In this document: positions 1 to 64,000 of the stretch, in pieces
Numbering within the stretch: position 1 is the stretch's first letter
Layout of the letters: each line of letters starts with the position of its first letter
NCBI GenBank assembly: GCA_016795105.1
Contig: JAEUIH010000001.1
Coordinates: 1-64,000 of the forward strand
Direction of reading: 5' to 3'
From: Planctomyces sp.
Lineage (GTDB): Bacteria > Planctomycetota > Planctomycetia > Planctomycetales > Planctomycetaceae
Length of the DNA: 64,000 nucleotides
Program-made: the position numbers and the translations under genes
The notes under the pieces: generated by a model
The model's database searches: none
What the model was told of the DNA's origin: nothing
The model's input: only the letters and a program-made list of their open reading frames with translations

Positions 1-76
1 CAGACGCCAACTTCGAGACTCGCGACGAACTTTTGAGACCGCGATTTCTACGGTTTCATGCATTTCAGGACAGACA

Positions 77-375
77 CAAGCTACGACTTGTCCACGCGCT
101 GGTTCGAGTACTGCAGCGGCGCAGGGACGTGCTCGGGCAGGAATGCCCAAGCTACGACTTGTCCACGCGCTGGTTCGAGCACTGCGGCAGGGCAGGGACG
201 TGCTCGGGCAGGAATGCCCAAGCTACGACTTGTCCACGCGCTGGTTCGAGCACTGCGGCGGTGCAGGGGCGGCTCGGGCAGGAATGCCCAAGCTACGACT
301 TGTCCACGCGCTGGTTCGAGCACTGCGGCAGGGCAGGGACGTGCTCGGGCAGGAAAATGCCCAAGCTACGACTTG
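77..375. repeat. Tandem ~71-bp repeat, four units plus a partial fifth
   Basis: Units begin at 77, 148, 219 and 289 with a truncated copy at 362, giving periods of 71, 71, 70 and 73 bp. Each unit carries a short hairpin (GGGCA-GGAA-TGCCC) followed by AGCTACGACTTGTCC and a GC-rich spacer. The period is not a multiple of three, so open frames across it are by-products, not genes. Read on the minus strand, the partial copy lies about 19 nt after the stop codon of the LptA-like gene. Single copies of the same hairpin follow genes at 5833 and 12032. Confidence 0.93.
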
Positions 376-392
376 TTGCGACGACGCCTGCC

Positions 393-3300
393 CTATTGTG
401 AAGCCTGCACTCCGATAATTTCGTTGGCGACGAGGTGATCGCGAGTTGGGTAGTATTCGAATCTTTGTCCGACGAGGCTTCGAACTTCACCACGGGCTCC
501 GGGACGATGGAAGACAGTTGCGGGGCTTTCTCGGGTCGCTCTGAGGATGAACTGCTCTTTCACATGATCGTATGTGATTTTGTCGGCATCGCCGGAGAGT
601 TGCTGAGACTCAAGTCGGGCATTCCGGTCTGCTTCCAGGGTAAACGATGTTTCATCGGGTACCGGGGTTGAGACCGCAGCAATCGTCAGTTCTTCACATC
701 TGAGGATTCCGGTTCGAGGTGGAAGATCCGCAGTGCTGACAGTGCTGATATTGATTCGTTCGCCAAGATGCCGCACAGGGCCGAAGATCCCCGTGACGTG
801 CTGTTTGAGCCTCACAATTCGATCATTCAGATTCCCTGACAGATTCCCAATGAACTCCGTATCAACATAGACAAAGGCGGTCTCCGACGTTCGAACCGGT
901 GTATTTGCTCGTGCCATGATTCCGGGTGCGACCTTCATTCGGTTGCCACGATCCGGCTGAGTTGATCGAATCCAGCCTGGGCCATTTGCCTTAAATTCGC
1001 CGGTGTGCAAATTTACCACAAGGTCAGAGAACCGAGCTTCATGCTGAGCGTCAATGTTACCGGCAATCAGTTGGTCAACACGCACTTCAACCAGACTCTC
1101 ACACTCAATCTGACGAATCCCAGGGCGCTTTTGCGTCGCTTGATTGCTGGCAGGGGAACCCGAGCTGCTGGCTCGGGCTTCAAATGAATTGCCCGCTCCG
1201 GTTTGTGTCAGAGCCAGGTCGTCTGCGAAGTGAATCAGCATGCCGGCGCATTTGAGTTCCATATCATGAGATTCGCCGTCGTTCATAACTGCTCTGATCT
1301 TTCCCCGGAACGAAGCAGTGCGTCCGGCGAACGACATACGGTCGCCCCAGTAGATGTCGAGAGGAGAGGGTTTGCGAAGTGGTCTTCCCTGGAAATCCCG
1401 ATCGCTCACAAGCCGAATTCGTCCACTGCCTTCAACAGTGACTTCACGCTGACGGGGATCGATGTCAATCCTCTGACCTTCGATACGTCGAGTCGTGCTG
1501 ACAACAACGGCGGGATCGCCGAAGAGTGAAATTTGTTGTTCTGCCAGAAACCCGGTATCTGCCCGCAGGACATTGCCCGTTGCATTAAAACTCTGGTTTG
1601 TATCGGCCGCGGTGTGATCGACTGAAACACTTCCCTTCAGCCAGATATTTGAAAGCCGTCCGGTTTCCGATCCTCCACCTGCAACCATGTATGCTTCGAG
1701 TGTATCTGCGTCGAAGTGAGTAAATCCCCGAGCGGCTCCTGGTTCACCTGAAACACCTCCAGACATTCCGCCGGACGATACCGGCGAAACAACTACAGGC
1801 GACTGGGCATTGCCGTGAGCGACGTTGTCACTCGTAAAGTTGACAACCATTTGCTCTCGAGCCTTGCCACTGATTTGTTCACCGAATAATTCAACATTCT
1901 GTGTCGCCAGAATTCGCTTCGGTTTCAGCCCTCCAAGTGCAAACGATCCGGATTCAGCCTGAGGACTATCGGATCGCTGTGCGTTGGGTGCCTGACTGCT
2001 GGATCCATGAATGGTGCCAGGATCACGGTTTTCCAGCTCGACTTCAACGAGTTCGCCCGACATTCGAAACTGTCGCTCCGGCTGAGCAATTTGAACTCCC
2101 TTACGAAAAATCAGTTTCGGTTGTTCTCCGTTGAGAAATGAAAATGACTCGGACCACGCCGCAGAGAGACTTTCCTGCACGTCTTCTTCGGGATGCCGAA
2201 TGACACCTGGTCCACGGCACTCCAGTGACTGAAGCTTGCCGCCATCCGCATGATAGACCAGGATCCATGGAGAAAGGAGTTCGCTTGCCTCCTGTTGGAT
2301 TCGCACCGGGTACGGACGCCCTTCAGCATCGGTGAACGTATTCTGAAGCTCCATCAACCGCTGATCCAGGCGATAGAGCAGGTTCGTCATCGTCGCAATG
2401 ACGTTTTCCTGCTCGGATTGAAAGATGACCGGCAATGCCCGACTTCCTTCGGCGCGAATCGTATCGAGTTCCAGCTGACCGGGAGAGGTGGACGTCTTTT
2501 CGTCGGGCCGAATTTCAGGACGCAGCTGCAACGTCAACTGAGAACAGCGAAGGGTATCGACCATCCCCGAAGGCAAAGGACGCTCAATCAGGATTTGGTT
2601 TTCGACCGATGGTCTCTGAGTTCGGGGTCCCATGAACGTCGCAGTGTGTGTCGGAACAAAGAACTCAAAGCCGTTTCTGGCATCAATCTTCAGGTGCGTC
2701 GCCTCTCGCTTCTTGTCTTTGTCCTGCAGCATTAAATCGCACTGCACGCGCCCGTTCAGGCGAATCCACTGAACATTGCTGACAGACATCAGCCCCTGAT
2801 CGTCGTCTTCCTGCGAAGGAAGCAACTGAATTTCAATACCATCCTGAGCGACAGCCGTATGACCTTCCCATGCAAACATCACGGGAGCACTGCTGAAGAT
2901 TCGCAGAGAATCGTCTGAGATATTGAAATTATGCCCGTCGATTCTCAGTCCATGCGGACCTCGAATCCGAACATCGCCCTGAAGTGCGCCTCGAGTGATT
3001 CGACCAAATGATGCGGAATTCTGTGTCAGCGGAGACGAACTCTCGATCCTCGCCGATGCCGCTGTCATTGTGACCGGGACATCCTCGCCTTCCAGTTCCC
3101 AAAGCACGGCAACAGGTTCAACCTTTACGGTATGGTCGTCATCCTGAAGAAGCAGCTGTTTTGCATACAGAATTCGACCGCCGTCACGGAACTGCTTTCC
3201 TGCTTCAGCGACCCATGGATCCTCTCGAAACCAGGTCTCGGCTGGCTTTCGAAATTCCGAGGTCCGCTGTTGAGGCTTCTGCGATCGCGGGCCTTTTGCT

Positions 3301-3428
3301 GCGGTCTCTGGGCGATCCACATGCAGCAGCGGGCGCGTCAACATGGCGTATGTTCCATACGCGCCAATCAGCAGAATGCCGATCAGCAGCGTTCGAATTC
3401 CACGTGTCTGTCGAAACAGTGAATTCAT
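393..3428 (-). CDS. Large LptA/LptC-like (OstA-type) beta-jellyroll protein
   Basis: A 1011-residue protein with an N-terminal membrane anchor (about residues 12-32, TLLIGILLIGAYGTYAML) followed by a long periplasmic region. That region is made of repeated short beta-strand patterns typical of LptA, LptC and OstA folds: stretches about forming, storing and masking layers such as RIDGHNFNISDDSLRIFS, LRADTGFLAEQQISLFGDP and LSGDADKITYDHVKEQFILR. Family knowledge: such proteins bridge LPS from inner to outer membrane. The gene follows the Kdo-pathway isomerase by 18 nt on the same strand, matching the kdsD-lptC-lptA order of other Gram-negatives. It is far longer than E. coli LptA (about 185 aa), suggesting fused or repeated jellyroll modules. 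The family assignment is by eye; the operon context is the strongest support. Confidence 0.7.
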   Translation of the reverse strand: MNSLFRQTRGIRTLLIGILLIGAYGTYAMLTRPLLHVDRPETAAKGPRSQKPQQRTSEFRKPAETWFREDPWVAEAGKQFRDGGRILYAKQLLLQDDDHTVKVEPVAVLWELEGEDVPVTMTAASARIESSSPLTQNSASFGRITRGALQGDVRIRGPHGLRIDGHNFNISDDSLRIFSSAPVMFAWEGHTAVAQDGIEIQLLPSQEDDDQGLMSVSNVQWIRLNGRVQCDLMLQDKDKKREATHLKIDARNGFEFFVPTHTATFMGPRTQRPSVENQILIERPLPSGMVDTLRCSQLTLQLRPEIRPDEKTSTSPGQLELDTIRAEGSRALPVIFQSEQENVIATMTNLLYRLDQRLMELQNTFTDAEGRPYPVRIQQEASELLSPWILVYHADGGKLQSLECRGPGVIRHPEEDVQESLSAAWSESFSFLNGEQPKLIFRKGVQIAQPERQFRMSGELVEVELENRDPGTIHGSSSQAPNAQRSDSPQAESGSFALGGLKPKRILATQNVELFGEQISGKAREQMVVNFTSDNVAHGNAQSPVVVSPVSSGGMSGGVSGEPGAARGFTHFDADTLEAYMVAGGGSETGRLSNIWLKGSVSVDHTAADTNQSFNATGNVLRADTGFLAEQQISLFGDPAVVVSTTRRIEGQRIDIDPRQREVTVEGSGRIRLVSDRDFQGRPLRKPSPLDIYWGDRMSFAGRTASFRGKIRAVMNDGESHDMELKCAGMLIHFADDLALTQTGAGNSFEARASSSGSPASNQATQKRPGIRQIECESLVEVRVDQLIAGNIDAQHEARFSDLVVNLHTGEFKANGPGWIRSTQPDRGNRMKVAPGIMARANTPVRTSETAFVYVDTEFIGNLSGNLNDRIVRLKQHVTGIFGPVRHLGERINISTVSTADLPPRTGILRCEELTIAAVSTPVPDETSFTLEADRNARLESQQLSGDADKITYDHVKEQFILRATRESPATVFHRPGARGEVRSLVGQRFEYYPTRDHLVANEIIGVQASQ

Positions 3429-3446
3429 AGGTTTCCTCTGAGAAAT

Positions 3447-4514
3447 TTATCCTGCATGGCGAAGAGTCGCAGAGGAACTTCTGTTTTCAGCCTCAAGGTA
3501 CGCTGGATCAACGACCTGAAGGACATCCGTGATGTCTAGCATTCCAACTGGATTGCGGTGTGCATCGATCACTGGTATCTCACTCAGCTTTCGTTCCGAC
3601 ATCAGATGGATGGCCTGGGGCAGCAGTACATCAGGTTTGATGGTGATCGGATTGACGGTCATTACGTGTCGAATCTGCTGGTCCAGCTGTTCGTCTCGTC
3701 GATGCTCAAACAATCTCGCGAGGTCACTATCTGTGAACAGACCCGTCAATCGGCCGTCTTCTGAAGTCAGGATCACAGCCCCGGTACGACGACCGGGCTT
3801 GCTGTGGTTAATCATTACCTGTCGAACCGTCTCCGTTTCCAGTGCCACTCGCACCTGCGGGCCCGTCCGCATAATCTCCCGAACAGGTTTCAACTGTCTT
3901 CCAAGATTTCCGGCAGGATGAAACATTGCGAAGTCTCTCGCAGTGAATCCTCGCAACTGACTTACCACAAGCGCCAAAGCATCCCCCATCGCCAGCATTG
4001 CTGTAGTACTGCAGGACGGAGCAAGCCCCAGGCTGCCGGCTTCTGAATGGCGACCAATACAGATCACGACGTCTGAATGTCGTGCCAGTGGATTGTCGAC
4101 ATCCCGCGTCAACGCAATAACCGGGATGTGCATACGACGAAGGGACGGCAACAGCCTGAGCACCTCTTCGGATTCTCCACTGTTCGACAATGCCAGCAAC
4201 ACATCGCCAACAGCAACACAACCAAGGTCACCGTGCAGAGCTTCCGTTGGATGAATGAAGTGCGATCGAGTTCCCAGGCTGGAAAACGTAGCAACAATCT
4301 TCTGGCCGATCAGCCCGGCCTTGCCAACTCCCGTAACAACAACACTGCCTCGACACGATCGAATCATTCGCGTCGCATCGCAGAACGAATCCGTCAATGA
4401 TTCTGAAAGCGACTGAAGTGCCAGCGACTCCTGCCGGATGATATTTCGTGCTTCCTGAAGCTGGTCCGCTTCCGAAATTGAAATCACCGGTCGTTTCGAA
4501 AGACCGTCCGTCAT
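3447..4514 (-). CDS. Arabinose-5-phosphate isomerase, KpsF/GutQ (KdsD) family
   Basis: A 355-residue protein of standard family length. An N-terminal SIS domain (about 40-180) shows GVGKAGLIGQK, HPTEALHGDLG and LALSNSGESEE, the sugar-phosphate binding signatures of KdsD. Two C-terminal CBS domains follow (about 210-345; REIMRTGPQVRV and HVMTVNPITIKPD open the two repeats). The enzyme converts ribulose 5-phosphate to arabinose 5-phosphate, the first committed step to Kdo for LPS. It is directly upstream of the LptA-like gene and probably co-transcribed with it. Its start faces the aminotransferase gene across a divergent intergenic region of about 190 bp. Confidence 0.93.
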   Translation of the reverse strand: MTDGLSKRPVISISEADQLQEARNIIRQESLALQSLSESLTDSFCDATRMIRSCRGSVVVTGVGKAGLIGQKIVATFSSLGTRSHFIHPTEALHGDLGCVAVGDVLLALSNSGESEEVLRLLPSLRRMHIPVIALTRDVDNPLARHSDVVICIGRHSEAGSLGLAPSCSTTAMLAMGDALALVVSQLRGFTARDFAMFHPAGNLGRQLKPVREIMRTGPQVRVALETETVRQVMINHSKPGRRTGAVILTSEDGRLTGLFTDSDLARLFEHRRDEQLDQQIRHVMTVNPITIKPDVLLPQAIHLMSERKLSEIPVIDAHRNPVGMLDITDVLQVVDPAYLEAENRSSSATLRHAG

Positions 4515-4627
4515 AGTGTCATCCCTGACTTGATAGAACTGAGTCTGCGCTTCGCTTCGTTGCGAATGACCGGTAGTCTACGCCCAATCGGTGTTTTTCG
4601 TCAATTCCACCCCCGAATCTACCGATC

Positions 4628-4660
4628 GCCGTAACGTGCAGACAGGAAAAGAGTTACGGC
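4628..4660. promoter_or_regulatory. 8-bp inverted repeat in a divergent promoter region
   Basis: GCCGTAAC at 4628-4635 is perfectly repeated in inverse at 4653-4660 (GTTACGGC) with a 17-bp spacer. It lies between the divergent kdsD and aminotransferase genes, about 40 bp before the chosen aminotransferase start. There is no T-run, so a terminator is unlikely. An operator or leader hairpin is possible, but nothing identifies the binding protein. Confidence 0.4.
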
Positions 4661-4701
4661 TACCGAGTCCCTTTGGATTTCCTGCATGTCGAGTTTTTGC
4701 A

Positions 4702-5835
4702 ATGGATGTCGAACTACTGCGAACTCAGATGTCGGTCGTCAACGAATGGATCTATCTCGATCACGCGGCAGTTGCACCCCTGCCAAATCCAGTGGCCGAC
4801 TCGATGCAACGCTGGATCGAAGAAGCTCGCTATCATGGAGCCGCTCACTGGAATACATGGCGACGTCAGATCGAAAAACTGCGTGTATTGATGGCCGGAC
4901 TTCTCAATGCCAAACCCAATGAGATTGCTTTGATTCGCAATACAACCGAAGGTGTCTCCATCATTGCCAACGGCTGGAAGTGGAAGCCGGGTGACAGTGT
5001 CGTTGTTCCGAGCTGCGAATTTCCCAGCAATCTCTATCCCTGGCTGCAGCTTCGCGATCAGGGGGTTAATGTGCGCATCGTCGAAGTTCAACATGAAAGT
5101 TCTGCTGCCCTTGTCACGAGCGCTATCGCCTCCGCCTGCGATAGTTCAACTCGAATCATTGCCCTGAGTTGGGTCGACTATGTTTCCGGCATTCGACGCG
5201 ATCTGAATGACCTGACCCTCGTTGCAGAGCGGTGTGGAGCCCGATTGTTTGTTGATGCAATTCAGGGACTGGGTGTCATTCCTCTGGATGTGCAGCAGAC
5301 TCCCGTCGATTTTCTGGCGGCCGATGGTCACAAATGGATGCTTGGTCCTGAAGGTGCCGGTGTGCTGTATGTGAAAGAATCGCTGCTTGACCAATTGAAT
5401 GTATCCGGATCGGGCTGGAACAGCGTTAACCACGCAGGCGACTTTTCAAACCCTGACCTGGCATTACGAAACTCGGCTGCTCGCTACGAAGCCGGTACAT
5501 ATCCCGCTGTTACAATGACTGGGCTCCTGTCAGCGATGGAGTTGATCACTGCGATTGGAATTCACTGCATTTGGAAGCAGCTGCAGATTGTCAGAGACGA
5601 ATTCTGTCTCGCCGCCAAACACGCAGGGTTAAATCCACTCGAAGTTCTGCCTGATGAACAGTCCGGTATCATCGCCTGCAAGGTTTCGCAGGGAGCGAGG
5701 GAATTGTCCCGCAGCCTAAGAAATCATGGGATCATCACGAACATCCGCGGAGGACTGCTGCGAATCAGCCCGCACGTTTACAACACCCCGGAAGAAGCCG
5801 CAGAATTTCTAAAATGTGCAAAAACAACTAAGTAG
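4702..5835 (+). CDS. Aminotransferase class V (cysteine desulfurase-like) protein
   Basis: A PLP-dependent fold-type I enzyme of 377 residues from the chosen ATG (MDVELLRTQMSV). An earlier in-frame ATG at 4591 would add 37 residues that do not resemble the family. Visible class V features are YLDHAAVAPLP near the N-terminus, NTTEGVSIIANG, SWVDYVSGIRRDL, and FLAADGHKWMLGPEGAG, whose Lys is the expected PLP-binding residue. The usual catalytic Cys loop of cysteine desulfurases is not evident, so the substrate is unknown; isopenicillin-epimerase-like or selenocysteine-lyase-like relatives are equally possible. The stop codon TAG lies in AAGTAGC, the first bases of a hairpin repeat. Confidence 0.85.
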   Translation: MDVELLRTQMSVVNEWIYLDHAAVAPLPNPVADSMQRWIEEARYHGAAHWNTWRRQIEKLRVLMAGLLNAKPNEIALIRNTTEGVSIIANGWKWKPGDSVVVPSCEFPSNLYPWLQLRDQGVNVRIVEVQHESSAALVTSAIASACDSSTRIIALSWVDYVSGIRRDLNDLTLVAERCGARLFVDAIQGLGVIPLDVQQTPVDFLAADGHKWMLGPEGAGVLYVKESLLDQLNVSGSGWNSVNHAGDFSNPDLALRNSAARYEAGTYPAVTMTGLLSAMELITAIGIHCIWKQLQIVRDEFCLAAKHAGLNPLEVLPDEQSGIIACKVSQGARELSRSLRNHGIITNIRGGLLRISPHVYNTPEEAAEFLKCAKTTK

Positions 5836-5856
5836 CTTGGGCATTCCTGCCCGAGC
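5833..5856. repeat. Stop-codon-proximal hairpin repeat (GGGCA-TTCC-TGCCC type)
   Basis: The sequence starts at the aminotransferase stop codon (TAG) and folds as GCTTGGGCA / TGCCCGAGC around a TTCC loop, with one T·G pair. It is the same element as in the tandem array at 77-375, read in reverse. A C-rich run follows. Confidence 0.8.
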
Positions 5857-6042
5857 CCCCCCCCTGGCTATCCCTGCATCAAACCAGCGTATCAACGTGC
5901 TGGAATGGGGTTGGACCAGGACGGTTGGGGAGAAAAAGCGGGGAGCGGGAAACGTGTTGCAGGGTTAGGTTGTAAGAATTGATTTTTCAATTTCTAAAAG
6001 ATTTCCGAGGGAAAAAGGCGGTTGGAAACCGATCTGGTTTTC

Positions 6043-6089
6043 ATACAACATTTAGTGTTGACAGTCTTCATGAACACTTTATATTGCGT
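6043..6089 (+). promoter_or_regulatory. nrdA promoter with two NrdR boxes
   Basis: Two 16-bp sites fit the NrdR box consensus ACACWATATATWGTGT. ATACAACATTTAGTGT (6043-6058) matches 13/16 and ACACTTTATATTGCGT (6074-6089) matches 14/16. Their starts are 31 bp apart, three helical turns, the usual NrdR spacing. A sigma-70-type promoter lies between and across them: TTGACA at 6058-6063, a 16-bp spacer, and TATATT at 6080-6085 inside the second box. This is the classical geometry for repression by the ATP/dATP-sensing regulator NrdR. Transcription would start near 6092, leaving a leader of about 400 nt before nrdA. The match was counted by eye. Confidence 0.82.
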
Positions 6090-6255
6090 TTCGTTCGATT
6101 GAATCTGTTGCCGCCAAAATGGCAGCCAACGGTCGCAAACGATTGTCGCAAAACGGTTTGAGCGACCTTTGATTGGATTCATTGACAGTATTTGTTCGGT
6201 CAGTATTCTGCCGGACATCGGTAAGGACGCCCCTCTCAACAGGAGGTTGATTAAC

Positions 6256-6321
6256 ATGTCTCGAGCCATGGTCAGTTGCTGTACCGACGTGCTGTCGGAA
6301 CGGTCAGTTAATTGCTGTTAG
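6256..6321 (+). CDS. Possible 21-residue leader peptide upstream of nrdA
   Basis: An ATG at 6256 is preceded by AGGAGG with a 9-nt spacer, the strongest ribosome-binding site in the nrdA leader. The frame encodes MSRAMVSCCTDVLSERSVNCC and stops at 6321, 169 nt before nrdA. Two Cys-Cys pairs in 21 residues are unusual. It could be a regulatory leader peptide, or a chance frame. No terminator-antiterminator pair was recognised downstream of it. Confidence 0.35.
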   Translation: MSRAMVSCCTDVLSERSVNCC

Positions 6322-6490
6322 CTGGCGAGTCCCGTAATTCAGGCTGAGTTCGGTGCTGCGCGAATTGTGAGTGGGTGGGCATGTGAGTTGAGAAGTGAGT
6401 AATCGAGGTTTGTCGTTGAGCGGTCCGGTTGATGGAGTGTCTGCGTAAGATGCGCAGTTTTCACGAGGAAGAGAGAAGGGGAGACGCCGA

Positions 6491-9409
6491 ATGATTCGTG
6501 CACAGGGAGAGTGGATTGTCCGCAAACGTGATGGCCGGTTGGCTCCGTTTGAACCGAAGTTGATATTTCGCGCGATCACGAATGCGTTTCGTGCGGAGTT
6601 GAATCTGGCGGATTCGCAACCGTTGGAGAAGGACGTTGAGCGGGAGATTACTGCGGTCACGGATCAGGTGACTCGAGATATTGCTTCGGACGCTGCCACG
6701 GATCGTGGAGCGGGTGTCGAGCAGGTTCAGGATATGGTCGAGATCGAGCTGATGAAGCGAGGTCACTACCGGGTTGCTCGTCGCTATATCGTATACCGGG
6801 CAGAACATGCGAAGATTCGATCTCTTCAGCAGCAGGATACTCTGGAAGAATCCGAAACGGTCAGGCCTCGACTGTATGTGAAGCTTGAAGACGGCGTGCG
6901 AGTTCCGTTTGACAGCAATCGAATTCGCCGTCGACTGGAACTGGCGTGTGCGGGTTTGCCGGACTGTGAGTCGGACGACCTGTTGCAGGAGGTGATGAAG
7001 TCGGTCTTCGACGGAATTTCGATTTCCGAAATCTATCGAGCGATGATTCTGGCGGCTCGAACGAGGATCGAACGCGATCCGGCCTACGACATTGTTGCGG
7101 CTCGACTGCTGCGGATGGTCATCAGCAACGAAGCACTGGGCAGTTCGCCGATTGATGCTCAGGATTACAATAAGCTCTACCGGAATCAGTTCGAACACTA
7201 CATCATTGACGGGATTGTCGCGGACCGGCTGACACCGGAACTCAGAAAATTTAATTTGACTCGACTTGCCGCAGCGATTAAGCCCGAGCGTGACGGCCTG
7301 TTCAAGTATCCAGGAATACAGGCGGTCTACGACCGTTACCTCCTGCATATCGAAGGTCGACGAATTGAAACGCCTCAGTACTTCTGGATGCGAGTTGCCA
7401 TGGGGCTCGCGATCACGGAAGAGATGCCGGAAGAGCGTGCCATCGAGTTCTATAACATTCTGTCGACATTTCGATTTACATCGGCCACACCAACTCTGTT
7501 TAACTCTGCAACGAACCACCCACAGTTGAGTTCGTGTTACCTGTCGACGGTAAAGGACGACCTGGAGCACATTTTCAAGTGTGTCTCGGACAATGCGAAG
7601 TTGAGCAAATGGGCGGGCGGTCTTGGAAACGACTGGACTGGAATTCGTGCGACGAATGCGTACATCAAAGGTACGAATGGTCGAAGTCAGGGTGTGATTC
7701 CATTTTTGAAAGTCGTTAACGACACGGCTGTCGCCGTGAATCAGGGCGGCAAGCGAAAAGGGGCTGTTTGTTCGTACCTCGAGTCCTGGCACCTGGACAT
7801 TGAGGAATTTCTGGACTTGCGGAAGAATACGGGAGACGACCGTCGTCGAACGCACGACATGCACACCGCTAACTGGATTCCGGACCTGTTTATGAAGCGG
7901 GTTCAGATGGAAGGCGAGTGGACTCTGTTCAGCCCGGACGAAGTCCCGGACCTGCACGACCTCTACGGTCGCGCGTTTGAAGATCGGTATGTTGAATACG
8001 AACGGCTGGCGGCAGAAGGCCGGATTCGAATGTTCCGCACGGTTCCCGCAGTGGAGCTGTGGCGCAAGATGCTGACTCGATTGTTTGAAACCGGCCATCC
8101 ATGGATCACATGGAAAGATCCTTCAAACATTCGGTCCCCTCAGGATCACACGGGAGTTGTTCACAGCAGTAATCTCTGCACAGAGATTCTTCTGAACACA
8201 TCTGCGGCTGAGATTGCAGTTTGCAACCTCGGTTCGGTGAACCTGCCCGCCCATGTTGTGGACGGGGTACTGGACCTTCCAATGCTGGAAGAGACAGTTC
8301 GCACTGCGATGCGAATGCTGGATAACGTCGTGGACATCAACTTCTATCCGACGGATGAGGCGCGAGCATCGAACCAGCGGCATCGACCGGTAGGACTTGG
8401 AGTCATGGGATTCCAGGATGCACTGGTGGCCATGAACATCAGCTATGCCAGCCAGCAGGCCGTGGAATTTGCTGATTACAGTATGGAAGCAATTTCTTAC
8501 TTTTCGATTCTGGCATCGTCAGAACTTGCAGCTGAACGAGGTGTCTACAGCACCTATCGTGGTTCAAAATGGGATCGAGGATTATTGCCAATTGACACGA
8601 TGGATTTGCTGGAACGTGAACGTGGCTGCGGAATTGACGTGGACCGCTCATCGAAGATGGACTGGGCGCCCGTGCGAGCTGCTGTGGCTGCACACGGGAT
8701 GCGAAACAGCAACTGCATGGCCATTGCACCGACAGCAACGATCTCCACGATCATCGGTGTTTCGCAGTCCATCGAGCCAATGTATAAGCATCTCTATGTG
8801 AAGAGCAATCTCTCCGGAGAGTTTACGCATCTCAATACATCTCTCGTGACTGAACTGAAGTCCCGAGGATTGTGGGATGCTGACATGCTCGAAGCCCTCA
8901 AGTATTTCGACGGAGTTCTGACCGATATTCCACGAGTTCCATCAGACATTAAGGCTCGATACCTGACAGCGTTTGAGATCGACGCGAAATGGCTGATTGA
9001 ATGTGCGGCTCGTCGGCAAAAGTGGATCGACATGGGCCAGTCTCTGAATCTGTACATGCTCGAGCCAAGCGGTCGCAAGTTGAATGATATGTACTTTCTG
9101 GCCTGGAGAAAGGGCCTGAAAACGACGTATTACCTGCGAACTCTTGCAGCGACGCAGGTCGAGAAATCCACTGTGGACGTCAACAAGTTTGGTGTCCAGC
9201 CACGATGGATGAAGAGCAAGAGTGCATCGAGCGACATTCAGGTTGCTCGAGAAGACGAACGAAATCGTTCAGACGCTGCCAGCCCTGTTGCAGGTCCTCA
9301 TGGGGTTCAGGCTGTTCAGAGTGCTCCGGTCGTTGATGTTCCGGCGACGGACATGACAAATGTCAAGGCCTGCAGCCTCGACAACCCGGACTGCGAAGCC
9401 TGCCAGTAA
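6491..9409 (+). CDS. Ribonucleoside-diphosphate reductase large (alpha) subunit, class I
   Basis: A 972-residue NrdA that reduces ribonucleoside diphosphates to deoxyribonucleotides. Two ATP-cone domains are visible in tandem: residues about 1-110 ([20 protein letters not shown]) and about 128-225 ([20 protein letters not shown]). The ten-stranded barrel then carries the expected cysteines and motif: [22 protein letters not shown] (the N-x-C-x-E active site) and [10 protein letters not shown]. The C-terminus ends [12 protein letters not shown], holding the redox-active CxxC tail for thioredoxin-type reductants. The gene lies behind a long leader and NrdR-box promoter. A GAAGAGAGAAGGGGAG stretch provides the ribosome-binding site. 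Two cones suggest elaborate dATP inhibition. The partner nrdB is 1.5 kb downstream, after an unrelated gene. Confidence 0.97.
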
Positions 9410-9429
9410 GCGGTCAAATTTGTGTCACA

Positions 9430-9465
9430 GGAAATCGTCGTGCTGGAAACATCACGACGATTTCC
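9430..9465 (+). terminator. Strong 13-bp hairpin after nrdA
   Basis: GGAAATCGTCGTG (9430-9442) pairs perfectly with CACGACGATTTCC (9453-9465) around a 10-nt loop, 20 nt after the nrdA stop. There is no U-run, so it may be a 3'-end stabiliser or a partial attenuator between nrdA and the sulfite-oxidase-like gene rather than a complete intrinsic terminator. Confidence 0.55.
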
Positions 9466-9564
9466 GGACACTGATGTTGTCCGCTGAATAGGCTGCACCA
9501 GCAGCACCCACCAGGAATTTCCTGAGCGGAGATGGGCGTACTCAATACTCTGAGGAGACCGGTG

Positions 9565-10773
9565 ATGGCCACGATCAATCGGCGTATGTTTGCTCGGCAA
9601 ATTGCACAATATTCGTTCGGTGGCGTCCTCTCACTGAACGGGTACTCGCTGCTGAAGGGAGGCATGCAGGGCGGCCTGGCCCTCGCTCAGGAGAACGCTC
9701 GAGACTCAGTCAAACCAGACCTGTATTTCCACCCTGGAGATCCTCGGAATGGCGAACCGGCCCTTGCAAAGCTGGTCGAAACATGGATGACCCCGGTTTC
9801 GCAATTTTATGTCAGAAGCCATGGATTGAACCCGAAGATTGATCTGGCAAATTATCGGGTCCGGATTGAGGGTCTTGTTGATCATCCGGGTTCGTGGACT
9901 TTGAACGAACTTGCCGCAAAGTTGCCATTGGTCTCGGTGACGTGCACGCTGACATGTGCCGGAAACCGCCGATCAGAACACAGTCAGATGAAGCCAGTCG
10001 GCGGCGTTCAGTGGCGTGAAGGCGCCATTGGAAATGCAAAGTGGGAAGGCTACAAACTTTCAGACGTTCTACAGGCTGCGGGAATACAGGAAGGTGCGCG
10101 GCATGTGTGGTTTGAGGGCGTTGACGAAGTGAAAGATGGAAACTCGGTCTTCCCGTTTGGGGGCTCTGTTCCGCTCGCAAAAGTCTTTGATGAACAGGAT
10201 GGAGTTGCCGGAGCCATTCTTGCGACGAAGATGAACGGAGAGGTCCTGACAGAAGACCACGGATTCCCGATTCGCACGGTTGTGCCGGGATACATCGGAG
10301 CTCGCAGCGTGAAGTGGCTTGGGAAGATTGTCGTCAGCGATCGACCTTCGCCAAATCATTTTGTTCAGGATGTCTACAAAATGCTGCAGGCGGATACGGC
10401 TGTTCAGAGAGATGAAGCGGCACCAATTTATCGCTATCCGGTGAATTCAGTAACCTGTTTGACGGAACAGGTCACTGGAGCGAAGGCGACGGTGAAGGTG
10501 CGAGGATATGCATTGCCAACCGGGCTGGCTGCAAACCGCATCAAGCGAGTTGAACTGTCTATTGATGGTGGCCGGAATTGGCGGGATGCAACACTGGGAA
10601 GCGAAGCAGCTGATTATTGCTGGCAGCTTTGGGAAGGTGAAATTGGACTTTCCGGAAAGCCGACCGAACTTCTGGTTCGAGCGACAGACTCCGCCGGATA
10701 CCAACAACCGGAACGAGTGATCTGGCATCCAAAAGGATATTTGTACAACGGGTGGCATCGGACAACGTTGTAG
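9565..10773 (+). CDS. Sulfite oxidase-like molybdopterin-dependent oxidoreductase
   Basis: 402 residues from the ATG at 9565, preferred over 9532 because CTGAGGAGA lies just upstream. The N-terminus NRRMFARQIAQYSFGG reads as a twin-arginine export signal, so the protein is probably periplasmic. The molybdopterin domain has the sulfite oxidase signature TLTCAGNRRS, whose Cys is the expected molybdenum ligand, followed by GGVQWREGAIGNAKWEG and EDHGFPIRTVVPGYIGARSV. The C-terminal about 110 residues fit the Mo-co dimerisation domain (VELSIDGGRNWRDATL). No haem domain is fused, so a separate cytochrome would be needed as electron acceptor. The gene sits between nrdA and nrdB, a placement with no obvious metabolic link. 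Confidence 0.9.
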   Translation: MATINRRMFARQIAQYSFGGVLSLNGYSLLKGGMQGGLALAQENARDSVKPDLYFHPGDPRNGEPALAKLVETWMTPVSQFYVRSHGLNPKIDLANYRVRIEGLVDHPGSWTLNELAAKLPLVSVTCTLTCAGNRRSEHSQMKPVGGVQWREGAIGNAKWEGYKLSDVLQAAGIQEGARHVWFEGVDEVKDGNSVFPFGGSVPLAKVFDEQDGVAGAILATKMNGEVLTEDHGFPIRTVVPGYIGARSVKWLGKIVVSDRPSPNHFVQDVYKMLQADTAVQRDEAAPIYRYPVNSVTCLTEQVTGAKATVKVRGYALPTGLAANRIKRVELSIDGGRNWRDATLGSEAADYCWQLWEGEIGLSGKPTELLVRATDSAGYQQPERVIWHPKGYLYNGWHRTTL

Positions 10774-10962
10774 AGAATAAAGCGGTATTCTGTCGCGAAT
10801 TCAACAGGGGCCTCGGGATGTCGAGCCCTGAACGTGTGACGGTGGTTAGATGTGCGTGATGGATTTGATGTGTGTGATGAGTTCCTTAGTGTGCTGGTTC
10901 GAGTACGTGGTAACGGGTTGAGTTCAACAATTTTGTGGTTTCTCACGGAATGAGGTGCTGAG

Positions 10963-12024
10963 ATGGCAACGACTCTGTCGTTTGGTGATGATCTGATGAC
11001 GGGACGAGAAGGTCGCGTTAAAGTCAATGAGAAGCGGCTGATCAACTGCGCTAAAGTGGACGTCAATCAGTTGATGCCGATTAAATATAGCTGGGCCTGG
11101 GAGCACTACGTGAATGGCTGTGCCAATCACTGGATGCCTACAGAAGTCCCGATGAATGCAGACGTTGAAGTCTGGAAGTCTCACCAGCTGACCGATGATG
11201 AACGACTGGTCATCATGCGAAACCTGGGGTTCTTTTCAACGGCAGAATCACTGGTTGGGAACAATCTGGTTCTGGCAATCTTCAAGCACGTCACGAATGC
11301 TGAATGTCGCCAGTACTTGTTGCGACAGGCGTTTGAAGAGGCCGTTCATACTCACACGTTCCTTTATATTGTTGAAAGCCTTGGCCTGAATGAAGGCGAG
11401 ATTTTCAACATGTATCGTGAGAATCCGACGATCGCAAAGAAAGACGCGTTCGAGATGGATCTCACCGCCGAAGTTCTGGATCCGGAATTCTCGACGGATA
11501 CCCCGGAAGGACGTCAGGCGTTCCTGAAGAACCTGATTGGTTACTATGTCATTATGGAAGGCATCTTCTTCTATAGTGGTTTCGTGATGATGCTTTCGTT
11601 CCATCGCCGAAACATCATGAAGGGCGTTGGGGAGCAATTCCAGTACATCCTGCGTGACGAGACGATTCACCTGAACTTCGGAGTCGACCTGATCAATGGA
11701 ATCAAGGCCGAGAATCCGGAACTCTGGACGCAAAAGTTTCAGTCAGAGATGATCGATCGCATTCGTCAGGCGGTTGAGCTGGAAGTGGAATACGCAGAAG
11801 GTTGCCTGCCACGCGGAATCATGGGATTGAATGCCGAGTTGTTCCGGTCATATGTTCAGTACGTGGCAGACCGACGACTCGAGCGAATTGGACTTCCAAC
11901 CCAGTACGGTTCCTCAAATCCATTCCCATGGATGAGTGAAACAATGGACCTGTCGAAGGAGAAGAACTTCTTCGAAACTCGAGTCACCGAGTACCAGGCA
12001 GCATCATCGCTCAACTGGGACTGA
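10963..12024 (+). CDS. Ribonucleoside-diphosphate reductase small (beta) subunit, class Ic type
   Basis: A 353-residue ferritin-like NrdB. Expected metal ligands are E95 ([10 protein letters not shown]), E126 and H129 ([12 protein letters not shown]), E199 ([13 protein letters not shown]), E233 and H236 ([10 protein letters not shown]). The residue aligned with the E. coli radical tyrosine Y122 is Phe133 (E-x-x-H-x-x-x-F), and the first ligand is Glu rather than Asp. Both are hallmarks of the Chlamydia-type class Ic subunit, which uses a Mn(IV)/Fe(III) cluster instead of a tyrosyl radical. The wider sequence also reads like chlamydial NrdB. It acts with the NrdA encoded upstream. A hairpin repeat and a rho-independent terminator follow. 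Confidence 0.96.
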
Positions 12025-12031
12025 CCAAATC

Positions 12032-12058
12032 GTAGGATGGGCATTCCTGCTCATCCAC
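12032..12058. repeat. Stop-codon-proximal hairpin repeat after nrdB
   Basis: GTAG is followed by GGATGGGCA-TTCC-TGCTCATCC, a 9-bp stem with one G·T pair and the same TTCC loop as the copies at 77-375 and 5833. The outer stem pairs differ from those copies but still pair. It begins 8 nt after the nrdB stop codon. Confidence 0.75.
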
Positions 12059-12108
12059 GCCCCTGACGTGCAGTCTCAGGGCTGCTCCGGCTGTTGCGGC
12101 ATTCACGA

Positions 12109-12142
12109 GCCGGGGATTCTTAGGATCCCCGGCTTCTTTTAT
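12109..12142 (+). terminator. Rho-independent terminator of the nrd region
   Basis: GCCGGGGAT (12109-12117) pairs perfectly with ATCCCCGGC (12125-12133) around a 7-nt loop and is followed by TTCTTTTATT. It lies 85 nt after the nrdB stop. Confidence 0.85.
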
Positions 12143-12233
12143 TGGGAAGAGTGTGCCTGCTTCCTCTGTCTTTGAAACAGCGTGACCAGCTGATCGTGGG
12201 CGTTTCCCCTGAATCAGAAGTGGAGACCGTTCG

Positions 12234-12800
12234 GTGAGTGCCCCGAATTCCTCTCGTCCACATCCTCCCTGGTTGAGGCAGACGAAACGGTTGTTTCCAC
12301 ATCCGCTGTTCGCAGGGTGCATTAGCCTGGCGTTCCTGTTGGTGGGCATCCTCTTCACCGCTGTCACCATCAATGTCCCGGGCTGTTGGCTGGTCGGAAT
12401 TCCCAGTGCAATGTTTTTCCTTGGGTCCTATGCAACTGCTGCTGCCGCAATAACCCCATCAATCAAAGAGCCAGTCACTTCCTCAAGCGATGTTCAGTCA
12501 GACAAGCCGACGTTCGCCATACTTGTCCTTTTGGTGAGTATATTTTCTTGGCAACTGGAGGTGCTGTTACACTTTCTTGATACGTTCTGCAAAAATGGCC
12601 CCAGTCCGATGGAGTATTTCATAACCCTGGGAATTGCGATCTCCTCCACTCTCTACATGCAAGTGTATGGAAAACGAATCGTTCGCGAGCACTTTGGCGC
12701 TAAGTACGGGACCAAGTTGGAACTCAGTAGCCGGCAGGCCGTCTATGTTACCATTTTTGTTGTGTCCTTCGGAATCTACATTGCGGTGCTCCGGTTGTGA
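12234..12800 (+). CDS. Hypothetical multi-pass membrane protein
   Basis: 188 residues from a GTG start. Four to five hydrophobic segments are visible: CISLAFLLVGILFTAVTI, WLVGIPSAMFFLGSYATAAA, FAILVLLVSIFSWQLEVLL, FITLGIAISSTLYMQVYG and YVTIFVVSFGIYIAVL. The short N-terminus is basic. No family is recognised and no catalytic motif is visible. It follows the nrd terminator and is probably its own transcription unit. Confidence 0.65.
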   Translation: MSAPNSSRPHPPWLRQTKRLFPHPLFAGCISLAFLLVGILFTAVTINVPGCWLVGIPSAMFFLGSYATAAAAITPSIKEPVTSSSDVQSDKPTFAILVLLVSIFSWQLEVLLHFLDTFCKNGPSPMEYFITLGIAISSTLYMQVYGKRIVREHFGAKYGTKLELSSRQAVYVTIFVVSFGIYIAVLRL

Positions 12801-12897
12801 ACAGCAGGCATCGCCGAACCGCTCCGTGAACGTGCAGATTGGAAACGGTTCAACATTCGCTGTAGGGAATGCTCACTAGTCCTGGTTTTTCATATGA

Positions 12898-13122
12898 TCA
12901 GTTTTTGTAAGCATCGATTTTCATCATCTCAAAAACCTTTACGGCTTTGCTGTAGTGAGGATCAACCTGGGGTGTAGCCGATGATGCCTGCTCGACAGAC
13001 AACAGGGGTGCAAATCCGGAGTCGGCAGTTGCGAGATTTCCGGAAGCACCGTCCTTTGTTTGCTGCTTGTGGTAAGCATACATTGCTGAGTTGAAGGCCC
13101 CGCTCGCATTCTTTGACTCCAT
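12898..13122 (-). CDS. Possible small hypothetical protein
   Basis: A 74-residue frame (MESKNASGAFNSAMYAYHKQ... ending KVFEMMKIDAYKN) in an otherwise empty 331-bp gap, opposed to its neighbours. Amino-acid composition is balanced and the C-terminus looks like an amphipathic helix, but there is no clear ribosome-binding site and no recognised family. It may be a chance frame. If it is rejected, 12801-13131 holds no gene. Confidence 0.35.
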   Translation of the reverse strand: MESKNASGAFNSAMYAYHKQQTKDGASGNLATADSGFAPLLSVEQASSATPQVDPHYSKAVKVFEMMKIDAYKN

Positions 13123-13131
13123 GAGGCGCCG

Positions 13132-13596
13132 ATGACGGTTTCAGTTCGCAAGGGAAGAGCCCGGATCCGACACATCGTGGCGATTGTCCTCGCATACGGA
13201 TCGATGATTGCACTGACAATTGCGATGTTGCTGCCACCAGACGTGGATCCTGAATCGGAATTGGATTTGCCGGGTTGGATCTTAATAATCGTCTCTGTCC
13301 TGTCGGTTTTTTTTGACCCGCGATACCTTTACATCTCCGTGTTCACCGGGCTGATGCTGCTGTCGACAATCCTGATTCTGAAACGAGGGTACGAAGGGCT
13401 TGCGGGGCTGAGGATCGCCATGATTGGATGCGGAGCAATCGCAGTGGTGATTACGGGGATGAAAATCGACACGCAGTTGGCGGAGGGCTTCTGGTACTGG
13501 CTGGCGGCCTTTGTGTTGTCAGCACTTGCCCACGTTTGTATGTATCGTCGGGGCGGGACCCTCGATGCGACCTACGAATTCAAAGACGAGCTTTGA
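13132..13596 (+). CDS. Hypothetical membrane protein
   Basis: 154 residues with four predicted membrane segments: HIVAIVLAYGSMIALTIAMLL, GWILIIVSVLSVFF, LYISVFTGLMLLSTILIL, and a pair around IAMIGCGAIAVVIT and FWYWLAAFVLSALAHVCM. The basic N-terminus VRKGRARIR would stay in the cytoplasm. No recognisable family. It starts 9 bp from the divergent small frame at 13122. The 270 bp after it (13597-13866) hold one hairpin (13728-13750) and otherwise nothing visible. Confidence 0.65.
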   Translation: MTVSVRKGRARIRHIVAIVLAYGSMIALTIAMLLPPDVDPESELDLPGWILIIVSVLSVFFDPRYLYISVFTGLMLLSTILILKRGYEGLAGLRIAMIGCGAIAVVITGMKIDTQLAEGFWYWLAAFVLSALAHVCMYRRGGTLDATYEFKDEL

Positions 13597-13727
13597 GAGT
13601 CAAAATCCAGGGAATTCGGCTCGAATTTCGTGAAGAATTGAATTCGGCGGGGATTTTTCTGGCTTTCGTTCCGTTGGTTGACAGACATCAGGCCGCAATT
13701 TTGTCGATGTGATGGAGCGAAGGAGAA

Positions 13728-13750
13728 CCTCCCTGAAGAAATTCGGGAGG
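13728..13750 (+). other. Hairpin with GAAA loop in an intergenic region
   Basis: CCTCCC (13728-13733) pairs with GGGAGG (13745-13750), and GAA pairs with TTC inside, leaving a one-base bulge and a GAAA loop. There is no U-run. Function unknown; it may be a leader structure for the HlyD-like gene 117 nt downstream. Confidence 0.35.
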
Positions 13751-13866
13751 AACACTGTTCGAAGTCCGCCATTCACCCGAAAGGCAGTTGTCTCAATCTT
13801 CAAAGTTCTGCTAATATCGCTGCAATTCCGCGGTATTTGGTTGGTGACTCAGGGAGGCGATAAGGA

Positions 13867-14889
13867 ATGCGTCAGGTTTATGTCCTTTTGTTTTCGGCGC
13901 TGGTAGGAGCTGCTGCGACCTGTGTTGCGGCACCTCAGGAAGCTGCCAGGACGCGAATTGAGGCCAGGAATACGGTGATCAATATCCTGGATTCACGCCC
14001 GCTTTCGTCCGAAGTTCCCGGAAAGCTGAAGTTGGTTGTACCAATGGAAGAAGGCATGCCGGTACGGAAGAACGAAGTTGTGATTGTGCTGGAAGATGGT
14101 CCGATCCGCAGTGCCTACAAAGAGGCGGTTGAGAAGTCGAAGATGAATGCTGAGATTGAGTTTTCGCAGAAGGCACTCGACAAAGCGAAGGTGGACGAAG
14201 AGGTTCAAAAGGAGCAGAACCAGAAACTTCCGGAAGCTCCTCCCTTCAGTCCTGCGGAAATGCGGCAGGCGAGGATTGAAGTCGAGAAAGCCGAGGCGCA
14301 GCTCAAGAAGTCAAATGAAGATCAAACGGTCGCTCTGCTGGCCGCCGAGACGAAAGCCGCGGAATTGGCTCAATATGAGATTCGATCGCCAATCGACGGT
14401 GTTGTGACAAAAGTTGATCGTCGCCCAGGACAATCGGTTCGACAGGGAGATCCGATCATTACGGTGACTGACTTAACGGTGATGAAAGCTGAACTGTCTG
14501 TTCCTTATATCTTCAGAGATCAGATATTTATTGGTGACGAAGTTGAGGTGCAGATTTTTGAGCCCGCGTCAGGCGGTGGATCAACGTTTGGAAGCAAAAC
14601 CGGTGGAGAACTGACACCATTGTCCGGTGCTCCTGGTGTCCCCATCAGCGATCCGAAGAAGGCAAATCCTGCAACTCCTGCGGCTGCTCAGCCAACAGCC
14701 GACATTCAGGCAAATACAGGGAGGCCTCTGGAGAAGTTTATTGGTCGAGTCTACTTCATTGCACCAGACATTGAAGTTTCGGCTCAACAGCTGAAAGTGT
14801 ATGTCAGCGTTCCGAATCGGCAGGATTCAGCCGGCCGGTATTTGTTGCATCAGGGCGTTACTGCAAAGGCGTGGATCCTTGCTCGGTAG
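13867..14889 (+). CDS. HlyD-family periplasmic adaptor (membrane fusion) protein
   Basis: 340 residues starting with a signal peptide (MRQVYVLLFSALVGAAATCVAAP) and preceded by GGGAGGCGATAAGGA. The first half-lipoyl motif (SSEVPGKLKLVVPMEEGMPV) is followed by a charged coiled coil (about 80-165) and the second half-lipoyl motif (YEIRSPIDGVVTKVDRRPGQSVRQGD), then beta-barrel sequence. Such adaptors link inner-membrane exporters to the outer membrane. A Gly/Pro/Ala-rich insert (about 235-280) interrupts the barrel. It is followed 25 nt later by a PqqD-like/M50/HlyD fusion, and the two probably form one export or processing unit. No ABC transporter or outer-membrane channel gene is adjacent. Confidence 0.88.
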   Translation: MRQVYVLLFSALVGAAATCVAAPQEAARTRIEARNTVINILDSRPLSSEVPGKLKLVVPMEEGMPVRKNEVVIVLEDGPIRSAYKEAVEKSKMNAEIEFSQKALDKAKVDEEVQKEQNQKLPEAPPFSPAEMRQARIEVEKAEAQLKKSNEDQTVALLAAETKAAELAQYEIRSPIDGVVTKVDRRPGQSVRQGDPIITVTDLTVMKAELSVPYIFRDQIFIGDEVEVQIFEPASGGGSTFGSKTGGELTPLSGAPGVPISDPKKANPATPAAAQPTADIQANTGRPLEKFIGRVYFIAPDIEVSAQQLKVYVSVPNRQDSAGRYLLHQGVTAKAWILAR

Positions 14890-14914
14890 TGGCTCATCTC
14901 AGACATCGGGAAGT

Positions 14915-17290
14915 ATGGTCGCATCCAATGAGCGACCGATTCCACTTCAGAAGCGGGCTGACCTGAAGGTTGCCAATATTGATTACCTGGGTGTTGGATA
15001 TCAGGTGATCAAGGACCCGGTTGCGCTGAAGTATCATCGGCTTCAGGTAGAACAATACCGCATTCTGGAACTTCTTGACGGGAAACGCAGCCTTGAAAAA
15101 GTGCGAGAAGATTTGAAGGGCGAGTTTCCGGCACTGCAGGTAACACTCAGTGACATTCAACAGTTGATCACGGACCTGCATAAAAAAGGTCTGGTCATCA
15201 GCAACCGCCCGGGGCAGGGTGCTGCTGTCATTCGAGAGCGTACAAAGACTCGAAATGACAAAATCAAACAGACCTTGATGAGCCTGTTGTACCTGCGTCT
15301 TCCCGGCTGGGACCCTGAACGCACGTTGAAATTCATTCATCCGTTTACCGCATGGTTATTTCATCCATTTGCGGTCAGTGTTTGTATGATGTTTGTTGTT
15401 TCTGCCTGGCTGGTTCTTGCTGCGAATATGCAGCAGCTTCAGGGGAAACTCCCGGAGTTTCAGAACTTCTTCGGTTGGCCGAACCTGATCTACCTCTGGA
15501 TCACGATGGCATTCGCAAAGATCATCCACGAATTTGGACACGGGCTGAGCTGTGTTCATTATGGTGGAGAATGCCACGAGATGGGTGTGATGCTGCTGGT
15601 CTTCAGCCCATGTCTGTATTGCGATGTTACGGATTCGTGGATGATGAAAAACAAGTGGCATCGGATCATCATCGGTGCCGCAGGAATGTATATCGAAGTC
15701 ATTCTTTCAGCGGTGGCTATTTACATCTGGTGGTTCACGAAGCCGGGCCTTCTGAATTACCTTGCCTTGAATACTTTCTTTGTCACAACAATCACGACTG
15801 TCATCTTCAATGCGAACCCGCTGATGAGATTCGACGGTTATTACATGATGAGCGACTTCCTGGAAATCCCGAATCTTCGCCAGAAGTCAGACAAGTTACT
15901 GCGTGAAGCGTTCGCCTGGTACTGCCTGGGAATCGAATCTCGTCCGGATCCGTTCATGCCGGAAACCGGGCGTGCATGGTTCGTAACCTATGCCATCGCT
16001 GCCTGGCTCTATCGCTGGGTTGTACTTGTTTCCATCAGTATGTTCTTCTACACAGTGCTCAAGCCGTACGACCTGCAGAGTCTGGGGATCACGATGATGG
16101 TCTTCAGCATGGGCGGAGTCGTCTTCGCAATGTTCAAGAACGTCTATCAGATTATCGCAGCACCCCGGATGGAACCCATGAGCAAAATCAAGATTGCGTT
16201 TTCTCTGAGCGTGCTCGGCGGGCTGGGCTGGCTGGCATGTACGATCCCGATTCCCTGGTACCACGAAGCTCCGTTCTTTCTGGAGCCTCGCAAGGTGGCT
16301 TCCGTAAATGCTCCTTTTACCGGGCAGATTGTTCAGCCGGCTGAGTATGCAAAACGCTATGAACAGCTTGATGCGCTGGAGAAATATACAAAAGACAAAG
16401 CTGTTTTGCTGATGGACCTGAATTTTCGCAGCAACTTTTCGCTCATCGAGGGTCTGCCGTCGCCTGATGAGTATCGTGCATTGCCGAAAAATGGGGATTC
16501 GATCGAACAACGTGAAGTGTTGGCGATTATCGAAGACGAAAATGATATCCGTAATCGGGATGACATGGTTCAGAATGCCTACCGCTGGGCGGCGCGAACT
16601 GACGAAGCATTGGTGCTGCTGCGGCAGAATGATTTGCTGAAGTCACGGGAAGCCCTGGCTGAAGTGATCATTCTCGAAGAACGCATCCGTGAACTTGCGA
16701 GACTCAGCGCAACACGTGTCGTCAGATCTCCGATCTCGGGAACAATCGTTGCTGCAAAAAGGATTCCTGAGCCCGTTCGAGAAGAAACAGATCCGACAAA
16801 GCTTCAGCGCTGGCACGGTACTCCACTTGATGAACGGAACGCAGGCTGCTTTGTTGAAATTGGTCAGGAGTTGCTGACAATCGCTCCGACGTCCGAACTG
16901 CATGCCGTATTGTATGTGGATCAGGGAGATCGTGACGATATTGAGGACACGATGAAGGTTGAGTTGAAACTTGATCACCTGCCGGACGTCACATACGTCT
17001 CAAAAGTGGCGGAGTTTTCGCCACGAGGGGAGTTGTTGGCTCCGGAATCCCTCACAACACGATTTCAGGGGCCACTGAACACGACGCCGGATGCCGCAGG
17101 CAAGGAAAAACTTGCAAGCACGGCATACCGAGCAATTGTTCGGATGGATTTCTCGGATGATTCAAACATCCCGGATTCTGTCCTGATGAAGCCCGGCATG
17201 CGTGGAAACGCACGTTTTATCATTGAAAACCGCACAGCTTTTCAGTGGGTAAAACGGTACCTGTACGAAACATTCAGGTTCCGGGTCTAA
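14915..17290 (+). CDS. PqqD-like / M50 metalloprotease / HlyD-like fusion protein
   Basis: 791 residues from the ATG at 14915; the frame is open further upstream, but that stretch overlaps the previous gene. Order of parts: a PqqD-like winged-helix region (about 15-95; YRILELLDGKRSLEKV), a polytopic membrane region with the S2P/M50 zinc motif HEFGH (about residues 206-210) and the second motif NPLMRFDGYY, then a C-terminal half with HlyD-type lipoyl sequence (ASVNAPFTGQIVQPAEY and VVRSPISGTIVAAKRIP) around a coiled coil. Related fusions occur in planctomycetes and in peptide-export loci; substrates are unknown. Together with the preceding adaptor it may export or cleave a membrane-bound peptide. 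The stop codon TAA abuts a REPIN-like repeat. Confidence 0.88.
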   Translation: MVASNERPIPLQKRADLKVANIDYLGVGYQVIKDPVALKYHRLQVEQYRILELLDGKRSLEKVREDLKGEFPALQVTLSDIQQLITDLHKKGLVISNRPGQGAAVIRERTKTRNDKIKQTLMSLLYLRLPGWDPERTLKFIHPFTAWLFHPFAVSVCMMFVVSAWLVLAANMQQLQGKLPEFQNFFGWPNLIYLWITMAFAKIIHEFGHGLSCVHYGGECHEMGVMLLVFSPCLYCDVTDSWMMKNKWHRIIIGAAGMYIEVILSAVAIYIWWFTKPGLLNYLALNTFFVTTITTVIFNANPLMRFDGYYMMSDFLEIPNLRQKSDKLLREAFAWYCLGIESRPDPFMPETGRAWFVTYAIAAWLYRWVVLVSISMFFYTVLKPYDLQSLGITMMVFSMGGVVFAMFKNVYQIIAAPRMEPMSKIKIAFSLSVLGGLGWLACTIPIPWYHEAPFFLEPRKVASVNAPFTGQIVQPAEYAKRYEQLDALEKYTKDKAVLLMDLNFRSNFSLIEGLPSPDEYRALPKNGDSIEQREVLAIIEDENDIRNRDDMVQNAYRWAARTDEALVLLRQNDLLKSREALAEVIILEERIRELARLSATRVVRSPISGTIVAAKRIPEPVREETDPTKLQRWHGTPLDERNAGCFVEIGQELLTIAPTSELHAVLYVDQGDRDDIEDTMKVELKLDHLPDVTYVSKVAEFSPRGELLAPESLTTRFQGPLNTTPDAAGKEKLASTAYRAIVRMDFSDDSNIPDSVLMKPGMRGNARFIIENRTAFQWVKRYLYETFRFRV

Positions 17291-17371
17291 AGTAGAAGGC
17301 AGACTCCGTCTGCCGTCCGCCAACGCGCCCCACCGTGGCGCGGACGGCACTCGGAGAGTGCCTGCTACTTT
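17289..17371. repeat. REPIN-like palindromic doublet between convergent genes
   Basis: An 83-bp element running AAAGTAG ... CTACTTT. The left arm holds the hairpin GGCAGAC-TCC-GTCTGCC plus GTCCGC, the right arm is the inverse, GCGGAC plus GGCACTC-GGA-GAGTGCC, and the spacer itself pairs (GCGCC...GGCGC). The stop codon TAA of the M50 fusion overlaps its first two bases, and the ppk2 stop codon (TAG on the minus strand) lies inside the right end. It probably also serves as a bidirectional transcript end. Confidence 0.9.
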
Positions 17372-18555
17372 GGGGAGGTCAATGCGTGTTCGCCTTGTTC
17401 GAAGACGACCTGAGCTCGACCGACTAACAGCGGATCGACGGTCGCGATTGCATCGAGATCTTTACCTTCGTAGGGAATTCGATGCAGAACGTATCGCATC
17501 GCGTTCAGTCGTGCTCGTTTTTTGCAGTCGGATTTGACCACTGTCCAGGGAGCATCCGCCGTATCGGTATAGAAGAACATGGCTTCCTTGGCCTTCGTGT
17601 ATTCATCCCATTTGTCGAGTGAAGCGGTATCGATTGGTGAAAGCTTCCACTGTTTCAGAGGATGACGTTCGCGTTCGGAAAACCGCCGCAGCTGTTCTTT
17701 GCGGCTGACAGAGAACCAGAACTTGATCAGGTGAATTCCGCTTCGGCAGAGATTCCTTTCGAACTCGGGCGCCTGTCTCATGAATTCGCCGTATTCATCA
17801 CGACTACAGAAACCCATAACCCACTCGACTCCGGCTCGGTTATACCACGAACGATCGAACATCACGATTTCGCCACGGGTTGGGAGATGTTCGACGTAGC
17901 GTTGGAAGTACCATTGTCCTCGTTCGAGCTCTGTAGGCTTTTCAAGTGCAACAACGCGGGCACCTCGGGGATTCATGTGCTCCATAAAGCGTTTAATGGC
18001 GCCTCCCTTGCCGGCAGCATCACGCCCTTCAAACAATATCACGACCTTTTGGCCTGTCTTCTTTACCCATGCCTGTAGTTTCAGGAGTTCGACCTGAAGC
18101 CGATACTTTTGTTTTTCATAGTTTCGGCGAGACATCAAATACTTGTATGGGTACCCGCCGGTTCTCCAGTCAGAGGCAAGGATCGCGTCAGCCTCCACGG
18201 CGGATAACTCGGTCTGCTGATCACCAGCAGTTCGTTCGATCAAAGTCTTTCGAAGGGCTTCAGCATCGTCAGGAGATGAACCAAGAATGATGGCGTGCAA
18301 CACCTTTGAGAGTGTGTCCGTATCATGAGGAGTGACGCCCTTCATGATATCGATAATCGCGTTGATCTTTGCCTCCTGAGCTGCACTGATGGCTTGTTCC
18401 ACAGTTTGTTTTTGCAGCCCTGTGTCGGTTGTCGCTGGCAGAACATCACCTTGCGCGACTTTCCTTTGCCGCGGCTGTTTTGCCTTCGTTCGCTTCGCCT
18501 TTTGAGTTCTGGTCGTTTGATCCACACCGTTGTCTGACGCTGACTTTTCTGCCAT
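17365..18555 (-). CDS. Polyphosphate kinase 2 family protein
   Basis: 396 residues from the ATG at 18555; a longer open frame upstream runs only through repeat DNA. A Lys/Arg/Gln-rich low-complexity N-terminus (about 1-45) and a helical region precede the PPK2 core. The core has Walker A FEGRDAAGKGGAIKRF (about 176-191), the lid region, and Walker B MFDRSWYNRAGVEWVMGF. PPK2 enzymes transfer phosphate between polyphosphate and nucleotides (often GDP or ADP). FWFSVSRKEQLRRFSERERHPLKQWKLSP is the usual continuation. The protein is about 100 residues longer at the N-terminus than minimal PPK2 enzymes. It is convergent with the M50 fusion and downstream of an SDR gene. Confidence 0.94.
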   Translation of the reverse strand: MAEKSASDNGVDQTTRTQKAKRTKAKQPRQRKVAQGDVLPATTDTGLQKQTVEQAISAAQEAKINAIIDIMKGVTPHDTDTLSKVLHAIILGSSPDDAEALRKTLIERTAGDQQTELSAVEADAILASDWRTGGYPYKYLMSRRNYEKQKYRLQVELLKLQAWVKKTGQKVVILFEGRDAAGKGGAIKRFMEHMNPRGARVVALEKPTELERGQWYFQRYVEHLPTRGEIVMFDRSWYNRAGVEWVMGFCSRDEYGEFMRQAPEFERNLCRSGIHLIKFWFSVSRKEQLRRFSERERHPLKQWKLSPIDTASLDKWDEYTKAKEAMFFYTDTADAPWTVVKSDCKKRARLNAMRYVLHRIPYEGKDLDAIATVDPLLVGRAQVVFEQGEHALTSPK

Positions 18556-18680
18556 GGACTTCCGAGTTTCTACGTTTGAAAACCTCGATCGCAAAAGTGG
18601 ATGTTTCCATTCAGAATAGCGATGAGATGGAAGTGCTGTCCAACGAAACAACGGGGCCGGCATGGAAAATCGGAAGGTGC

Positions 18681-18932
18681 ATAGCAGGCACACCCCATGT
18701 GCCGTCCGCCCTCCGTAGCAGGCACATTCCATGTGCCGTCCGCCCTCCGTAGCAGGCACATTCCATGTGCCGTCCGCCCTCTGTAGCAGGCACATTCCAT
18801 GTGCCGTCCGCCCTCTGTAGCAGGCACATTCCATGTGCCGTCCGCCTTCCGTAGCAGGCACATTCCATGTGCCGTCCGCGATATCGTGGGTGCCCTCTTG
18901 CGGACGGCATTCGGAGAATGCCTGCTACTTTA
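18681..18932. repeat. Array of six 34-bp hairpin repeats plus inverted end unit
   Basis: Units start at 18681, 18715, 18749, 18783, 18817 and 18851, an exact 34-bp period. Each carries GTAGCA, the hairpin GGCACAT-TCC-ATGTGCC and CGTCCGC. After a 20-bp spacer comes one inverted unit with a different stem (GGCATTC-GGA-GAATGCC) whose end CTACTTTA contains the SDR stop codon. This is a REPIN doublet like that at 17289, with one arm amplified. There are no variable spacers, so it is not a CRISPR. Confidence 0.93.
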
Positions 18933-19703
18933 GGCGGATCGGCGGGTGAGTTTTTGTTTGAGGCGTTGCATGCCTTTTAGCCAGCGATCGTGGTTTTCCG
19001 CCTTCATTCGAAAGAATTCGGCGACTTCGGGATGCGGCAGGATCAAAAACTGCTCTCGGTCGATCCCTTCGACAATCGACTCAGCCGCCTGCATCGCGGA
19101 GATTGAATGCAGCTGTAGGTAGCGATGAATCGGATCGCTTTCATCGAGCATATCGGTTTCGACTCCGAGCGGACAAACGCAGGAGACTTTGATGCCCTGC
19201 CTGCCGTATGTCACTGAAAGCCATTCTGCGAACGCTACGTCGGCATGTTTTGTGACCGAGTAGCTCGCGGACCCGATTTCCGTGAGAAGTCCGGCTGCTG
19301 ACGCCGTATGGATGAGGTATCCACTGCCCGCCTCGATCATGGCAGGGATGACGGCACGAGCTGCGTATAGCCGAGACATTACATTGACATCCCAGAGCTG
19401 CTGCCATTCAGAGTTGGGGCATTCGAGTCCACCCTTGGCAGTGATTCCGGCATTTGAACAGAATACGTCTATGCGTCCCCATCTGCTGAGTACATTTTCA
19501 ACGAGATCAATCACGCTGCACTCATTTGCGACATCGCAGATGACGGGAACTCCGCCGTACTGATCAGCGGAAGCGAACACGGCGGAGTCTCGATCGGAAG
19601 CGATCACGGCTTTGGCACCTGCGGTTGCGAAGCGTTCGCACATGGCAGCACCAATTCCGCGTGCTGCACCGGTGACAACAACGACCCGATCCTGAATTTC
19701 CAC
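18930..19703 (-). CDS. SDR-family NAD(P)-dependent oxidoreductase
   Basis: 257 residues from a GTG at 19703, which gives the usual family N-terminus (VEIQDRVVVVTGAARGIG). An upstream ATG at 19796 would add about 31 atypical residues. Classical SDR motifs are present: TGAARGIG for nucleotide binding, SNAG, the catalytic Ser region (HTASAAGLL) and YSVTK with catalytic Tyr and Lys. The aspartate in ASDRD after beta-2 suggests NAD preference. The C-terminus is basic and amphipathic (WLKGMQRLKQKLTRRSA). The substrate is unknown. The stop codon TAA forms the start of the repeat array separating it from ppk2. Confidence 0.9.
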   Translation of the reverse strand: MEIQDRVVVVTGAARGIGAAMCERFATAGAKAVIASDRDSAVFASADQYGGVPVICDVANECSVIDLVENVLSRWGRIDVFCSNAGITAKGGLECPNSEWQQLWDVNVMSRLYAARAVIPAMIEAGSGYLIHTASAAGLLTEIGSASYSVTKHADVAFAEWLSVTYGRQGIKVSCVCPLGVETDMLDESDPIHRYLQLHSISAMQAAESIVEGIDREQFLILPHPEVAEFFRMKAENHDRWLKGMQRLKQKLTRRSA

Positions 19704-19982
19704 GACGATCGCCTTGTTGATAAGCAGCGAACAGGCGGATACGCCGCAATGAAAATGCGGCGTCGGCCGTCCCTGGCCTGTGCCGCTTCCTGCCATCCGT
19801 GCAGGTCACTTCAACCACAGGGATCTCAGTGAGGCGGGAACATTACCGACATCAAAGCGGTCTGTCAAAACCAACAGTCGTCAAATCCTGAATACCCACT
19901 TTCACGAAAGCCGGAAGTGAATATCATTCCTCAATGATGCCGCAGTTTTTGCCGGTCCCAGTGAAACCGAAGAGTTTAGTTT

Positions 19983-21680
19983 GTGAGCCCGGAACAACCG
20001 ATATCTATCCAGAAAATTCAGGAGTCTATTTTGCCAGACCAGCAACAACAGGAAACGCGCTGGTATTCGGTTCCATTACTCTGGCTGTTGTTGATTTTGG
20101 TCAGCCTGCTTGTTGCACCTGTGCCCGGCATCAACGAGCCTCACTATCTTGCAAAGGCACGATCTGTCGCGGACTCGGAGTGGTGCAAACATGACTTCTT
20201 TGTGCATTCCGGCAACGCTCACTTCCTGTTCCTGCACCTGGTTGGTCCATTGACGGGAGTGCTGTCGTTTCCGGTTGTTGCAGTCTGTGGTCGAATCCTG
20301 TCACTCGGCCTGTTTGCTTATGGCTGGCATCGCCTGAGTCAGGCATTCAGGCTTACCGCGTCGGTTGCGGTTCTATCGCTTTCCATGTTCGCGGTGTTCT
20401 CTGTTTCAGGCAACTTCTCCGGTGAATGGATCATCGGTGGATTTGAGGCCAAGGTACCGGCATACGGTTTGATTTTAGTTGCCATGGCATCTGTTTGTCA
20501 GCACTTCGAACGCGTCGGTATTCAACACTCTGCTCAGCAGTCCACTGTAACGAACCATGGCATCTATGGCGCCGGAGTGTGCTGTGGTTTGGCTGCGGCC
20601 ATTCATCCGGTCGTTGGGGGGTGGGCAATTTGTTCGTTCGCTGGCGCGATCCTGATGGCAGGAGGGAACTCCGGTCGTGAGAAGATCGCTCAGACTATGA
20701 GATACGGTCTGATTTCGTTGTTGTTTTCGTTGCCAGGCACGATTCCGGCGTTGTTGTTTTTAAAGAATCAGGACGTGTCACGCGCTGATGCTGATGCTGC
20801 AAATTTCTATCAGGTTTTTTGGCGACTCAGGCATCATCTCGATCCGGTAGAGATCCCCCGACGAGGTTGGATTTGGGCTGCATCGCTCCTGTCGATTCTC
20901 ATACTAATCGCCGTCAGCCTGTTGATTCAGAGTCGCCGGAGTCCACGAGTCAGATCATCATTGCGAGGTTTGTGGTGGATTCTGATTCTATCAGCAACAA
21001 TCGCAGGTATTGGAACAGCGGTCGGATGGCACAATGTTCCTGCATCTGAGATGACAGGCTGGAAATGGCGGGCAACGATCCTCAAATTCTATCCGTTCCG
21101 CCTGTTTGATGGCCTGCTTCCTGTTGTGACTGCATTGACCTTTGGAGTAGCGTTTCAGAAGCAGATTCTTCGGCTGAAGCCGGATGCCGGACGACTCAGC
21201 AAGGTTGTCTCAATTGGCCTCGCCTTCGCCATGACAGTCGGAGCTGTTCTGACATCACTTGATCACCGAAACGAGGTCCCGGCAGGTTATACTCGGACTC
21301 AGCAGCAAGACTGGCTGAAAGCCTGTGCCTGGATCGAAAAGAACACATCCGCGGACAGTTTGTTTTTGACTCCGCGTGAGTCATATGCATTCAAGTGGTT
21401 TGCACAGCGAGCAGAATACGCATGCTACAAAGACTGTCCGCAGGACGCCGCAGGTATCGTCGAATGGAACCGTCGACTTTGGTATCTGCATGACTGGACA
21501 CTTCGTTCGTCGGAGGATGAGTCATATACCGTCGAAGAGCTGCAGCAGCTTCGGCGGGAAACCGGCATCACTCATATTGTGACCCGAATTCTTGGGCCGT
21601 TTGAGGCATCCCCGGTTTTCGTGGAAGGCGACTGGCAGATCATTGAGATTCCGCAATCCGGCGTCCCGGTTGAGCAGTGA
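19983..21680 (+). CDS. Polytopic membrane protein, DUF6798-like
   Basis: 565 residues from GTG. About ten or more hydrophobic segments fill residues 30-420 (for example VPLLWLLLILVSLLVAPVPG, VAVLSLSMFAVFSVSG). A soluble C-terminal part follows, with DWLKACAWIEKNTSADSLFLTP and TGITHIVTRILGPFEASPVF. The arrangement, an early acidic loop after helix 1 and a soluble tail that speaks of WIEKNTPxDSLFLTP, resembles DUF6798 and GT-C-like planctomycete proteins from memory. A role in glycan or lipid transfer is possible but not shown. A hairpin repeat follows the stop. Confidence 0.78.
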   Translation: MSPEQPISIQKIQESILPDQQQQETRWYSVPLLWLLLILVSLLVAPVPGINEPHYLAKARSVADSEWCKHDFFVHSGNAHFLFLHLVGPLTGVLSFPVVAVCGRILSLGLFAYGWHRLSQAFRLTASVAVLSLSMFAVFSVSGNFSGEWIIGGFEAKVPAYGLILVAMASVCQHFERVGIQHSAQQSTVTNHGIYGAGVCCGLAAAIHPVVGGWAICSFAGAILMAGGNSGREKIAQTMRYGLISLLFSLPGTIPALLFLKNQDVSRADADAANFYQVFWRLRHHLDPVEIPRRGWIWAASLLSILILIAVSLLIQSRRSPRVRSSLRGLWWILILSATIAGIGTAVGWHNVPASEMTGWKWRATILKFYPFRLFDGLLPVVTALTFGVAFQKQILRLKPDAGRLSKVVSIGLAFAMTVGAVLTSLDHRNEVPAGYTRTQQQDWLKACAWIEKNTSADSLFLTPRESYAFKWFAQRAEYACYKDCPQDAAGIVEWNRRLWYLHDWTLRSSEDESYTVEELQQLRRETGITHIVTRILGPFEASPVFVEGDWQIIEIPQSGVPVEQ

Positions 21681-21702
21681 GTGTCGGCAATTCCTGCCGC
21701 TC
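21681..21702. repeat. Stop-codon-proximal hairpin repeat
   Basis: Directly after the TGA of the DUF6798-like gene, CGGCA-ATTCC-TGCCG forms a 5-bp stem with the TTCC-containing loop shared by the copies at 5833 and 12032. The flanking bases are less conserved. Confidence 0.55.
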
Positions 21703-21857
21703 TGGTGTGCTTACGCGAAAGAACGCGCAGGATGAGGCGCAACATGTGGAAGCACAATCCACATAACCGCTACAAACTCGCGAGCTTAGATTGACTGACG
21801 CCACTCCTCAGTCAGATTTAGGATGATGTAGAGACGTTCGAGGACAGGGAGGTCTTC

Positions 21858-22370
21858 ATGTTTTTTGTACTACGACCGCTGAGACTGCTGATACAGGGTT
21901 TAGTAACATCATCCACTCCACGCCAGATCTCTATGGGTCTGGCAATGGGGATGGTGGTCGGATTGGTCCCAAAGGGAAATCTGATAGCGCTAGTCCTTGG
22001 GATGATTCTGGCGGCATCCAGAGTGAATTTGGCCATCGCCGCATCGTCTGCTGTGCTGTTCACGCTGATTGGAGTCTTTCTCGATCCGGTCTTTGATCGA
22101 GTTGGCACGTGGTTACTTCGGATGCCTGCGCTGCAGTCGTTCTGGACCGACCTGTACAACATGCCGGTGATGCCGTGGACCGACTTTAACAATTCGGTGG
22201 TGCTTGGCAGCCTGACAGTTGGGCTGCTCATGATGTGGCCTGTTCATCGCCTGAGCCTGCCTTGGATCGCAGAGTACAGCGTTGTGGTCACGGATTACTT
22301 TCGGAAGTGGTGGATCACTCGGCTTCTGATGGGAGCGGAATGGTCAAGTCGGATCAGTTCGATCCAGTAG
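21858..22370 (+). CDS. TIGR03546-like (DUF2062-related) membrane protein
   Basis: 170 residues starting after GGGAGGTCTTC. The N-terminal half, SSTPRQISMGLAMGMVVGLVPKGNLIALVLGMILAASRVN in sense, carries the small helical-pair pattern of DUF2062 proteins and fits the TIGR03546 family. A further hydrophobic segment lies near VLGSLTVGLLMMWPVHRL. It is followed 22 nt later by a TIGR03545-like gene; this two-gene pairing is itself characteristic of the families. The biochemical function is unknown. Confidence 0.85.
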   Translation: MFFVLRPLRLLIQGLVTSSTPRQISMGLAMGMVVGLVPKGNLIALVLGMILAASRVNLAIAASSAVLFTLIGVFLDPVFDRVGTWLLRMPALQSFWTDLYNMPVMPWTDFNNSVVLGSLTVGLLMMWPVHRLSLPWIAEYSVVVTDYFRKWWITRLLMGAEWSSRISSIQ

Positions 22371-22392
22371 TTGAAGATCTGCGAGATATTTC

Positions 22393-24240
22393 ATGCGCTG
22401 GACCTATGTATTGCCACGGGTGTTCATTGTCACGACCTTGTGGGCGTTTCTGCGCTGGGGGCTGGATCCACTGCTGCGATATTCAGCGGTTCAGTCACTG
22501 CAGGCTGTTGCGGGCGCGAAGGCCGACATCGAAAATGTGACAACTTCGATCTATCCACCGGCCTTATATGTGCAGCATGTTGCTGTGGCAAACGCGAGGA
22601 AGCCCGGGCGAAATCTGATTGAATTCGACGAACTCAGGATACGGATGGCCGGACAACCGCTGTTACGGCGGCAGTTTGTTGTCGAAGAAGGTCAGGTGAC
22701 CGGCGTCCGCTTTCATTCTGGTCGTGACGATGATGGGCTTCTTGAGGAATCCGCAGAACTCGAAAGTGAACCTTCATGGCTTGCCGAGAAACTGGAATCT
22801 GCCGGTGAGGAGTGGCTGGAGAATCTGACAGAGCAGGCGAAAGCTCAGATCGACCCTAATACACTTGAGACCTACCGAATCGGTCAGGACATGTACGGAA
22901 AGTGGGACGGCCGCTTCAACGAAATGAAGGATCGCGTCAATTTGCTTAAGCCCCGAGTTCGTGAGCTGAAGGATCAGTTCGAACAGGCAAAGGAAGGCGA
23001 TACGCTCCAGAAAATTGAAAAGTATGTCCAGGTGGCGCAGAAAGCTGAGCAACTCACAATTGATGCAAAGAAGCTCAAGCTGGATGTGACCTCCATCGTG
23101 CCTGAAGTTCGGACGGACTTCAATCTCCTGAACGAAGCACGTGTGCGAGATCAGGAGATGGTGATGCGAAAGATACAGCTTCTAAAACCCGATAAGCGAA
23201 GGATCTCTGAGACACTGATCGGAAGGCAGATGTATATCCAGCTGCAGGAACTTCTCACCTGGGCTGACTCGTTTCGAAGTTATCAGAAAGAACTGAAGTC
23301 ACAGACGCGTCCACCTCGAAGTCGAGGCACGGACGTTGAGTTTCCGATTTTGAATCCAACCCCCGATTTTGTACTGGCAAAGCTGCTGATCTCGGGAGAC
23401 TTCTCCGTTGATGGGGAACAAATACCGTTTGAAGCCGTCATCACAGATGTCACGAACGATGCACCACTTCTCGGCCGACCGTGCATCGTTCGCCTTCGAA
23501 CGGAGGGTAGTCAGCCGTTGTTGCTGCAGGCGACCTATGATGTGCGAACTGAGGTTCCTGTGATCTCATTGCTGGCGGAGTACTCTGACCACGATGGATA
23601 TCCGATTAGAGCTGGTAAGAGTGACAAGGCTGAGATCACCGGGAGATTGTCCGATGTGGCCTGGAACCTGAATGTTCAGCTCGTGGGATCTGATCTTCAC
23701 GGCAAAGTGTTGTTGAATTCAAGGCTGCAGAATACTTCGTTTGCGACTGCAGAGAGCCTGCGACCGGAATTTGCACTCGCAGCAAATCGTGCGCTGGCCG
23801 GCATTCAGGATGTGAAGGCAACAGTTATGCTGGGTGGCACGATTGAAAAGCCGGAATTTGAACTTGAATCCGATATCGGCGAACAACTGGCCGATGGGAT
23901 TGAAGGCGCCGTTCGACTTCAGATTGAGGAAACTCGGACGAAGTTGATGGCTGATGTCAACAGCTGGGCGACAGATCAGATCAGCACTCTGACATCTCGG
24001 TTTGCGTCAGAATATGAACAACTCGTGGCAGAGCATGACCAGATTCTGAAGCAGGTCGAAGGTATCCAGACAGTCGTTGCCTCGTTCCAGTCGGGACAGG
24101 CGGACCCCAAAGCTGTATTTCGACAGGTACGCGATTCGAAGTTGATTCCCGAGAAACAGACGGAGCAGGTCGACAGAGCGATGAAAAGCCTGAACAATGT
24201 CAATCGGTTGATTCCACGCCCTGCCCAGCCGAGATTTTGA
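22393..24240 (+). CDS. TIGR03545-like, AsmA-type envelope protein
   Basis: 615 residues with an N-terminal membrane segment (YVLPRVFIVTTLWAFLRW), an AsmA-like start (GAKADIENVTTSIYPPALYVQHVAVAN), and a long central coiled coil (about 130-300). The C-terminal part has AsmA-like beta patterns (GRLSDVAWNLNVQLVGSDL) and a second coiled coil. It matches the TIGR03545 family by its partner and layout. It is probably anchored in the inner membrane and faces the periplasm. It is the middle gene of a tight cluster, 22 nt after the TIGR03546 gene and 15 nt before ispE. Confidence 0.85.
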   Translation: MRWTYVLPRVFIVTTLWAFLRWGLDPLLRYSAVQSLQAVAGAKADIENVTTSIYPPALYVQHVAVANARKPGRNLIEFDELRIRMAGQPLLRRQFVVEEGQVTGVRFHSGRDDDGLLEESAELESEPSWLAEKLESAGEEWLENLTEQAKAQIDPNTLETYRIGQDMYGKWDGRFNEMKDRVNLLKPRVRELKDQFEQAKEGDTLQKIEKYVQVAQKAEQLTIDAKKLKLDVTSIVPEVRTDFNLLNEARVRDQEMVMRKIQLLKPDKRRISETLIGRQMYIQLQELLTWADSFRSYQKELKSQTRPPRSRGTDVEFPILNPTPDFVLAKLLISGDFSVDGEQIPFEAVITDVTNDAPLLGRPCIVRLRTEGSQPLLLQATYDVRTEVPVISLLAEYSDHDGYPIRAGKSDKAEITGRLSDVAWNLNVQLVGSDLHGKVLLNSRLQNTSFATAESLRPEFALAANRALAGIQDVKATVMLGGTIEKPEFELESDIGEQLADGIEGAVRLQIEETRTKLMADVNSWATDQISTLTSRFASEYEQLVAEHDQILKQVEGIQTVVASFQSGQADPKAVFRQVRDSKLIPEKQTEQVDRAMKSLNNVNRLIPRPAQPRF

Positions 24241-24255
24241 TCGATCAAATCTGTC

Positions 24256-25134
24256 ATGTCGCGAATTGAACTTCTCAGTCCCGCAAAGCTGAATATCTTC
24301 CTTGAGGTTATCGGTAAGCGGTCGGATGGGTATCACGAGCTGGAGACAGTGATGCTTCGAACCGACCTGAGTGATTTGATGGTCTTTGAGCAGACTTCGG
24401 GCACTCAAATCGAGCTTCGGCTGTCCGATGAGACTCCTCCGGAACTGCGATCCGGATTCCCGCTTGATTCATCGAACCTCATTCTGCGTGCTGCCGAGAA
24501 CCTTCAGAGGCGATCTCAGGTTCAGATGGGGGCGAGAATCTCGGTGACGAAAGTGATTCCACCCGAGTCTGGACTGGCGGGTGGATCCAGCAATGCGGCG
24601 ACAACACTTCGAGGGCTGTGTCGATTGTGGAACCTGCAGCCGCCGGAAGACGAGCTGCATGAGATCGCTGCGACTCTTGGAAGTGATATCAACTTTCTCT
24701 TGTCTGGTGCGAAAGCTGCGATTTGTCGAGGACGAGGTGAAATCGTAGTTCCCGTTGAAGTGGCACAGGAATTTTGGTTTGTTGCAGTACGACCAAAAAC
24801 TGGAAACTCGACACCAACAGTGTTTCGCGAAACGAACATCCCTTCTGTTCCGGAATCCTCATCCGGCATAGTGCGCCGACTCACTGGTGAAACAGATGAA
24901 CCACTCGAGAAGTTCTGCTTCAATCGACTGACAGATGCTGCATGCATCATCAACGGCGAGATGAGTCGTCTAATGAATTCAATGCAGAAGTGTTCCCTGA
25001 AGCCAGCATTTATGTCAGGAAGTGGGTCAACCTGTTTCCTGGTGGCAGACGATCAACACGATGCTGATCGACTCAGGTCGCTGGTCGAATGCTCAACGGG
25101 CTTGCGATGCTGGGTTTTGCAAACTTCCACATGA
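24256..25134 (+). CDS. ispE: 4-diphosphocytidyl-2-C-methyl-D-erythritol kinase
   Basis: 292 residues, the usual length. A GHMP-kinase enzyme of the MEP isoprenoid pathway that phosphorylates CDP-methylerythritol with ATP. Diagnostic motifs are SPAKLNIFLEVIGKRSDGYH at the N-terminus, the glycine-rich ATP loop PPESGLAGGSSNAATTL, and the C-terminal PAFMSGSGSTCFLV. It is probably co-transcribed with the two upstream envelope genes. Confidence 0.96.
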   Translation: MSRIELLSPAKLNIFLEVIGKRSDGYHELETVMLRTDLSDLMVFEQTSGTQIELRLSDETPPELRSGFPLDSSNLILRAAENLQRRSQVQMGARISVTKVIPPESGLAGGSSNAATTLRGLCRLWNLQPPEDELHEIAATLGSDINFLLSGAKAAICRGRGEIVVPVEVAQEFWFVAVRPKTGNSTPTVFRETNIPSVPESSSGIVRRLTGETDEPLEKFCFNRLTDAACIINGEMSRLMNSMQKCSLKPAFMSGSGSTCFLVADDQHDADRLRSLVECSTGLRCWVLQTST

Positions 25135-25276
25135 TGGCTGGGTCTCAGATCAGGCTGTCAAGAGGCATCTGATGCTGAAAGAAAGAAATTCAGCTTCATC
25201 GCGGAAATGAGTTCTGATCGACCGGCGATACGTTTACATTCTCTCTGACATCCGCAACACTACCACGACCCATGAC

Positions 25277-26065
25277 ATGACTGAGGTCGGTCATGAAACG
25301 ATGTTGACAACCGAGGCACGGAACTTCCTGAAGCACATGGACGTATTCCTGGAAGACAGCGGTAATACCGCCGGCAAACCTGGTGTTCTTTCCAGACTGG
25401 CGATTGCCAGGCCCTTGCGGGCTGGAAATCCCGAAGAATTGCTGCATGAAGTCTTTGATATTCGTCAGCATGGAATTCGCTATGTGACCGTGCGAAGGCA
25501 GCAGGTTTTTCGAATTGGCGAAGACGTGCTCAAGGATGTTCTCTCCGACTTTGGCATTCAGATCAGCAGCATTGGATTTGCTGGAGGATTTACAGGAACA
25601 CTGGGAATGACGTATGACGACGTCATAACAGATGCACACTGCGCAATCCGAATGGCACATGACGTGGGTGCACGTTCACTCGTCCTTCTGACAGGTCACC
25701 AGGGACTGCACATTTATAATCACGCAGAACGAACGGTGCAGGAAGGAATTGAGATTTGCAGAAGACTCGCGATGGACTACGGAATTCGCTTGCTAGTGGC
25801 CGCAAATTCAGTTCTGGGATGTCGTCGTGACAACTTTCGACCTCGCACTTCTCCCCTTTTGTGGACTCAACAATTCTGCGGCCCGGAGCTGCAGACCATG
25901 ATTGTGGTTCGTGCAGGTGAACGGCTGCCGGATGGCTGGCGTGATGTGATTGCCTGCGGTGGATGTTTGCGGATCTGTCACAAGTGTGAGTCGTATCCTG
26001 AACACACTGATTTGCTGAACCGCATTATCTCGTTCTTATCGAGACGCAACGACCTCGCAGACTGA
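25277..26065 (+). CDS. Sugar phosphate isomerase/epimerase-like TIM-barrel protein
   Basis: 262 residues from the first ATG. The frame is open upstream to 25211 with plausible residues (VLIDRRYVYILSDIRN), so a non-ATG start is possible. The sequence reads as an AP-endonuclease-2/xylose-isomerase-like barrel: HGIRYVTVRRQQVFRIGED, GIQISSIGFAGGFTG, GARSLVLLTGHQGLHIYNH. The usual Glu metal ligand on the mid-barrel strand (here GIRLLVAANSV) is not obvious, so the enzyme may be inactive or altered. It lies between ispE and a ROK regulator. Confidence 0.72.
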   Translation: MTEVGHETMLTTEARNFLKHMDVFLEDSGNTAGKPGVLSRLAIARPLRAGNPEELLHEVFDIRQHGIRYVTVRRQQVFRIGEDVLKDVLSDFGIQISSIGFAGGFTGTLGMTYDDVITDAHCAIRMAHDVGARSLVLLTGHQGLHIYNHAERTVQEGIEICRRLAMDYGIRLLVAANSVLGCRRDNFRPRTSPLLWTQQFCGPELQTMIVVRAGERLPDGWRDVIACGGCLRICHKCESYPEHTDLLNRIISFLSRRNDLAD

Positions 26066-26180
26066 GGCGCGTAAAATTCTGAAATCTTCGGAATTTTCCC
26101 CATTCGTTGATTCCCGCCGAAAGTTCATAAATTCGCAAATCCACTGCGACACCCTCGTTGGTTTTGGGTGTTCTTTCGCA

Positions 26181-26208
26181 GGTAGCGCGGGAATCCGCGC
26201 CTGACGGC
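26181..26208. repeat. GTAGC-type hairpin element
   Basis: GTAGC is followed by GCGCGG-GAAT-CCGCGC and CTGACGG. It resembles the GTAGC hairpin repeats at 17289 and 18681 in layout, with a different stem and loop. It is 45 bp upstream of the ROK gene, so unlike them it is in a 5' region. Confidence 0.5.
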
Positions 26209-26245
26209 TCAAAGGACATGTTGCCAGAACAACCCTAAGAAAATC

Positions 26246-27397
26246 ATGGCTGTATCAGATATTCAACCCGGATTGCTTCGCCGGATGACGGTTCGTACGA
26301 TTCTTGAGACCCTGCTTCGGCATGGACCGCTTTCGAGAGCGGAATTGACGCGGGAAACCGGAATCAGTGCTCCAACAGTCTCAAAAGGCGTCACAGAACT
26401 TCTTGATCGCAAACTGATCGAGGAAACATCGGTTTTTGAAAACGCTTTGGGACGACCTGGAAAAAGATTATCACTTGCGACAACATCGTCACGAGTGATT
26501 GGGATCAGCGTTCAGTCGGAACACTGTGAAGTCTCTTCGGCATCGCTCGACGGTCGAATCGATCTGGCAAGCACGCAGTACTTTAATACACCCGCGAGCT
26601 ATTCGTCGCTCAAGGACCTTCTGACGGAAGCGATCCGCGGAATTCAGTCCACTGGTGACTTTCATATCTCCGGAATTGGGGTCAGCGTTCCTGCACTTGT
26701 CAGTCGCCATGATCAAATCATTCGATGGTCGGCAAGCATTCCTTTTTTGAATGAACAGAACTTGTCTGGTGATCTTCAGGCGGTCACCGGAATTCCAGTG
26801 GTGTCCGTCCAACAGGCTCAGGCACTGTGTCTGGCAGAACGACTCTACGGAGCCGCTCGCGGCCTGGACGATTTTCTCGTGCTTGATCTTGCGGAAAGTC
26901 CGGCAGTCGGAGTCTTCTCTGACGGTGAGCCTCTCGTTGGAAACAGTGGACTGGCTGGCCAGTTAACGGCGGAAAATGGTCTGCAGCTGACGGATGTCAA
27001 CGCCGATCCGTGCGCTAATGTGGTTAAGTCAGATCGGCAGTTTCTTGAAGTTGCTTCAAGGCGACTGGGGTCACCGGTCAGTGTCGATACACTTGTTCAG
27101 CACGCTGGATTTCGAACTCTGCTGGACGACGAATTCGATCAGGCGGTTGCCGGGTTTGCTCGGGTCATGGGTGTTGCCATTAACATCTTCAATCCCTCGA
27201 CATTGATTCTCTTCAGCCGGATCCTCGCTTACGATCCAAATCTGTTTGGTCGAATCTCTGACCATGTTCGTAAGTACGCGCTGGTCCCCAACCTCGAGCG
27301 TTGTCAGATCATTCCTGCGACTCTGTCGTTCCAGAGTGCTGCCGTGGCCGCGATCGTAGATGACCTGGCACGTAAACTGGGGCCTCGATTCGCCTGA
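26246..27397 (+). CDS. ROK-family transcriptional regulator
   Basis: 383 residues. The N-terminal winged helix-turn-helix (about 12-65; GPLSRAELTRETGISAPTVSKGVTELLDR) is the MarR-like DNA-binding part of ROK repressors. It is followed by the sugar-kinase-like ROK fold (GISVQSEHCEVSSASLDG, ISGIGVSVPALVS and VDTLVQHAGF). The usual ROK zinc motif CxCGxxGCxE is not visible; NADPCANVVKSD occupies that region, so zinc binding may be lost. It probably represses carbohydrate genes in response to a sugar ligand. Targets are unknown, and no carbohydrate operon is immediately adjacent. Confidence 0.9.
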   Translation: MAVSDIQPGLLRRMTVRTILETLLRHGPLSRAELTRETGISAPTVSKGVTELLDRKLIEETSVFENALGRPGKRLSLATTSSRVIGISVQSEHCEVSSASLDGRIDLASTQYFNTPASYSSLKDLLTEAIRGIQSTGDFHISGIGVSVPALVSRHDQIIRWSASIPFLNEQNLSGDLQAVTGIPVVSVQQAQALCLAERLYGAARGLDDFLVLDLAESPAVGVFSDGEPLVGNSGLAGQLTAENGLQLTDVNADPCANVVKSDRQFLEVASRRLGSPVSVDTLVQHAGFRTLLDDEFDQAVAGFARVMGVAINIFNPSTLILFSRILAYDPNLFGRISDHVRKYALVPNLERCQIIPATLSFQSAAVAAIVDDLARKLGPRFA

Positions 27398-27528
27398 TCA
27401 GGTCACTTGCGAGACGGAGTTTTGCTGCCAGGGCTCCCCGATACTTGAACTCAGACTGAGTGTTCGGGATCATACTGCGAGGGGCTGTCCAGTCGGTCAC
27501 CCCGAAAGCATTTCCTCGCAGAAGGATC

Positions 27529-30075
27529 ATGGCCTTGATTCGTCATATTCCATCGCTCTCAATTCGTCATCTCCTCATGATTCTCCCAGCGGTATGGCTG
27601 ATTTGCGGATTCGACAAAGAGTCCGTCGGGCAGGAGGCCAATATTCAGGTCACTTCATCGGAAGTTAAAATTATTCCAGCCGAGGTGACACTCACTGGTA
27701 AAGAGGCAAGACACCGAGTCCTGCTCGAGGTCTTCAACGGCAGTGATGCGACCGGTGTCGTTTCGGAAGGATGGACACTGAAGAGCTCAGCCCCTGAGAT
27801 CGTTCTTATCGAAGATGAGACGCTGATTCCCGTTGCTGATGGTGTTGGATCAATTGTCGCGGAAGGGCCGGATGGAAAGCGGGCGGTTGCAAAGATTACT
27901 GTTACGGGGATCACCGCCCCATTCACATGGTCGTTTCGAAATCATGTAGAACCGATTCTTGCCCGACAGGGATGCAGTTCCGGTGCCTGTCATGGAGCGC
28001 TCGCAGGTAAAGGTGGATTTCGATTATCCCTGCGAGGATATGACCCTGATAAGGATTTCTCGTCGATTGTCGAGCAGCAGTTGGGTCGGCGAGTTGACCA
28101 GACGGACCCTGGCGCCAGCCTCCTGTTGACCAAGCCGACACTCGCCGTGCCTCATCGCGGAGGTCAGAGGCTGGATGTGAATTCGCTGAACTATCGCGTG
28201 ATCGCAGAATGGATTGCCTCCGGAAGTCCGGGGCCTGCCGATGCAGATCCTCGTGTTGAACGTCTTGAAGTCCTTCCGGAGCAGGTCCTGCTGACGGACC
28301 GAACTCCTCAACCCCTGCTGGTTCGAGCTCACTATTCCGATGGGCATATCGAAGACGTCACTCATTGGGCCAAGTTCACATCATCGAATGAAGCCGTTGC
28401 TTCCGTAACCGAAGATGGGGTTGTTAATGTCATCGGACCGGGCGAAGGGGCCGTTACAGCCTGGTTTTCGAGTCACATTGTGATCGCGCGACTGACGGTG
28501 CCGTTTCCTCATGAAGTTTCACCTGAACAATACACACTCGCGGCAAGACGCAACTTCATCGATGATCTGGCCCTGAAACAGTTGCGGCGACTGAATCTGT
28601 CCCCCGCCCCCCGTTCGTCAGATGACGTGTTCATCCGCAGAGTCTTCCTGGATACGACCGGGACGCTTCCAACAGTGGCTGAAGTTCGTGCGTTTCTGGC
28701 AGATCAGTCAGCTGATAAGCGAGATCAACTCATTGACCGCCTTCTGGAGCGAAAAGAATTTGTTGACTACTGGGCGTACCACTGGTCTGATCTACTACTT
28801 GTGAACGGGACTTCAATCCGGCCGGAAGCAGTCAAGGCCTACTATCAGTGGATCCACGGTCACGTTGCTGCAAACACTCCATGGGATCAGTTTGTTCGTG
28901 AGTTAGTCACCGCACGCGGCTCCAGCTTTGAGCAGGGTGCCACGAATTTTTATGCCCTGCACCAGTCACCAGAAGACATGGCAGAAAATGTCAGCCAGGC
29001 ATTTCTCGGATTGTCGATCGGCTGCGCAAAATGTCACAACCATCCACTCGAAAAATGGACGAACGACCAGTATTACTCGTTTGCAAACATGTTTTCCCGA
29101 GTACGTGCAAAGGGATGGGGCGGAGATCCTCGCGGCGGTGATGGACAGAGAACCCTGGTGACAGTCTCGTCGGGTGAACTCATTCAGCCTCGAACCGGAA
29201 AGCCTCAGCCGCCAGCTCCACTGGACGGAGATTCCATTCCATTTGATGCTCCTGGTGATCGGCGAATTCATCTGGCTGCATGGCTGACTTCGCCCTCCAA
29301 TGAACTCTTTTCAAGGTCGATCACAAACCGAGTCTGGAAGGTTTTCTTTGGTGTCGGGTTGGTCGAGCAGGTTGATGACATGAGGGCATCGAATCCTGCC
29401 AGCAACGAAGAGTTGCTCGCAGCCACATCTCGGCATCTCGTGGATTCAAAGTTTGATCTGAAAGCTCTGATTCGCACGATTCTGACATCGGAGACCTATC
29501 AGAGAAGCAGTGAAACTCAGGAGCAGAATTCCGCAGATACTCGATATTACTCCCACTACTTTCCTCGGCGTCTGATGGCCGAAGTTTTGCTGGACGCCGT
29601 GTCTGATGTCACTGCTGTTCCGAGTGAATTCAATCAAATCGCGTTTCCGGGAGCGGACCGGGTTAAGACAGACTTCTACCCTGCCGGAACACGTGCAATT
29701 CAGCTTTACGACTCAGCGGTTGAATCCTACTTTCTTCAAACATTTGGCCGAAACCAGCGAAGAATCACGTGTGAATGTGAGCGATCTGACGAACCGAGCA
29801 TTGTACAGGTTTTGCATATTGCAAACGGGGATACTCTGAACCGGAAGCTTGAAGCGGCCGATAATCGGATTTCAAAGTGGATGGCAACTGAACAACAGGA
29901 CTCGCTGCTTCTCGATGAAATATTTCTGACGTGTCTATCGCGTTACCCTGTGGCTCGAGAACAGGAACAACTGCTGAAAGTACTTGCAGAGACTCCCAAA
30001 GAAGAACGTCGCGCATTACTTGAAGATGTTGTCTGGGGAATCGTCAGCAGCCGCGAATTCCTGTTCAATCACTAG
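27529..30075 (+). CDS. DUF1549/DUF1553 planctomycete cytochrome-like protein
   Basis: 848 residues from the ATG at 27529 (GAAGGATC upstream), which gives a proper signal peptide (SIRHLLMILPAVWLICGF, cleavage near VGQ-EA). The order is an N-terminal Ig-like part, a PSCyt1-type motif CSSGACHG (about 149-156), a second Ig/Big2-like domain (PQPLLVRAHYSDGHIEDVTHW), DUF1549 (DDVFIRRVFLDTTGTLPT), a second CAKCHNHPLEKW haem-like motif, and DUF1553 at the C-terminus (RSITNRVWKVFFGVGLVEQVDD). Proteins of this group are expanded in planctomycetes and usually secreted; the function is unproven, with polysaccharide breakdown proposed. The usual downstream DUF1501 partner is missing here. Confidence 0.93.
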   Translation: MALIRHIPSLSIRHLLMILPAVWLICGFDKESVGQEANIQVTSSEVKIIPAEVTLTGKEARHRVLLEVFNGSDATGVVSEGWTLKSSAPEIVLIEDETLIPVADGVGSIVAEGPDGKRAVAKITVTGITAPFTWSFRNHVEPILARQGCSSGACHGALAGKGGFRLSLRGYDPDKDFSSIVEQQLGRRVDQTDPGASLLLTKPTLAVPHRGGQRLDVNSLNYRVIAEWIASGSPGPADADPRVERLEVLPEQVLLTDRTPQPLLVRAHYSDGHIEDVTHWAKFTSSNEAVASVTEDGVVNVIGPGEGAVTAWFSSHIVIARLTVPFPHEVSPEQYTLAARRNFIDDLALKQLRRLNLSPAPRSSDDVFIRRVFLDTTGTLPTVAEVRAFLADQSADKRDQLIDRLLERKEFVDYWAYHWSDLLLVNGTSIRPEAVKAYYQWIHGHVAANTPWDQFVRELVTARGSSFEQGATNFYALHQSPEDMAENVSQAFLGLSIGCAKCHNHPLEKWTNDQYYSFANMFSRVRAKGWGGDPRGGDGQRTLVTVSSGELIQPRTGKPQPPAPLDGDSIPFDAPGDRRIHLAAWLTSPSNELFSRSITNRVWKVFFGVGLVEQVDDMRASNPASNEELLAATSRHLVDSKFDLKALIRTILTSETYQRSSETQEQNSADTRYYSHYFPRRLMAEVLLDAVSDVTAVPSEFNQIAFPGADRVKTDFYPAGTRAIQLYDSAVESYFLQTFGRNQRRITCECERSDEPSIVQVLHIANGDTLNRKLEAADNRISKWMATEQQDSLLLDEIFLTCLSRYPVAREQEQLLKVLAETPKEERRALLEDVVWGIVSSREFLFNH

Positions 30076-30112
30076 TTCTGGAACTCTCGGTCCACTGAAA
30101 GAGCTGAAAACG

Positions 30113-32248
30113 ATGAACCTCAGGATGCGCTGGATCGCATTTGGAATGATTGCGACGGGCGCGTTGTTGAGTATGTCGTCTGCGATCGTGTCCCGGGAGT
30201 CGACAGTCCTGTGTCGTACTCTGGCCTTGACTGGAGGGCTGCTGGCACTCACAGGAGGATGTCTGCTTGCTCCGCGACGCAGCGTCCTGATCGCTGAGAA
30301 TCTGCTGGCTGAACAGCAGATTGCGATAAGCCGTGAAGAACTGCGAACTCAGCAGGAGCAGTTTGATGAGTTGCGGAGCGAAGCCGCAAAGGCATTTCTT
30401 GCTCAGTCAGAACGAATTCGTGATCGTGAACATGACCTGGCTCAAAGACTGACGCGATTTCATGAATTTCTTGAGTTCCCGCGAGGTGATGTAGAACCGG
30501 AGCGAACGACGGACGAGATCATTCGGCTGAGCGATCGAGATCGTGAAGTGAATCGAATTCTCGAAGCGGAGGCTGAGCGAGTATACGAAAAGGTCCGCGC
30601 CAACGGATATTCGAAAGATGGCAAGCCCGACTTTGTGATGATGCGGGAAGAAGCCGGCAATCTGATTCGAAGGGTTGCTAAAGTCTATTCGCCCGAAAGT
30701 GAGAACCCGCTTCTGGAGACCAGTTTCGAACAACTGGCGAGAGCTGCCGGAAGAATCTGCCTGCATGTACTCGTGCTTCTTGAACAACTCCCGATCAATG
30801 TTCAACAGTACAACTTCAGCAGCCTGTACAGCTACTTTCGAAAGGCGGCCGTTGGCTACGGTGCATATCAAAAAGCGGCTCCATGGCTTACCTACCTGAC
30901 TCGAGGTGTCTATGTCGGACGAATGGTGACCGCCACGAATCCAGTCACACTTGGTGCATGGTGGCTGGCGACGGAAGTTGGGAAACGGGGAGCTCAGAAG
31001 TTTGTTGAGAATGTTGTGGATCGACAGGCAATCGCAATTCTACATGATCTGATTACGGTTTTGGGGGTCGAGGTCGCGTCTGTCTTTGGAACAGGCTTCC
31101 GCCATCGGGATCCGTCATGGGTACTGGGAACTGAAATTGTCGAACTTGTGAGCTCTTTCCCAATCTCCCGGGAAAGCCTGTCAGAAGGTCTGAAACTCAT
31201 CACGCAGCTTCCCCTGCGAAATGAATACGACCGGATCTACCTGTATCGGTGCCTCGCCAGCCATCAGACGGCCTCAAATCAGATTCGTGATCCCGCTGCA
31301 CTAAGTCGTGAAGAACGCGAAGCGATTGCAGGAAAGGTCGAACAGTTTCTGCATGCTCATATCCACGGCGCAACGCAGACACAGACAGAGAAATGGCGGA
31401 CTGGCTTTGAACGGCGGTTTGATTTGAAACTCCGCATCAATGCTGGCCCGGTCAAGTCTTCTCGAACAGATCAAATCTTTGAATCACTGAATGCACTGAA
31501 CGCGTTTGTCAGTCTGGCCGAAGTTGCGACCGATGAGTTGCGTCGAAAGGTGATTCAGGGGTCTCAACTGATCCAACTCCTGCCGTCCGATCATCGGCAG
31601 CGAGCTGAGCAATTGGCGGAACCCCGTAGCGAGAGATTCGAGCCTCCTGGAATCGATCCGTCGTCTGATATTACCGATGCCTTGCTGGCGGACCTTGTCA
31701 GAGCCGACATCCTGCTCCCGGACGAAGATGGTCACCTCGAGCAGTTGGTGACTGAGATCGGTGCCTACTTTCGACGCTCGGCCGCAGACATGAAGATCAT
31801 CACCGATCGCTATTGGCTTGCCAATTTCCGAGAGTTGTCTGGAAACGAAAATCCGCACTCGGAAATCTCGGGGGAATCTGCCCGACGAATTCTGACCGCC
31901 ACAAAGTACCCCGCACAGATCGTATTCGCGTATCCGTTCGCAGCTCTTAAAAGTGGTGACAGAATCGTGCCATTGCCGACAGCGTGGCTGGTCGGCTATC
32001 GACGGTCTTCGGAATCACAGCTCGAAACGGTTCTCCTGAACGGCAATACGCTGGAAGAACAATTATGGATTCATCATGGAGAACTTAAGGTTTGCAGAAT
32101 CCGGGGCATTGTTGTGGATGACTTGCTCGTGAGCGGTGGTGAATGGAATCACGCCATCCAGCTTTCAGGAAGTCTTAAAGGCGGTCGCTTCCGGACCTAC
32201 TTCGCGGCCATTCTTGCGCAATCAAAGCTGACTGCGGATACAAAATGA
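30113..32248 (+). CDS. Large hypothetical membrane-anchored protein
   Basis: 711 residues from the ATG at 30113; the frame is open further upstream but overlaps the preceding gene. Two N-terminal hydrophobic segments (WIAFGMIATGALLSMSSAI and TLALTGGLLALTGGCLLA) are followed by a coiled coil (about 65-130). Helical domains come next (SLYSYFRKAAVGYGAYQKAAPWLTYL) and a C-terminal beta-rich domain (GDRIVPLPTAWLVGYRRSSE). No family is recognised. A central GLY-poor helical stretch with VTATNPVTLGAWWLATEVGK could insert into a membrane, giving some resemblance to EcsC-type proteins, but this is weak. It starts 37 nt after the DUF1549 gene. Confidence 0.85.
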   Translation: MNLRMRWIAFGMIATGALLSMSSAIVSRESTVLCRTLALTGGLLALTGGCLLAPRRSVLIAENLLAEQQIAISREELRTQQEQFDELRSEAAKAFLAQSERIRDREHDLAQRLTRFHEFLEFPRGDVEPERTTDEIIRLSDRDREVNRILEAEAERVYEKVRANGYSKDGKPDFVMMREEAGNLIRRVAKVYSPESENPLLETSFEQLARAAGRICLHVLVLLEQLPINVQQYNFSSLYSYFRKAAVGYGAYQKAAPWLTYLTRGVYVGRMVTATNPVTLGAWWLATEVGKRGAQKFVENVVDRQAIAILHDLITVLGVEVASVFGTGFRHRDPSWVLGTEIVELVSSFPISRESLSEGLKLITQLPLRNEYDRIYLYRCLASHQTASNQIRDPAALSREEREAIAGKVEQFLHAHIHGATQTQTEKWRTGFERRFDLKLRINAGPVKSSRTDQIFESLNALNAFVSLAEVATDELRRKVIQGSQLIQLLPSDHRQRAEQLAEPRSERFEPPGIDPSSDITDALLADLVRADILLPDEDGHLEQLVTEIGAYFRRSAADMKIITDRYWLANFRELSGNENPHSEISGESARRILTATKYPAQIVFAYPFAALKSGDRIVPLPTAWLVGYRRSSESQLETVLLNGNTLEEQLWIHHGELKVCRIRGIVVDDLLVSGGEWNHAIQLSGSLKGGRFRTYFAAILAQSKLTADTK

Positions 32249-32268
32249 GACAATGGGACCGCGTATTT

Positions 32269-32300
32269 GGTAACCACGAAAGACATGAACCACACGAAAG
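32269..32300. repeat. Short copy of the ACCACGAAAGAC dispersed repeat
   Basis: GGTAACCACGAAAGACATGA and CCACACGAAAG match the first 32 bp of the 120-bp repeats at 38428 and 55866, in the same orientation. The rest of the repeat is absent. It lies 20 bp after the preceding stop. Confidence 0.7.
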
Positions 32301-32397
32301 TGTCGCTCGTGGTCAACGTCCCCTTGCTGGCTGCCAGCGTACGCTCGCACTGCCGGGGTTCGATATCACGACGGAGCGTTATGATACTTTGGAGATC

Positions 32398-33681
32398 TCA
32401 ACGTGGTTCAAAGAGGAATTCACTGATGGCTGCATCGGTGAATTTGACACTATATCCGGGCGCGGTCGGTGGAATGTATCGTCCGTTCCTCATCACGACT
32501 GGATCACAGACGTGTTCGTGCAGATGATCGGAGTATTCCGCAACTCGATCTTCCATCGTTGCGCTGACGCAGACATAGTCGACGATGCTGAGGTGCTGCA
32601 CGTATTCGCAGAGCCCAACTCCACCGGCATGAGGGCAAACTGGAATCTGAAAACGAGCAGCCAGAAGCATCACGGCAAGGACTTCGTTAACGCCGCCCAA
32701 TCGGCAGCTGTCGAGCTGGCAAACCTGCATGGCCCCGCTTTGCATGAACTGTTTGAACATAACTCGATTGTGACACATTTCACCTGTTGCCACGCGAATA
32801 GGGGCAATCGCAGATGCGATCGCTCGATGGCCCAGAATGTCATCCGGACTGGTTGGCTCTTCGACAAACCAGGGGCGAAATTCGGCCAGTCGACGAATCC
32901 ACTCAATCGCCTGAGGAACATCCCAGACCTGGTTGGCGTCGATCATCATATGCGCATCCGCACCCATTTCCTGGCGAAGTACCCGGCAGCGACGGATGTC
33001 ATCGTCAAGATCACGTCCTACCTTGATCTTGAAGTCTGACCAACCTCGGCGTTTGAGATCATCGCATTTGCTGCGAAGTGCTTCATCTGAATAGCCCAGC
33101 CATCCGGCGGACGTTGTGTAACTTGGATACCCGACAGACTCCAGCTCTTCAATTCTGGCCCTGCGAGTCCCGGAAAATCGATGGAGGAGTTCGAGCGCCT
33201 GAGCGGGTGTAAGAGCGTCCGTGAGGTATCGAAAATCAATACTGGCAACAATCTGCTCAGGCGGCAATTCACAGATCAACTTCCAGACAGGAACATTTTT
33301 TGAACGAGCCCACAGATCCCATACGGCATTGATGACAGCCGCAGCGGCAAGATGAATGACGCCCTTCTCAGGGCCTACCCATCTCAACTGACTATCGCCG
33401 GTCAGCCGCCGATAAAGTCGTACCGGTTCCGCCATCAACTGATCAACGTTCATCCCGACAAGCAGCGTGGAAAGTGCTCGAATCGCCTGAACACAAAGTT
33501 CGTTGCCTCGACCAATCGTAAACGTCATCCCGAAGCCGGACAGGTCTTTTGAATCGGTTCTAAGCTGAACATAAGCAGCCGAGTAATCCGGGTCCGGGTT
33601 CATAGCATCCGACCCGTCAAGATGCTGTGAAGTCGGAAAGCGAAGGTCAAACGTCTCAAAGCCCGTGATCGTGATGGACAT
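32398..33681 (-). CDS. L-fuconate dehydratase-like enolase-superfamily enzyme
   Basis: 427 residues from the ATG at 33681 (MSITITGFETFDLRFPTSQ), typical for FucD. Enolase-superfamily catalytic features in order: DFKIKVGRD (the Lys-x-Lys base), MIDANQVWD (metal Asp), FVEEPTSPDDILGH (metal Glu), VATGEMCHNRV (metal Glu) and CPHAGGVGLCEYVQH (catalytic His). The N-terminal opening LDGSDAMNPDPDYSAAYV matches fuconate dehydratases. It would convert L-fuconate to 2-keto-3-deoxy-L-fuconate. Large frames on the opposite strand here are shadows. It is downstream of a TIM-barrel isomerase on the same strand, consistent with a sugar catabolic pair; planctomycetes commonly degrade fucose-rich algal polysaccharides. 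Confidence 0.92.
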   Translation of the reverse strand: MSITITGFETFDLRFPTSQHLDGSDAMNPDPDYSAAYVQLRTDSKDLSGFGMTFTIGRGNELCVQAIRALSTLLVGMNVDQLMAEPVRLYRRLTGDSQLRWVGPEKGVIHLAAAAVINAVWDLWARSKNVPVWKLICELPPEQIVASIDFRYLTDALTPAQALELLHRFSGTRRARIEELESVGYPSYTTSAGWLGYSDEALRSKCDDLKRRGWSDFKIKVGRDLDDDIRRCRVLRQEMGADAHMMIDANQVWDVPQAIEWIRRLAEFRPWFVEEPTSPDDILGHRAIASAIAPIRVATGEMCHNRVMFKQFMQSGAMQVCQLDSCRLGGVNEVLAVMLLAARFQIPVCPHAGGVGLCEYVQHLSIVDYVCVSATMEDRVAEYSDHLHEHVCDPVVMRNGRYIPPTAPGYSVKFTDAAISEFLFEPR

Positions 33682-33755
33682 TTCAAAAAGGTTCCTGAAG
33701 TCTGCTGAATAAGTTCCAATGTCTGTCGCAGTGAATGATTGACTGCCGCAATAAA

Positions 33756-34691
33756 CTAAGGTGTGATGTTGCGTCGATTCGGAACAAAGTTGCGAAGATA
33801 GACAGCACTCTGACGGAGAGATGCGCACCGGTCTTCCAGCGTACCTTCGTACGCGCGATCTTCGACTTCGACACAAACTGGTCCGTCGTATCCGCAGTCC
33901 GTCAGTGTCGAGAAGAACTGGCCCCAGTTGACGTCACCCATTCCTGGCAGTTTCGGAGTATGGTAAAGTTGCGGATGCGCCATGATGCCTACCTGGTCAA
34001 GTCGGATACGGTCAATACGCACATCCTTCGCATGAATATGGAACAGCTTGTCGCGAAAGAAACGCATGGGAGCCAGATAGTCCATGTGTTGCCAGATCAT
34101 GTGCGAGGGGTCGTAGTTGAGTCCAAACGAAGGAGATGGAATGTCTGAAAACATTCGAGTCCAAATGGCGGGGCAGGTTGCCAGGTTCTTCCCCCCAGGC
34201 CACTCATCGCTGCTAAAGAGCATCGGGCAGTTCTCAATCCCAATCCTCACGCCCTGATCTTCAGCATGCTGGATCAGAGGACGCCAGGTTTGTAGAAATC
34301 GAGGCCAGTTTTCATCAATAGACAGTTTCCAGTCGCGGCCGACAAAGGTGTTCACTCGAGCAATTCCAAGCTGAGATGCGGCTGTGATGACGGCTCGAAG
34401 GTGTGCCACTGCGGATTCCGCCTCCGCTGCATCAGGACTCAGTGGATTCGGGTAGTAACCCAGACCACTGATTCGTACACCTGTGGAATCGATTGCACTT
34501 CGGATGCGGTCCTTCAATTCCAGAGTCACACCCAGAACATCGATGTGAGAGACTCCGGCATACCTCCGCTCAGCTTTGCCGGATGGCCAGCAGCAGACTT
34601 CAACACAGTCATATTCGTTCTTTGCAGCAACGGCAAAAACGTCTTCAAATGAGAGATCTGGCAGGATGGCGCTGACAAAGCCGAGCTGCAT
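33756..34691 (-). CDS. Sugar phosphate isomerase/epimerase (xylose isomerase-like)
   Basis: 311 residues. A TIM barrel of the AP-endonuclease-2 family with apparent metal ligands on successive strands: Glu in [11 protein letters not shown], Asp-x-x-His in [11 protein letters not shown], His in LFHIHAKDV, and Glu in [12 protein letters not shown]. Substrate unknown. The gene lies 74 bp upstream of the fuconate dehydratase-like gene and is probably co-transcribed with it. The 34692-35099 gap upstream, shared with the divergent ftsK, shows no convincing gene. Confidence 0.9.
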
Positions 34692-35099
34692 AGGAATGCT
34701 CCTCGTATGAGAAATGGGCGGGCATTCTGAGAAACCTCAAAATCAGGATGTTTCTCATCATCGTTCGAATCGTTCAAATCGTAGCGAACAACCGAGTGTC
34801 CGCACAGTCACCCGGCGACCATCTCAGCAATGGAACGGCCTGAACTTCAGAGTCAAGAGTCTGAAAAATGGATTTCGGACACGAGTTCGGAATTACGGAC
34901 CATACAGACGGAATTCCGAACGGTTTCCTACAGTCGGATTTTCCGGAATCTCTTCCTCTCCTGCCCAGGCGTTACGAGCCTTTAGTTTGAAGCCTTCCTG
35001 AGTCACTTGTTGCGATTTTTCAACACCCGACAAAAGTTCGAGTGCTAGCTTTGCATCAACTGGAACTTGCGGCATGTGCTGCGCAAAAGGACGGGACTG
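34692..35099. other. Divergent intergenic region with no gene seen
   Basis: About 400 bp between the isomerase/epimerase and ftsK starts. Short frames exist on both strands but lack ribosome-binding sites and natural composition (one is Ser/Arg-rich). It contains a GGACACGAGTTCGGAATTAC-type stretch but no clear repeat family. It presumably holds both promoters. Confidence 0.4.
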
Positions 35100-37427
35100 A
35101 TGTTTGATATGGAACGATTCAAGACTGACGTGCTTGCCCTGGGGCTGCTTGCTCTGGTGGTGTTCGTTGGCTTGAGCTTCATCAGCTATGACTCGGCCGA
35201 CCCGCCTTCAAATCTTGTCTTTCCCCAACGCCAGGTTCCCACAAATCTGTGTGGTGAAAGCGGGGCAGCAATTGCTTTCTATTCCCGGCAATTACTGGGA
35301 CTCGGAATCTGGGTCGTTCTTGCCGGTCTCATTTCCTGGGACCTGAAACTGTTTTCACGCGAACATCCGCGTCGCACGCTGATGACTCTGTTTGGACTAT
35401 CGCTTCTCGTCATCGGCTCCTGTGCGGTGTTCCATCTGTTGTTTCCGGGAGTGACTTCGGGATCCGCCTATGGTAGCGGGGGACAGATTGGGGCGTGGAC
35501 CGGGGTGATGCTGCAGGAGCGATTCTCCTCAACTGGTGTGCTAATCATGGCTCTCAGTGTGTTGATTGCCGGCTGGCTGCTGACTCCATTGTCGGACCTT
35601 GCGAAACCTGGAATGCGAGCGTTGGCGGTTCCCGTCACTGCAGGTCGGACTGCAGCGTTTTTTGTTGGGCGCATGGTTCGCCGTACGTCGCCAAATGCTC
35701 GCAATCCGATGGTTGAAACTCCGGTTGTTGCGGACAAGGAAGAGGATGAACTGCCCGCTACAATTCCGTTTCAGACGTCACCAGTGGTTGCAGAACCCGT
35801 CGTCGACGTTGATGACGCTGCTGGTGCTGAAACCGAGGATCGAACAATTCGCATCAATCCACCGACTCCGATTTCCCTTCACCAGCCGAATGCCGCAACG
35901 GTTACGAAGCCACATCCGGGCTATTCATTGCCGGACCCGGCGATTCTGTCGATGCCCGAAGAATTTCCGTATGAGCTCCTGGCTCGAAAAGCACGGATTG
36001 CGGCAGCAACTCTTGAGAAGACCTTCGAAGAATTCGGCCTCAACATTCGTGTGAGTGAAATCGATACTGGACCGGTTGTCACACAGTTCGAGCTCGAACT
36101 CGAAGCTGGGCTGCGGCTGAACAAGGTCACTGCACTGGAGGACGACCTTGCGATTGCTCTGCGAGTTCCGTCAGTGCGAGTCGTTGCTCCGATTCCGGGT
36201 AAGAACACGGTCGGGGTTGAGGTTCCTAACGACAAACAGGTGATGGTGAGGCTTCGCGAACTTCTTCAGATTGCCGGACCAGGTGCGGGCGATCTTCGAG
36301 TTCCTCTGTTCCTCGGCAAGGACGTAAGTGGAAGGCCACTGACAGTTGATATGTGTAAGATGCCCCATCTGCTGATTGCAGGTCGCACGGGTACAGGAAA
36401 GAGCGTGTGCCTGAATACGCTGATCCTGTCAATTCTCATGACTCGAACTCCTGATGAAGTTCGAATGCTGATGATTGACCCGAAGATGGTGGAACTCAGC
36501 CCATACAAGAAAATTCCACATCTCATGCATCCCGTCATAACGGACATGAAGAAGGCGGAAGCAGTTCTGGCGTGGGCGGTTGACAAGATGGAAGAGCGAT
36601 ACGATCTTCTCGCAAGAGTTGGCGTCCGACATCTTGACAGCTACAACAAGATGGGCAAGGAGAAAGTGCTGGAACGGCTGGGCGTCAGTCCATACGATGA
36701 CGACGCCGAAAGCGTGCCGGACAAGATGCCCTACATTCTGATCATTGCGGATGAAATGGCAGACCTGATGATGACATCAGGGAAGGAAGTGGAATCTCAC
36801 ATTATTCGACTTGCACAAAAATCACGAGCGGTCGGAATTCATCTCGTTCTTGCAACACAAAAACCAACGGTCGATGTGATTACGGGGCTCATTAAGTCGA
36901 ATCTCCCTGCTCGAATTTCGTTCCAGGTGGCAAGCCGAATGGACAGCCGCGTCGTTCTGGATGAAGGGGGCGCAGAGCGATTGCTTGGAAGTGGCGATAT
37001 GCTCTATCTCGCTCCGGGAACCAGCAGTCTGACTCGAGCTCAGGGTACGTATGTCAGCGATGACGAGATCAATGCAGTCATTGACTTCTTCAAGGATGTC
37101 GAGCCGGAATACAGTTCAGAACTGCAGCAGCTTACTTCGAGCACAGCTGGCAGCGCTGGAGCGGCGGCAGGTGGTGACAGTGGTCCTCGACACCACGATG
37201 ATCTTTATGACGCGGCAATTGATGTGGTTGTTCGAGAGGGACGAGGAAGTGTCTCATTGCTTCAGCGTGCACTTGGAATCGGCTACGGTCGTGCAGCCCG
37301 TATGATTGATTACATGGCAGAAGATGGAGTTGTCGGCGAATACAATGGAGCTCAGGCCAGAGAAGTTCTTTACTCTCCGGAACAGTGGGAACAACTCAAA
37401 GCCCAGCGTGAACGAGAAGACTCTTAG
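35100..37427 (+). CDS. ftsK: DNA translocase FtsK/SpoIIIE
   Basis: 775 residues from the ATG at 35100 (MFDMERFKTD, with AAAGGACGGG upstream); 35067 is an alternative start. Four N-terminal membrane helices (about 10-190) are followed by an acidic/Pro linker and the motor: alpha/beta domains (EFGLNIRVSEIDTGPVVTQFE), Walker A AGRTGTGKSVCLNT (about 427-440), MLMIDPKMVELSPY, and Walker B ILIIADEMADLMM. The C-terminal gamma winged helix (DDLYDAAIDVVVREGRGSVS) would read KOPS polarity sites. It moves chromosome ends through the division site and activates XerCD at dif. The length is typical of short-linker FtsK. Confidence 0.96.
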   Translation: MFDMERFKTDVLALGLLALVVFVGLSFISYDSADPPSNLVFPQRQVPTNLCGESGAAIAFYSRQLLGLGIWVVLAGLISWDLKLFSREHPRRTLMTLFGLSLLVIGSCAVFHLLFPGVTSGSAYGSGGQIGAWTGVMLQERFSSTGVLIMALSVLIAGWLLTPLSDLAKPGMRALAVPVTAGRTAAFFVGRMVRRTSPNARNPMVETPVVADKEEDELPATIPFQTSPVVAEPVVDVDDAAGAETEDRTIRINPPTPISLHQPNAATVTKPHPGYSLPDPAILSMPEEFPYELLARKARIAAATLEKTFEEFGLNIRVSEIDTGPVVTQFELELEAGLRLNKVTALEDDLAIALRVPSVRVVAPIPGKNTVGVEVPNDKQVMVRLRELLQIAGPGAGDLRVPLFLGKDVSGRPLTVDMCKMPHLLIAGRTGTGKSVCLNTLILSILMTRTPDEVRMLMIDPKMVELSPYKKIPHLMHPVITDMKKAEAVLAWAVDKMEERYDLLARVGVRHLDSYNKMGKEKVLERLGVSPYDDDAESVPDKMPYILIIADEMADLMMTSGKEVESHIIRLAQKSRAVGIHLVLATQKPTVDVITGLIKSNLPARISFQVASRMDSRVVLDEGGAERLLGSGDMLYLAPGTSSLTRAQGTYVSDDEINAVIDFFKDVEPEYSSELQQLTSSTAGSAGAAAGGDSGPRHHDDLYDAAIDVVVREGRGSVSLLQRALGIGYGRAARMIDYMAEDGVVGEYNGAQAREVLYSPEQWEQLKAQREREDS

Positions 37428-37438
37428 GGAGCTCATTC

Positions 37439-38416
37439 ATGTCGGGCCGACCGGTTGTCGTCATCCCAGGTGACTTCCCTCCAATGGTTGGGCGTTCACG
37501 ATACCTGGACGACCTGCGTCAGATCGCAGATGTGATCATCTATCATGATCGTCCCCAATCCATTGAAGAGAAACGGCGGAGGCTGGAGCCTGCGGATATT
37601 CTATTGAACTCCAGAGGTGCTGTGCAGTTCACTTCTGAAGTGATCTCAGAGCTTCCAAAGCTGAAAATGATCGCGGTTTGCGGCATTGGATATGACGCCA
37701 TTCATCTCCCGTCAGCGACTGCTGCCGGAATCGTTGTCAGCAACATTCCGGGCAAAACGGCCGTTGTGGTCGCTGAGCATGCGCTTGCACTGATGCTGGG
37801 AACTGCTCGCCGACTCCCGAGCATGACCAATGATGTTCGCTCCGGTCACTGGAGCGGAAACCTCGGCATTTCGCTCGCCGGTCGTCAGGTTGGGATCATT
37901 GGAACGGGTAACATCGGTTGTCAGATGGCTCGCATCTGCCGGGGAATTGGCATGAATGTTTTTGCCTGGTCGTTTCATAAGGACGATCAAAAGGCCGCTG
38001 AGTGCGGATTCAGATATGTGGATCTGGACGAGTTGTTGCAAACGAGTGATGCGGTCAGTTTGCATGTTCGGCTCACAGATCAGACTCGCGGGATGATCGG
38101 ACGCCGAGAACTGAACCTGATGAAGCCGACGGCGATCCTTGTGAATACAGCCCGAGGACCAGTGGTCGATACTCAGGCCCTCGTCGATACACTCAGGAGC
38201 GGACATCTCTTCGGCGCCGCACTCGACGTCTATGACTCAGAACCCGTCCCTGTCGATCATCCACTGCTTCAGTGCCCAAACCTTGTGTTGACCCCACACA
38301 GCGCCGACCAGACTCAGGAAGGGCTCGATCTGCTCACACTTGGATGTGTCGAGAACATCAAAGCCTTCCTTTCCGGCCATCCCATTAACGTGGTGAATCC
38401 TCAGGTTCAGCGATAG
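37439..38416 (+). CDS. D-isomer-specific 2-hydroxyacid dehydrogenase
   Basis: 325 residues beginning 11 bp after ftsK, with GGGAG upstream. The Rossmann motif GIIGTGNIGCQMA, the catalytic region VNTARGPVVDTQALV with Arg, the Glu in DVYDSEPVP, and LTPHSADQT with the catalytic His are present. It is a NAD(P)-dependent 2-ketoacid reductase of the phosphoglycerate/glyoxylate dehydrogenase group; the substrate cannot be told. The 120-bp repeat at the island edge starts 11 bp after its stop. Confidence 0.93.
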   Translation: MSGRPVVVIPGDFPPMVGRSRYLDDLRQIADVIIYHDRPQSIEEKRRRLEPADILLNSRGAVQFTSEVISELPKLKMIAVCGIGYDAIHLPSATAAGIVVSNIPGKTAVVVAEHALALMLGTARRLPSMTNDVRSGHWSGNLGISLAGRQVGIIGTGNIGCQMARICRGIGMNVFAWSFHKDDQKAAECGFRYVDLDELLQTSDAVSLHVRLTDQTRGMIGRRELNLMKPTAILVNTARGPVVDTQALVDTLRSGHLFGAALDVYDSEPVPVDHPLLQCPNLVLTPHSADQTQEGLDLLTLGCVENIKAFLSGHPINVVNPQVQR

Positions 38417-38427
38417 CCTGTGTGATT

Positions 38428-38548
38428 GGTAACCACGAAAGACACGAACCACACGAAGAAAAGCACAACCGGGCACTTCTGCGATTCTTCCGGCGATTTC
38501 GCGTATTCCGTGGTCAAAACGCCAGCCCCGCCGACGATTTGAATTCAA
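38428..38548. repeat. Left copy of ~120-bp direct repeat bounding the island
   Basis: It starts TAACCACGAAAGACACGAAC and includes CACAACCGGGCACTTCTGCG, TATTCCG and GGTCAAAA-GCCAGCCC. The same ordered blocks recur at 55866-55989 in the same orientation, with a short copy at 32269. This is a dispersed family, but its two long copies in the window enclose the 17.4-kb accessory region. Confidence 0.85.
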
Positions 38549-38668
38549 CCAACTGTTCGATTCCCTCCACGGAACCTGGTTGCGGCTGAGCGAAGCGAAG
38601 CCGCGATGGATGCTTGTGGCTCTCGGCAGGCCTCACCCATTGCCCCCGACTCCTTTGGTCTCCGCGGC

Positions 38669-39139
38669 TTAGCCCTTACGGCGAGCCATCGAGATGAAGT
38701 ACGCACCTATGCCGAAGAGACTAAGCACTCCAATGCCAGGACTTCGAACGACACGAGCCAAACCACCGATGAAGTACAAGCCGCCGAGCACGAAGAAGAT
38801 GCCACCAACCCCATAACCAATGAACACGGCAAGCTTCTCAGAAGCGGATCGAGGAAGAAGATGCGACATGAAGGTCTTCTTCTTGAAGCGCTCGGGGATC
38901 TGCCTCGGAGGAATTTCGTAAACAAACTCGCCGGGCGATTCCTCCACCGACCAAATGGACGTGTCTGGAATCTCCGGGAATGCCGGCGCTTCACTCTGCG
39001 GGACAAACTGCGAATCCGACTCTTCGACATCTTCGATAATGTCTGGTTCCGTATTGGTTGTCTGGCAGCCTGGACATATGCCACCTGCCATAAGAACAAC
39101 ACGCCTTGAACAGACTGAACACCGAACCACTTGTACCAT
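38669..39139 (-). CDS. Small zinc-ribbon membrane protein, paralogue A
   Basis: 156 residues. The N-terminal zinc ribbon has Cys pairs CSVC and CPGC (residues about 7-25), then an acidic linker, IPPRQIPERFKKKTFMSHLLP, and two C-terminal membrane segments (VFIGYGVGGIFFVLGGLYFI and GIGVLSLFGIGAYFISMA). It is a clear paralogue of 45049-45519, with the same order and near-identical C-terminal half. The duplication also covers about 30 bp beyond the stop codon (GGTCTCCGCGGCTTAG here, GATCTCCGTGGCTTAG there). Start supported by GGGAAGA. Function unknown. Confidence 0.8.
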   Translation of the reverse strand: MVQVVRCSVCSRRVVLMAGGICPGCQTTNTEPDIIEDVEESDSQFVPQSEAPAFPEIPDTSIWSVEESPGEFVYEIPPRQIPERFKKKTFMSHLLPRSASEKLAVFIGYGVGGIFFVLGGLYFIGGLARVVRSPGIGVLSLFGIGAYFISMARRKG

Positions 39140-39342
39140 CTGGTTCTTCCCGAGAATTAATGGCTGCCTACATGGCAGTGGACTATACGTAGGGAACCCT
39201 GTTCGTACGACCTAAGTCCAGCAGAATTCGGGGCAAATTTTCAGGACAACAGAAATCGATTTGTGTTCAGGCCGATTTCATTTGACAACAACAAGGTCGC
39301 ATCCGCAGCCAGTCGAGTCCATGAACTGCCTGACTCCTGCGA

Positions 39343-39540
39343 TTCTGCGATTGACCCCCGCGGGGTCGCACAACAACCACAGAAATGCAGCTTTTGTACT
39401 CGTACTCCGCAACGCGGTACTCGTACTCGACCGAACCCTCCATTACTCCCATTCGCACCCGTAACACCTTGCTGATCTTCCGCTGCCTTCTCTGCGTCCT
39501 TGCGCCTCCCCGCCTCTGCGTTACCTTTTCCTCCAGCCCG
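39343..39540. repeat. GTACTC composite repeat, copy A (left end and core)
   Basis: The leader block CGATTCTGCGATTGACCCC is followed by the left end (39396-39430: GTACTCGTACTC, 9 bp, GTACTCGTACTCGA) and the core (CTTCTCTGCGTCCTTGCG, CTGCGTTACC, CCAGCCCGT). No inverted right end is visible. The surrounding region 39140-39556 holds no gene. Confidence 0.85.
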
Positions 39541-39556
39541 TCCGTAGTTCATTTCT

Positions 39557-40417
39557 CTACCACGTTCTTAAATGTGAAATGCGTGGTTCGCGGTTGTGAC
39601 CTTCCGCGGCTCGCACGATTGGCAGCATCTGGAATCCCGTCGCGCTGAACCGTGAGGCAATCGCTGGATGGCGACTGAGATGATTCCGGCTGGCTGGTCC
39701 AATCGTCTTGCCTCCGCATGGATCGGGTGTCCACGCCCAATTCTCGTCGGGATTCGGCCCCGTCCCGCGTGTGAAGGTCAAATTCCAGTCTACTTCCCAA
39801 TCGAACGATTGGATCGGCTCGACAGCTCCGGTTGGTGACTTTGCGGCTAAGACAGTCGTAAACTGCAGCCTTAGCCAGACATGGTGAAGCCAGTTGGATA
39901 CAGGGAATCGACTAGCCACCGGGTTCATCCTGCGACACTCAATGAAGTCAGCAGGTGTGTCATTGAACGGAATCAATAAGTTGTGATGACTCGCAGTTGC
40001 CGTCTGAACAGAAAGAGGGTGATACCACGGCTGGCCTGGCTCAGCCTCTTGTGCCTGGTCCAACATCAATCGATTCTGTTCGCTGGTCGGGTAGAACTGC
40101 AGAAACACGGAACCATCGGCTGGAGTCACACCGCGATAGACAACATCGAAAACCTGAAACCGCAGGAACTGAATGAAGCCGAATTTCCATCCCGCCGCGT
40201 TGCGATAAAGCTGGAGCTGAGCGTGCGCCTGGACTCCAGGAACAGTGATCCCTCGTCCAAAACCATTACCGGACGTCAGCCCAACACCTGCGCAGCTTCC
40301 CTCGCCCGGAACATCGATCGGTTGAATCTGTCCCATACGCCTCAACGGCGCCACGACGTTCACGTTCGATTGTCCGGGCGGAGTCACTTGAATGGAGACT
40401 GACTGAACTGGAGCCAT
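39557..40417 (-). CDS. Hypothetical protein
   Basis: 286 residues with a strong ribosome-binding site (AAGGAGG, 4 nt before ATG). Sequence is beta-rich with many aromatic residues (FGFIQFLRFQVFDVVYRG, DWEVDWNLTFTRG), lacks a signal peptide or membrane segments, and fits no family I recognise. The last about 45 residues (after DPCGGKTIGPAS) are basic and irregular and run toward repeat DNA, so the original C-terminus may have been replaced. It lies 9 bp after 40427-40933 and is probably co-expressed. Confidence 0.65.
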   Translation of the reverse strand: MAPVQSVSIQVTPPGQSNVNVVAPLRRMGQIQPIDVPGEGSCAGVGLTSGNGFGRGITVPGVQAHAQLQLYRNAAGWKFGFIQFLRFQVFDVVYRGVTPADGSVFLQFYPTSEQNRLMLDQAQEAEPGQPWYHPLSVQTATASHHNLLIPFNDTPADFIECRRMNPVASRFPVSNWLHHVWLRLQFTTVLAAKSPTGAVEPIQSFDWEVDWNLTFTRGTGPNPDENWAWTPDPCGGKTIGPASRNHLSRHPAIASRFSATGFQMLPIVRAAEGHNREPRISHLRTW

Positions 40418-40426
40418 AATGCCTCC

Positions 40427-40933
40427 TTAACCGGGATTTCGAAACCCTGCATAGTCGATTGGTGTCAAAAAAAACGAACGGCTGAACAACCGCTGTTGCC
40501 AGTAGCCGGCATCGCGAAAAGCCTGTAACGTAGCACCGATCATTTCGCGATGCTTTGAAACAAAGTGATCTTCCATAATCATGACGATCCGATGGTCTGC
40601 AGCAATCTGTCTGAAACCGTCCCTCCATGGAACGACCTTCAAGTTCAGTTGGTTTGTATCAACATCCAGAGGCGACAAGCCAAACTGCGGATAGAAGTCG
40701 AGCTTGCGAATTTCGTCATCGCGTCCCAGGATGGCAAGATTCCACCCCAACTGTTGAACGGTTTGCTCATTAACACCTTCGGTCTCGATCCGCAAGACAT
40801 GTCGAAGCATCTGCCATTGTGCAACATGTCGAGTTGCCAGGAAACGCCATGCGATACCGGCAACGAGTACGAGCATTCCAAGCATGATCGCCGCGCCCCA
40901 CCGGATTCGTCGTCGCATTTGTTCAGTGACCAT
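40427..40933 (-). CDS. Hypothetical single-pass membrane protein
   Basis: 168 residues: a basic N-terminus (MRRRIRW), one membrane segment (GAAIMLGMLVLVAGIAWRF), then a soluble domain. The stretch HRIVMIMEDHFVSKHREMIG is loosely like the conserved Glu/His strand of erythromycin-esterase/TraB-type domains, but the protein stops soon afterwards (PIDYAGFRNPG), so it may be truncated. Nine bp separate it from the next gene. Confidence 0.6.
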   Translation of the reverse strand: MVTEQMRRRIRWGAAIMLGMLVLVAGIAWRFLATRHVAQWQMLRHVLRIETEGVNEQTVQQLGWNLAILGRDDEIRKLDFYPQFGLSPLDVDTNQLNLKVVPWRDGFRQIAADHRIVMIMEDHFVSKHREMIGATLQAFRDAGYWQQRLFSRSFFLTPIDYAGFRNPG

Positions 40934-41029
40934 GCGTCGTCGCGGTTCGACGCTTGAGAAATTGATGTGACTCGCGGACGTGGGAAACGGTCAGCACAAG
41001 GTTCTACACAGGGCCACCAAAGAAAGCCA

Positions 41030-41383
41030 TCATCGGGATTCGGTTTGGAATTGCTGTTGCGAATCGTCGAGCGATGTTCCGGGCGGCGAAAACAATTTGA
41101 AGAGCCGCTTTGCGAATACAACAACAAAAACAAGCCACACCAGCAAGAATATTACTGATAAGACATAGGCGGTTTCGACTTCACCGGCCCCCAGCAGGGA
41201 ACTCATGTCATGCGGTGGTCGATACGGCGCGGCTGCAAGAGCATAAAGCAAGATGGCCGGAAAAGGGAGAAAGAGTATTGGCAACATGATCGGCCAATAC
41301 CCCAGGATCTTCCGAAATCGAGATTGAGTTGTTCCATCCAGTGCAGTTGGGGCGGAATACAGATTGTTGCAACTTTCGTTCAC
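41030..41383 (-). CDS. Small membrane protein with YxAP N-terminus
   Basis: 117 residues from a GTG. N-terminus NNLYSAPTALD recalls the NPYxPP start common in small planctomycete membrane proteins. Two membrane segments (GYWPIMLPILFLPFPAILLYAL and YVLSVIFLLVWLVFVVVFA). No known family. Confidence 0.6.
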   Translation of the reverse strand: MNESCNNLYSAPTALDGTTQSRFRKILGYWPIMLPILFLPFPAILLYALAAAPYRPPHDMSSLLGAGEVETAYVLSVIFLLVWLVFVVVFAKRLFKLFSPPGTSLDDSQQQFQTESR

Positions 41384-41416
41384 GTGTCGGTCGGTTTCTT
41401 TGAACTTCAGCCACCC

Positions 41417-41767
41417 TTATCGGATCGAAGTGTTTACAGGTTTGCCATCTGCAAGGAACGTCACCTCACCACGTTCTACCTGCACTTGAATTTGAGCCAC
41501 GTCATTTTCAATCTCTGCCACCGCCACACCATCGACAAGCAAAGCGGTAGGCTGCACAACGATTTCCTTTCTGCCGGTCTTGATTGTTGCGGTGTCTGAA
41601 GCAAACGTACACCAACAATAGATCGAATCAGAGTTGGCAATGACGCTTCGTCCCGAGCGAAGAGTCCCACCAGCAGAACTACCAGAAGCGGCCACTGCGG
41701 CAAACAGCATTGCTATAACCAATAATGGTACAGCAATTAAAACCCGGTTGATCCATTGTCGTGCCAT
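41417..41767 (-). CDS. Small membrane-anchored protein
   Basis: 116 residues from the ATG at 41767, chosen because GGAGGAG stands just before it. One N-terminal membrane segment (VLIAVPLLVIAMLFAAVAA) is followed by a small beta-rich domain (SDTATIKTGRKEIVVQPTALLV). It is 33 bp upstream of the 117-residue membrane protein in the same direction. Function unknown. Confidence 0.68.
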   Translation of the reverse strand: MARQWINRVLIAVPLLVIAMLFAAVAASGSSAGGTLRSGRSVIANSDSIYCWCTFASDTATIKTGRKEIVVQPTALLVDGVAVAEIENDVAQIQVQVERGEVTFLADGKPVNTSIR

Positions 41768-42001
41768 GAGACTCCTCCGTGTTCGGGGTAGTGAAACGCC
41801 GCAAGAGTCCCTGTTTTTGCTGTTTACGTCAAGATCAACCGAGAAACAACAAAGGTCACTGGTTGCCACCCTTTAACCTGCGATTTCTTGACATCGACTG
41901 CAAGGTAACTCGCCTGCCGAGGTTGATTTGATTCTCGAAATTCGGGCGGCCCCCATTTCCGTCGCGTCATTTCGTTAGCTTGCCCTGCAGACCAGTCTTT
42001 C

Positions 42002-42418
42002 CGAGTACGATGAAGTCGGGAGAACTGAGCCACCCAAACGCCCGCCATTCCATGACAGGCGCGTGTTCAATTCAGCGATTCTGCGATTGACCCCAACGGG
42101 GTTCCTCAAGAAAGTCTCAGATGCAAAACTAACGTACTCCAGACTCGAATCTGTGGAACCCCGTTGGGTGTTGAATCGCACTGCAAACAACCGAAGAATT
42201 CAACTCTTCATACTCGTACTCGATCGAACTCTCCAATATTCCCATTCGCACCCGCAGCATCTCGTCGATCCTGGCCTGTCTTCTCTGCGCCCTTGCGCCT
42301 CCCCGACTCTGCGTAACCTTTTCCTTCAGCCCGTCTGTAATTCATGATCGAAGACTGGTTCGTTCGCCAACGTGTTTTCGAGTACGAGTGCCGTTGCGTT
42401 GAGTACGAATACGATCAA
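42002..42418. repeat. GTACTC composite repeat, copy B with an extra right-end remnant
   Basis: A solitary right-end fragment (CGAGTACGATGAAGTC, 42002-42018) is followed by a full copy: the leader block CGATTCTGCGATTGACCCC near 42076, AACCCCGTTGGG, a shortened left end (42210-42225), the core, and an inverted right end (42378-42415: CGAGTACGAGTG, 9 bp, GAGTACGAATACGA). The 590 bp between neighbouring genes (41768-42460) contain no other feature. Confidence 0.87.
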
Positions 42419-42460
42419 GTCAGAAATGCCAGAACGACCATGCGAACCCGAAGGCCGCAG

Positions 42461-42820
42461 TCATCCGAACCACAGAAAATCAATGGGCCTGGCCCACGCA
42501 AATATGCAAGTCGCAAAGAAGCCTGCACTACCCTGCAAAACCATTCGATTCGATCTTCTAACGATACCCACAGACACAATCAACGTCGCGAGTATTCCAG
42601 CCACATGGGTAAGCACCCAAAGTACAACAGAGCCTGGCTCCGAAGCCAGGACAGAGGCAAACGACTTGAAGCCACCATAGAAACGAAAACGCTCTACTGC
42701 ACTTCCCGCAATCCAAAGTCCACCCACCAATACGATCGCGGCAAGAAAAATCCGAGCCGGTTCAGTTGACGGTGAATCGGCGGGACTTCGTACTGCAGGA
42801 GGTTGATATGGATTGGGCAT
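42461..42820 (-). CDS. Small membrane protein with NPYQPP N-terminus
   Basis: 119 residues from the ATG at 42820 (MPNPYQPPAVRSP). The NPYxPP start followed by three to four hydrophobic segments (IFLAAIVLVGGLWIAG, VVLWVLTHVAGILATLIVSV and SAGFFATCIFAWA) is a layout common to uncharacterised planctomycete membrane proteins. No ribosome-binding site is obvious. The 5' end overlaps the preceding gene by 59 bp, next to an A9 tract, so translation may depend on that gene. Confidence 0.65.
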   Translation of the reverse strand: MPNPYQPPAVRSPADSPSTEPARIFLAAIVLVGGLWIAGSAVERFRFYGGFKSFASVLASEPGSVVLWVLTHVAGILATLIVSVGIVRRSNRMVLQGSAGFFATCIFAWARPIDFLWFG

Positions 42821-43298
42821 GTTTCTTTTTTTTTGGCGGTGCGACAGTATCTCCAAGCGAAAAACGAGGCCCCTCCACGCCAGATCGAATCCAGTAAGGA
42901 ATCGGGGGCGATTTGATCCCAAATGGCCCCCGATTTGTGTGATTGTAGTACAACTTTTCGTCATCATCCGTAAACCGCCCACAACACCGACAGTGAACAT
43001 AGGTGAGATTGCTGTCGGCGGCACCAACGCTAATGTCTATCCATTCTGGAATTCGGCCATCGCGGTAAAGAAAGCGTATACAATCATCTCGCGTCATCTC
43101 CCTATAGTCGTTCAGCGAAGCGAGGGAATCTGCGGGATATACGATTTCCTCGTCTTCGCGGTTGCCGTCATACGATTGGTTGGGAAAGATCCGATAGACA
43201 TACTTGTCGGGCAACTCATCAAGCAGCATCGTCTTCGCGAATGCAATAGCGTCTGCAGTCGCAAGGTCGAGTAGTTGCGAAAACTCGGATACGTTCAT
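42762..43298 (-). CDS. Hypothetical immunity-like protein
   Basis: 178 residues. Acidic, aspartate-rich sequence (ASLNDYREMTRDDCIRFLYRD) with a conserved-looking aromatic core (GRIPEWIDISVGAADSNLTY) and a Cys pair (CRCCGRF). Size and composition resemble immunity proteins of polymorphic toxin systems, without a precise family. The last about 25 residues follow an A9 tract (PPKKKKHAQ...) and overlap the next gene out of frame, so a slippage or frameshift may have changed the C-terminus. The start lies 41 bp from a GTACTC repeat arm. Confidence 0.6.
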   Translation of the reverse strand: MNVSEFSQLLDLATADAIAFAKTMLLDELPDKYVYRIFPNQSYDGNREDEEIVYPADSLASLNDYREMTRDDCIRFLYRDGRIPEWIDISVGAADSNLTYVHCRCCGRFTDDDEKLYYNHTNRGPFGIKSPPIPYWIRSGVEGPRFSLGDTVAPPKKKKHAQSISTSCSTKSRRFTVN

Positions 43299-43338
43299 CG
43301 CTCACTCTATTTTCCGTGTGACGCATCAGTGTTTTTTT

Positions 43339-43800
43339 GAGTATGAGTACCGTTTCCCTGAGTACGAGTACGAACTGAGAGGGCCCATTGGTCGGTGAGG
43401 TCCACATCGCAGAATTTGGGCTGCCCCTTCAGGGCGGTTGCGGCGGTTCTGGCTCAATTCCCTTGGGCGTTGCCCCAGGCTGCCTTAGTATGCCCCTTCA
43501 GGGCCGATGCGCGTAAAGATTCGTTCCGTGATGTTCCTGACGACCAATGTTTGATGGCGCCCTCGGGCTTTGTTTTAAAACTGCATCGGGACTCAACCGC
43601 AGATTCACCGCACAACATGCGGCCGTCGTACTCGTACTCAGCAACGCGGTACTCGGACTCGTACTCGCTCTGTCCTTGCCTTCTCTGCGTCTCTGCGTTC
43701 GCTTTCTCGACAAGCCCGTTCGGCTCTGATGATCGAAAACTGGTGCGATCAACCGCGTGTTTTCGAGTACGAGTACCGTTTCACTGATTACGAGTACGAT
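43339..43800. repeat. GTACTC composite repeat, copy C (mosaic)
   Basis: Order: a right-end arm alone (43339-43374), a CCTTCAGGG-type block (43421-43512; CTGCCCCTTCAGGGCGG ... GGGCGTTGCCCCAGGCTG ... CCCCTTCAGGGCCG), a left end (43628-43670), the core, and the inverted right end (43763-43799; CGAGTACGAGTACC ... GATTACGAGTACGA). The same order recurs at 49003-49443. The 620 bp 43299-43921 hold no gene. Confidence 0.88.
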
Positions 43801-43921
43801 GAAGTCCGGAAAGCCTGAAGACCAGAACAACTGAAATCACCGCCGACGCATTGTTCGGTCGTGAGTCTTGATCAACCAGATGGCATATACTCTTCGTAAA
43901 CAAAGAGCATTCATGGCGTGG

Positions 43922-44560
43922 TCATTTGCCCTGCGCTTCAATTGCCTGACAGAATGCATCGACGATCATTTCGGCCTTACGGATCTCGTTCAACGTGTTT
44001 TGGCTGAACTGCTCTGTGTCGTCTGGTTCTTTCAACTCGCGTAATTCCGTCGGCAGATCGACGTTGAATTGTGAGACGCCTGGCGGATCGTGCTTCATAT
44101 CGATGAGCAGCAAGCGTCCTTTGGATGAATCGATGGCTTCGCCATTTAACGTGATCGATTCTGTCTCAATGCTTTCCGTTCCACTCTTCAGGACAACTTC
44201 ATATTTGACGGTGGACTCGTGGCCGTACGTGCTGATGGTATGAAACGTCTGAGCGGACGCTCTGGTACTTTCGCCTTCAGTCTTTACTCCGGAGTTTGAC
44301 GGATCGTGATTGAATACCAGGAAATACGCGATCCTCCTGGACTGTCCAGGCGGTGTAACAGTCGCAAAAGCAACGCCCGGTTGGTTTGCCTTGACGACGA
44401 CATTGCCATTGGAAATCGAAAGGGCATCGCTTGTTGAGTTGCCCTCGCTCATGATCAGCTCTTGATATTGCGTTGGTGCACTGGACGGAGTTGGTTCCCC
44501 GCCCGTACAGCCCGCCAACACGGTGACGCCGATGACGAGCATCAATTTCAGATATTGCAC
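43922..44560 (-). CDS. Hypothetical lipoprotein
   Basis: 212 residues from a GTG at 44560, with GGAGGT 7 nt upstream. Signal sequence LKLMLVIGVTVLAGC ends in a lipobox (LAGC), predicting a lipidated N-terminus exposed to the periplasm. The rest is polar and beta-rich (YEVVLKSGTESIETESITL), ending with helix. No known family. A longer frame upstream overlaps micropeptide-like sequence at 44600-44675. Confidence 0.7.
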   Translation of the reverse strand: MQYLKLMLVIGVTVLAGCTGGEPTPSSAPTQYQELIMSEGNSTSDALSISNGNVVVKANQPGVAFATVTPPGQSRRIAYFLVFNHDPSNSGVKTEGESTRASAQTFHTISTYGHESTVKYEVVLKSGTESIETESITLNGEAIDSSKGRLLLIDMKHDPPGVSQFNVDLPTELRELKEPDDTEQFSQNTLNEIRKAEMIVDAFCQAIEAQGK

Positions 44561-44599
44561 AATTAGGACCTCCGAAGGTTGTGACAAATACTGGCGGTA

Positions 44600-44675
44600 A
44601 CCTGGCGGCGGCCACGAACCCTTGAATTGAAAGCCCGCCCGGTCCACCACTCGGGTTGATCATATTGATACTCAT
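44600..44675 (-). other. Micropeptide-like sequence (MSINMINPSGGPGG...)
   Basis: An ATG at 44675 with TTGGAAG upstream opens a frame that reads MSINMINPSGGPGG, then FVAAARLP. It aligns with the 34-residue frame at 52207-52311 (NPNGGSGG ... FVAAGGP). Here the frame runs on into the lipoprotein gene out of phase, so its own end seems lost. The rest of 44676-45048 shows no gene. Confidence 0.45.
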
Positions 44676-45048
44676 CACTTCCAAGGCATTTGGTTGAGGC
44701 GTGTCAGAAATTCGATGTGACGACTGCGATTCTCACAAAAAAGCGGGTTCACCACTCAACTTCACTCAGGAGTTCATGATGGGATTCGACAAACATGCCC
44801 GAGCATCTTATGCCGGAATCGACCACCATGCCAACACTCTATGCCACTGCATTCTCGATCACTGAGGAACGGCCTGGAATAACTGTGTCGCCTCTGAGAA
44901 GACTGTGTCTGTGCTGCGAGGCGGTGTGCTGCCTCACGCGGACGTTTATTCCGTATGCATGCGTGGCCCGAAGAGCCACCACACACTGTGAGTCACTCGC
45001 TTTCCGCCTGTGTCAGAAATCGCCCCCAGGCTATTTGATCTCCGTGGC

Positions 45049-45519
45049 TTAGTCTCTACGGCGAGCCATCGCGATAAAATACGCACCTATACCGAAGAGG
45101 CTTATCATTCCAAGACGAGGATCATGAGGCTTACCCACTAAGGCGCTAATGCCGTATAAGCCGCACAGCACAAAGAAAATGCCGCCAACACCATAACCAA
45201 CAAACAACGCAAGTTTCTCAGAAACGGATCGCGGAAGAAGATGCGACATGACGGTCTTTTTCTTAAAACGTGCGGGGATCTGCCTCGGGGGAATGTTGCA
45301 AACAAATTTCCCGGACGATGCGTCTGCAGACCGAACGGGCGTGTCTGCAATCTTCGGGCGTTCTGTCTGTTCAGATAGCAGAACGAGCGAGAAGTCCGGT
45401 GCGTTGGGTGCGTAAAAGGACTCGGATTCCGAGATGCTCTTCTGACACCGTGGACATTTGACATCGGCCTTTAGAACGACGCGCGTCGAGCAGACCGGAC
45501 ACTGTACGACTTTGATCAT
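45049..45519 (-). CDS. Small zinc-ribbon membrane protein, paralogue B
   Basis: 156 residues from the Met at 45519 (MIKVVQCPVCSTRVVLKADV). Zinc-ribbon pairs CPVC and CPRC, linker, then IPPRQIPARFKKKTVMSHLLP and two membrane segments (LFVGYGVGGIFFVLCGLYGI and LGMISLFGIGAYFIAMA). It is the paralogue of 38669-39139; the C-terminal half is nearly identical and the linker has diverged. It may sense or stabilise something at the membrane; function unknown. Confidence 0.8.
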   Translation of the reverse strand: MIKVVQCPVCSTRVVLKADVKCPRCQKSISESESFYAPNAPDFSLVLLSEQTERPKIADTPVRSADASSGKFVCNIPPRQIPARFKKKTVMSHLLPRSVSEKLALFVGYGVGGIFFVLCGLYGISALVGKPHDPRLGMISLFGIGAYFIAMARRRD

Positions 45520-45622
45520 GTGTTGTGAGCCCAATGGAATCGCTTAGTGAGCGACCTTACTGCCGAACCCTTCTCACCGAATCTTCACTTGTCATCTCGA
45601 TTGTCTCTCGTCTCCGCTGCCA

Positions 45623-45990
45623 CTAGCCATTTAGGTTTCCTGGTGCCCGATTCCAGAATTTCCACCACGACGATTTCGCGGTCGGTTGCGCCTGGTCATT
45701 GTTAGTTTTAGCGTCGGTTCCACCAACCGCAACCGTGGGCAATGAAACCCGCGAAAGCAGGGCATCACATTTTTGGGCAATGTCCGGCTTCAGCTCGACA
45801 CTAAGAATCGACGAGTGGTTGATTGATACGTATCGAATAAATGTCCAGAAACAGAGTTTTGAACCATCTTGTGGTCGCTAAAGGCAATGTCTAAATCCAT
45901 GTCACCAGTCGACAGGACATTGCATTTTGGGCACCGACATATGGCGCCGAACTTGATTTCGCCGCAGTTGAGACAAAGTGCCCATGTCAT
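45623..45990 (-). pseudogene. Frameshifted zinc-ribbon protein gene
   Basis: The first frame (from 45990) encodes a zinc ribbon MTWALCLNCGEIKFGAICRC-PKC and DIAFSDHKMVQ, then loses sense and stops at 45790. A second frame, with no start of its own, picks up at about 45870 and reads DGSKLCFWTFIRYVSINHSS, ILSVELKPDIAQKCDALLSR and SSWWKFWNRAPGNLNG before a TAG at 45623. The two halves look like one protein of about 140-150 residues joined out of frame, probably by an internal deletion. Sequencing error is an alternative. Confidence 0.72.
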
Positions 45991-46060
45991 TTAGGTGAAC
46001 TCCTGTCCTGCGGGACGAACGCTTGCAGAAACCAGACTCCTTCTCCGGTTGACGACCTTG

Positions 46061-46531
46061 TCATGCCATGTCAGGCAACACGTTTAATTCGAGCCACGTG
46101 CTCAGGAGTACGCGATATTCATCACGTGAAACCAATTCCGACAGCTCCATCTCAGTATGATGCCATCCATCCAGAAAGAAGACCAGTGTTCCTTCATTGT
46201 GAGTCGGGGTTCGGTAGATCCGGGTTGGCGGAGGAGCCAGTCGGATCAAGAGACAAAATCGCCGACCCACAGCGATTTCAATCCTGCCCCCAAAGCGGTT
46301 GGTCAGCTGGACTCCGAATCCTCCAATTTCTGAAAGACCAATTCGTTCATCATCTGGCCGCTCGGCATTCTGATCTGCGAGCTGAATCGCGAATCGATCG
46401 TGAGTATCTTCCAGGAAACGGACGACGGAATCTGTGTCGTGCAGTTCGGTGTAAATGAAGTCAACGTTACATCCTTCCTGCGTTTCGATGAGTTCACCAA
46501 CACGGGCAGTACAAAATGCCGCTTCGTCCAT
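46061..46531 (-). CDS. Hypothetical immunity-like protein
   Basis: 156 residues from the ATG at 46531 (MDEAAFCTARVGELIETQ). An acidic small protein with alternating strands and helices (ELHDTDSVVRFLEDTHDRFAI, FFLDGWHHTEMELSELVSRD). No signal peptide or membrane segment. Resembles single-domain immunity proteins in size and composition; no exact family. The upstream 39 bp end in the remnant of a duplicated gene, so its original promoter may have been lost. Confidence 0.62.
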   Translation of the reverse strand: MDEAAFCTARVGELIETQEGCNVDFIYTELHDTDSVVRFLEDTHDRFAIQLADQNAERPDDERIGLSEIGGFGVQLTNRFGGRIEIAVGRRFCLLIRLAPPPTRIYRTPTHNEGTLVFFLDGWHHTEMELSELVSRDEYRVLLSTWLELNVLPDMA

Positions 46532-46569
46532 ATCGCATTCGTCTTGGTTTGGGTATTGACTTGGATGAT

Positions 46570-46797
46570 ATTGGTATTGTCTGATCGACAAACACAGAAG
46601 TAAACCAACTTCCCCGACGTATGCTGCGCAAACACCACACCATTCGGACCAACCCATGCACGGCCATAAGCCATCGAGTTTTCACGGTCAGGCGATTCAG
46701 AGATGAAGCAGTACTCCAGGAGTTCTTCGCCCTTGAGTGACGCATTCGTCCGACCGATGTCCACAACTCTGATCGCTACCACACTTGTCGACGTCGG
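46570..46797 (-). pseudogene. 5'-truncated copy of the 48318-48917 gene
   Basis: Encodes TSTSVVAIRVVDIGRTNASL, KGEELLEYCFISESPDREN and AYGRAWVGPNGVVFAQHTSG, nearly identical to the C-terminal half of 48318-48917. The N-terminal half and signal peptide are missing. A one-base insertion after CAGCATACGTCGGGGAAG puts the remainder out of frame (KLVYFCVCRSDNT instead of KPITSDFVDQT). A duplicated, decayed gene. Confidence 0.8.
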
Positions 46798-46849
46798 CAA
46801 CTCTGCCTGAACGGAATGTTCTGTTGTTTTGGACCGAAAATTGGCTTTA

Positions 46850-47437
46850 TCATTTCAGGACGAGTGAATCTGGGCCCGCAACTTCAACCCATTCATCAGT
46901 TCCAACAGCCTGCCCCAACACCTTCATTACTAAATCCCTGGTGATCGGCTTATCGCGTGGTATGAGACAAAGCAGTTCTTCAATCCCACTGCGGGCAAAG
47001 CCCCTTTTCACAGTTGTCGACGAGACCTCTGCCTGTTGAATGACAAACACGCTCCAGAACCTCTCGGGCAGACGGAAGGAACCTTCTGCAATCGGAATGT
47101 CCGTGGCATCTACTTCAGTGTCAAAAGAGATTTCAAAACTCCGACCAGGAAACTCCCGCTCGTCGAGCATTAGAGCTGTGGATGCAAGATCACGTTCTGC
47201 GATCGTCGCATAACACGCGTATGCAGGAAAGTAAACAACGTACAGGAAATCATTTAGTCCGTCATCGCGATGAGCATAGTACTTCTCACACCAGAGCACA
47301 GTGCCAACTAATCCGTCACTGGGCAGCTGGGCTTCAATTGGGCGAAACGTGGCAAAATCATCTCTTCTTGTGATGACTTCCTCAAACTGCCGGTACCGTG
47401 GAGATTTCAGGTCGTGGGGCATTACGCGTTTGGTCAT
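46850..47437 (-). CDS. Hypothetical protein
   Basis: 195 residues from the ATG at 47437 (MTKRVMPHDLKSPRYRQFE). Soluble, mixed alpha/beta (VVYFPAYACYATIAERDL, LPERFWSVFVIQQAEVS). No known motif. Its start codon follows the stop of the Tat-signal gene by one base, so the two are translationally coupled and probably act together. Confidence 0.68.
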   Translation of the reverse strand: MTKRVMPHDLKSPRYRQFEEVITRRDDFATFRPIEAQLPSDGLVGTVLWCEKYYAHRDDGLNDFLYVVYFPAYACYATIAERDLASTALMLDEREFPGRSFEISFDTEVDATDIPIAEGSFRLPERFWSVFVIQQAEVSSTTVKRGFARSGIEELLCLIPRDKPITRDLVMKVLGQAVGTDEWVEVAGPDSLVLK

Positions 47438-47438
47438 T

Positions 47439-48140
47439 TCACTGAGCAATTCGGTCCGTATACAGATAGCCGCTCTCGTGCATTAGTAAACCAACGTTGG
47501 GGTTCATCATTCGGAAGTCGTTCTTCCATGAATCGTAGGACCATCCAGGACAACCAACGATGATGATTCGGCCATTTTCCCGGAGTGCTACGCTACAGGC
47601 AAGGCCAAGAAGAAATACAAAGTGCCGCTCATGTTCGGAGGTCGGAGTCAACGAATCGCGGTCAATCACTTTTGCGTTCCAGATTCCGAAAGCTTTTGAA
47701 TAGCTGCCGCTCCCCCGCTCTTTTCTCAGCGGCGTCCCAAGCAGCCGCGTCGCCAGCGTGTATGGCGTCCATCGTTGAGCGAGAGTGACCGGTGAAATGA
47801 TGCGGATGCGGTCAGATGTGTACTGATCGCTTGTGTTGAAGGATTTCAACTCCGAAGCTTGTTCTTCGGCATCATAGTGGTAACTCATCCAATGGTAGAG
47901 TGGATCAAGCGACGCTGCTTCAACTGGCAACGGTTTTCTCTCAACGACGACCCAATATGCGAACGTTGTTGTAATCGGGCTCGTACTCAGCTCTTCAAAG
48001 GGATAGAGGGACGGCGTTTCATCCACTGGTCGTTCTGACCCGATCGGCTGAGCTGTTGAATGCCCACCCGCGGAAGCGATCAGAGCGGTACTCGCCGCAA
48101 GAGAGATTATTTCGCGGCGGCTCAGAGGCTCAGTGTTCAA
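47439..48140 (-). CDS. Hypothetical Tat-exported protein
   Basis: 233 residues from a TTG. The N-terminus LSRREIISLAASTALIASAG is a twin-arginine signal with cleavage near STA-QP. The mature part contains FAYWVVVERKPLPVEAASLD and FVFLLGLACSVALRENGRII. No family is recognised. The stop overlaps the start region of the next gene. The 48141-48317 gap holds no gene. Confidence 0.68.
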   Translation of the reverse strand: MNTEPLSRREIISLAASTALIASAGGHSTAQPIGSERPVDETPSLYPFEELSTSPITTTFAYWVVVERKPLPVEAASLDPLYHWMSYHYDAEEQASELKSFNTSDQYTSDRIRIISPVTLAQRWTPYTLATRLLGTPLRKERGSGSYSKAFGIWNAKVIDRDSLTPTSEHERHFVFLLGLACSVALRENGRIIIVGCPGWSYDSWKNDFRMMNPNVGLLMHESGYLYTDRIAQ

Positions 48141-48317
48141 TTGTGCACCCAGACCTTCCTTCGTGGTGATTGAGGCATAGCGATTCGGTGAACCGGTTTG
48201 CCACGAGTCAAATTCCCAAACGAATGCTTACGTATCGGCGAGTCTCCGAGGTTCGTATTCTGTCCTCGCGTCAGCTTACGACGCGAGTTTTCCACCAGCC
48301 AGTGTTCGGCAATGACT

Positions 48318-48917
48318 CTATCGAGAAGCCGGAGGGACGAGCTTCTTCTCGTCTATAATGATTGACCTTATTGTCTGATCGACAAAGTCAGAAGTAATCG
48401 GCTTAGCCGACGTATGCTGCGCGAACACCGCACCATTCGGACCAACCCATGCGCGGCCATGAGCCATCAGGTTCTCACGGTCTGGCGATTCAGAGATAAA
48501 GCAATACTCCAGGAGTTTTTCGCCCTTGAGTGATGCATTCGTTCGACCAATGTCCACAACTTCAATCGCCAACACGCTTGTCGACGTTGTACCACGAGGC
48601 TGAGTCCAGACGGCGCGCCCATTCGGAAAGATTTCAAGCGATGTGTCAGACAGAGACTCCAATGGTCGGTTTTTCCCAAGGTCTGGATGTGTCGCAAACG
48701 ACAGAAGATCGCCGGTTTTCCTGTTCCGAAAGACTTGCCACCGGAACGGCAACTTGACTTCTGGTTCTCTTTTTTTATCGTCGGTGTTGATTTCCCAGTC
48801 AGCACCAAGGTCTGGTAAGGAACGGATAGGATCAGGTTCTTGAGCCGATCCGATTTCACAATCGATGAGTGCAGCACCGACAACTGACAAAAGCAAAGCC
48901 AGAAGTTGTTTGGTCAT
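48318..48917 (-). CDS. Hypothetical secreted protein
   Basis: 199 residues with a signal peptide (KQLLALLLSVVGAALIDC, cleavage near GSA-QE) and GAGGAT before the start. The mature domain (LPFRWQVFRNRKTGDLLSFA, EIFPNGRAVWTQPRGTTSTS) is unknown. A decayed copy of its C-terminal half lies at 46570-46797. The start is 86 bp from a GTACTC repeat arm. Confidence 0.72.
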   Translation of the reverse strand: MTKQLLALLLSVVGAALIDCEIGSAQEPDPIRSLPDLGADWEINTDDKKREPEVKLPFRWQVFRNRKTGDLLSFATHPDLGKNRPLESLSDTSLEIFPNGRAVWTQPRGTTSTSVLAIEVVDIGRTNASLKGEKLLEYCFISESPDRENLMAHGRAWVGPNGAVFAQHTSAKPITSDFVDQTIRSIIIDEKKLVPPASR

Positions 48918-49002
48918 GGAATCCTCGATTTCCGATCGCCAGGGGTAACCGGACCTCGGCCGCCAGCCTGGTGTTTAGGATACTCGTCAGCAGCGTTCTT
49001 TT

Positions 49003-49443
49003 CGAGTACGAGTACCGTTTCACTGAGTACGAATACAAATTAGATCGGGGTGTGGCGATCGGGCAATTAGCTTCAAATCGGAGAATTTAGGCTGCCCCTT
49101 CAGGGCGGTTTTTCGTGGTTTCGTGGCGATTCCTGGGGCGTTGCCCCAGGCTGCCTTAGCGTGCCCCTTCAGGGCCGTTGAGCGTGAAAAGCCTCTCTTT
49201 GATTTTTTCGGAGTGTGTCGCTCGGCGGCCACCCCATGCATTGATGTGAAACCCCGTTGGGGTTGAATTGCAATACAACCCACCTAATGCACCTCTTCGT
49301 ACTCTTACTCAGCGAAGCGGTACTCGTACTCGCTCTTCGTCTGCCGTCTTTGCGTCTCTGCGTTACCATTTTCGACAACCCGTTCGGCTCTCACACTCGA
49401 AAACATCTGCAACGAGCAGCGGCTTCCTGAATACGAGTGTGAA
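49003..49443. repeat. GTACTC composite repeat, copy D (mosaic)
   Basis: Same order as copy C: a right-end arm (49003-49038; CGAGTACGAGTACC, then CACTGAGTACGAATAC), the CCTTCAGGG block (49091-49192), AACCCCGTTGGGGTT near 49250, a left end (49298-49334), the core, and a decayed right end (CCTGAATACGAGTGTGA, 49426-49442). The 570-bp gap 48918-49490 contains no gene. Confidence 0.87.
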
Positions 49444-49490
49444 AAAATGCGGAGAACGGCTGAGTCGCAAAACAACGAAGGCTGGTGCGA

Positions 49491-50201
49491 TCAATGAATG
49501 CCTCGAAAACACAGTTTGTAATAATTTGCGACGCTCCAGAACACCAGGATACTTGGGAAAACAGCAAAGCAATACATCATTGACTCTGAGTTGATATTCC
49601 CCTGGATCGCAGAAGTCGCAAAAAACGTCAACGGCACACTACTTAACGCAGCCGTCGGCTTCTTCCAGCCGCCGACATTATTCAGCGCCAACGTGCATGC
49701 AGAAAAAGCTATGATCATATAGTGGTATGTCATTTTGCCAACCAGTATCAACCAAACAGAAGTGACTGTTATCTCGTGGCGGTAGACTCCAAGCGCCAGT
49801 GGTATAGCGACCGACAAGAGGGCAAAATATCGAACATGAAGTTGCTTTCGAGAAGTAGCGCCAAGAACTGTCGCAACGAATGGCAAAACGCAGGCAAACT
49901 GGGCACCGGTGCAAGAGTCTCCAAGGTTCGACAGCACGCCAAGTCTGTGGCGGAGACCGGTCAAATGTTCATCCCACTGTTGCCAATCCCGGCGATCTGG
50001 AGGACCGGCTTCAAACGCTGATACGTAGTGTTGCAGTGCGGCAATGATTGCTGGACGGAGCCAAATGAACGCAAGCTCTGCGGTCAACATGAAGATGACG
50101 GTCAAGCACTGTAATTTTATTGCAGTCCGTTGGCCTTGAAATGGTGGCCTTACATTTCCAATCTCGTAGGGCGACAGTGGCGGGGTACTGTTTGAATTCA
50201 T
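49491..50201 (-). CDS. Hypothetical multi-pass membrane protein
   Basis: 236 residues from the ATG at 50201 (MNSNSTPPLSPYEIG), with GGGAAG upstream. The Pro-rich N-terminus ending SPYE recalls the NPYxPP group. About five membrane segments (LQCLTVIFMLTAELAFIWL, GAQFACVLPFVATVLG, YFALLSVAIPLALGVY, VWLILVGKMTYHYMIIAF and MMYCFAVFPSILVFWSVA). Function unknown. Confidence 0.68.
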   Translation of the reverse strand: MNSNSTPPLSPYEIGNVRPPFQGQRTAIKLQCLTVIFMLTAELAFIWLRPAIIAALQHYVSAFEAGPPDRRDWQQWDEHLTGLRHRLGVLSNLGDSCTGAQFACVLPFVATVLGATSRKQLHVRYFALLSVAIPLALGVYRHEITVTSVWLILVGKMTYHYMIIAFSACTLALNNVGGWKKPTAALSSVPLTFFATSAIQGNINSESMMYCFAVFPSILVFWSVANYYKLCFRGIH

Positions 50202-50771
50202 GGACTTCCCTTTCTGTTGTTTGAGCATCCAGCAGAACCTTCTTTCGAGGTTGTCTCAGGGACCAGAGATGCGGGGGTGTCACAGGACTTCAGTACATTA
50301 GCGTTTGTTGATCTCCGACGCGTAGGAAAATAGGCCTTCTCGCAAGTTCTGTCAGTATAGTTCGCATCGCCGGATCAGGATCTGAGTCTCGATGATTCGA
50401 ATCGATGCACGGCGTTCGATATGAGATAGACGTGCCGTACAGCAATAGTAGGCATGCATGAGATCGTTCGTTTCATACATGTAGTGTGGCAGGTTGTGTA
50501 AATGGTCTATATCAACTGCAAATAGTCAAATCGATCAGGCAGCCGATACTGTGGATGTCGGGGAGCGATCACGGTTATAAGTCGTTTCGAATGTTGGACA
50601 CAGATTCGATCAAGTGCGACTGCGACCATCGTCCAGGACTTCGGTTTTACGAAATACCCAGGATTTCATCATTAGACAGGGGAGTCGCTTAAAGTAAGAA
50701 AGCAGTTGCTCTGCGGCAGAAGTTCCTGTTGGCTGTCGTCGTTCCCGTGAAGGGAAATGGCATTCATCGTG
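50202..50771. other. Gene-free gap in the island
   Basis: 570 bp between the membrane protein and kptA, with AT content higher than nearby genes. I see no coding frame with a ribosome-binding site, no tRNA and no copy of the composite repeat. The GATTCGAATC at 50395 is palindromic but isolated. Confidence 0.4.
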
Positions 50772-51320
50772 TCAGTTTTCGGGGAATTCTATGAACTGTG
50801 ATGGCACATGGGCGGTAAGCCAAACTCCATTCTCGGAAACGAAGAAGCTGAAGCCAGCTTCAGCCATCTTCTTGCCAGAGATCTGCAGCACAATTGGTCG
50901 TCCGTGGCGGGCTCCCACTCTCTTAGCCGTCTCATCGTCAACAGAAAGATGGACATAATCCCGCTTACCACGAAGCAGGCCGTTTTCACGGATCGCAGTC
51001 AGATTTGTTATTGCCGTTCCATGGAAGAGTAAATCCGGTGGGATGGACGGGATCAGAGCGAGATCGACGCCGATAGAATGACCCTGCGACGCGCGTATCC
51101 GGACTTGATCTTCTGAAAACGCGAATCTCCGTTTGTCGTTCGTCTCAACAATTTCCTGTAGCATATCGCGTGTGAACTGCGGGCGGCGGCTCTGCATAGC
51201 CTCCAGAAGGGTCGATACTTCAACCCAGCCTGCTTCGTCCAACTGAATCCCGATGACGGCAGGATCGTGGCGAAGGACCAGGCTCAGGAACTTACTGTAC
51301 TCTACAAGTTCGCGACGCAT
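50772..51320 (-). CDS. kptA: RNA 2'-phosphotransferase (Tpt1/KptA family)
   Basis: 182 residues, full length for the family. Tpt1/KptA removes an internal RNA 2'-phosphate by transfer to NAD. Expected catalytic residues: the Arg-His pair in LSLVLRHDP near the N-terminus, the Arg of RIRASQGHS, and the C-terminal lobe FHGTAITNLTAIRENGL with the NAD-binding HGT. Bacterial KptA has no known tRNA-splicing role; it may repair RNA 2'-phosphates or act on ADP-ribosylation. It is a single gene in the island with unrelated neighbours. The 51321-51669 gap upstream holds no gene. Confidence 0.95.
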   Translation of the reverse strand: MRRELVEYSKFLSLVLRHDPAVIGIQLDEAGWVEVSTLLEAMQSRRPQFTRDMLQEIVETNDKRRFAFSEDQVRIRASQGHSIGVDLALIPSIPPDLLFHGTAITNLTAIRENGLLRGKRDYVHLSVDDETAKRVGARHGRPIVLQISGKKMAEAGFSFFVSENGVWLTAHVPSQFIEFPEN

Positions 51321-51669
51321 AAAATTTTTGGACTCACAGCAAAGTCAAGCTGGTTGCCGCAGGTTACATTCCAACACATGCTCAGCTCATTCGTAATTCG
51401 GCCAGGTCTTCCTATTCGCCGTCAGTGTCAATAAATGTCAATTGGCAATCCAGCGGGTAAATCGCAAGCACCGCAACCATTGCCAGTATGAATGTCGCTC
51501 TTTCTCAGATGAACAAGAGTGGGCTGAGACCTCAGGTGCACCAACATCATTCGTGTTTTCAATATTTTTGTTGGCGAACACTACGAGCAACCTGGCCCGC
51601 GCGAAAGATTCTCAACTTCAAAAACGCCAGTTCGCTTGATCCGGTTCTCGCAATGGTTACCCTGGCGGA

Positions 51670-52194
51670 TCAGACAGGCTTGAGTGTTTCGAAGTCTTCC
51701 CCTGTCGAATCCGGCAAATCCATGTCGTAGCGAACTCCAGTCAATGACGCGAACAGCTCAATCGCAACATCGAAGATATGATCAACATCGTCGCCGTCCT
51801 CAGCCTGTCTGCGAAGTTTGTCATCGCGAATCGACGTATATTCCTCAGGGAGGTCGCCGTCTGTTACCAGGTGAGCTCGCGCTTGCTGAGCATCGTGAAA
51901 CACGAACCATTTCTCTTTCCCGTTCTCCCATCCGGTTGCAAAGCTCGACATGCATGTTTCGTTCACGTCGCAGAACAGGAGCTCGGCGTTGTCAGAGAGA
52001 CTAGACAGCAGTTCGCCGTGCGGCCGTGGGTAGTCGTTTAAATACAACAGCTCCCAGCCAGTCGAAACGGTCGCACCGCATACAGGAGATTCAGCAATCT
52101 CCTCGCGTTGGCCGGTGCGTAGAATTCCGTATCGCTCATAGAACGTGTCAGCATCAATTCCCCGAACAGCGATCAGTGCAACACGGTAACCCAT
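51670..52194 (-). CDS. Hypothetical immunity-like protein
   Basis: 174 residues (MGYRVALIAVRGIDADTFYE). Begins with a beta-strand typical of small alpha/beta immunity proteins, then GWELLYLNDYPRPHGELLSS and KWFVFHDAQQARAHLVTDGD, with an acidic C-terminus. No exact family. ATG is preceded by TGGAG. It follows the micropeptide frame by 12 bp, and the SUFU gene before that, in one probable transcription unit. Confidence 0.68.
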   Translation of the reverse strand: MGYRVALIAVRGIDADTFYERYGILRTGQREEIAESPVCGATVSTGWELLYLNDYPRPHGELLSSLSDNAELLFCDVNETCMSSFATGWENGKEKWFVFHDAQQARAHLVTDGDLPEEYTSIRDDKLRRQAEDGDDVDHIFDVAIELFASLTGVRYDMDLPDSTGEDFETLKPV

Positions 52195-52206
52195 TGATAC
52201 TCCATT

Positions 52207-52311
52207 TCAGTACTGTTTGGAATAACCCTCAGGGCCGCCGGCGGCGACAAAGGGCCTTTGGTGGCGGAATCCGCCCGATCCGCCGTTCGGATTCACCGAA
52301 TTGTTACCCAT
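52207..52311 (-). CDS. Possible 34-residue Gly-rich micropeptide
   Basis: The frame reads MGNNSVNPNGGSGG, then RHQRPFVAAGGPEGYSKQY, and stops. Its ATG overlaps the end of the SUFU gene by 8 bp, compatible with coupled translation, and it ends 12 bp before the next gene. A second sequence at 44600-44675 encodes a related peptide (NPSGGPGG ... FVAAARLP). Two similar peptides in two positions argue for a family rather than chance, but no clear ribosome-binding site stands before this copy. Function unknown; alternatively it is a remnant of a protein C-terminus. Confidence 0.45.
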   Translation of the reverse strand: MGNNSVNPNGGSGGFRHQRPFVAAGGPEGYSKQY

Positions 52312-52957
52312 CTTTTCGTCGAAGATCAGTGACCAGCAGTGGATTCGATTTGCGATGCTGTTCAATGATCTCTTCGCATTTTCTGGACTTGTTCATCAGA
52401 CTGTCGAGCTCTGATTGCGTAAGGCCAAAGGCCTGGATGAAGTCCACGTGACCGTGCGGCGTTTCCACGGCCTGAAGCTTTGTGTCATAAACGAATGCGA
52501 GGCCCACAATGTCTGTATCGTGGTCAGATCGGATTGGACCGTTGGCGGGAATCCAGTGGTATTTGTCAAACCATTTTCCGGATTCAAACACGTACCGAGC
52601 GAGATTCTGCAGAAGATTGCAGACCCAGATCGGCTCTTCCTGTGGTGGAAAAGAACTGACCAATCGAAACGTCATTTCGAATCCGAACTTGCTGAAATCA
52701 CTGCCCACAGATTCTTCGTCGTAGTACAACGAGGAATACCCAAACGTCACAAAATGCAAGTGGTCTATGCCCCCGTCATCACACGGATAGGCGCTGATGC
52801 CGTCAAGCGGATCGGGACCGCCAAGACCGTAGCTGATCAGCGTTCCCCAGTGCTGTGGTTCAAGGTCACCATACACGTCGCGCAGGCTGACATTCAGCGA
52901 ATCCCAACCGGGCGATGAATCTTCGGCAAATTGTCGCTTATATTCTTCAAGGTTCAT
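52304..52957 (-). CDS. Suppressor-of-fused (SUFU) domain protein
   Basis: 217 residues from the ATG at 52957 (MNLEEYKRQFAED). The SUFU signature is clear: PGWDSLNVSLRDVYGDLEPQ, HWGTLISYGLGGPDPLDGIS and IDHLHFVTFGYSSLYYDEES, then FEMTFRLVSS. In bacteria, SUFU-domain proteins are mostly predicted immunity proteins of polymorphic toxin systems. No toxin gene is adjacent, so this would be an orphan. Its stop overlaps the micropeptide frame. Confidence 0.92.
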   Translation of the reverse strand: MNLEEYKRQFAEDSSPGWDSLNVSLRDVYGDLEPQHWGTLISYGLGGPDPLDGISAYPCDDGGIDHLHFVTFGYSSLYYDEESVGSDFSKFGFEMTFRLVSSFPPQEEPIWVCNLLQNLARYVFESGKWFDKYHWIPANGPIRSDHDTDIVGLAFVYDTKLQAVETPHGHVDFIQAFGLTQSELDSLMNKSRKCEEIIEQHRKSNPLLVTDLRRKDG

Positions 52958-53020
52958 AGGTGTACCTGACAATGTTCGGGATCACTGCGCCGTTGCGAAC
53001 GAGTCTCCACTGCACACAAC

Positions 53021-53656
53021 CTAACTCGGCGGATCACGTACATCCGATTGTTCCTCGTCGGTGTCGTGCAAGTCAGCGAGTCTCTCCAGACCGTGAGCAT
53101 TCGCATACCTCAGACCAAGTATAGATAAAGCCTTATTGGGCCAAAACTCAAGACTTATCTGTCCGCTGGACATACCGCCCTGCGAGAATCGTTCAATGAA
53201 ACATCTGTTCTGTCCGTCTTCAATTCGCATCCCAACCAGGGCCTGGAAGGCAATTAGGATTGTATCACGAAGCTCCGTCTCAGTCTGGGGGAGTGGAACC
53301 CCGGAAAACATCTTCTTCATTTCGCGCCATAGGTATGGATCGCCACGAAGCCCCCATTGGCCCGGCTCGGGATCAAATAGGTCAGCTATCGATGATGTGG
53401 GTCTGTCCGCCGGCACTGACGGGTCTCGATGTGAATCACCGCGAAGTTTAATGTGCAGAACGTACTCGGAGACGGATCCGTCCCAGCCGCATTGCGTGCA
53501 TGCTCCGCCCTGTATGGAATGATTGCACCGAGTCTTGCCGTAGATCCAGTAAGCACATTCCCGACAAAGCCCCGACATGGCCAACGGCGTGCGAATGAAC
53601 GTGCTGCCACACTCATCACAGGTGCCGGGTTCTTCGGGATCAATGTAAGGCATCAT
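53021..53656 (-). CDS. Hypothetical protein with N-terminal zinc-binding motifs
   Basis: 211 residues. Cys pairs CDEC, CREC, C-N-H and CTQC in the first about 60 residues form one or two zinc ribbons (TRCNHSIQGGACTQCGWDG). The rest is a mixed alpha/beta domain (LRDTILIAFQALVGMRIEDG, GMSSGQISLEFWPNKALSIL) followed by an acidic tail. No known family. It lies 63 bp upstream of the SUFU gene and probably shares its transcript. Confidence 0.68.
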   Translation of the reverse strand: MMPYIDPEEPGTCDECGSTFIRTPLAMSGLCRECAYWIYGKTRCNHSIQGGACTQCGWDGSVSEYVLHIKLRGDSHRDPSVPADRPTSSIADLFDPEPGQWGLRGDPYLWREMKKMFSGVPLPQTETELRDTILIAFQALVGMRIEDGQNRCFIERFSQGGMSSGQISLEFWPNKALSILGLRYANAHGLERLADLHDTDEEQSDVRDPPS

Positions 53657-54069
53657 CGGTTCGGGGGACAGGTCCTAAACTGAAACTTAAGCTTAGATAG
53701 AACGGTGCAATTCTGTCTAACACAGATCGTATTCTGCCTCACACAAGTGCCAGTTCCAAGTTTGCTTAAGCGATCCTTTCGCATTAGCTCATAGCTGTAA
53801 GCAGTTGGGGAAGTTGACTCCTCAGAGTCTGAAATGCGCCCAGTGTATTTTCCAGAATGAAACACAGCCTCAAGACTGGGCACCCTGAGCCCGCGCGTGC
53901 TTCGCTCCTTTGGGTAACTTACCCATGGGCTCCAGTCCCCGAAATTCTACGGAAGGCAATTTCCTTCAGCGACCTTGGTCCAGCGAATTCCAATCACATC
54001 TTTCATGACAACGAAAATCGATGAGAGTTCACCCCGATTTCTATTGACTGCACCAGACACGAAAGTGTC

Positions 54070-54275
54070 GATGAACCCCGTTGAGGATGAATCGCACTCC
54101 AACCCCAACAATGCGGCCCTTGTACTCGTACTCAGCACCGCGGTACTCGTACTCGATCTTGTCAGCCTTCTCTGCGCCCTTGCGTCTTTGCGTTACCCCT
54201 TCCGACAGCCCGTTAGGCTCTCACACTCGAAAGCAGGTGCGGTCAGCAGCGTTCTTTTCGAGTACGAGTACTCGA
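54070..54275. repeat. GTACTC composite repeat, copy E
   Basis: AACCCCGTTGAGGATGAATC is followed by the left end (54122-54157; GTACTCGTACTC, AGCACCGCG, GTACTCGTACTCGA), the core (CTTCTCTGCGCCCTTGCGTC, CGACAGCCCGTTAGGCTC), and a shortened inverted right end (TTTTCGAGTACGAGTACTCG, 54257-54276). The 870-bp gap 53657-54526 holds no gene. Confidence 0.87.
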
Positions 54276-54526
54276 TTTTGCCAACGTTCTCCGCGCTACG
54301 TTCTTATTTCGCTACGGAGCAGTGTCCTCCGGCATCAGAGTACTACGGGAAATCGGTTACCCGGGACCGCGTACTCAAAATGGATCCAAGCTGAACCTAC
54401 GGCAAACCGATCCCATGCACCCTGTGGTCCAAAGACCTTGTCGTTGTCGTTTAACCTGAATCCTGAGCCACGAAATACGATGAATGCCTGCGTGCCGACT
54501 CAACAGCTGCGAGGGTTACGGACTTG

Positions 54527-55642
54527 TTACTTCTCTTTCGGAAACGCCATCGTGAGAAACTTCGGAAGATAGTCTCGCCAGACTTTCCAGTCATGCCCGC
54601 CGTCCGTCAATTCGTATTGATGTACAACCCCCAATTTGGTCAGCTGAGCATCAAAGGCCTCGTTTCCTTTCAGGAGGAAGTCATCCTTCCCGATAGGAAT
54701 CCAAAAAGACTTGAAGCTGTTTGCGGCGGGTGGAGTTCCACCAAGCGATGGATATTCCGCCAGCAAATCCTGATCATTCTTTTGCGGAACAGCGGCACTG
54801 AAAGCTGCGACCGATGAAAACATCTGCGGATTCTTCAGCCCAATATCGATGGCATGCCCGCCTCCCATTGAAAGGCCCGCTATTGCTCGTCGATCCGCGT
54901 TTGTTTCGATTCGATACCTAGCTTCAAGGAACGGGAGCAGACATTCTGTCACATCACGTTCGTATAGTTCGTTGTTGCGAATGAAATAGTTATCCGGACG
55001 TTCCTGAAGATTCAGGGGCTCGGGATGTCCATATGGCATTACAATAACAACGGGCTCGATTTGAGAGGTTGCGATCAGGTTGTCAGCGATTGCATGAGCA
55101 CGCCCAACTTCGGTCCATGCGGTTTCATCGTCACCATAACCGTGCATCAGAATCAACAACGGGTAGACTCTGCCTTCGGAACTGGCATAACCCGGAGGCG
55201 TATAGACCATTGCTGTTCGGTCTGCAGGAGAGACCGACGATGGGTAGGAGATGCGATGGATTTCTCCATGAGGCACCTTTTGTACTTCTGTGATCAGCGG
55301 AGGATTTCCTGGGATCTCCACCATACTCGCCATCGTCAGCCACTTCTTGACCATCCGATTTGACGGGTCGATCATCATTGTTCCGTCAACATTAAATGTA
55401 TAGTCATAGATTTGTGGGCTGAGAGGCTTTGAGGAGCCCTCCCAAATGCCGTTGCCGGACTTGGCTAAAGCAAGCTTTTGGCCGCCCACCGTCACGTCAA
55501 CCTGCTGAGCTTTCGGTGCTCGAAGCCGGAAGGTGACACTCCCATCCTCGTGGACCTGCGGCGACACCAGATTCTGAGCAAACGAAACAGAAATGTTATT
55601 GACCATGGCAATTGCAACCAGAATGCTAAAGAGCTGTTTCAT
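54527..55642 (-). CDS. Secreted esterase, CE1/enterochelin-esterase-like
   Basis: 371 residues from the ATG at 55642 (MKQLFSILVAIAMVNNISVS), a signal peptide with cleavage after SFA-QN. An N-terminal E-set/CBM48-like beta domain (about 30-120; FRLRAPKAQQVDVTVGGQKL) precedes an alpha/beta-hydrolase with GLSMGGGHA (nucleophile Ser), GKDD (probable Asp) and DGGHDWKVWRD (catalytic His). The layout matches XynZ/feruloyl-esterase-like enzymes that remove acyl groups from plant or algal polysaccharides. It lies just inside the right bounding repeat. Confidence 0.9.
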   Translation of the reverse strand: MKQLFSILVAIAMVNNISVSFAQNLVSPQVHEDGSVTFRLRAPKAQQVDVTVGGQKLALAKSGNGIWEGSSKPLSPQIYDYTFNVDGTMMIDPSNRMVKKWLTMASMVEIPGNPPLITEVQKVPHGEIHRISYPSSVSPADRTAMVYTPPGYASSEGRVYPLLILMHGYGDDETAWTEVGRAHAIADNLIATSQIEPVVIVMPYGHPEPLNLQERPDNYFIRNNELYERDVTECLLPFLEARYRIETNADRRAIAGLSMGGGHAIDIGLKNPQMFSSVAAFSAAVPQKNDQDLLAEYPSLGGTPPAANSFKSFWIPIGKDDFLLKGNEAFDAQLTKLGVVHQYELTDGGHDWKVWRDYLPKFLTMAFPKEK

Positions 55643-55865
55643 ATTCGACCGCTTCCAAAAGTTGCCCATGTGAAGTTCAACGCCCCAGCGTCACTGCTCA
55701 GCAAGCCAAACGTGAATGCAGGTCTTACGAATAATGAAACTGTCGACAAAATTCAATCTGGTGGCGTCATTGAGTCCACTGAATCTTCTCAGAGTTCAGC
55801 ACAGCCGACGACGGGTTTACGATGCATCGACATGCAGGGCCTGAATCGCAGGCAGGGTTGGTAAT

Positions 55866-55989
55866 TTAATCACGAAAGACTCGAACCACACGAATAAACA
55901 CAACCGGGCACTTCTGCGGTTCTTCCGTCTATTCCGCGTCAACCTTGGTCAAAATGCCAGCCCTGCCCGCGATTCGAATCAAAACCACA
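55866..55989. repeat. Right copy of ~120-bp direct repeat bounding the island
   Basis: Starts CACGAAAGACTCGAACCACA and contains CACAACCGGGCACTTCTGCG, TATTCCGCG, GGTCAAAATGCCAGCCC and GATTCGAATC. Same block order and orientation as 38428-38548. Between the esterase start and this repeat (55643-55865) there is no convincing gene. Confidence 0.85.
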
Positions 55990-55994
55990 ACTTA

Positions 55995-56030
55995 CAAAAA
56001 AGCCCTTTGACGTGGTTGTCAAAGGGCTTT
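55995..56030 (-). terminator. Rho-independent terminator of ilvC
   Basis: AAAGCCCTTTGAC and GTCAAAGGGCTTT form a 13-bp stem around GTGGTT; read on the minus strand it ends in a T-run. It lies about 50 bp after the ilvC stop. Confidence 0.93.
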
Positions 56031-56082
56031 GCAATAACACCTGATTTGCGACTCAGACTTTAAGTCCGGACACACCTGTGAA

Positions 56083-57087
56083 TCAGACTTCCTTTGAAGA
56101 AATCCAGCTCATCATACGGCGAAGCTGCTTACCAACTTTTTCAATCGGATGATTGCGTTCGCGAATTCGTGTCGCATAGAACGAAGCCTGACCAGCCTTG
56201 TTTTCAAGGAGCCAGTCACGAGCAAATTTTCCGGTCTGGATTTCGTCCAGAATCTTCTTCATCTCCAGCTTGGTCTGCTCGGTGATGATTCTGGGACCAC
56301 GAGTATAGTCGCCATACTCTGCGGTATTTGAGACGCTGTATCTCATATAATTCAAGCCGCCCTGATAAAACAGGTCGACGATCAGTTTCAATTCGTGCAT
56401 ACATTCAAAGTATGCCATCTCTGGCTGGTAACCGGCTTCAACAAGCGTCTCGTAAGCAGCCTTTACGAGGGCACTGACACCACCGCAGAGCACAACCTGT
56501 TCGCCGAACAGGTCAGTTTCTGTCTCTTCTGCGAAGGTTGTTTCGATCACACCACCGCGAGTACCGCCGATCCCCTTTGCATATGCAAGGGCCAGCTGAC
56601 GAGAAGATTCTGCGGCACCTTCGCTGAGTGCAATCAGGCTGGGAACGCCGCCGCCCTTTTCGTATTCGCTGCGAACAAGATGGCCAGGTCCCTTGGGAGC
56701 GACGAGAGCCGCGTCCACGCCTTTTGGAGGCACAACCTGTCCAAAGTGGATATTGAAACCATGGGAACACATCAGCAGGTTACCAGGTTTCAGATTCGGA
56801 CGAATGTCGCTCCGATAAACGTCTCCCTGAAGTTCATCAGGAAGAAGTATGTTGATCAGATCACCCTTTTCGGCTGCTTCCGCAGCAGACATTGGGCTGA
56901 ATCCATGACTCTTTGCAAGATCATAATTGGGTCCACCAGGACGCTGGCCAATAATCACTGTGCATCCGCTGTCACGAAGGTTCTGCGCTTGTGCATGCCC
57001 CTGGCTTCCGTAGCCGATGATTGCAATCGTCTTACCTTTGAGGAGGCTGAGATCTGCATCATCGTCGTAATATACCTTCGCCGCCAT
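56083..57087 (-). CDS. ilvC: Ketol-acid reductoisomerase
   Basis: 334 residues from the ATG at 57087 ([20 protein letters not shown], preceded by AGAGGA); the longer frame upstream is rejected. Class I length. Rossmann motif [13 protein letters not shown], then [10 protein letters not shown] and [10 protein letters not shown], with the metal-binding C-terminal domain ([31 protein letters not shown]). It isomerises and reduces acetolactate in valine/isoleucine synthesis using NADPH. It is 218 bp downstream of ilvN; a large hairpin in the gap suggests separate control. Confidence 0.97.
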
Positions 57088-57164
57088 TTCCTCTATTCCT
57101 GTCTGCTTCTTCAAGCCACAAAAACGAACAAAACAACATGGTTCCCTGCGAACCACAATTTCTT

Positions 57165-57194
57165 CAGTCAGTGACAATACAGAGTCACTGACTG
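57165..57194 (-). promoter_or_regulatory. 11-bp perfect inverted repeat upstream of ilvC
   Basis: CAGTCAGTGAC (57165-57175) and GTCACTGACTG (57184-57194) pair perfectly with an 8-nt loop, 78 bp before the ilvC start. No T-run follows on the minus strand, so an operator or leader structure is more likely than a terminator. Confidence 0.55.
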
Positions 57195-57305
57195 TTTGAA
57201 TACCCTGTAGACCAAATCACTCGAAAGAACGTGCTTCAGCGGACTGACTGCTTGAGCAAATCGGACCGCGACAGCCAGCAAGACAGCCGCCGAGGAAAAG
57301 ATCCA

Positions 57306-57842
57306 TCAGCCAGCTGAACTGGAGTTTTCACTGGTCAAAACATTAGGAGGAAGTTCTTCGGTGATTGTTCGATCGCGTCGCATTGCAACACGTCCTGTTC
57401 GCACCATTTCGAGGATGCCAAACTCTCTCATCCGTTCAATGAACGCCTCAATCTTGTTTTCACGACCGGAGATTTCGATCATGACGTGAGTCGCCCCGAC
57501 ATCTACGATTCGACCGCGAAAGATGTCAACAAGTTCGCGAATCTCACTGCGTCGGCCGTTCTCTGTACTGACTTTGATCAGCATCAGGTCTCGTTCGACA
57601 TAGTCTTCCCCGGAGAAATCCTGCACCGTTACTACGGTGATGATCTTTTCCAGCTGTTTGCGGACCTGATCGAGGGTCTTCTCGGTACCATTGACCACGA
57701 ACGTGATCCGGGAAAACTCCGGATTCTCCGTCGCGCCCACTGCAAGACTGTCAATGTTATAAGCTCGAGAAGCCAGCATACCGGAAATGTGGGCCAGTAC
57801 ACCGGGCTGATTGACTACCAACGCTGAAAGAACATGTCGCAT
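57306..57842 (-). CDS. ilvN: Acetolactate synthase small (regulatory) subunit
   Basis: 178 residues from the ATG at 57842 (MRHVLSALVVNQPGVLAHIS). An ACT domain for branched-chain feedback (residues about 1-80; SRAYNIDSLAVGATENPEFS) and the C-terminal ALS-small domain (YVERDLMLIKVSTENGRRSE, RIVDVGATHVMIEISGREN). The catalytic subunit gene ilvB is not in the window. A terminator for the upstream Fn3-like gene separates them. Confidence 0.95.
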   Translation of the reverse strand: MRHVLSALVVNQPGVLAHISGMLASRAYNIDSLAVGATENPEFSRITFVVNGTEKTLDQVRKQLEKIITVVTVQDFSGEDYVERDLMLIKVSTENGRRSEIRELVDIFRGRIVDVGATHVMIEISGRENKIEAFIERMREFGILEMVRTGRVAMRRDRTITEELPPNVLTSENSSSAG

Positions 57843-57960
57843 GAAGACACCCTGGAAAGCATATCTGCGGCCGCACCTGAACGGCGAATCGCCCGGCGCA
57901 GCCATTAAACAGTCAAAAGTGTAGGGGGAGACCAACGAAGTCTCAACCGGTCACCTGAAC

Positions 57961-57993
57961 AAAAAGACGCCGGGAGCTTACACTCCCGGCGTC
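57961..57993 (-). terminator. Rho-independent terminator of the Fn3-like gene
   Basis: GACGCCGGGAG and CTCCCGGCGTC pair perfectly around CTTACA; on the minus strand the stem is followed by TTTTTG. It is 50 bp after the stop of the 58043-59926 gene and 119 bp before the ilvN start. Confidence 0.94.
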
Positions 57994-58042
57994 AAAGTCA
58001 GCATTTTCGCTGGAATACTCAATAATTCACAGCGTTTTCTCT

Positions 58043-59926
58043 TTACAGGGATACAACGGCGGATTCTTCCCACCATTCTCCCTGCTGGCAAAGTGCGGCC
58101 AGTCTATTGATCAGTTCGACAGACATTGGCTGGTGTTCAGTCGGAATGGCGATCCCGGTTTCTGTCGGAGTTACCACTGCTTCAGATTCAATTCGATCAG
58201 CAGCACTTGTGATCTCTGACTGCCGATCAATACTGCGTCTGCTCATCACTTCGACAGTCTGAGAATTCAGTACATCCGACAGGACAACGAGTGACTCCTC
58301 ACCAGAATTCGCCACGTCGGAACCTTCGCCAGGCTGCTCGACTGAAGCCACTGTGAAGTTCACCGCGTTGCTCCATCGCAATGCAGTACCGTCAGCCTGG
58401 ATCGCACGCACCCAGACTCGATAGCTTCCAAGAGCCATATCGCTGCCGGGTTGATAAGATGTGTCAGTGAACCCCGAATCTACAATGTAGTCGAAGTCGA
58501 CACCGACATACGACACCCAGATCTCGTAGGAAGCGGCTCCGGGAACTTGAGTCCATGTGAAGGTCGGTCGGACGGTCGTTGTTGAACCACCAGCTGGAGT
58601 GAGAATCACGGGAGCACCGCCGGTTGCCGTGAACTTATATGGAACACTCCATTCTGTGGACTTGCCAGTCGTGCTGTACGCTTTGACCCAAATCCAGTAA
58701 TTGCCCGGCTGAATGTCCGCTTCGAACGTATAGGAGTTCGTGGAGCTCTGAGCGAGTAGATACCGTGTTGGGCTCTGAGTTCTATCAACCCAGATATCGT
58801 ACCGAACCGCCTTGTCGATCGCCGTCCATTCGACCGTGGGACGAACGTCCGTCACCGTTACGACACCGGGAATATTGGTATCGACTCCGGACGGACCAGT
58901 AATCTGCGGTCGAGCCAGCTTAGAAAACGTTGCTGAGTCGCTCCACAGACCCTGCACTTCAGGTCGTCCTGTGGTTGATCGGATTGCCCGGACCCAGAAC
59001 CGATAGTTGCCATTGACCAGTGCTGTTGGGATCTGGAAGTTTGTCGTTGTCAGATACTTGTGACGGTACAACTGAGGAACACCAGGCCCGTCGACCCACA
59101 GATCGTAATGTGTGGCCCCTTCAACAGCGGCCCATTCCAGTTTTGGTGGATCCTGGAATGTGGGTGCATTGGGACGGAGGATATCAACCTGAGGAGCAAC
59201 TTCGAACGCGTACAGAGGGCTCCAGTTGGTTGTTCGGCCGCCGTCGTCAGTTGTACGGATGTAGACGTGATAGCTTCCGAGGGGCAGGGCAGTTGGAATT
59301 TCAAACGAGCGAATCTCGTCACGCAAAACGTCGCCTTTTCCATCAGGAATTGGATTGCCCTCTGAATCCAGTCGTGGCGTCAGGTTTGCTACTTTATATG
59401 TCGTTGAAGTCAGTGAGATTCGATCACTCAGAAACAGCTCAAACGAATGAGCACCAGGAGCGGCACTCCAGGTAATCTCCGGAGTTGTATCATCAATTTT
59501 TCGCGGGGTTGTGGGAGCCGCATTATTGACCGGCCCCGTAATCAGTGGCTGAACACTGACAATGAAGTCCTGTGGTGAAGACCAGTCTGTCGAAGTGCCT
59601 CCGGCGAAGTTGGCACGGACCCAGACGCGAATCCGCCCCTGGTTCAACTCCGTGGTTGGAGTATAATTTGTTTCTGTCAGACCGTTTTCAGTGATCAGCA
59701 CTTTGCGTGAATCAAGGTCAGAGATCCAGACGTCGTAGCTGACAGCGGTATCGACCGCTTCCCAGGTAATCTCTGGCGTAGCAGTTGTCACTGTTGTTGT
59801 TGGCGTCAGGATTGCAGGTGCCGTCAGCAGCGTTCGATTTTCGAACGTCTCCACAATCCTCGGCGCTTCAGCTCCGTTTCGGCGGCGATTGGAACGACGT
59901 GATCCTGAAATTGGTTCAAACTTCAT
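58043..59926 (-). CDS. Secreted protein with five Fn3-like repeats
   Basis: 627 residues from the ATG at 59926 (MKFEPISGSRRSNRRRNG). The basic N-terminus leads to VETFENRTLLTAPA, matching the E-x-R-x-LL-S/T-A motif that opens many planctomycete surface proteins. About five repeats of around 90-95 residues follow, each with P-x-x-x-W-x-x-V/I-x-x-A-x-x-Y-D/E-x-W (TPEITWEAVDTAVSYDVWIS, PPKLEWAAVEGATHYDLWVD and RPTVEWTAIDKAVRYDIWVD), as in Fn3-like or cadherin-type modules. The C-terminal about 90 residues are non-repeated and acidic. Probably surface or matrix. Confidence 0.85.
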   Translation of the reverse strand: MKFEPISGSRRSNRRRNGAEAPRIVETFENRTLLTAPAILTPTTTVTTATPEITWEAVDTAVSYDVWISDLDSRKVLITENGLTETNYTPTTELNQGRIRVWVRANFAGGTSTDWSSPQDFIVSVQPLITGPVNNAAPTTPRKIDDTTPEITWSAAPGAHSFELFLSDRISLTSTTYKVANLTPRLDSEGNPIPDGKGDVLRDEIRSFEIPTALPLGSYHVYIRTTDDGGRTTNWSPLYAFEVAPQVDILRPNAPTFQDPPKLEWAAVEGATHYDLWVDGPGVPQLYRHKYLTTTNFQIPTALVNGNYRFWVRAIRSTTGRPEVQGLWSDSATFSKLARPQITGPSGVDTNIPGVVTVTDVRPTVEWTAIDKAVRYDIWVDRTQSPTRYLLAQSSTNSYTFEADIQPGNYWIWVKAYSTTGKSTEWSVPYKFTATGGAPVILTPAGGSTTTVRPTFTWTQVPGAASYEIWVSYVGVDFDYIVDSGFTDTSYQPGSDMALGSYRVWVRAIQADGTALRWSNAVNFTVASVEQPGEGSDVANSGEESLVVLSDVLNSQTVEVMSRRSIDRQSEITSAADRIESEAVVTPTETGIAIPTEHQPMSVELINRLAALCQQGEWWEESAVVSL

Positions 59927-60251
59927 AGTCAGCTCTGCCAAACGAGGCACTGGGAAGATGGAACAGTTTTTCCGTCCTCATGGATATCGCCCGAAGACCG
60001 TTTCGAGTCTGATGCCCTTATCGATCCGACCGATAAATCCCGCAAAACAGCCTGAAGGATCCTCGCGCTGCCTTGCTGAAAGGAAAACTCTGCGAAGTCT
60101 GCCTGGCTTTCCCCGACTGCCCCCCAGCCGTGATCATTAGTGTCACTCAGCTGGATTGTTGCAGGTTCTGCCAGTCCGCTCGCTGAAAGACGGGAATCGG
60201 CCGAGTTTCTAACCTGAAATCATCGGCAATCTCCAATAGCTTCCCGGAAGG

Positions 60252-61823
60252 TCACTCCGGCTGACTCTGACCATATTTTCTCAAACGATCTCGCAATGTC
60301 TCCCGGTGAATTCCCAACAACCGAGCCGCCATCGCGCGATTGCCTTCATTTGCTTCAATGGCTGTTTCAAGAACGGGAGGTTCGACCAGCGTCAGAAATT
60401 GATCCCAAAGTCCCCGTTCGGAGTTTGCTTCTCTGTCTGGGGCTCGGTTGATTTGATCGTGAACCCAGGCACGCACCGCTTGTTGCATTTTTTGCTCGAG
60501 ATTCAGCGTTCGAACATCAGGTTCCGCTTGTGCCAACGACTGATGATTTTGATTCCCTCCAATCCCTTCTGACGGAAATGCTTCAGCCCAGGATGCTCCT
60601 GGCGGGGCAGTTTCGAGCCGAGCCGATTCAAAGTGTTCTGGAGTAATGACACCCCCTCGACACAGCACCGCAGCCGCTTCCACGGCATGACGAAGCTCGC
60701 GTATGTTTCCGCGCCATTCGCGACTTTCCAGGCAGGATGCAACATCTTCCGAGAACCTCTGCGACTGCGGCCCTCGAATTCGCCCCAGGAAATATTCCGC
60801 CAGCTCCATAATGTCAGTGCGACGTTCACGCAGCGGTGGCAGATGAATCTGAAAGACGTTCAATCTGTAGAACAAGTCCTCACGGAATTTACCTGTAGCC
60901 ACGGATTCTGAGAGGTTCCGATGAGTTGCGGCAATCAGCCGAAAGTCTGAAATGACTTCGTTGCGTCCTCCCACGGGTTGAATTGCTCGGGTTTCGAGCA
61001 CACGCAGCAGCTTAACCTGAACAGCCGGCGAAACATCTCCGATCTCATCAATGAAGGCTGTTCCCTGATCCGCCATCGCCAGCAGACCTCGACGGTCCTG
61101 ATCGGCGCCCGTGAACGCTCCGCGGACATGTCCAAACAACTCACTCTCAACAAGGCTCTCCGAAAAGGCCGGAATACAGACCGTGACAAATTGCCCCGAA
61201 CGCCGGCTATGTGCGTGAATGGCCCTTGCCACCAGATCTTTGCCGGTACCGCTCTCCCCCGTGATCAAAACAGGGACGTTCCGCTCGGCAACCATGGCGA
61301 TTCGCCGATAGATGCTTTGCATTGCCGGAGAAGAACCAATGATCAGTTCAGGCTGAGCTGTCTCGGTGGTGCTGTGTCGAGTCTCTGCGGCTCGCGTTGT
61401 ACCGTAATTCTTCTGTAAGTCGATGCGAGTTTGCACCGCACTTTTGATCAGAGTGACGGCGGAGTCCAGGTCCAGTGGCTTCACCAGATAGTCAAACGCT
61501 CCACGTTCAATTGCCTGGACAGCAACAGAGAGATTGCCGAAAGCGGTCATCACAATGACCGGTATCTCGAGGCCTGCCGACTTCCAGTCTGCGAACGCAG
61601 TCAGTCCATCTTTCCCGGGAAGCCGAACATCAAGGATCACAACATCCGGCGGACTGGACTGCACTATGCGGGTGGCTTCTTCCGCGCTACTGGCGATATC
61701 AACCTGCAAACCTTCATCCTTCAGGGCTTCGCTAAGAGCCCAGCAGATCGATGCTTCATCATCAACTATCAGGACTCTTCGACTGCGAAGCTCGTCCCTG
61801 ATTTCATGTGACATGACAGGCAT
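60252..61823 (-). CDS. Sigma-54-dependent response regulator (NtrC family)
   Basis: 523 residues: receiver domain (RVLIVDDEASICWALSEALK, phospho-Asp in VVILDVRLPGKDG, Lys in YLVKPLD), AAA+ domain with Walker A GESGTGKDLVARAIH, GAFTGADQDRRG (the sigma-54 contact loop), Walker B GTAFIDEIGDVSP, and a C-terminal Fis-type helix-turn-helix (GNRAMAARLLGIHRETLRDR). A linker of about 70 residues precedes it. Its start overlaps the kinase stop by one base (TGATG), so the pair is translated together. Targets are unknown; no sigma-54 site was identified. Confidence 0.96.
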   Translation of the reverse strand: MPVMSHEIRDELRSRRVLIVDDEASICWALSEALKDEGLQVDIASSAEEATRIVQSSPPDVVILDVRLPGKDGLTAFADWKSAGLEIPVIVMTAFGNLSVAVQAIERGAFDYLVKPLDLDSAVTLIKSAVQTRIDLQKNYGTTRAAETRHSTTETAQPELIIGSSPAMQSIYRRIAMVAERNVPVLITGESGTGKDLVARAIHAHSRRSGQFVTVCIPAFSESLVESELFGHVRGAFTGADQDRRGLLAMADQGTAFIDEIGDVSPAVQVKLLRVLETRAIQPVGGRNEVISDFRLIAATHRNLSESVATGKFREDLFYRLNVFQIHLPPLRERRTDIMELAEYFLGRIRGPQSQRFSEDVASCLESREWRGNIRELRHAVEAAAVLCRGGVITPEHFESARLETAPPGASWAEAFPSEGIGGNQNHQSLAQAEPDVRTLNLEQKMQQAVRAWVHDQINRAPDREANSERGLWDQFLTLVEPPVLETAIEANEGNRAMAARLLGIHRETLRDRLRKYGQSQPE

Positions 61824-63247
61824 CAGTTTAGGTCCGTCTGAAAGAGAAATCGAAATCGAGTCATGCCGTTATAGCGGTCATAGCGGAGTTCACCGCCGTG
61901 GTCTCTGGCAGCCTGGGCCGCCAAAGGTAGTCCCAGTCCAATTCCATCCGGTGTCCCCGAGACAAATGGTTCAAAGACTCTGTTTCCCAACTCTGCCGGT
62001 AAACCGCTGCCGGTATCGGACACATCGACAAACGAGCAAACATTGGTTTCTCCAGAGCTGATTCGACCGGATTTGACCTGAACCGTTCCACCAGGTCCGG
62101 CAGCGTGCACCGCATTTCGAATCAGATTCAGAAATGCCGCCTGAACCTGTTCCGAATCACGCACATCTCCGATGGAAGAATTCAACTCCAGGTCAAGCTG
62201 AATGCCTTTATGGTCGCACTCCGGCTTCACCAGGTCAATAACGGAGCCGAGGATCTCCGCGGCTTGCCCCTGGGTTGGTGACTGGTAGACATCAGCAGTC
62301 AGACGCAACAATCCCTGAATCTGGGATTCCATCATCGACAGCTGGCGTACCGCAACTTTCAGTGAGGTCGCATCTTCGCCCGGAAACCTCTTTTCATGAA
62401 GCTGAACAGCCAGCTTTGCTCCTGTGATTGAGTTCCTCAAATGGTGCGCAAGACCACCGGCTACCTGCGTCACAATCTCGGATCGTTCGTTCTGACGGAT
62501 CTGTTCAGTCAGCCGCTGCAGGTCTGAGGCCATGGACCTGATGGAATCCGCAAGGTCCCTGATTTCGTCGTTTCCGGCATCCGTCAATTCCTGATCAAAC
62601 TTCCCACCGGCGATTCTTCGAACCTGATCCTGCAGAGATTTGATTCTGTCGCAGAAGCGGTCGGACAGATACCATGAGACAGCTATCAACGATGCCAGCG
62701 CAAGACTTCCTCCGGCAAGTAGCGGGATCATTGCCTGTTGCCGGATTTTTGACATCTCGCGATCCGGAATCAAAGCCAGCAGGAGTGCTCCGTCGCGAGA
62801 ATGCAACGAGACGTGTCCCATTTGATAGCGAATTCCATTGACTTCAATCGGTGCGAGTGTTCGGAGTTCCGTAAGGCGTTCATTCTGAGATCGTGGCTCC
62901 TTTGGTTGCGAATCACTGCCGGATAATGCACTTTCCTGGACCAGTGCATCTTCAAGGACTCGCCGGGACGCCGAGACCGGCATTGTGGCTGCGATCAGCT
63001 GGTAATCGCTGCTGAGTGTGATGAATTCGGCGCCGGAAAGGCCTTTCATTTGTTCAAGGACACTGCTGTGCAACGGAAAGCTGGCAGTCTGAAGTGAACC
63101 AACAACGGCATTCAGCCGATTCAGCGATTCCTGCTCTGACTGGCGAATCGACAGCCAGGCACCAGAAGCCGTGAGTCCGATCACGGCCAGCGTCTGGATG
63201 ACGGCGAAAGGCCAAAGCAACTGAAAATGCAGCGAATTGCGGGTCAT
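61823..63247 (-). CDS. Sensor histidine kinase
   Basis: 474 residues from the ATG at 63247; upstream starts at 63301 or 63313 are also possible. The first membrane segment (LLWPFAVIQTLAVIGLTASG), a periplasmic sensor domain (about 45-180), a second segment (MIPLLAGGSLALASLIAVSW), HAMP, the His box VAGGLAHHLRNSITGAK, and the HATPase with N box (LNLIRNAVHAAG), VSDTGSGLPAE and GIGLGLPLAAQAARDHGGEL. It phosphorylates the partner regulator just downstream. The sensed signal is unknown. Confidence 0.94.
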   Translation of the reverse strand: MTRNSLHFQLLWPFAVIQTLAVIGLTASGAWLSIRQSEQESLNRLNAVVGSLQTASFPLHSSVLEQMKGLSGAEFITLSSDYQLIAATMPVSASRRVLEDALVQESALSGSDSQPKEPRSQNERLTELRTLAPIEVNGIRYQMGHVSLHSRDGALLLALIPDREMSKIRQQAMIPLLAGGSLALASLIAVSWYLSDRFCDRIKSLQDQVRRIAGGKFDQELTDAGNDEIRDLADSIRSMASDLQRLTEQIRQNERSEIVTQVAGGLAHHLRNSITGAKLAVQLHEKRFPGEDATSLKVAVRQLSMMESQIQGLLRLTADVYQSPTQGQAAEILGSVIDLVKPECDHKGIQLDLELNSSIGDVRDSEQVQAAFLNLIRNAVHAAGPGGTVQVKSGRISSGETNVCSFVDVSDTGSGLPAELGNRVFEPFVSGTPDGIGLGLPLAAQAARDHGGELRYDRYNGMTRFRFLFQTDLN

Positions 63248-63536
63248 TGGAGAAGTCCGCAAACGCGGAACCAAAAAGAATGCTGAACTCAACCCAGGCA
63301 TGGCCCCGGTCACCGATATAGCCTCACCCCGTTTCTGAATATTCTGGGTTCAAACAGGTGCATTAGCAACAAATCGCCCCAAAATGAGTTGTGCTGACGA
63401 TGCATGAAGCGAGAATTCCGACAACCGTCGTTGCAGTCAGCACGAAACTCTGCTGAAATCCGTGGCTGCCCTGAATCTGCGAGGATCAGGGATGTCGGCC
63501 GCTGTTAAAGAATTATTCCGAGAGGATAACTGGTTC

Positions 63537-64000
63537 ATGGACCCTGAACTTCGAAGCCATTGTCGCGAATTGATGCAGCGAGTCACTCATTTACGAGACT
63601 GTCTTTGACTTAGTTGGCAAGCAAACTCGAATTCAGGAAATCAATGACCGTATGTCTGCTGCAGACTTCTGGAACGACCAGAAGATGGCGCAGCAGTATA
63701 TGGATGAAATGAGGCGTCTGAAGGGAACCGTTGTCCCTCTGGAGAAGCTCTCAGGTGGTGCCGATGACCTCTCAGTGCTGATGGAATTCGCTGACGCCGA
63801 TGATACCGGTGAAAGCGAGCGAGAACTTAAGTCCACGGTTGATCAGCTCGAACAGGATATCGATTCTGTGGAACTGCAGGCGACGTTGTCTGCGCCGGAA
63901 GATCCCTGTGGAGCGTACCTGACGGTGCAGGCCGGGGAAGGGGGGACCGACTCCGCCGACTGGGCACAAATGCTGTTGCGAATGTACGCGCGCTGGGCGG
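63537..64000 (+). CDS. prfB: Peptide chain release factor 2 with programmed +1 frameshift (3' part outside window)
   Basis: The start at 63537 (MDPELRSHCRELMQRVTHLR) leads after 23 codons to CTT-TGA-C at 63603-63609, the conserved RF2 frameshift site. Reading skips T63606 and continues DLVGKQTRIQEINDRMSAAD, then WNDQKMAQQYM and GEGGTDSADWAQMLLRMYAR before the window ends. RF2 thereby autoregulates its synthesis. An alternative in-frame ATG at 63492 exists. The Shine-Dalgarno-like stimulator seen in E. coli is weak here (only ACGAGAC). The C-terminal GGQ region is outside. Confidence 0.96.

Follow-up and report, generated by a model that had tools for sequence, protein, structure and literature searches.

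A GTAG hairpin family in a planctomycete genome in which facing hairpins carry unlike stems

Head-to-head doublets of a GTAG hairpin family in a planctomycete draft genome combine two unlike stems wherever we found them. The stems fall into few discrete types and the two arms of a doublet are strictly of different type, which we regard as the more interesting point compared to the covariation within the stems. The hairpins very probably constitute a REP/REPIN family, i.e. non-autonomous mobile repeats spread by a RAYT (TnpA_REP) transposase, likely the one encoded on another contig of the same genome. The family is not new in kind; its distinctive feature is the not-self rule governing the doublet arms.

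Results

A large family of GTAG hairpins with covarying stems

The window, i.e. the whole stretch of 64,000 nucleotides analysed here, contains nine hairpins fitting a common frame with up to two mismatches allowed (Table 1), and TGCCGTCCGC matches it nine times compared to 0.18 matches expected by chance. The hairpins are arranged as a head-to-head doublet of two copies and as six CAT hairpins repeated directly in tandem with a period of 34 nt, the first copy being degraded, opposite one inverted copy. The first-pass annotation of this DNA had named the four stems correctly (GAC/GTC, CAT/ATG, TTC/GAA and CTC/GAG) and had recognised both head-to-head doublets, but it counted four hairpins instead of nine and left unmentioned that the CAT arm of the second doublet belongs to the six-copy array. 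Rfam families gave no match in the window at the gathering score.

Table 1. Hairpins, spacers and flanking genes at the two REP loci of the window
Feature	Position	Strand	Remark
M50-peptidase-like/HlyD protein gene	14801..17290	+	stop one base ahead of REP
REP hairpin, GAC/GTC stem, left arm of head-to-head doublet 1	17292..17320	+	A replaces usual C at position 5
Spacer of doublet 1, 19 nt	17321..17339	.	elsewhere spacers up to 80% alike hold other arm pairs
REP hairpin, CTC/GAG stem, right arm of doublet 1	17340..17368	-	its GTAG gives the ppk2 stop TAG (17365-17367)
ppk2 gene	17365..18558	-	start inferred; longer ORF to 18861 crosses the REP array
REP hairpin, direct array copy 1	18681..18709	+	most degraded (ATAG, CAC-CCC-ATG)
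REP hairpin, CAT/ATG stem, direct array copy 2	18715..18743	+	34-nt period
REP hairpin, CAT/ATG stem, direct array copy 3	18749..18777	+
REP hairpin, CAT/ATG stem, direct array copy 4	18783..18811	+
REP hairpin, CAT/ATG stem, direct array copy 5	18817..18845	+
REP hairpin, CAT/ATG stem, direct array copy 6, left arm of doublet 2	18851..18879	+
Spacer of doublet 2, 20 nt	18880..18899	.
REP hairpin, TTC/GAA stem, right arm of doublet 2	18900..18928	-	SDR stop one base beyond its GTAG
Short-chain dehydrogenase (SDR) gene	18930..19796	-	stop TAA 18930-18932

Within the whole genome, a 391-contig draft assembly with REPs near the ends of several contigs, GTAGNAGGCANNNTCCNNNTGCCGTCCGC occurs in 375 exact copies and its reversed control in none. 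In 853,735 bases read, the copies show a bimodal distribution by mismatch, with 37 copies having none, five having one, two having two, none having three or four and one having five mismatches. The frame consists of GTAG, 2 nt, a 7-bp stem and a 3-nt loop, agreeing with the rule stated for GTAG REPs in PMC6006769, according to which a short perfect hairpin follows GTAG after 0-2 nt, and the exact copies supply the high copy number also characterising such elements. For the covariation analysis we used 30 hand-chosen rows, distinct over about their first 23 bases, out of the 79 distinct 29-mers that 267 copies comprise. Here, 96.2% of the stem cells were paired and the covariation score amounted to 0.401, above both the shuffled value of 0.122 and the values obtained with the partner slid (0.118 or less). 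Two of five measures did not rise above the shuffled level (both-side-changed pairs, 439/500; further pair types, 71/500).

Hairpins abut or supply stop codons

The stop codon TAG of ppk2 on the minus strand is identical with the TAG of a GTAG, and the TAA codons of the M50-like gene (17288-17290) and of the SDR gene lie one base outside a GTAG (TAA-A-GTAG). The doublet reported at 17289 had been described as overlapping the stops of both converging genes, which is correct for ppk2 and incorrect for the M50-like gene, the TAA of which abuts the REP; likewise, the SDR stop borders the second doublet instead of being contained in it. Pfam supports PPK2 and the short-chain dehydrogenase strongly, and the protein of the third gene shows an M50 match under the cut-off (22.2 vs 27.2 bits) together with an HlyD_3 match over the cut-off.

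With gene ends defined by the longest-ORF rule (at least 100 codons) and 31 of 38 clusters retained, the other 7 lying at the end of a contig or stretch, 23 of the 38 gene 3' ends scored are positioned between -4 and +6 nt from a cluster edge compared to 6.5% expected, and only 1/24 gene 5' ends is. The TAG of GTAG serves as stop codon in 11 of the scored genes, and 4/31 scored clusters are located within an ORF according to the simple longest-ORF rule, the family being mostly extragenic. Converging genes are in excess around the clusters (12/31 clusters vs 108/625 neighbouring gene pairs, p 0.007), the excess leaning partly on 17 pieces picked for holding REPs. Among the large pieces without the window, 3/12 clusters lie between convergent genes, the five large pieces being a non-random sample taken for their known lengths (C11 and C22 had come up among the listed REPs, C347 and C325 in searching for transposases, and the window contains the finding itself). 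The REPIN reading given at first pass thus holds: exact copies are many, the compensatory stem changes are clear in the covariation score and the hairpins are placed around stop codons in a clearly non-random way.

A RAYT gene stops within its own REP array

The first-pass annotation saw no RAYT in the window, and in agreement none of the RAYT-like matches listed for the genome falls on the window contig (C111); the RAYT-like gene it proposed to look for elsewhere in the genome exists on contig C42, beside its own REP array. It encodes a 218-residue protein containing the motifs NHVH and YIADNP, i.e. the HUH motif and the tyrosine of Y1 transposases. The protein exceeds the cut-off of Pfam Y1_Tnp (PF01797; 27.6 vs 23 bits) and matches NCBIfam NF047646 (REP-associated tyrosine transposase) with an E-value of 1.8e-17 and 63.6 bits, under the 80-bit cut-off. 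Six REPs follow directly downstream, the stop TAG of the gene being the TAG of the first REP, and the 177 bases upstream to the contig start hold no REP copy.

The same coincidence of the RAYT stop with the TAG of GTAG is observed at L155, L158, L160, L165 and L166. Related RAYTs of other planctomycetes and of Poribacteria are often flanked by REPs of the same or a closely similar frame, and RAYTs being 59-69% identical, together with REPs of similar frame, occur both in planctomycetes and in Candidatus Poribacteria. The C42 protein is likely the cognate RAYT of the GTAG REPs and would be the enzyme moving them. Against this, RAYT and REP agree only in part in their presence in relatives, G113 having 36 exact copies and a best RAYT match only 36% identical and G006 having three REP copies and no RAYT match. 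The present genome contains a second REP family, which is linked to a paralogous RAYT on contig C353.

Facing hairpins do not share a stem type

We found 64 inverted doublets, the arms of which are conserved and the spacer less so, as in REPINs, in a search restricted to CAT, TTC or [GC][AT]C as left arm and to 15-45 nt between the arms; the commonest spacer length is about 20 nt. The stems are of the types CAT, TTC, GAC, CTC and, rarely, GTC, and form seven unlike pair classes, CAT:TTC and CAT:GAC together making up 45/64 doublets. Same-type pairs are absent (0/64) compared to 17.8 expected, a result reached in none of 200,000 shuffles. Pairs of like type were absent again after thinning to 49 sites (13.6 expected, likewise 0/200,000 shuffles), with one doublet per spacer cluster (0/38, 10.6 expected, 0/100,000 shuffles) and with the strictest spacer thinning (0/22, 5.7 expected, 118/100,000 shuffles), the shuffles assuming independence of doublets, which copying violates and thinning restores in part. 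A wider scan of the fetched sequence, which takes in further spacings (up to 250 bp) and further stem types with at most 4 mismatches, gave 0/44 alike. Two doublets with a one-sided mismatch in one stem (C344:22018 and C391:88413) were assigned to the nearest type, and nine doublets with a truncated match had their partner typed by the letters present and by the match on the opposite strand; these nine were excluded from the spacer analysis and the first folding analysis, in which 55 were used.

Direct neighbours in the fetched sequence mostly have the same stem (10/13), and of the three unlike ones, two are set apart only by a base change on one side of the stem. The stem type is shared within two tail-to-tail pairs having 1 bp between the hairpins (C44:33906, exact; C11:27442, with mutated arms), so near-perfect palindromes are not absolutely excluded from the genome. 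The second REP family is unlike in 4/4 head-to-head and 4/4 tail-to-tail pairs.

The classes CAT:TTC, TTC:GAC and CAT:GAC close a triangle, as do CAT:GAC, GAC:CTC and CAT:CTC, showing that partners are not fixed. This differs from the REPs of E. coli, which have fixed partner classes, Y pairing with Z. Furthermore, spacers being at least 70% alike bear different arm pairs: CAT:TTC at C350:9376 adjoins TTC:GAC at C350:9453 and GAC:CTC adjoins CAT:GAC on C33, in both cases with related spacers, and one loose spacer cluster of 28 doublets comprises five pair classes. Tight spacer clusters with more than one pair class amount to only 3/38, proven switches being few. In 11 hand-picked pairs of neighbouring doublets within arrays, the spacers differ at 33/221 positions.

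Among the doublets listed for relatives the arms are mostly identical, the not-self rule thus being lineage-specific.

Discussion

We propose a model according to which each REP, when single-stranded, would fold into a short hairpin behind GTAG that is bound by the RAYT, which would then cut and rejoin the DNA. Head-to-head doublets would be moved or copied, with a preferred target just after AAA, and would mostly persist right at gene stops, where GTAG can supply the stop codon, while arrays as the one in the window may have been built afterwards by tandem duplication. The not-self pattern would be a genome-wide overlay on this process, facing hairpins bearing different, individually paired stems, and we infer that identical-arm doublets are removed or converted, either by selection or in the course of repair or replication. 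Tentatively, we suggest a combinatorial non-self rule, a possibility short of an expectation, in which stems would be interchangeable and switch by conversion or mutation and in which alike doublets would be actively eliminated or reconverted by a hairpin nuclease, by replication or by the RAYT. If true, the host would impose a sequence code on its mobile repeats through a function such as SbcCD.

The unlike arms might instead be inherited from few founding doublets that happened to be unlike and were then copied, as may apply to families having a single fixed partner pair; we consider this rather unlikely as a full explanation. Founder copying probably contributes, as two pair classes dominate, and in the relative G112 5/6 doublets listed have the same type of spacer and a pair resembling CAC:CAT. 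However, seven pair classes with triangles are impossible under a fixed left/right partnership, related spacers carry different pairs, and alike pairs are still absent under the strictest reduction to one doublet per spacer cluster.

Similarly doubtful is the removal of identical inverted arms by an SbcCD-like hairpin nuclease, as suggested in PMC3733652, by which only unlike doublets would last in hosts having the enzyme. SbcD exceeds the TIGR00619 cut-off in 24/170 genomes of the family including the present one (G000), where an SbcC-like reading frame, judged by eye without a profile, adjoins it. Among 19 genomes with doublets listed, these are mostly unlike in 6/8 genomes with SbcD vs 1/11 without (Fisher p 0.006; with the tie of G124, 1/2, scored as alike; p 0.013 if omitted and 0.024 if scored as unlike), doublets being classed by eye on exact identity of both stems, including about 14 of 71 in G113, 12 of 25 in G157 and 5 of 8 in G165. 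G168 was excluded from this comparison, having no doublets listed. The correlation is strongly confounded by ancestry, however, covering 7 genera only, with the six agreeing genomes being five of genus g53 and G000. Moreover, in the doublets listed G156 and G128 have mostly identical arms despite SbcD and G068 has mostly unlike arms without a match over the cut-off, genes may be lacking from draft assemblies, and weak matches to SbcD under the cut-off are common (134/170). Having tested SbcCD as the cause, we retain it only as a confounded correlation.

A requirement of the RAYT itself for unlike arms has about the same low probability; here, identical-arm doublets would be dead ends, as their arms would pair with each other to give a single long, perfect hairpin in which the REP hairpins are masked from the enzyme. 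Without the outer flanks, 39/55 real doublets fold locally, whereas 55/55 identical-arm versions fold as one long hairpin, and the second REP family being likewise unlike fits this. Once GTAGCA/TGCTAC is included on the outside, doublets with unlike arms prefer the long form as well, at a mean probability of 0.94 (DNA parameters) or 0.98 (RNA parameters). A difference between the arms is therefore not simply enough to keep two hairpins apart, and we dropped local folding as a decisive argument since flanked folding gave one long hairpin for both kinds of arms. Relatives with the same frame multiply identical-arm doublets (about 70 in G113, those listed being identical-armed), and the published REPINs of P. 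fluorescens are described as symmetrical (PMC3116915).

It is improbable that the hairpins are chiefly bidirectional terminators or stabilisers of mRNA 3' ends selected at stops, with mobility being incidental. The stop-codon position and the excess between converging genes agree with this, but insertion tolerance alone can yield such placement, and hundreds of near-identical copies, direct arrays, the linkage to RAYT and a frame shared across distant hosts fit mobile repeats better. Loss of existing identical-arm doublets in the short-read assembly is very improbable, since despite the draft state and REPs close to several contig ends, relatives in many contigs retain identical-arm doublets with similar spacings and identical direct arrays do assemble in the present genome.

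As a family of mobile REPs, the GTAG hairpins resemble several known systems. Di Nocera 2013 (PMC3733652) describes GTAG REPs in the planctomycete Rhodopirellula baltica, including stops supplied by GTAG and heterodimers; the assignment to the REPs made at first pass therefore stands, whereas a planctomycete counterpart is not newly inferred. The families described there and the present one have in common the GTAG tag, a short stem with loop, complementary stem changes, head-to-head dimers, clusters, sites between converging or unidirectional genes, the TAG of GTAG as stop and REPtrons with a RAYT, a likeness at the level of described features, 24 consensus sequences being published. With the REPINs of P. 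fluorescens SBW25, as described in PMC3116915, the present family shares inverted doublets, conserved arms, freer spacers, the link to a RAYT and tandem clusters. SBW25 REPINs are symmetrical, whereas the arms here differ at the inner three stem pairs and none of the 64 doublets has arms of the same stem type. Like the E. coli BIMEs described in PMC8266576, our elements combine a REP and an inverted REP, occur in tandem and carry the GTAG needed by TnpA_REP; the stem bulge required there contrasts with the perfect stems here.

According to PMC3733652, some families consist of heterodimers only, and the partners in Enterobacteriaceae REP dimers are unlike, differing in loop length; preferential heterodimer formation 'has no obvious explanation' there. 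In that description we see a difference to the seven unlike stem combinations of the present family, which are never like-with-like head-to-head, and our search of the open-licence literature found no description of a combinatorial non-self rule. At least four interchangeable stems without any identical head-to-head pair found separate 'inherited partner classes' from 'identity is avoided', and the same-frame relatives with identical arms provide a natural comparison, by which the old unexplained observation of heterodimers becomes testable in the present genome.

Results

The first-pass annotation had described four window hairpins of one shared frame; the frame stands and the count does not, the window holding nine, six of them in one direct array, with the tag TGCCGTCCGC occurring 9 times against 0.18 expected and Rfam at gathering scores giving 0 matches in the window. 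Across the whole assembly (8.9 Mb, 391 contigs, 99.96% complete) the 29-nt frame is matched exactly 375 times and the reversed control 0 times. Over 853,735 bases, a non-random sample of large pieces (contigs C11 and C22, parts of C347 and C325, and the window), 37 copies carried no mismatch, five carried one, two carried two, none carried three or four and one carried five, beyond which lies background; the nearly perfect copies and bimodal mismatch counts suggest a REP family being young, active or strongly homogenised. Three REPs (C347:67, C22:24306, C49:12493) show CTAG replacing GTAG and share the 12-nt flank CTCGCAAACGCA, suggesting either that the repeat is longer or that a unit containing the REP was copied together with this flank.

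The proposed compensatory stem changes are borne out: among 30 distinct forms 96.2% of cells are paired, and the covariation score is 0.401 compared to 0.122 shuffled and at most 0.118 when slid. The search pattern kept the outer stem constant, which leaves just the inner three pairs informative; all three are intact (G-U counted) in 102/104 own and 155/163 related copies, in which overlapping loci may repeat copies, with many fully paired forms across this and related genomes. As read from the sequences, a single paired change separates CAC (stem types being named by their inner three bases), the relatives' commonest stem in the pair-count set, from each of CAT, GAC and CTC, and likewise separates CTC from TTC.

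The genome holds nine Y1_Tnp matches, eight above cut-off. The anticipated RAYT-like gene is present on C42 with six REPs of the GTAG family directly 3', the protein's stop codon being the TAG of the first GTAG in the adjoining array. Its relatives occur in 71/150 family genomes, and the best 80 of 177 named records come mainly from planctomycetes, Verrucomicrobia and Candidatus Poribacteria. Of 34 of these 80 loci inspected by eye (~110-130 bases each side), roughly a dozen are flanked on both sides by REPs whose frame is the same or closely similar and several more on one side, while more distant loci have other hairpins instead. At Poribacteria-titled loci (Candidatus or uncultured; L152, L153, L154, L156, L157, L226) RAYTs 59-64% identical to that of C42 accompany REPs such as GTAGTAGGCACGCTCCGCGTGCC, whose frame is closely related; this hints at a possible transfer between phyla. 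A paralogue on C353 is flanked by a separate REP family (GTAGAACGATTGTCCTCAATCGTT / GTAGAGCAATTGTCCTCAATTGCT), GTAGAACGATTG-TCCT-CAATCG and relatives, with 22 copies of this pattern versus 1 in the control, so at least two RAYTs have their own REPs, as PMC3733652 describes in other species. A simple hairpin scan found no REPs of this kind beside the remaining Y1_Tnp matches.

The suspected enrichment at stop codons was confirmed in the 31 clusters that could be scored out of 38 in fetched sequence: 23/38 flanking gene 3' ends fall between -4 and +6 nt from a cluster edge, where random intergenic points would give 6.5%, the TAG of GTAG being the gene stop at 11 of the 38, compared to only 1/24 gene 5' ends equally near. 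Converging-gene intervals are over-represented (12/31 versus 108/625), and A occupies positions -3/-2/-1 of outer GTAG flanks in 45/34/39 of 58. PMC3733652 already outlines stop-codon placement for other GTAG REPs.

Coordinates and composition of features
Feature	Location	Details
Head-to-head doublet	window 17292-17368	two hairpins
Direct array	window 18681-18879	head-to-tail, six copies, one stem type, 34-nt period
Single inverted copy	window 18900-18928	facing direct array
Pair classes of 64 doublets	genome-wide	CAT:TTC 30, CAT:GAC 15, GAC:CTC 10, TTC:GAC 4, CAT:CTC 2, CAT:GTC 2, TTC:CTC 1
Second RAYT paralogue	L038:927-1900 = G000:C353:22136-23130	45% identical to C42 RAYT
RAYT loci, REPs both sides (examples)	L149, L152, L153, L154, L155, L158, L160, L165, L166	by eye
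SbcD gene	L259 = G000:C336:51692-52474	SbcC-like reading frame next (by eye)

None of the head-to-head REP pairs found shares one stem type. In fetched sequence head-to-head neighbours are unlike in 44 cases and alike in 0, tail-to-tail neighbours 25 and 2, direct neighbours 3 and 10. Genome-wide, 0/64 head-to-head doublets (exact frame, 15-45-nt spacers) are alike, random re-pairing giving a mean of 17.8 and never 0 in 200,000 shuffles. The result is unchanged when each site contributes a single doublet (49; 13.6 expected, 0 never reached) or each like-spacer cluster does (38; 0 alike, 10.6 expected, never 0 in 100,000 shuffles), and 22 looser spacer clusters give 0 alike with 5.7 expected (0 reached in 118/100,000); doublets being non-independent through copying, these values, even thinned, may be too strong. 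Different arms occur on related spacers, and triangles among pair types argue for a rule of 'not the same' rather than 'A with B'. The C353-linked family, with only two main stem types, is unlike in 4/4 head-to-head and 4/4 tail-to-tail pairs. In one tail-to-tail pair of the same stem type (C11:27442-27500) the same stem base is mutated in both arms.

Discussion

The 29-nt frame is present in 15/150 family genomes, and head-to-head doublets in 20/170, including this one. Among doublets listed, unlike arms prevail in genus g53, alike arms in G113, G157, G006, G083, G107 and others, and G068 is mixed. Biology therefore permits alike arms, draft assembly preserves them, and the non-self rule is lineage-specific.

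Three candidate causes remain, none being favoured by folding of the doublets. Perfect inverted repeats might be removed by SbcCD or replication: SbcD, over cut-off in 24/170 family genomes, accompanies mostly unlike arms in 6/8 genomes compared to 1/11 without it (p 0.006; 0.013 with the tied genome G124 dropped, 0.024 with it counted as unlike), although this is nearly a contrast between few genera. Alternatively, unlike arms might be inherited from founders, or the RAYT itself might need them.

As a summary, the REPIN reading of the window hairpins holds, and we consider this a genuine REPIN/RAYT system. The non-self rule is its sharp feature open to test; the system itself is of a kind already known, also in this phylum.

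What the first reader, a model, noticed from the sequence alone, without database searches (positions are those of the whole stretch)
39343..54275. Composite element with GTACTC-rich inverted ends separates gene modules
At least five left ends (GTACTCGTACTC-N9-GTACTCGTACTC) and five to six inverted right ends enclose a core containing CTTCTCTGCGTC and CTGCGTTACC blocks, about 155-215 bp overall with terminal inverted repeats up to 37 bp. Each copy lies between transcription units (near 39.4, 42.2, 43.5, 49.2 and 54.2 kb), and none was seen in the other 46 kb. This is MITE-like in form but cassette-like in distribution: gene groups of one to eight genes, all in the same direction, each flanked by copies. 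It could mark where modules were exchanged by recombination.
Basis: partly seen in the sequence, partly recalled or inferred. Interest (0 to 1): 0.8.

Follow-up and report, generated by a model that had tools for sequence, protein, structure and literature searches.

The report
Decayed copies of a tiny jumping gene
The GTACTC repeats are worn-down copies of a very small mobile element whose only gene encodes a four-helix-bundle protein (the S23p family of rRNA intervening sequences), and the same one-gene unit, bracketed by inverted short tandem repeats, turns up in many other Planctomycetota and visibly inserts in cyanobacteria.

Summary
The repeats are real: 19 GTACTCGTACTC matches in the window against 0.13 expected, all within 39.4-54.3 kb. 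There are five left and five right ends, but only three closed copies. They do not look like module markers: about 50 full ends lie in some 14 clusters genome-wide, many between ordinary genes. In sister genomes the same ends bracket an intact gene of family PF05635/TIGR02436 (S23p, "23S rRNA intervening-sequence protein"); one end is coding and spells the protein's C-terminus, EYEYRDAEYEYE. Two window copies keep about 28-30 nt of that gene's start, so they are internally deleted, MITE-like derivatives. In an uncultured Pirellula a 589-bp GTACTC element interrupts an integron integrase with a 13-bp target duplication; removing it in silico restores the reading frame. The pattern is general: 61 of 73 Planctomycetota PF05635 genes and 13 of 13 cyanobacterial plasmid ones lie between inverted short tandem repeats, mostly 7-nt units, against 2-3% in the Planctomycetota controls. 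Closely related empty sites exist on cyanobacterial plasmids. The enzyme that moves the element is unknown; neither reverse transcriptases nor Y1 transposases are always present.

The parts
39396..39560 (-). Truncated copy: L-type end 39396-39428 plus CTCTGCGTC core, no R end (strand given as that of the element's gene)
   Evidence: no significant match to the S23p gene
42210..42412 (-). Closed copy: half L-type end 42210-42221, R-type end 42380-42412
42327..42370 (-). Relic of the start of the S23p four-helix-bundle gene (ACGAACCAGTCTTCGATCATGAA)
   Evidence: alignment score 26 against the intact element of G294, best of 300 shuffles 21.5
43339..43371 (-). R-type end of a neighbouring, otherwise missing copy
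43628..43797 (-). Closed copy: L-type end 43628-43660 (array to 43666), R-type end 43765-43797
43724..43751 (-). Relic of the start of the S23p gene (ACCAGTTTTCGATCAT)
   Evidence: alignment score 20, best of 300 shuffles 17
49004..49036 (-). R-type end of a neighbouring, otherwise missing copy
49299..49460 (-). Truncated copy: L-type end 49299-49331 plus core, no R end
   Evidence: no significant match to the S23p gene
54122..54271 (-). Closed copy: L-type end 54122-54154, half R-type end 54260-54271; doubtful relic of the S23p gene start at 54215-54248
   Evidence: relic score 14, p about 0.03 against shuffles

Best explanation
The repeats are internally deleted, non-autonomous copies of a minimal mobile element. 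The intact element (462 bp between its outer GTACTC repeats; 589 bp in the one case with known borders) carries a single gene for an S23p / 23S rRNA IVP four-helix-bundle protein, between inverted arms built of short tandem repeats. One arm lies in the 5' leader; the other is the 3' end of the reading frame and encodes the protein tail EYEYRDAEYEYE. It is the GTACTC member of a wider class: S23p genes between inverted, mostly 7-nt tandem repeats, each locus with its own repeat word. Shown: gene-in-arms anatomy, gene relics in two window copies, patchy distribution, purifying selection on the protein, empty sites, one 13-bp target duplication. Inferred: the protein acts on its own arms (as RNA or single-stranded DNA), much as its distant homologue Avd works with a reverse transcriptase in diversity-generating retroelements, while strand cutting and copying come from enzymes in trans. 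Gene-less copies are moved by protein from intact copies elsewhere, or are dead relics.
For: Intact PF05635 genes lie exactly between the ends in G294 C3 and C12 and in G246 C49, another family; the L-type end is in frame and coding; graded deletion series down to 124-133 bp in G294; gene relics in window copies 42210 and 43628; 13-bp duplication GATGTGCAGCCTG around a 589-bp insertion in an integron integrase whose frame is restored in silico; both arms change together in Roseimaritima (GTGCTC); dN 0.13-0.19 with dS >1.4 among Fuerstiella and DLM2 copies. Class: 61/73 Planctomycetota S23p loci with inverted arms against 1.8% of mismatched pairs and 7/221 other ORFs; 7/14/21-nt periodicity; 13/13 cyanobacterial plasmid loci; empty sites PCC 7002 / PCC 7003, Calothrix NIES-4105 / Nostoc edaphicum, pNsp_a / pNsp_c.
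Against: No intact GTACTC-S23p copy was found in the window's own assembly. Three of five window copies show no clear gene relic. Only one clear target duplication within a gene; other borders are ragged or lie in repeats. Element borders differ between subfamilies. No catalytic enzyme is encoded; RVT_1 is missing from 24 and Y1_Tnp from 11 of 93 carriers. S23p is not basic (median pI 7), and single ends do not fold better than shuffles.
Confidence: 0.75

Rival explanations
1. Same element, moved as RNA: the S23p protein binds the transcript and a host reverse transcriptase copies it into new sites (Avd-like retro-mobility in trans).
For: Sub-threshold similarity of cyanobacterial S23p to bAvd / DGR Avd (E 1e-6 to 1e-9); RVT_1 is commoner in S23p-positive genomes, 69/93 versus 37/102; long 13-bp target duplication.
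Against: 24 of 93 carriers have no RVT_1 match, e.g. G011 with 14 S23p copies and 97% completeness; the association is confounded by taxonomy and mobile-element load.
Confidence: 0.3
2. Same element, moved as DNA by a Y1 (IS200/RAYT) transposase in trans, with the S23p gene as helper or passenger.
For: Y1_Tnp is commoner in S23p-positive genomes, 82/93 versus 50/102.
Against: 20 Y1 loci from nine other Planctomycetota genomes carry inverted repeats of another kind (CCCCGAAGGGGC palindromes) and no 7-nt period; 11 of 93 carriers lack Y1, including G246, which has an intact GTACTC copy. The Y1 loci of the window's own genome were not checked for flanking repeats.
Confidence: 0.12
3. Recombination-module (cassette) marks: the repeats are attC-like or homologous recombination sites that delimit exchangeable gene groups.
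For: Same-strand, short, mostly unassigned genes between copies; arrays of small same-strand genes also lie near some other clusters; the block is absent from the loci of four relatives.
Against: Most clusters lie between ordinary genes; no integron integrase over its cut-off; ends lack the RYYYAAC/GTTRRRY boxes; the ends bracket an S23p gene elsewhere; no swap was seen.
Confidence: 0.07
4. REPIN-like elements: pairs of REP sequences moved by a RAYT, the S23p gene being captured by chance.
For: About 130-bp inverted pairs and dispersed intergenic copies.
Against: The S23p gene sits inside the ends in separate families and is under purifying selection; no RAYT was found beside these ends; Y1 loci sampled in other genomes have different repeats.
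Confidence: 0.05

Closest known systems
23S rRNA intervening sequences (IVS) encoding S23p, e.g. Coxiella burnetii, 428 nt (PMC4990558)
   Same: One S23p gene, total size about 0.4-0.6 kb, complementary borders, patchy and horizontal distribution.
   Different: IVSs sit in rRNA helices and are cut out of the RNA by RNase III; the elements here are dispersed in intergenic regions, operons and one integrase gene, have tandem-repeat arms and gene-less derivatives.
STRR / heptamer repeats of Nostoc, Xanthomonas and Beggiatoaceae (PMC4692102, PMC4679880; STRR otherwise from memory)
   Same: Mostly intergenic tandem 7-nt units; in Xanthomonas often as inverted pairs.
   Different: Described without any link to S23p genes; here each such pair is the arms of an S23p unit. 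GTACTC arms are 6-nt words in a 21-nt unit.
MITEs
   Same: Short, dispersed, gene-less, inverted ends, derived by internal deletion from a coding element.
   Different: The parent element encodes no recognised transposase.
REP / REPIN with RAYT (PMC3733652)
   Same: Inverted pairs about 130 bp apart, dispersed in intergenic regions.
   Different: No GTAG/CGTC tag and no linked Y1 transposase; sampled Y1 loci have other repeats.
Avd of diversity-generating retroelements
   Same: Distant four-helix-bundle homologue (sub-threshold matches).
   Different: No reverse transcriptase inside the element.

Membership tests
S23p / IVP four-helix-bundle protein family (PF05635, TIGR02436) | Encoded protein passes the curated cut-off | tested here: met
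   L251 69.7 bits and L223 71.3 bits against 33.8 (PF05635); L251 70.1 bits and L142 67.3 bits against 24 (TIGR02436). The window copies themselves keep only relics.
23S rRNA intervening sequence (IVS) | Carries an S23p gene between complementary borders | tested here: met
23S rRNA intervening sequence (IVS) | Lies inside an rRNA gene | tested here: not met
   Copies lie in intergenic regions, operon junctions and one integrase gene
23S rRNA intervening sequence (IVS) | Excised from RNA by RNase III without ligation | not testable with these tools
   Needs RNA data
MITE | Gene-less copy with inverted ends, related to a coding element | tested here: met
MITE | Target site duplication | tested here: inconclusive
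   13 bp for the intact L128 element; none established for gene-less copies
MITE | Parent element encodes a transposase | tested here: not met
   The only gene found between the ends is S23p
Integron cassette array / attC | Integron integrase in the genome | tested here: not met
   Best match 79 bits against a cut-off of 265; the genome is a draft
Integron cassette array / attC | RYYYAAC / GTTRRRY core boxes at the ends | tested here: not met
   End consensus is GTACTCGTACTC-N9-GTACTCGTACTC
REPIN / RAYT | GTAG or CGTC foot and a linked Y1 transposase | tested here: not met
   No such foot in the end consensus; 20 Y1 loci in nine other genomes have different repeats; Y1 loci of the own genome not checked
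STRR-type heptanucleotide repeats | Tandem 7-nt units | tested here: inconclusive
   Met for the class (lag 7/14/21 peaks); the GTACTC arms themselves are 6-nt words in a 21-nt unit
Diversity-generating retroelement | Reverse transcriptase with template and variable repeats next to Avd | not tested
   RVT_1 was only counted genome-wide

The most novel reading that the evidence does not exclude
S23p four-helix-bundle genes define a widespread class of one-gene mobile elements in bacteria whose ends are inverted arrays of locus-specific, mostly heptanucleotide repeats. rRNA intervening sequences, cyanobacterial STRRs, the Xanthomonas, Nostoc and Beggiatoaceae heptamers and the Planctomycetota GTACTC repeats would all be forms or relics of it, moved by a mechanism not yet described.
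Probability: 0.5. Interest if true: 0.92.

Novelty: new variant of a known kind. Interest (0 to 1): 0.8.

Why it matters
The role of S23p proteins is unknown even in rRNA, and heptanucleotide repeats have been reported in cyanobacteria and other bacteria without an explained origin. Linking the two gives both a testable explanation: the repeats are the arms of a mobile unit and the protein is its conserved component. It also offers before/after insertion sites in bacteria that are in culture (Picosynechococcus PCC 7002 and 7003, Nostoc ATCC 53789), so the moving enzyme can be looked for directly.

Tried and rejected
Integron/attC reading: no integrase above cut-off, wrong end motifs. Per-end mini-hairpin: the N9 spacer varies in a paired way (AGC..GCG, AGT..ACG, AAT..ATG), but the 33-mers fold no better than shuffles, and in L-type ends the pattern is also set by the codons Arg-x-Ala, so no structural claim is made. 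RAYT as mover: different repeats at the Y1 loci sampled. Obligatory reverse transcriptase: no match in 24/93 carriers. Basic, nucleic-acid-binding protein by charge: median pI 7. Systematic target-duplication scan: an excess of long flanking direct repeats, but several of the longest lie in tandem arrays, so only L128 is used. Module exchange by synteny: flanking genes are not syntenic in four relatives, so nearly uninformative. No structure prediction was run. Literature searches for a link between S23p and heptad repeats found none, but only open-access papers are held.
Full report
OBSERVATION. The window holds 19 matches to GTACTCGTACTC with at most one mismatch, against 0.13 expected, all between 39,396 and 54,271. 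There are five left (L) and five right (R) ends, two of them half-ends. Only three copies are closed by both ends; the copies at 39.4 and 49.3 kb lack a right end, and the right ends at 43.3 and 49.0 kb are followed by another repeat block. The window lies on contig C111 of an 8.9-Mb Planctomycetaceae draft genome, where the full 33-nt end occurs 50 times (<=3 mismatches; reversed control 0) in about 14 clusters. Many clusters lie between ordinary genes.

WHO CARRIES IT. The pattern is patchy: 2 of 294 genomes over the phylum, and 5 of 150 in the family (two of these with a single imperfect match), but 58-59 copies in a same-genus genome, G294. Contig lengths identify G294 as Fuerstiella sp. 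Bin_49_1 (JALHMY01). Exact copies occur in Pirellula, Rhodopirellula, Roseimaritima, Laterigemmans and others. Patchy presence with closely similar sequence suggests mobility.

WHAT IT IS. The cores between L and R ends in several species contain the start of a reading frame beginning (M)xEPxFDHERLDVYRLSI (read by eye; confirmed). A search for PF05635 (23S rRNA-intervening-sequence protein, S23p) found genes exactly between the ends: G294 C3:83632-83943 inside ends at 83557 and 84018, G294 C12 (with a shortened 5' end), and G246 C49 in another family. The protein passes the PF05635 and TIGR02436 cut-offs, and the Roseimaritima relative matches the solved Xanthomonas structure 2gsc. The frame runs through the L-type end, which encodes the tail EYEYRDAEYEYE; the 21-nt unit is seven codons. 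The R-type end is in the leader. In Roseimaritima both ends read GTGCTC instead, giving EHEHRDAEHEHE, so the two arms change together. In G294 there is a graded series: intact 462 bp, internal deletions of 342, about 264-270 and 235 bp, and 124-133 bp gene-less copies. Window copies 42210-42412 and 43628-43797 keep 28-30 nt of the gene start (alignment scores above every one of 300 shuffles; 54122-54271 is marginal; 39396 and 49299 show none). The window repeats are therefore internally deleted derivatives. No intact GTACTC copy was found in the window's own assembly.

EVIDENCE OF MOVEMENT. In an uncultured Pirellula (L128) a 589-bp GTACTC-S23p element interrupts a gene, with the 13-bp sequence GATGTGCAGCCTG at both borders. 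Removing the element and one repeat in silico gives a continuous 361-codon frame that scores 409 bits as an integron integrase (cut-off 265). Between copies of Fuerstiella and DLM2.Bin10, dN is 0.13-0.19 while dS exceeds 1.4 (near saturation), so the protein is under purifying selection; the copy in G294 C12 is closer to that of another family than to C3 in the same genome.

GENERALITY. PF05635 genes occur in 93 of 195 Planctomycetota genomes, up to 21 per genome. Among 73 loci (mostly the best-scoring hits, several from the same genomes, two of them GTACTC loci), 61 have an inverted repeat between the two flanks (score >=14), against 1.8% of mismatched pairs and 7 of 221 other reading frames in the same loci. 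The arms are tandem repeats with a strong 7/14/21-nt periodicity that is absent from control regions; each locus has its own word. On cyanobacterial plasmids S23p genes show the same: 13 of 13 with inverted, mostly heptad arms, although mismatched pairs there already reach that score in 13%. These plasmids also provide empty sites. Picosynechococcus PCC 7003 has the unit between cas10 and cmr3, PCC 7002 (90.5% identical) does not. Nostoc edaphicum has it between nrdB and nrdA, Calothrix NIES-4105 (85%) does not. Nostoc ATCC 53789 plasmids pNsp_a and pNsp_c each have it where the other is empty (417-bp and 502-bp insertions; TTCTA at both borders of the first). At the other two sites the exact junctions are less sharp.

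HOW IT MAY WORK. Shown: a one-gene unit with matching inverted arms, discrete insertion, decay into gene-less copies, a conserved protein. Not shown: the enzyme. RVT_1 and Y1_Tnp genes are both commoner in S23p-positive genomes (69/93 versus 37/102; 82/93 versus 50/102), but 24 and 11 carriers respectively lack them and 4 lack both; drafts and taxonomy limit this test. Y1 genes in nine other Planctomycetota genomes have their own inverted repeats, of the CCCCGAAGGGGC kind, not heptads; the Y1 loci of the window's genome were not checked. Cyanobacterial S23p is distantly similar to Avd of diversity-generating retroelements (sub-threshold), which suggests, as inference only, a protein that handles its own structured RNA or ssDNA together with a polymerase in trans. 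Protein charge (median pI 7) and the folding of single ends give no support.

Genes in the block are short, same-strand and mostly without Pfam matches, apart from a KptA-like and a SUFU-domain gene. In the ilvC or dehydrogenase loci of four relatives there are neither these genes nor the repeats, and nothing but ilvC-ilvN is syntenic with the window. So the block is lineage-specific, but no exchange at the repeats was seen.

KNOWN RELATIVES. The Coxiella IVS is a 428-nt selfish element with an S23p gene and complementary borders (PMC4990558); such elements sit in rRNA helices and are excised from RNA. Heptamer repeats of Xanthomonas and Nostoc (in Xanthomonas often as inverted pairs) and of Beggiatoaceae were described without any mention of S23p (PMC4692102, PMC4679880). 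Cyanobacterial STRRs I know from memory, with only brief mentions found. I found no paper that joins S23p genes to these repeats; the library is incomplete.

Noticed in passing
window 43376-43540 and 49085-49180: Second, separate repeat block with CCCCTTCAGGGC and GGGGCGTTGCCCC palindromes, weakly matching Rfam Acido-Lenti-1. Inverted repeats of this general kind flank Y1/RAYT transposase genes in other Planctomycetota, so Acido-Lenti-1 may be a REPIN rather than an sRNA.
   Followed up: partly
window 38426-38553 and 55863-55988 (related start at 32267): A direct repeat of about 125 bp (CACGAAAGACACGAACCACACGAA...), about 80% identical, brackets the whole gene block plus the esterase gene; it may be a further repeat family of the same kind.
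   Followed up: no
L128:142-1825: An uncultured Pirellula carries a bona fide integron integrase gene (409 bits on TIGR02249 once the insertion is left out), interrupted by the S23p element.
   Followed up: yes
L331, L338, L339: S23p units sit inside CRISPR-Cas operons on cyanobacterial plasmids: between cas10 and cmr3, and between cas6 and cas4. They could be mistaken for accessory cas genes.
   Followed up: partly
L036:4700-14800, L038:13900-18500, L044:13300-17800: Runs of small same-strand genes of unknown function lie near other GTACTC clusters of this genome, like the one in the window.
   Followed up: no
window 18648-18913 and 60-355: Two unrelated tandem arrays with 34-bp and 71-bp units.
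   Followed up: no
L103, L120, L156: GTACTC ends in contigs labelled Deltaproteobacteria and Kuenenia MAGs; transfer or misbinning.
   Followed up: no
L109:1572-1776, L122:4798-5039: In Laterigemmans baculatus neighbouring full ends are spaced by 42 nt, i.e. tandem expansion of the 21-nt unit, in register with a 7-codon protein repeat.
   Followed up: no
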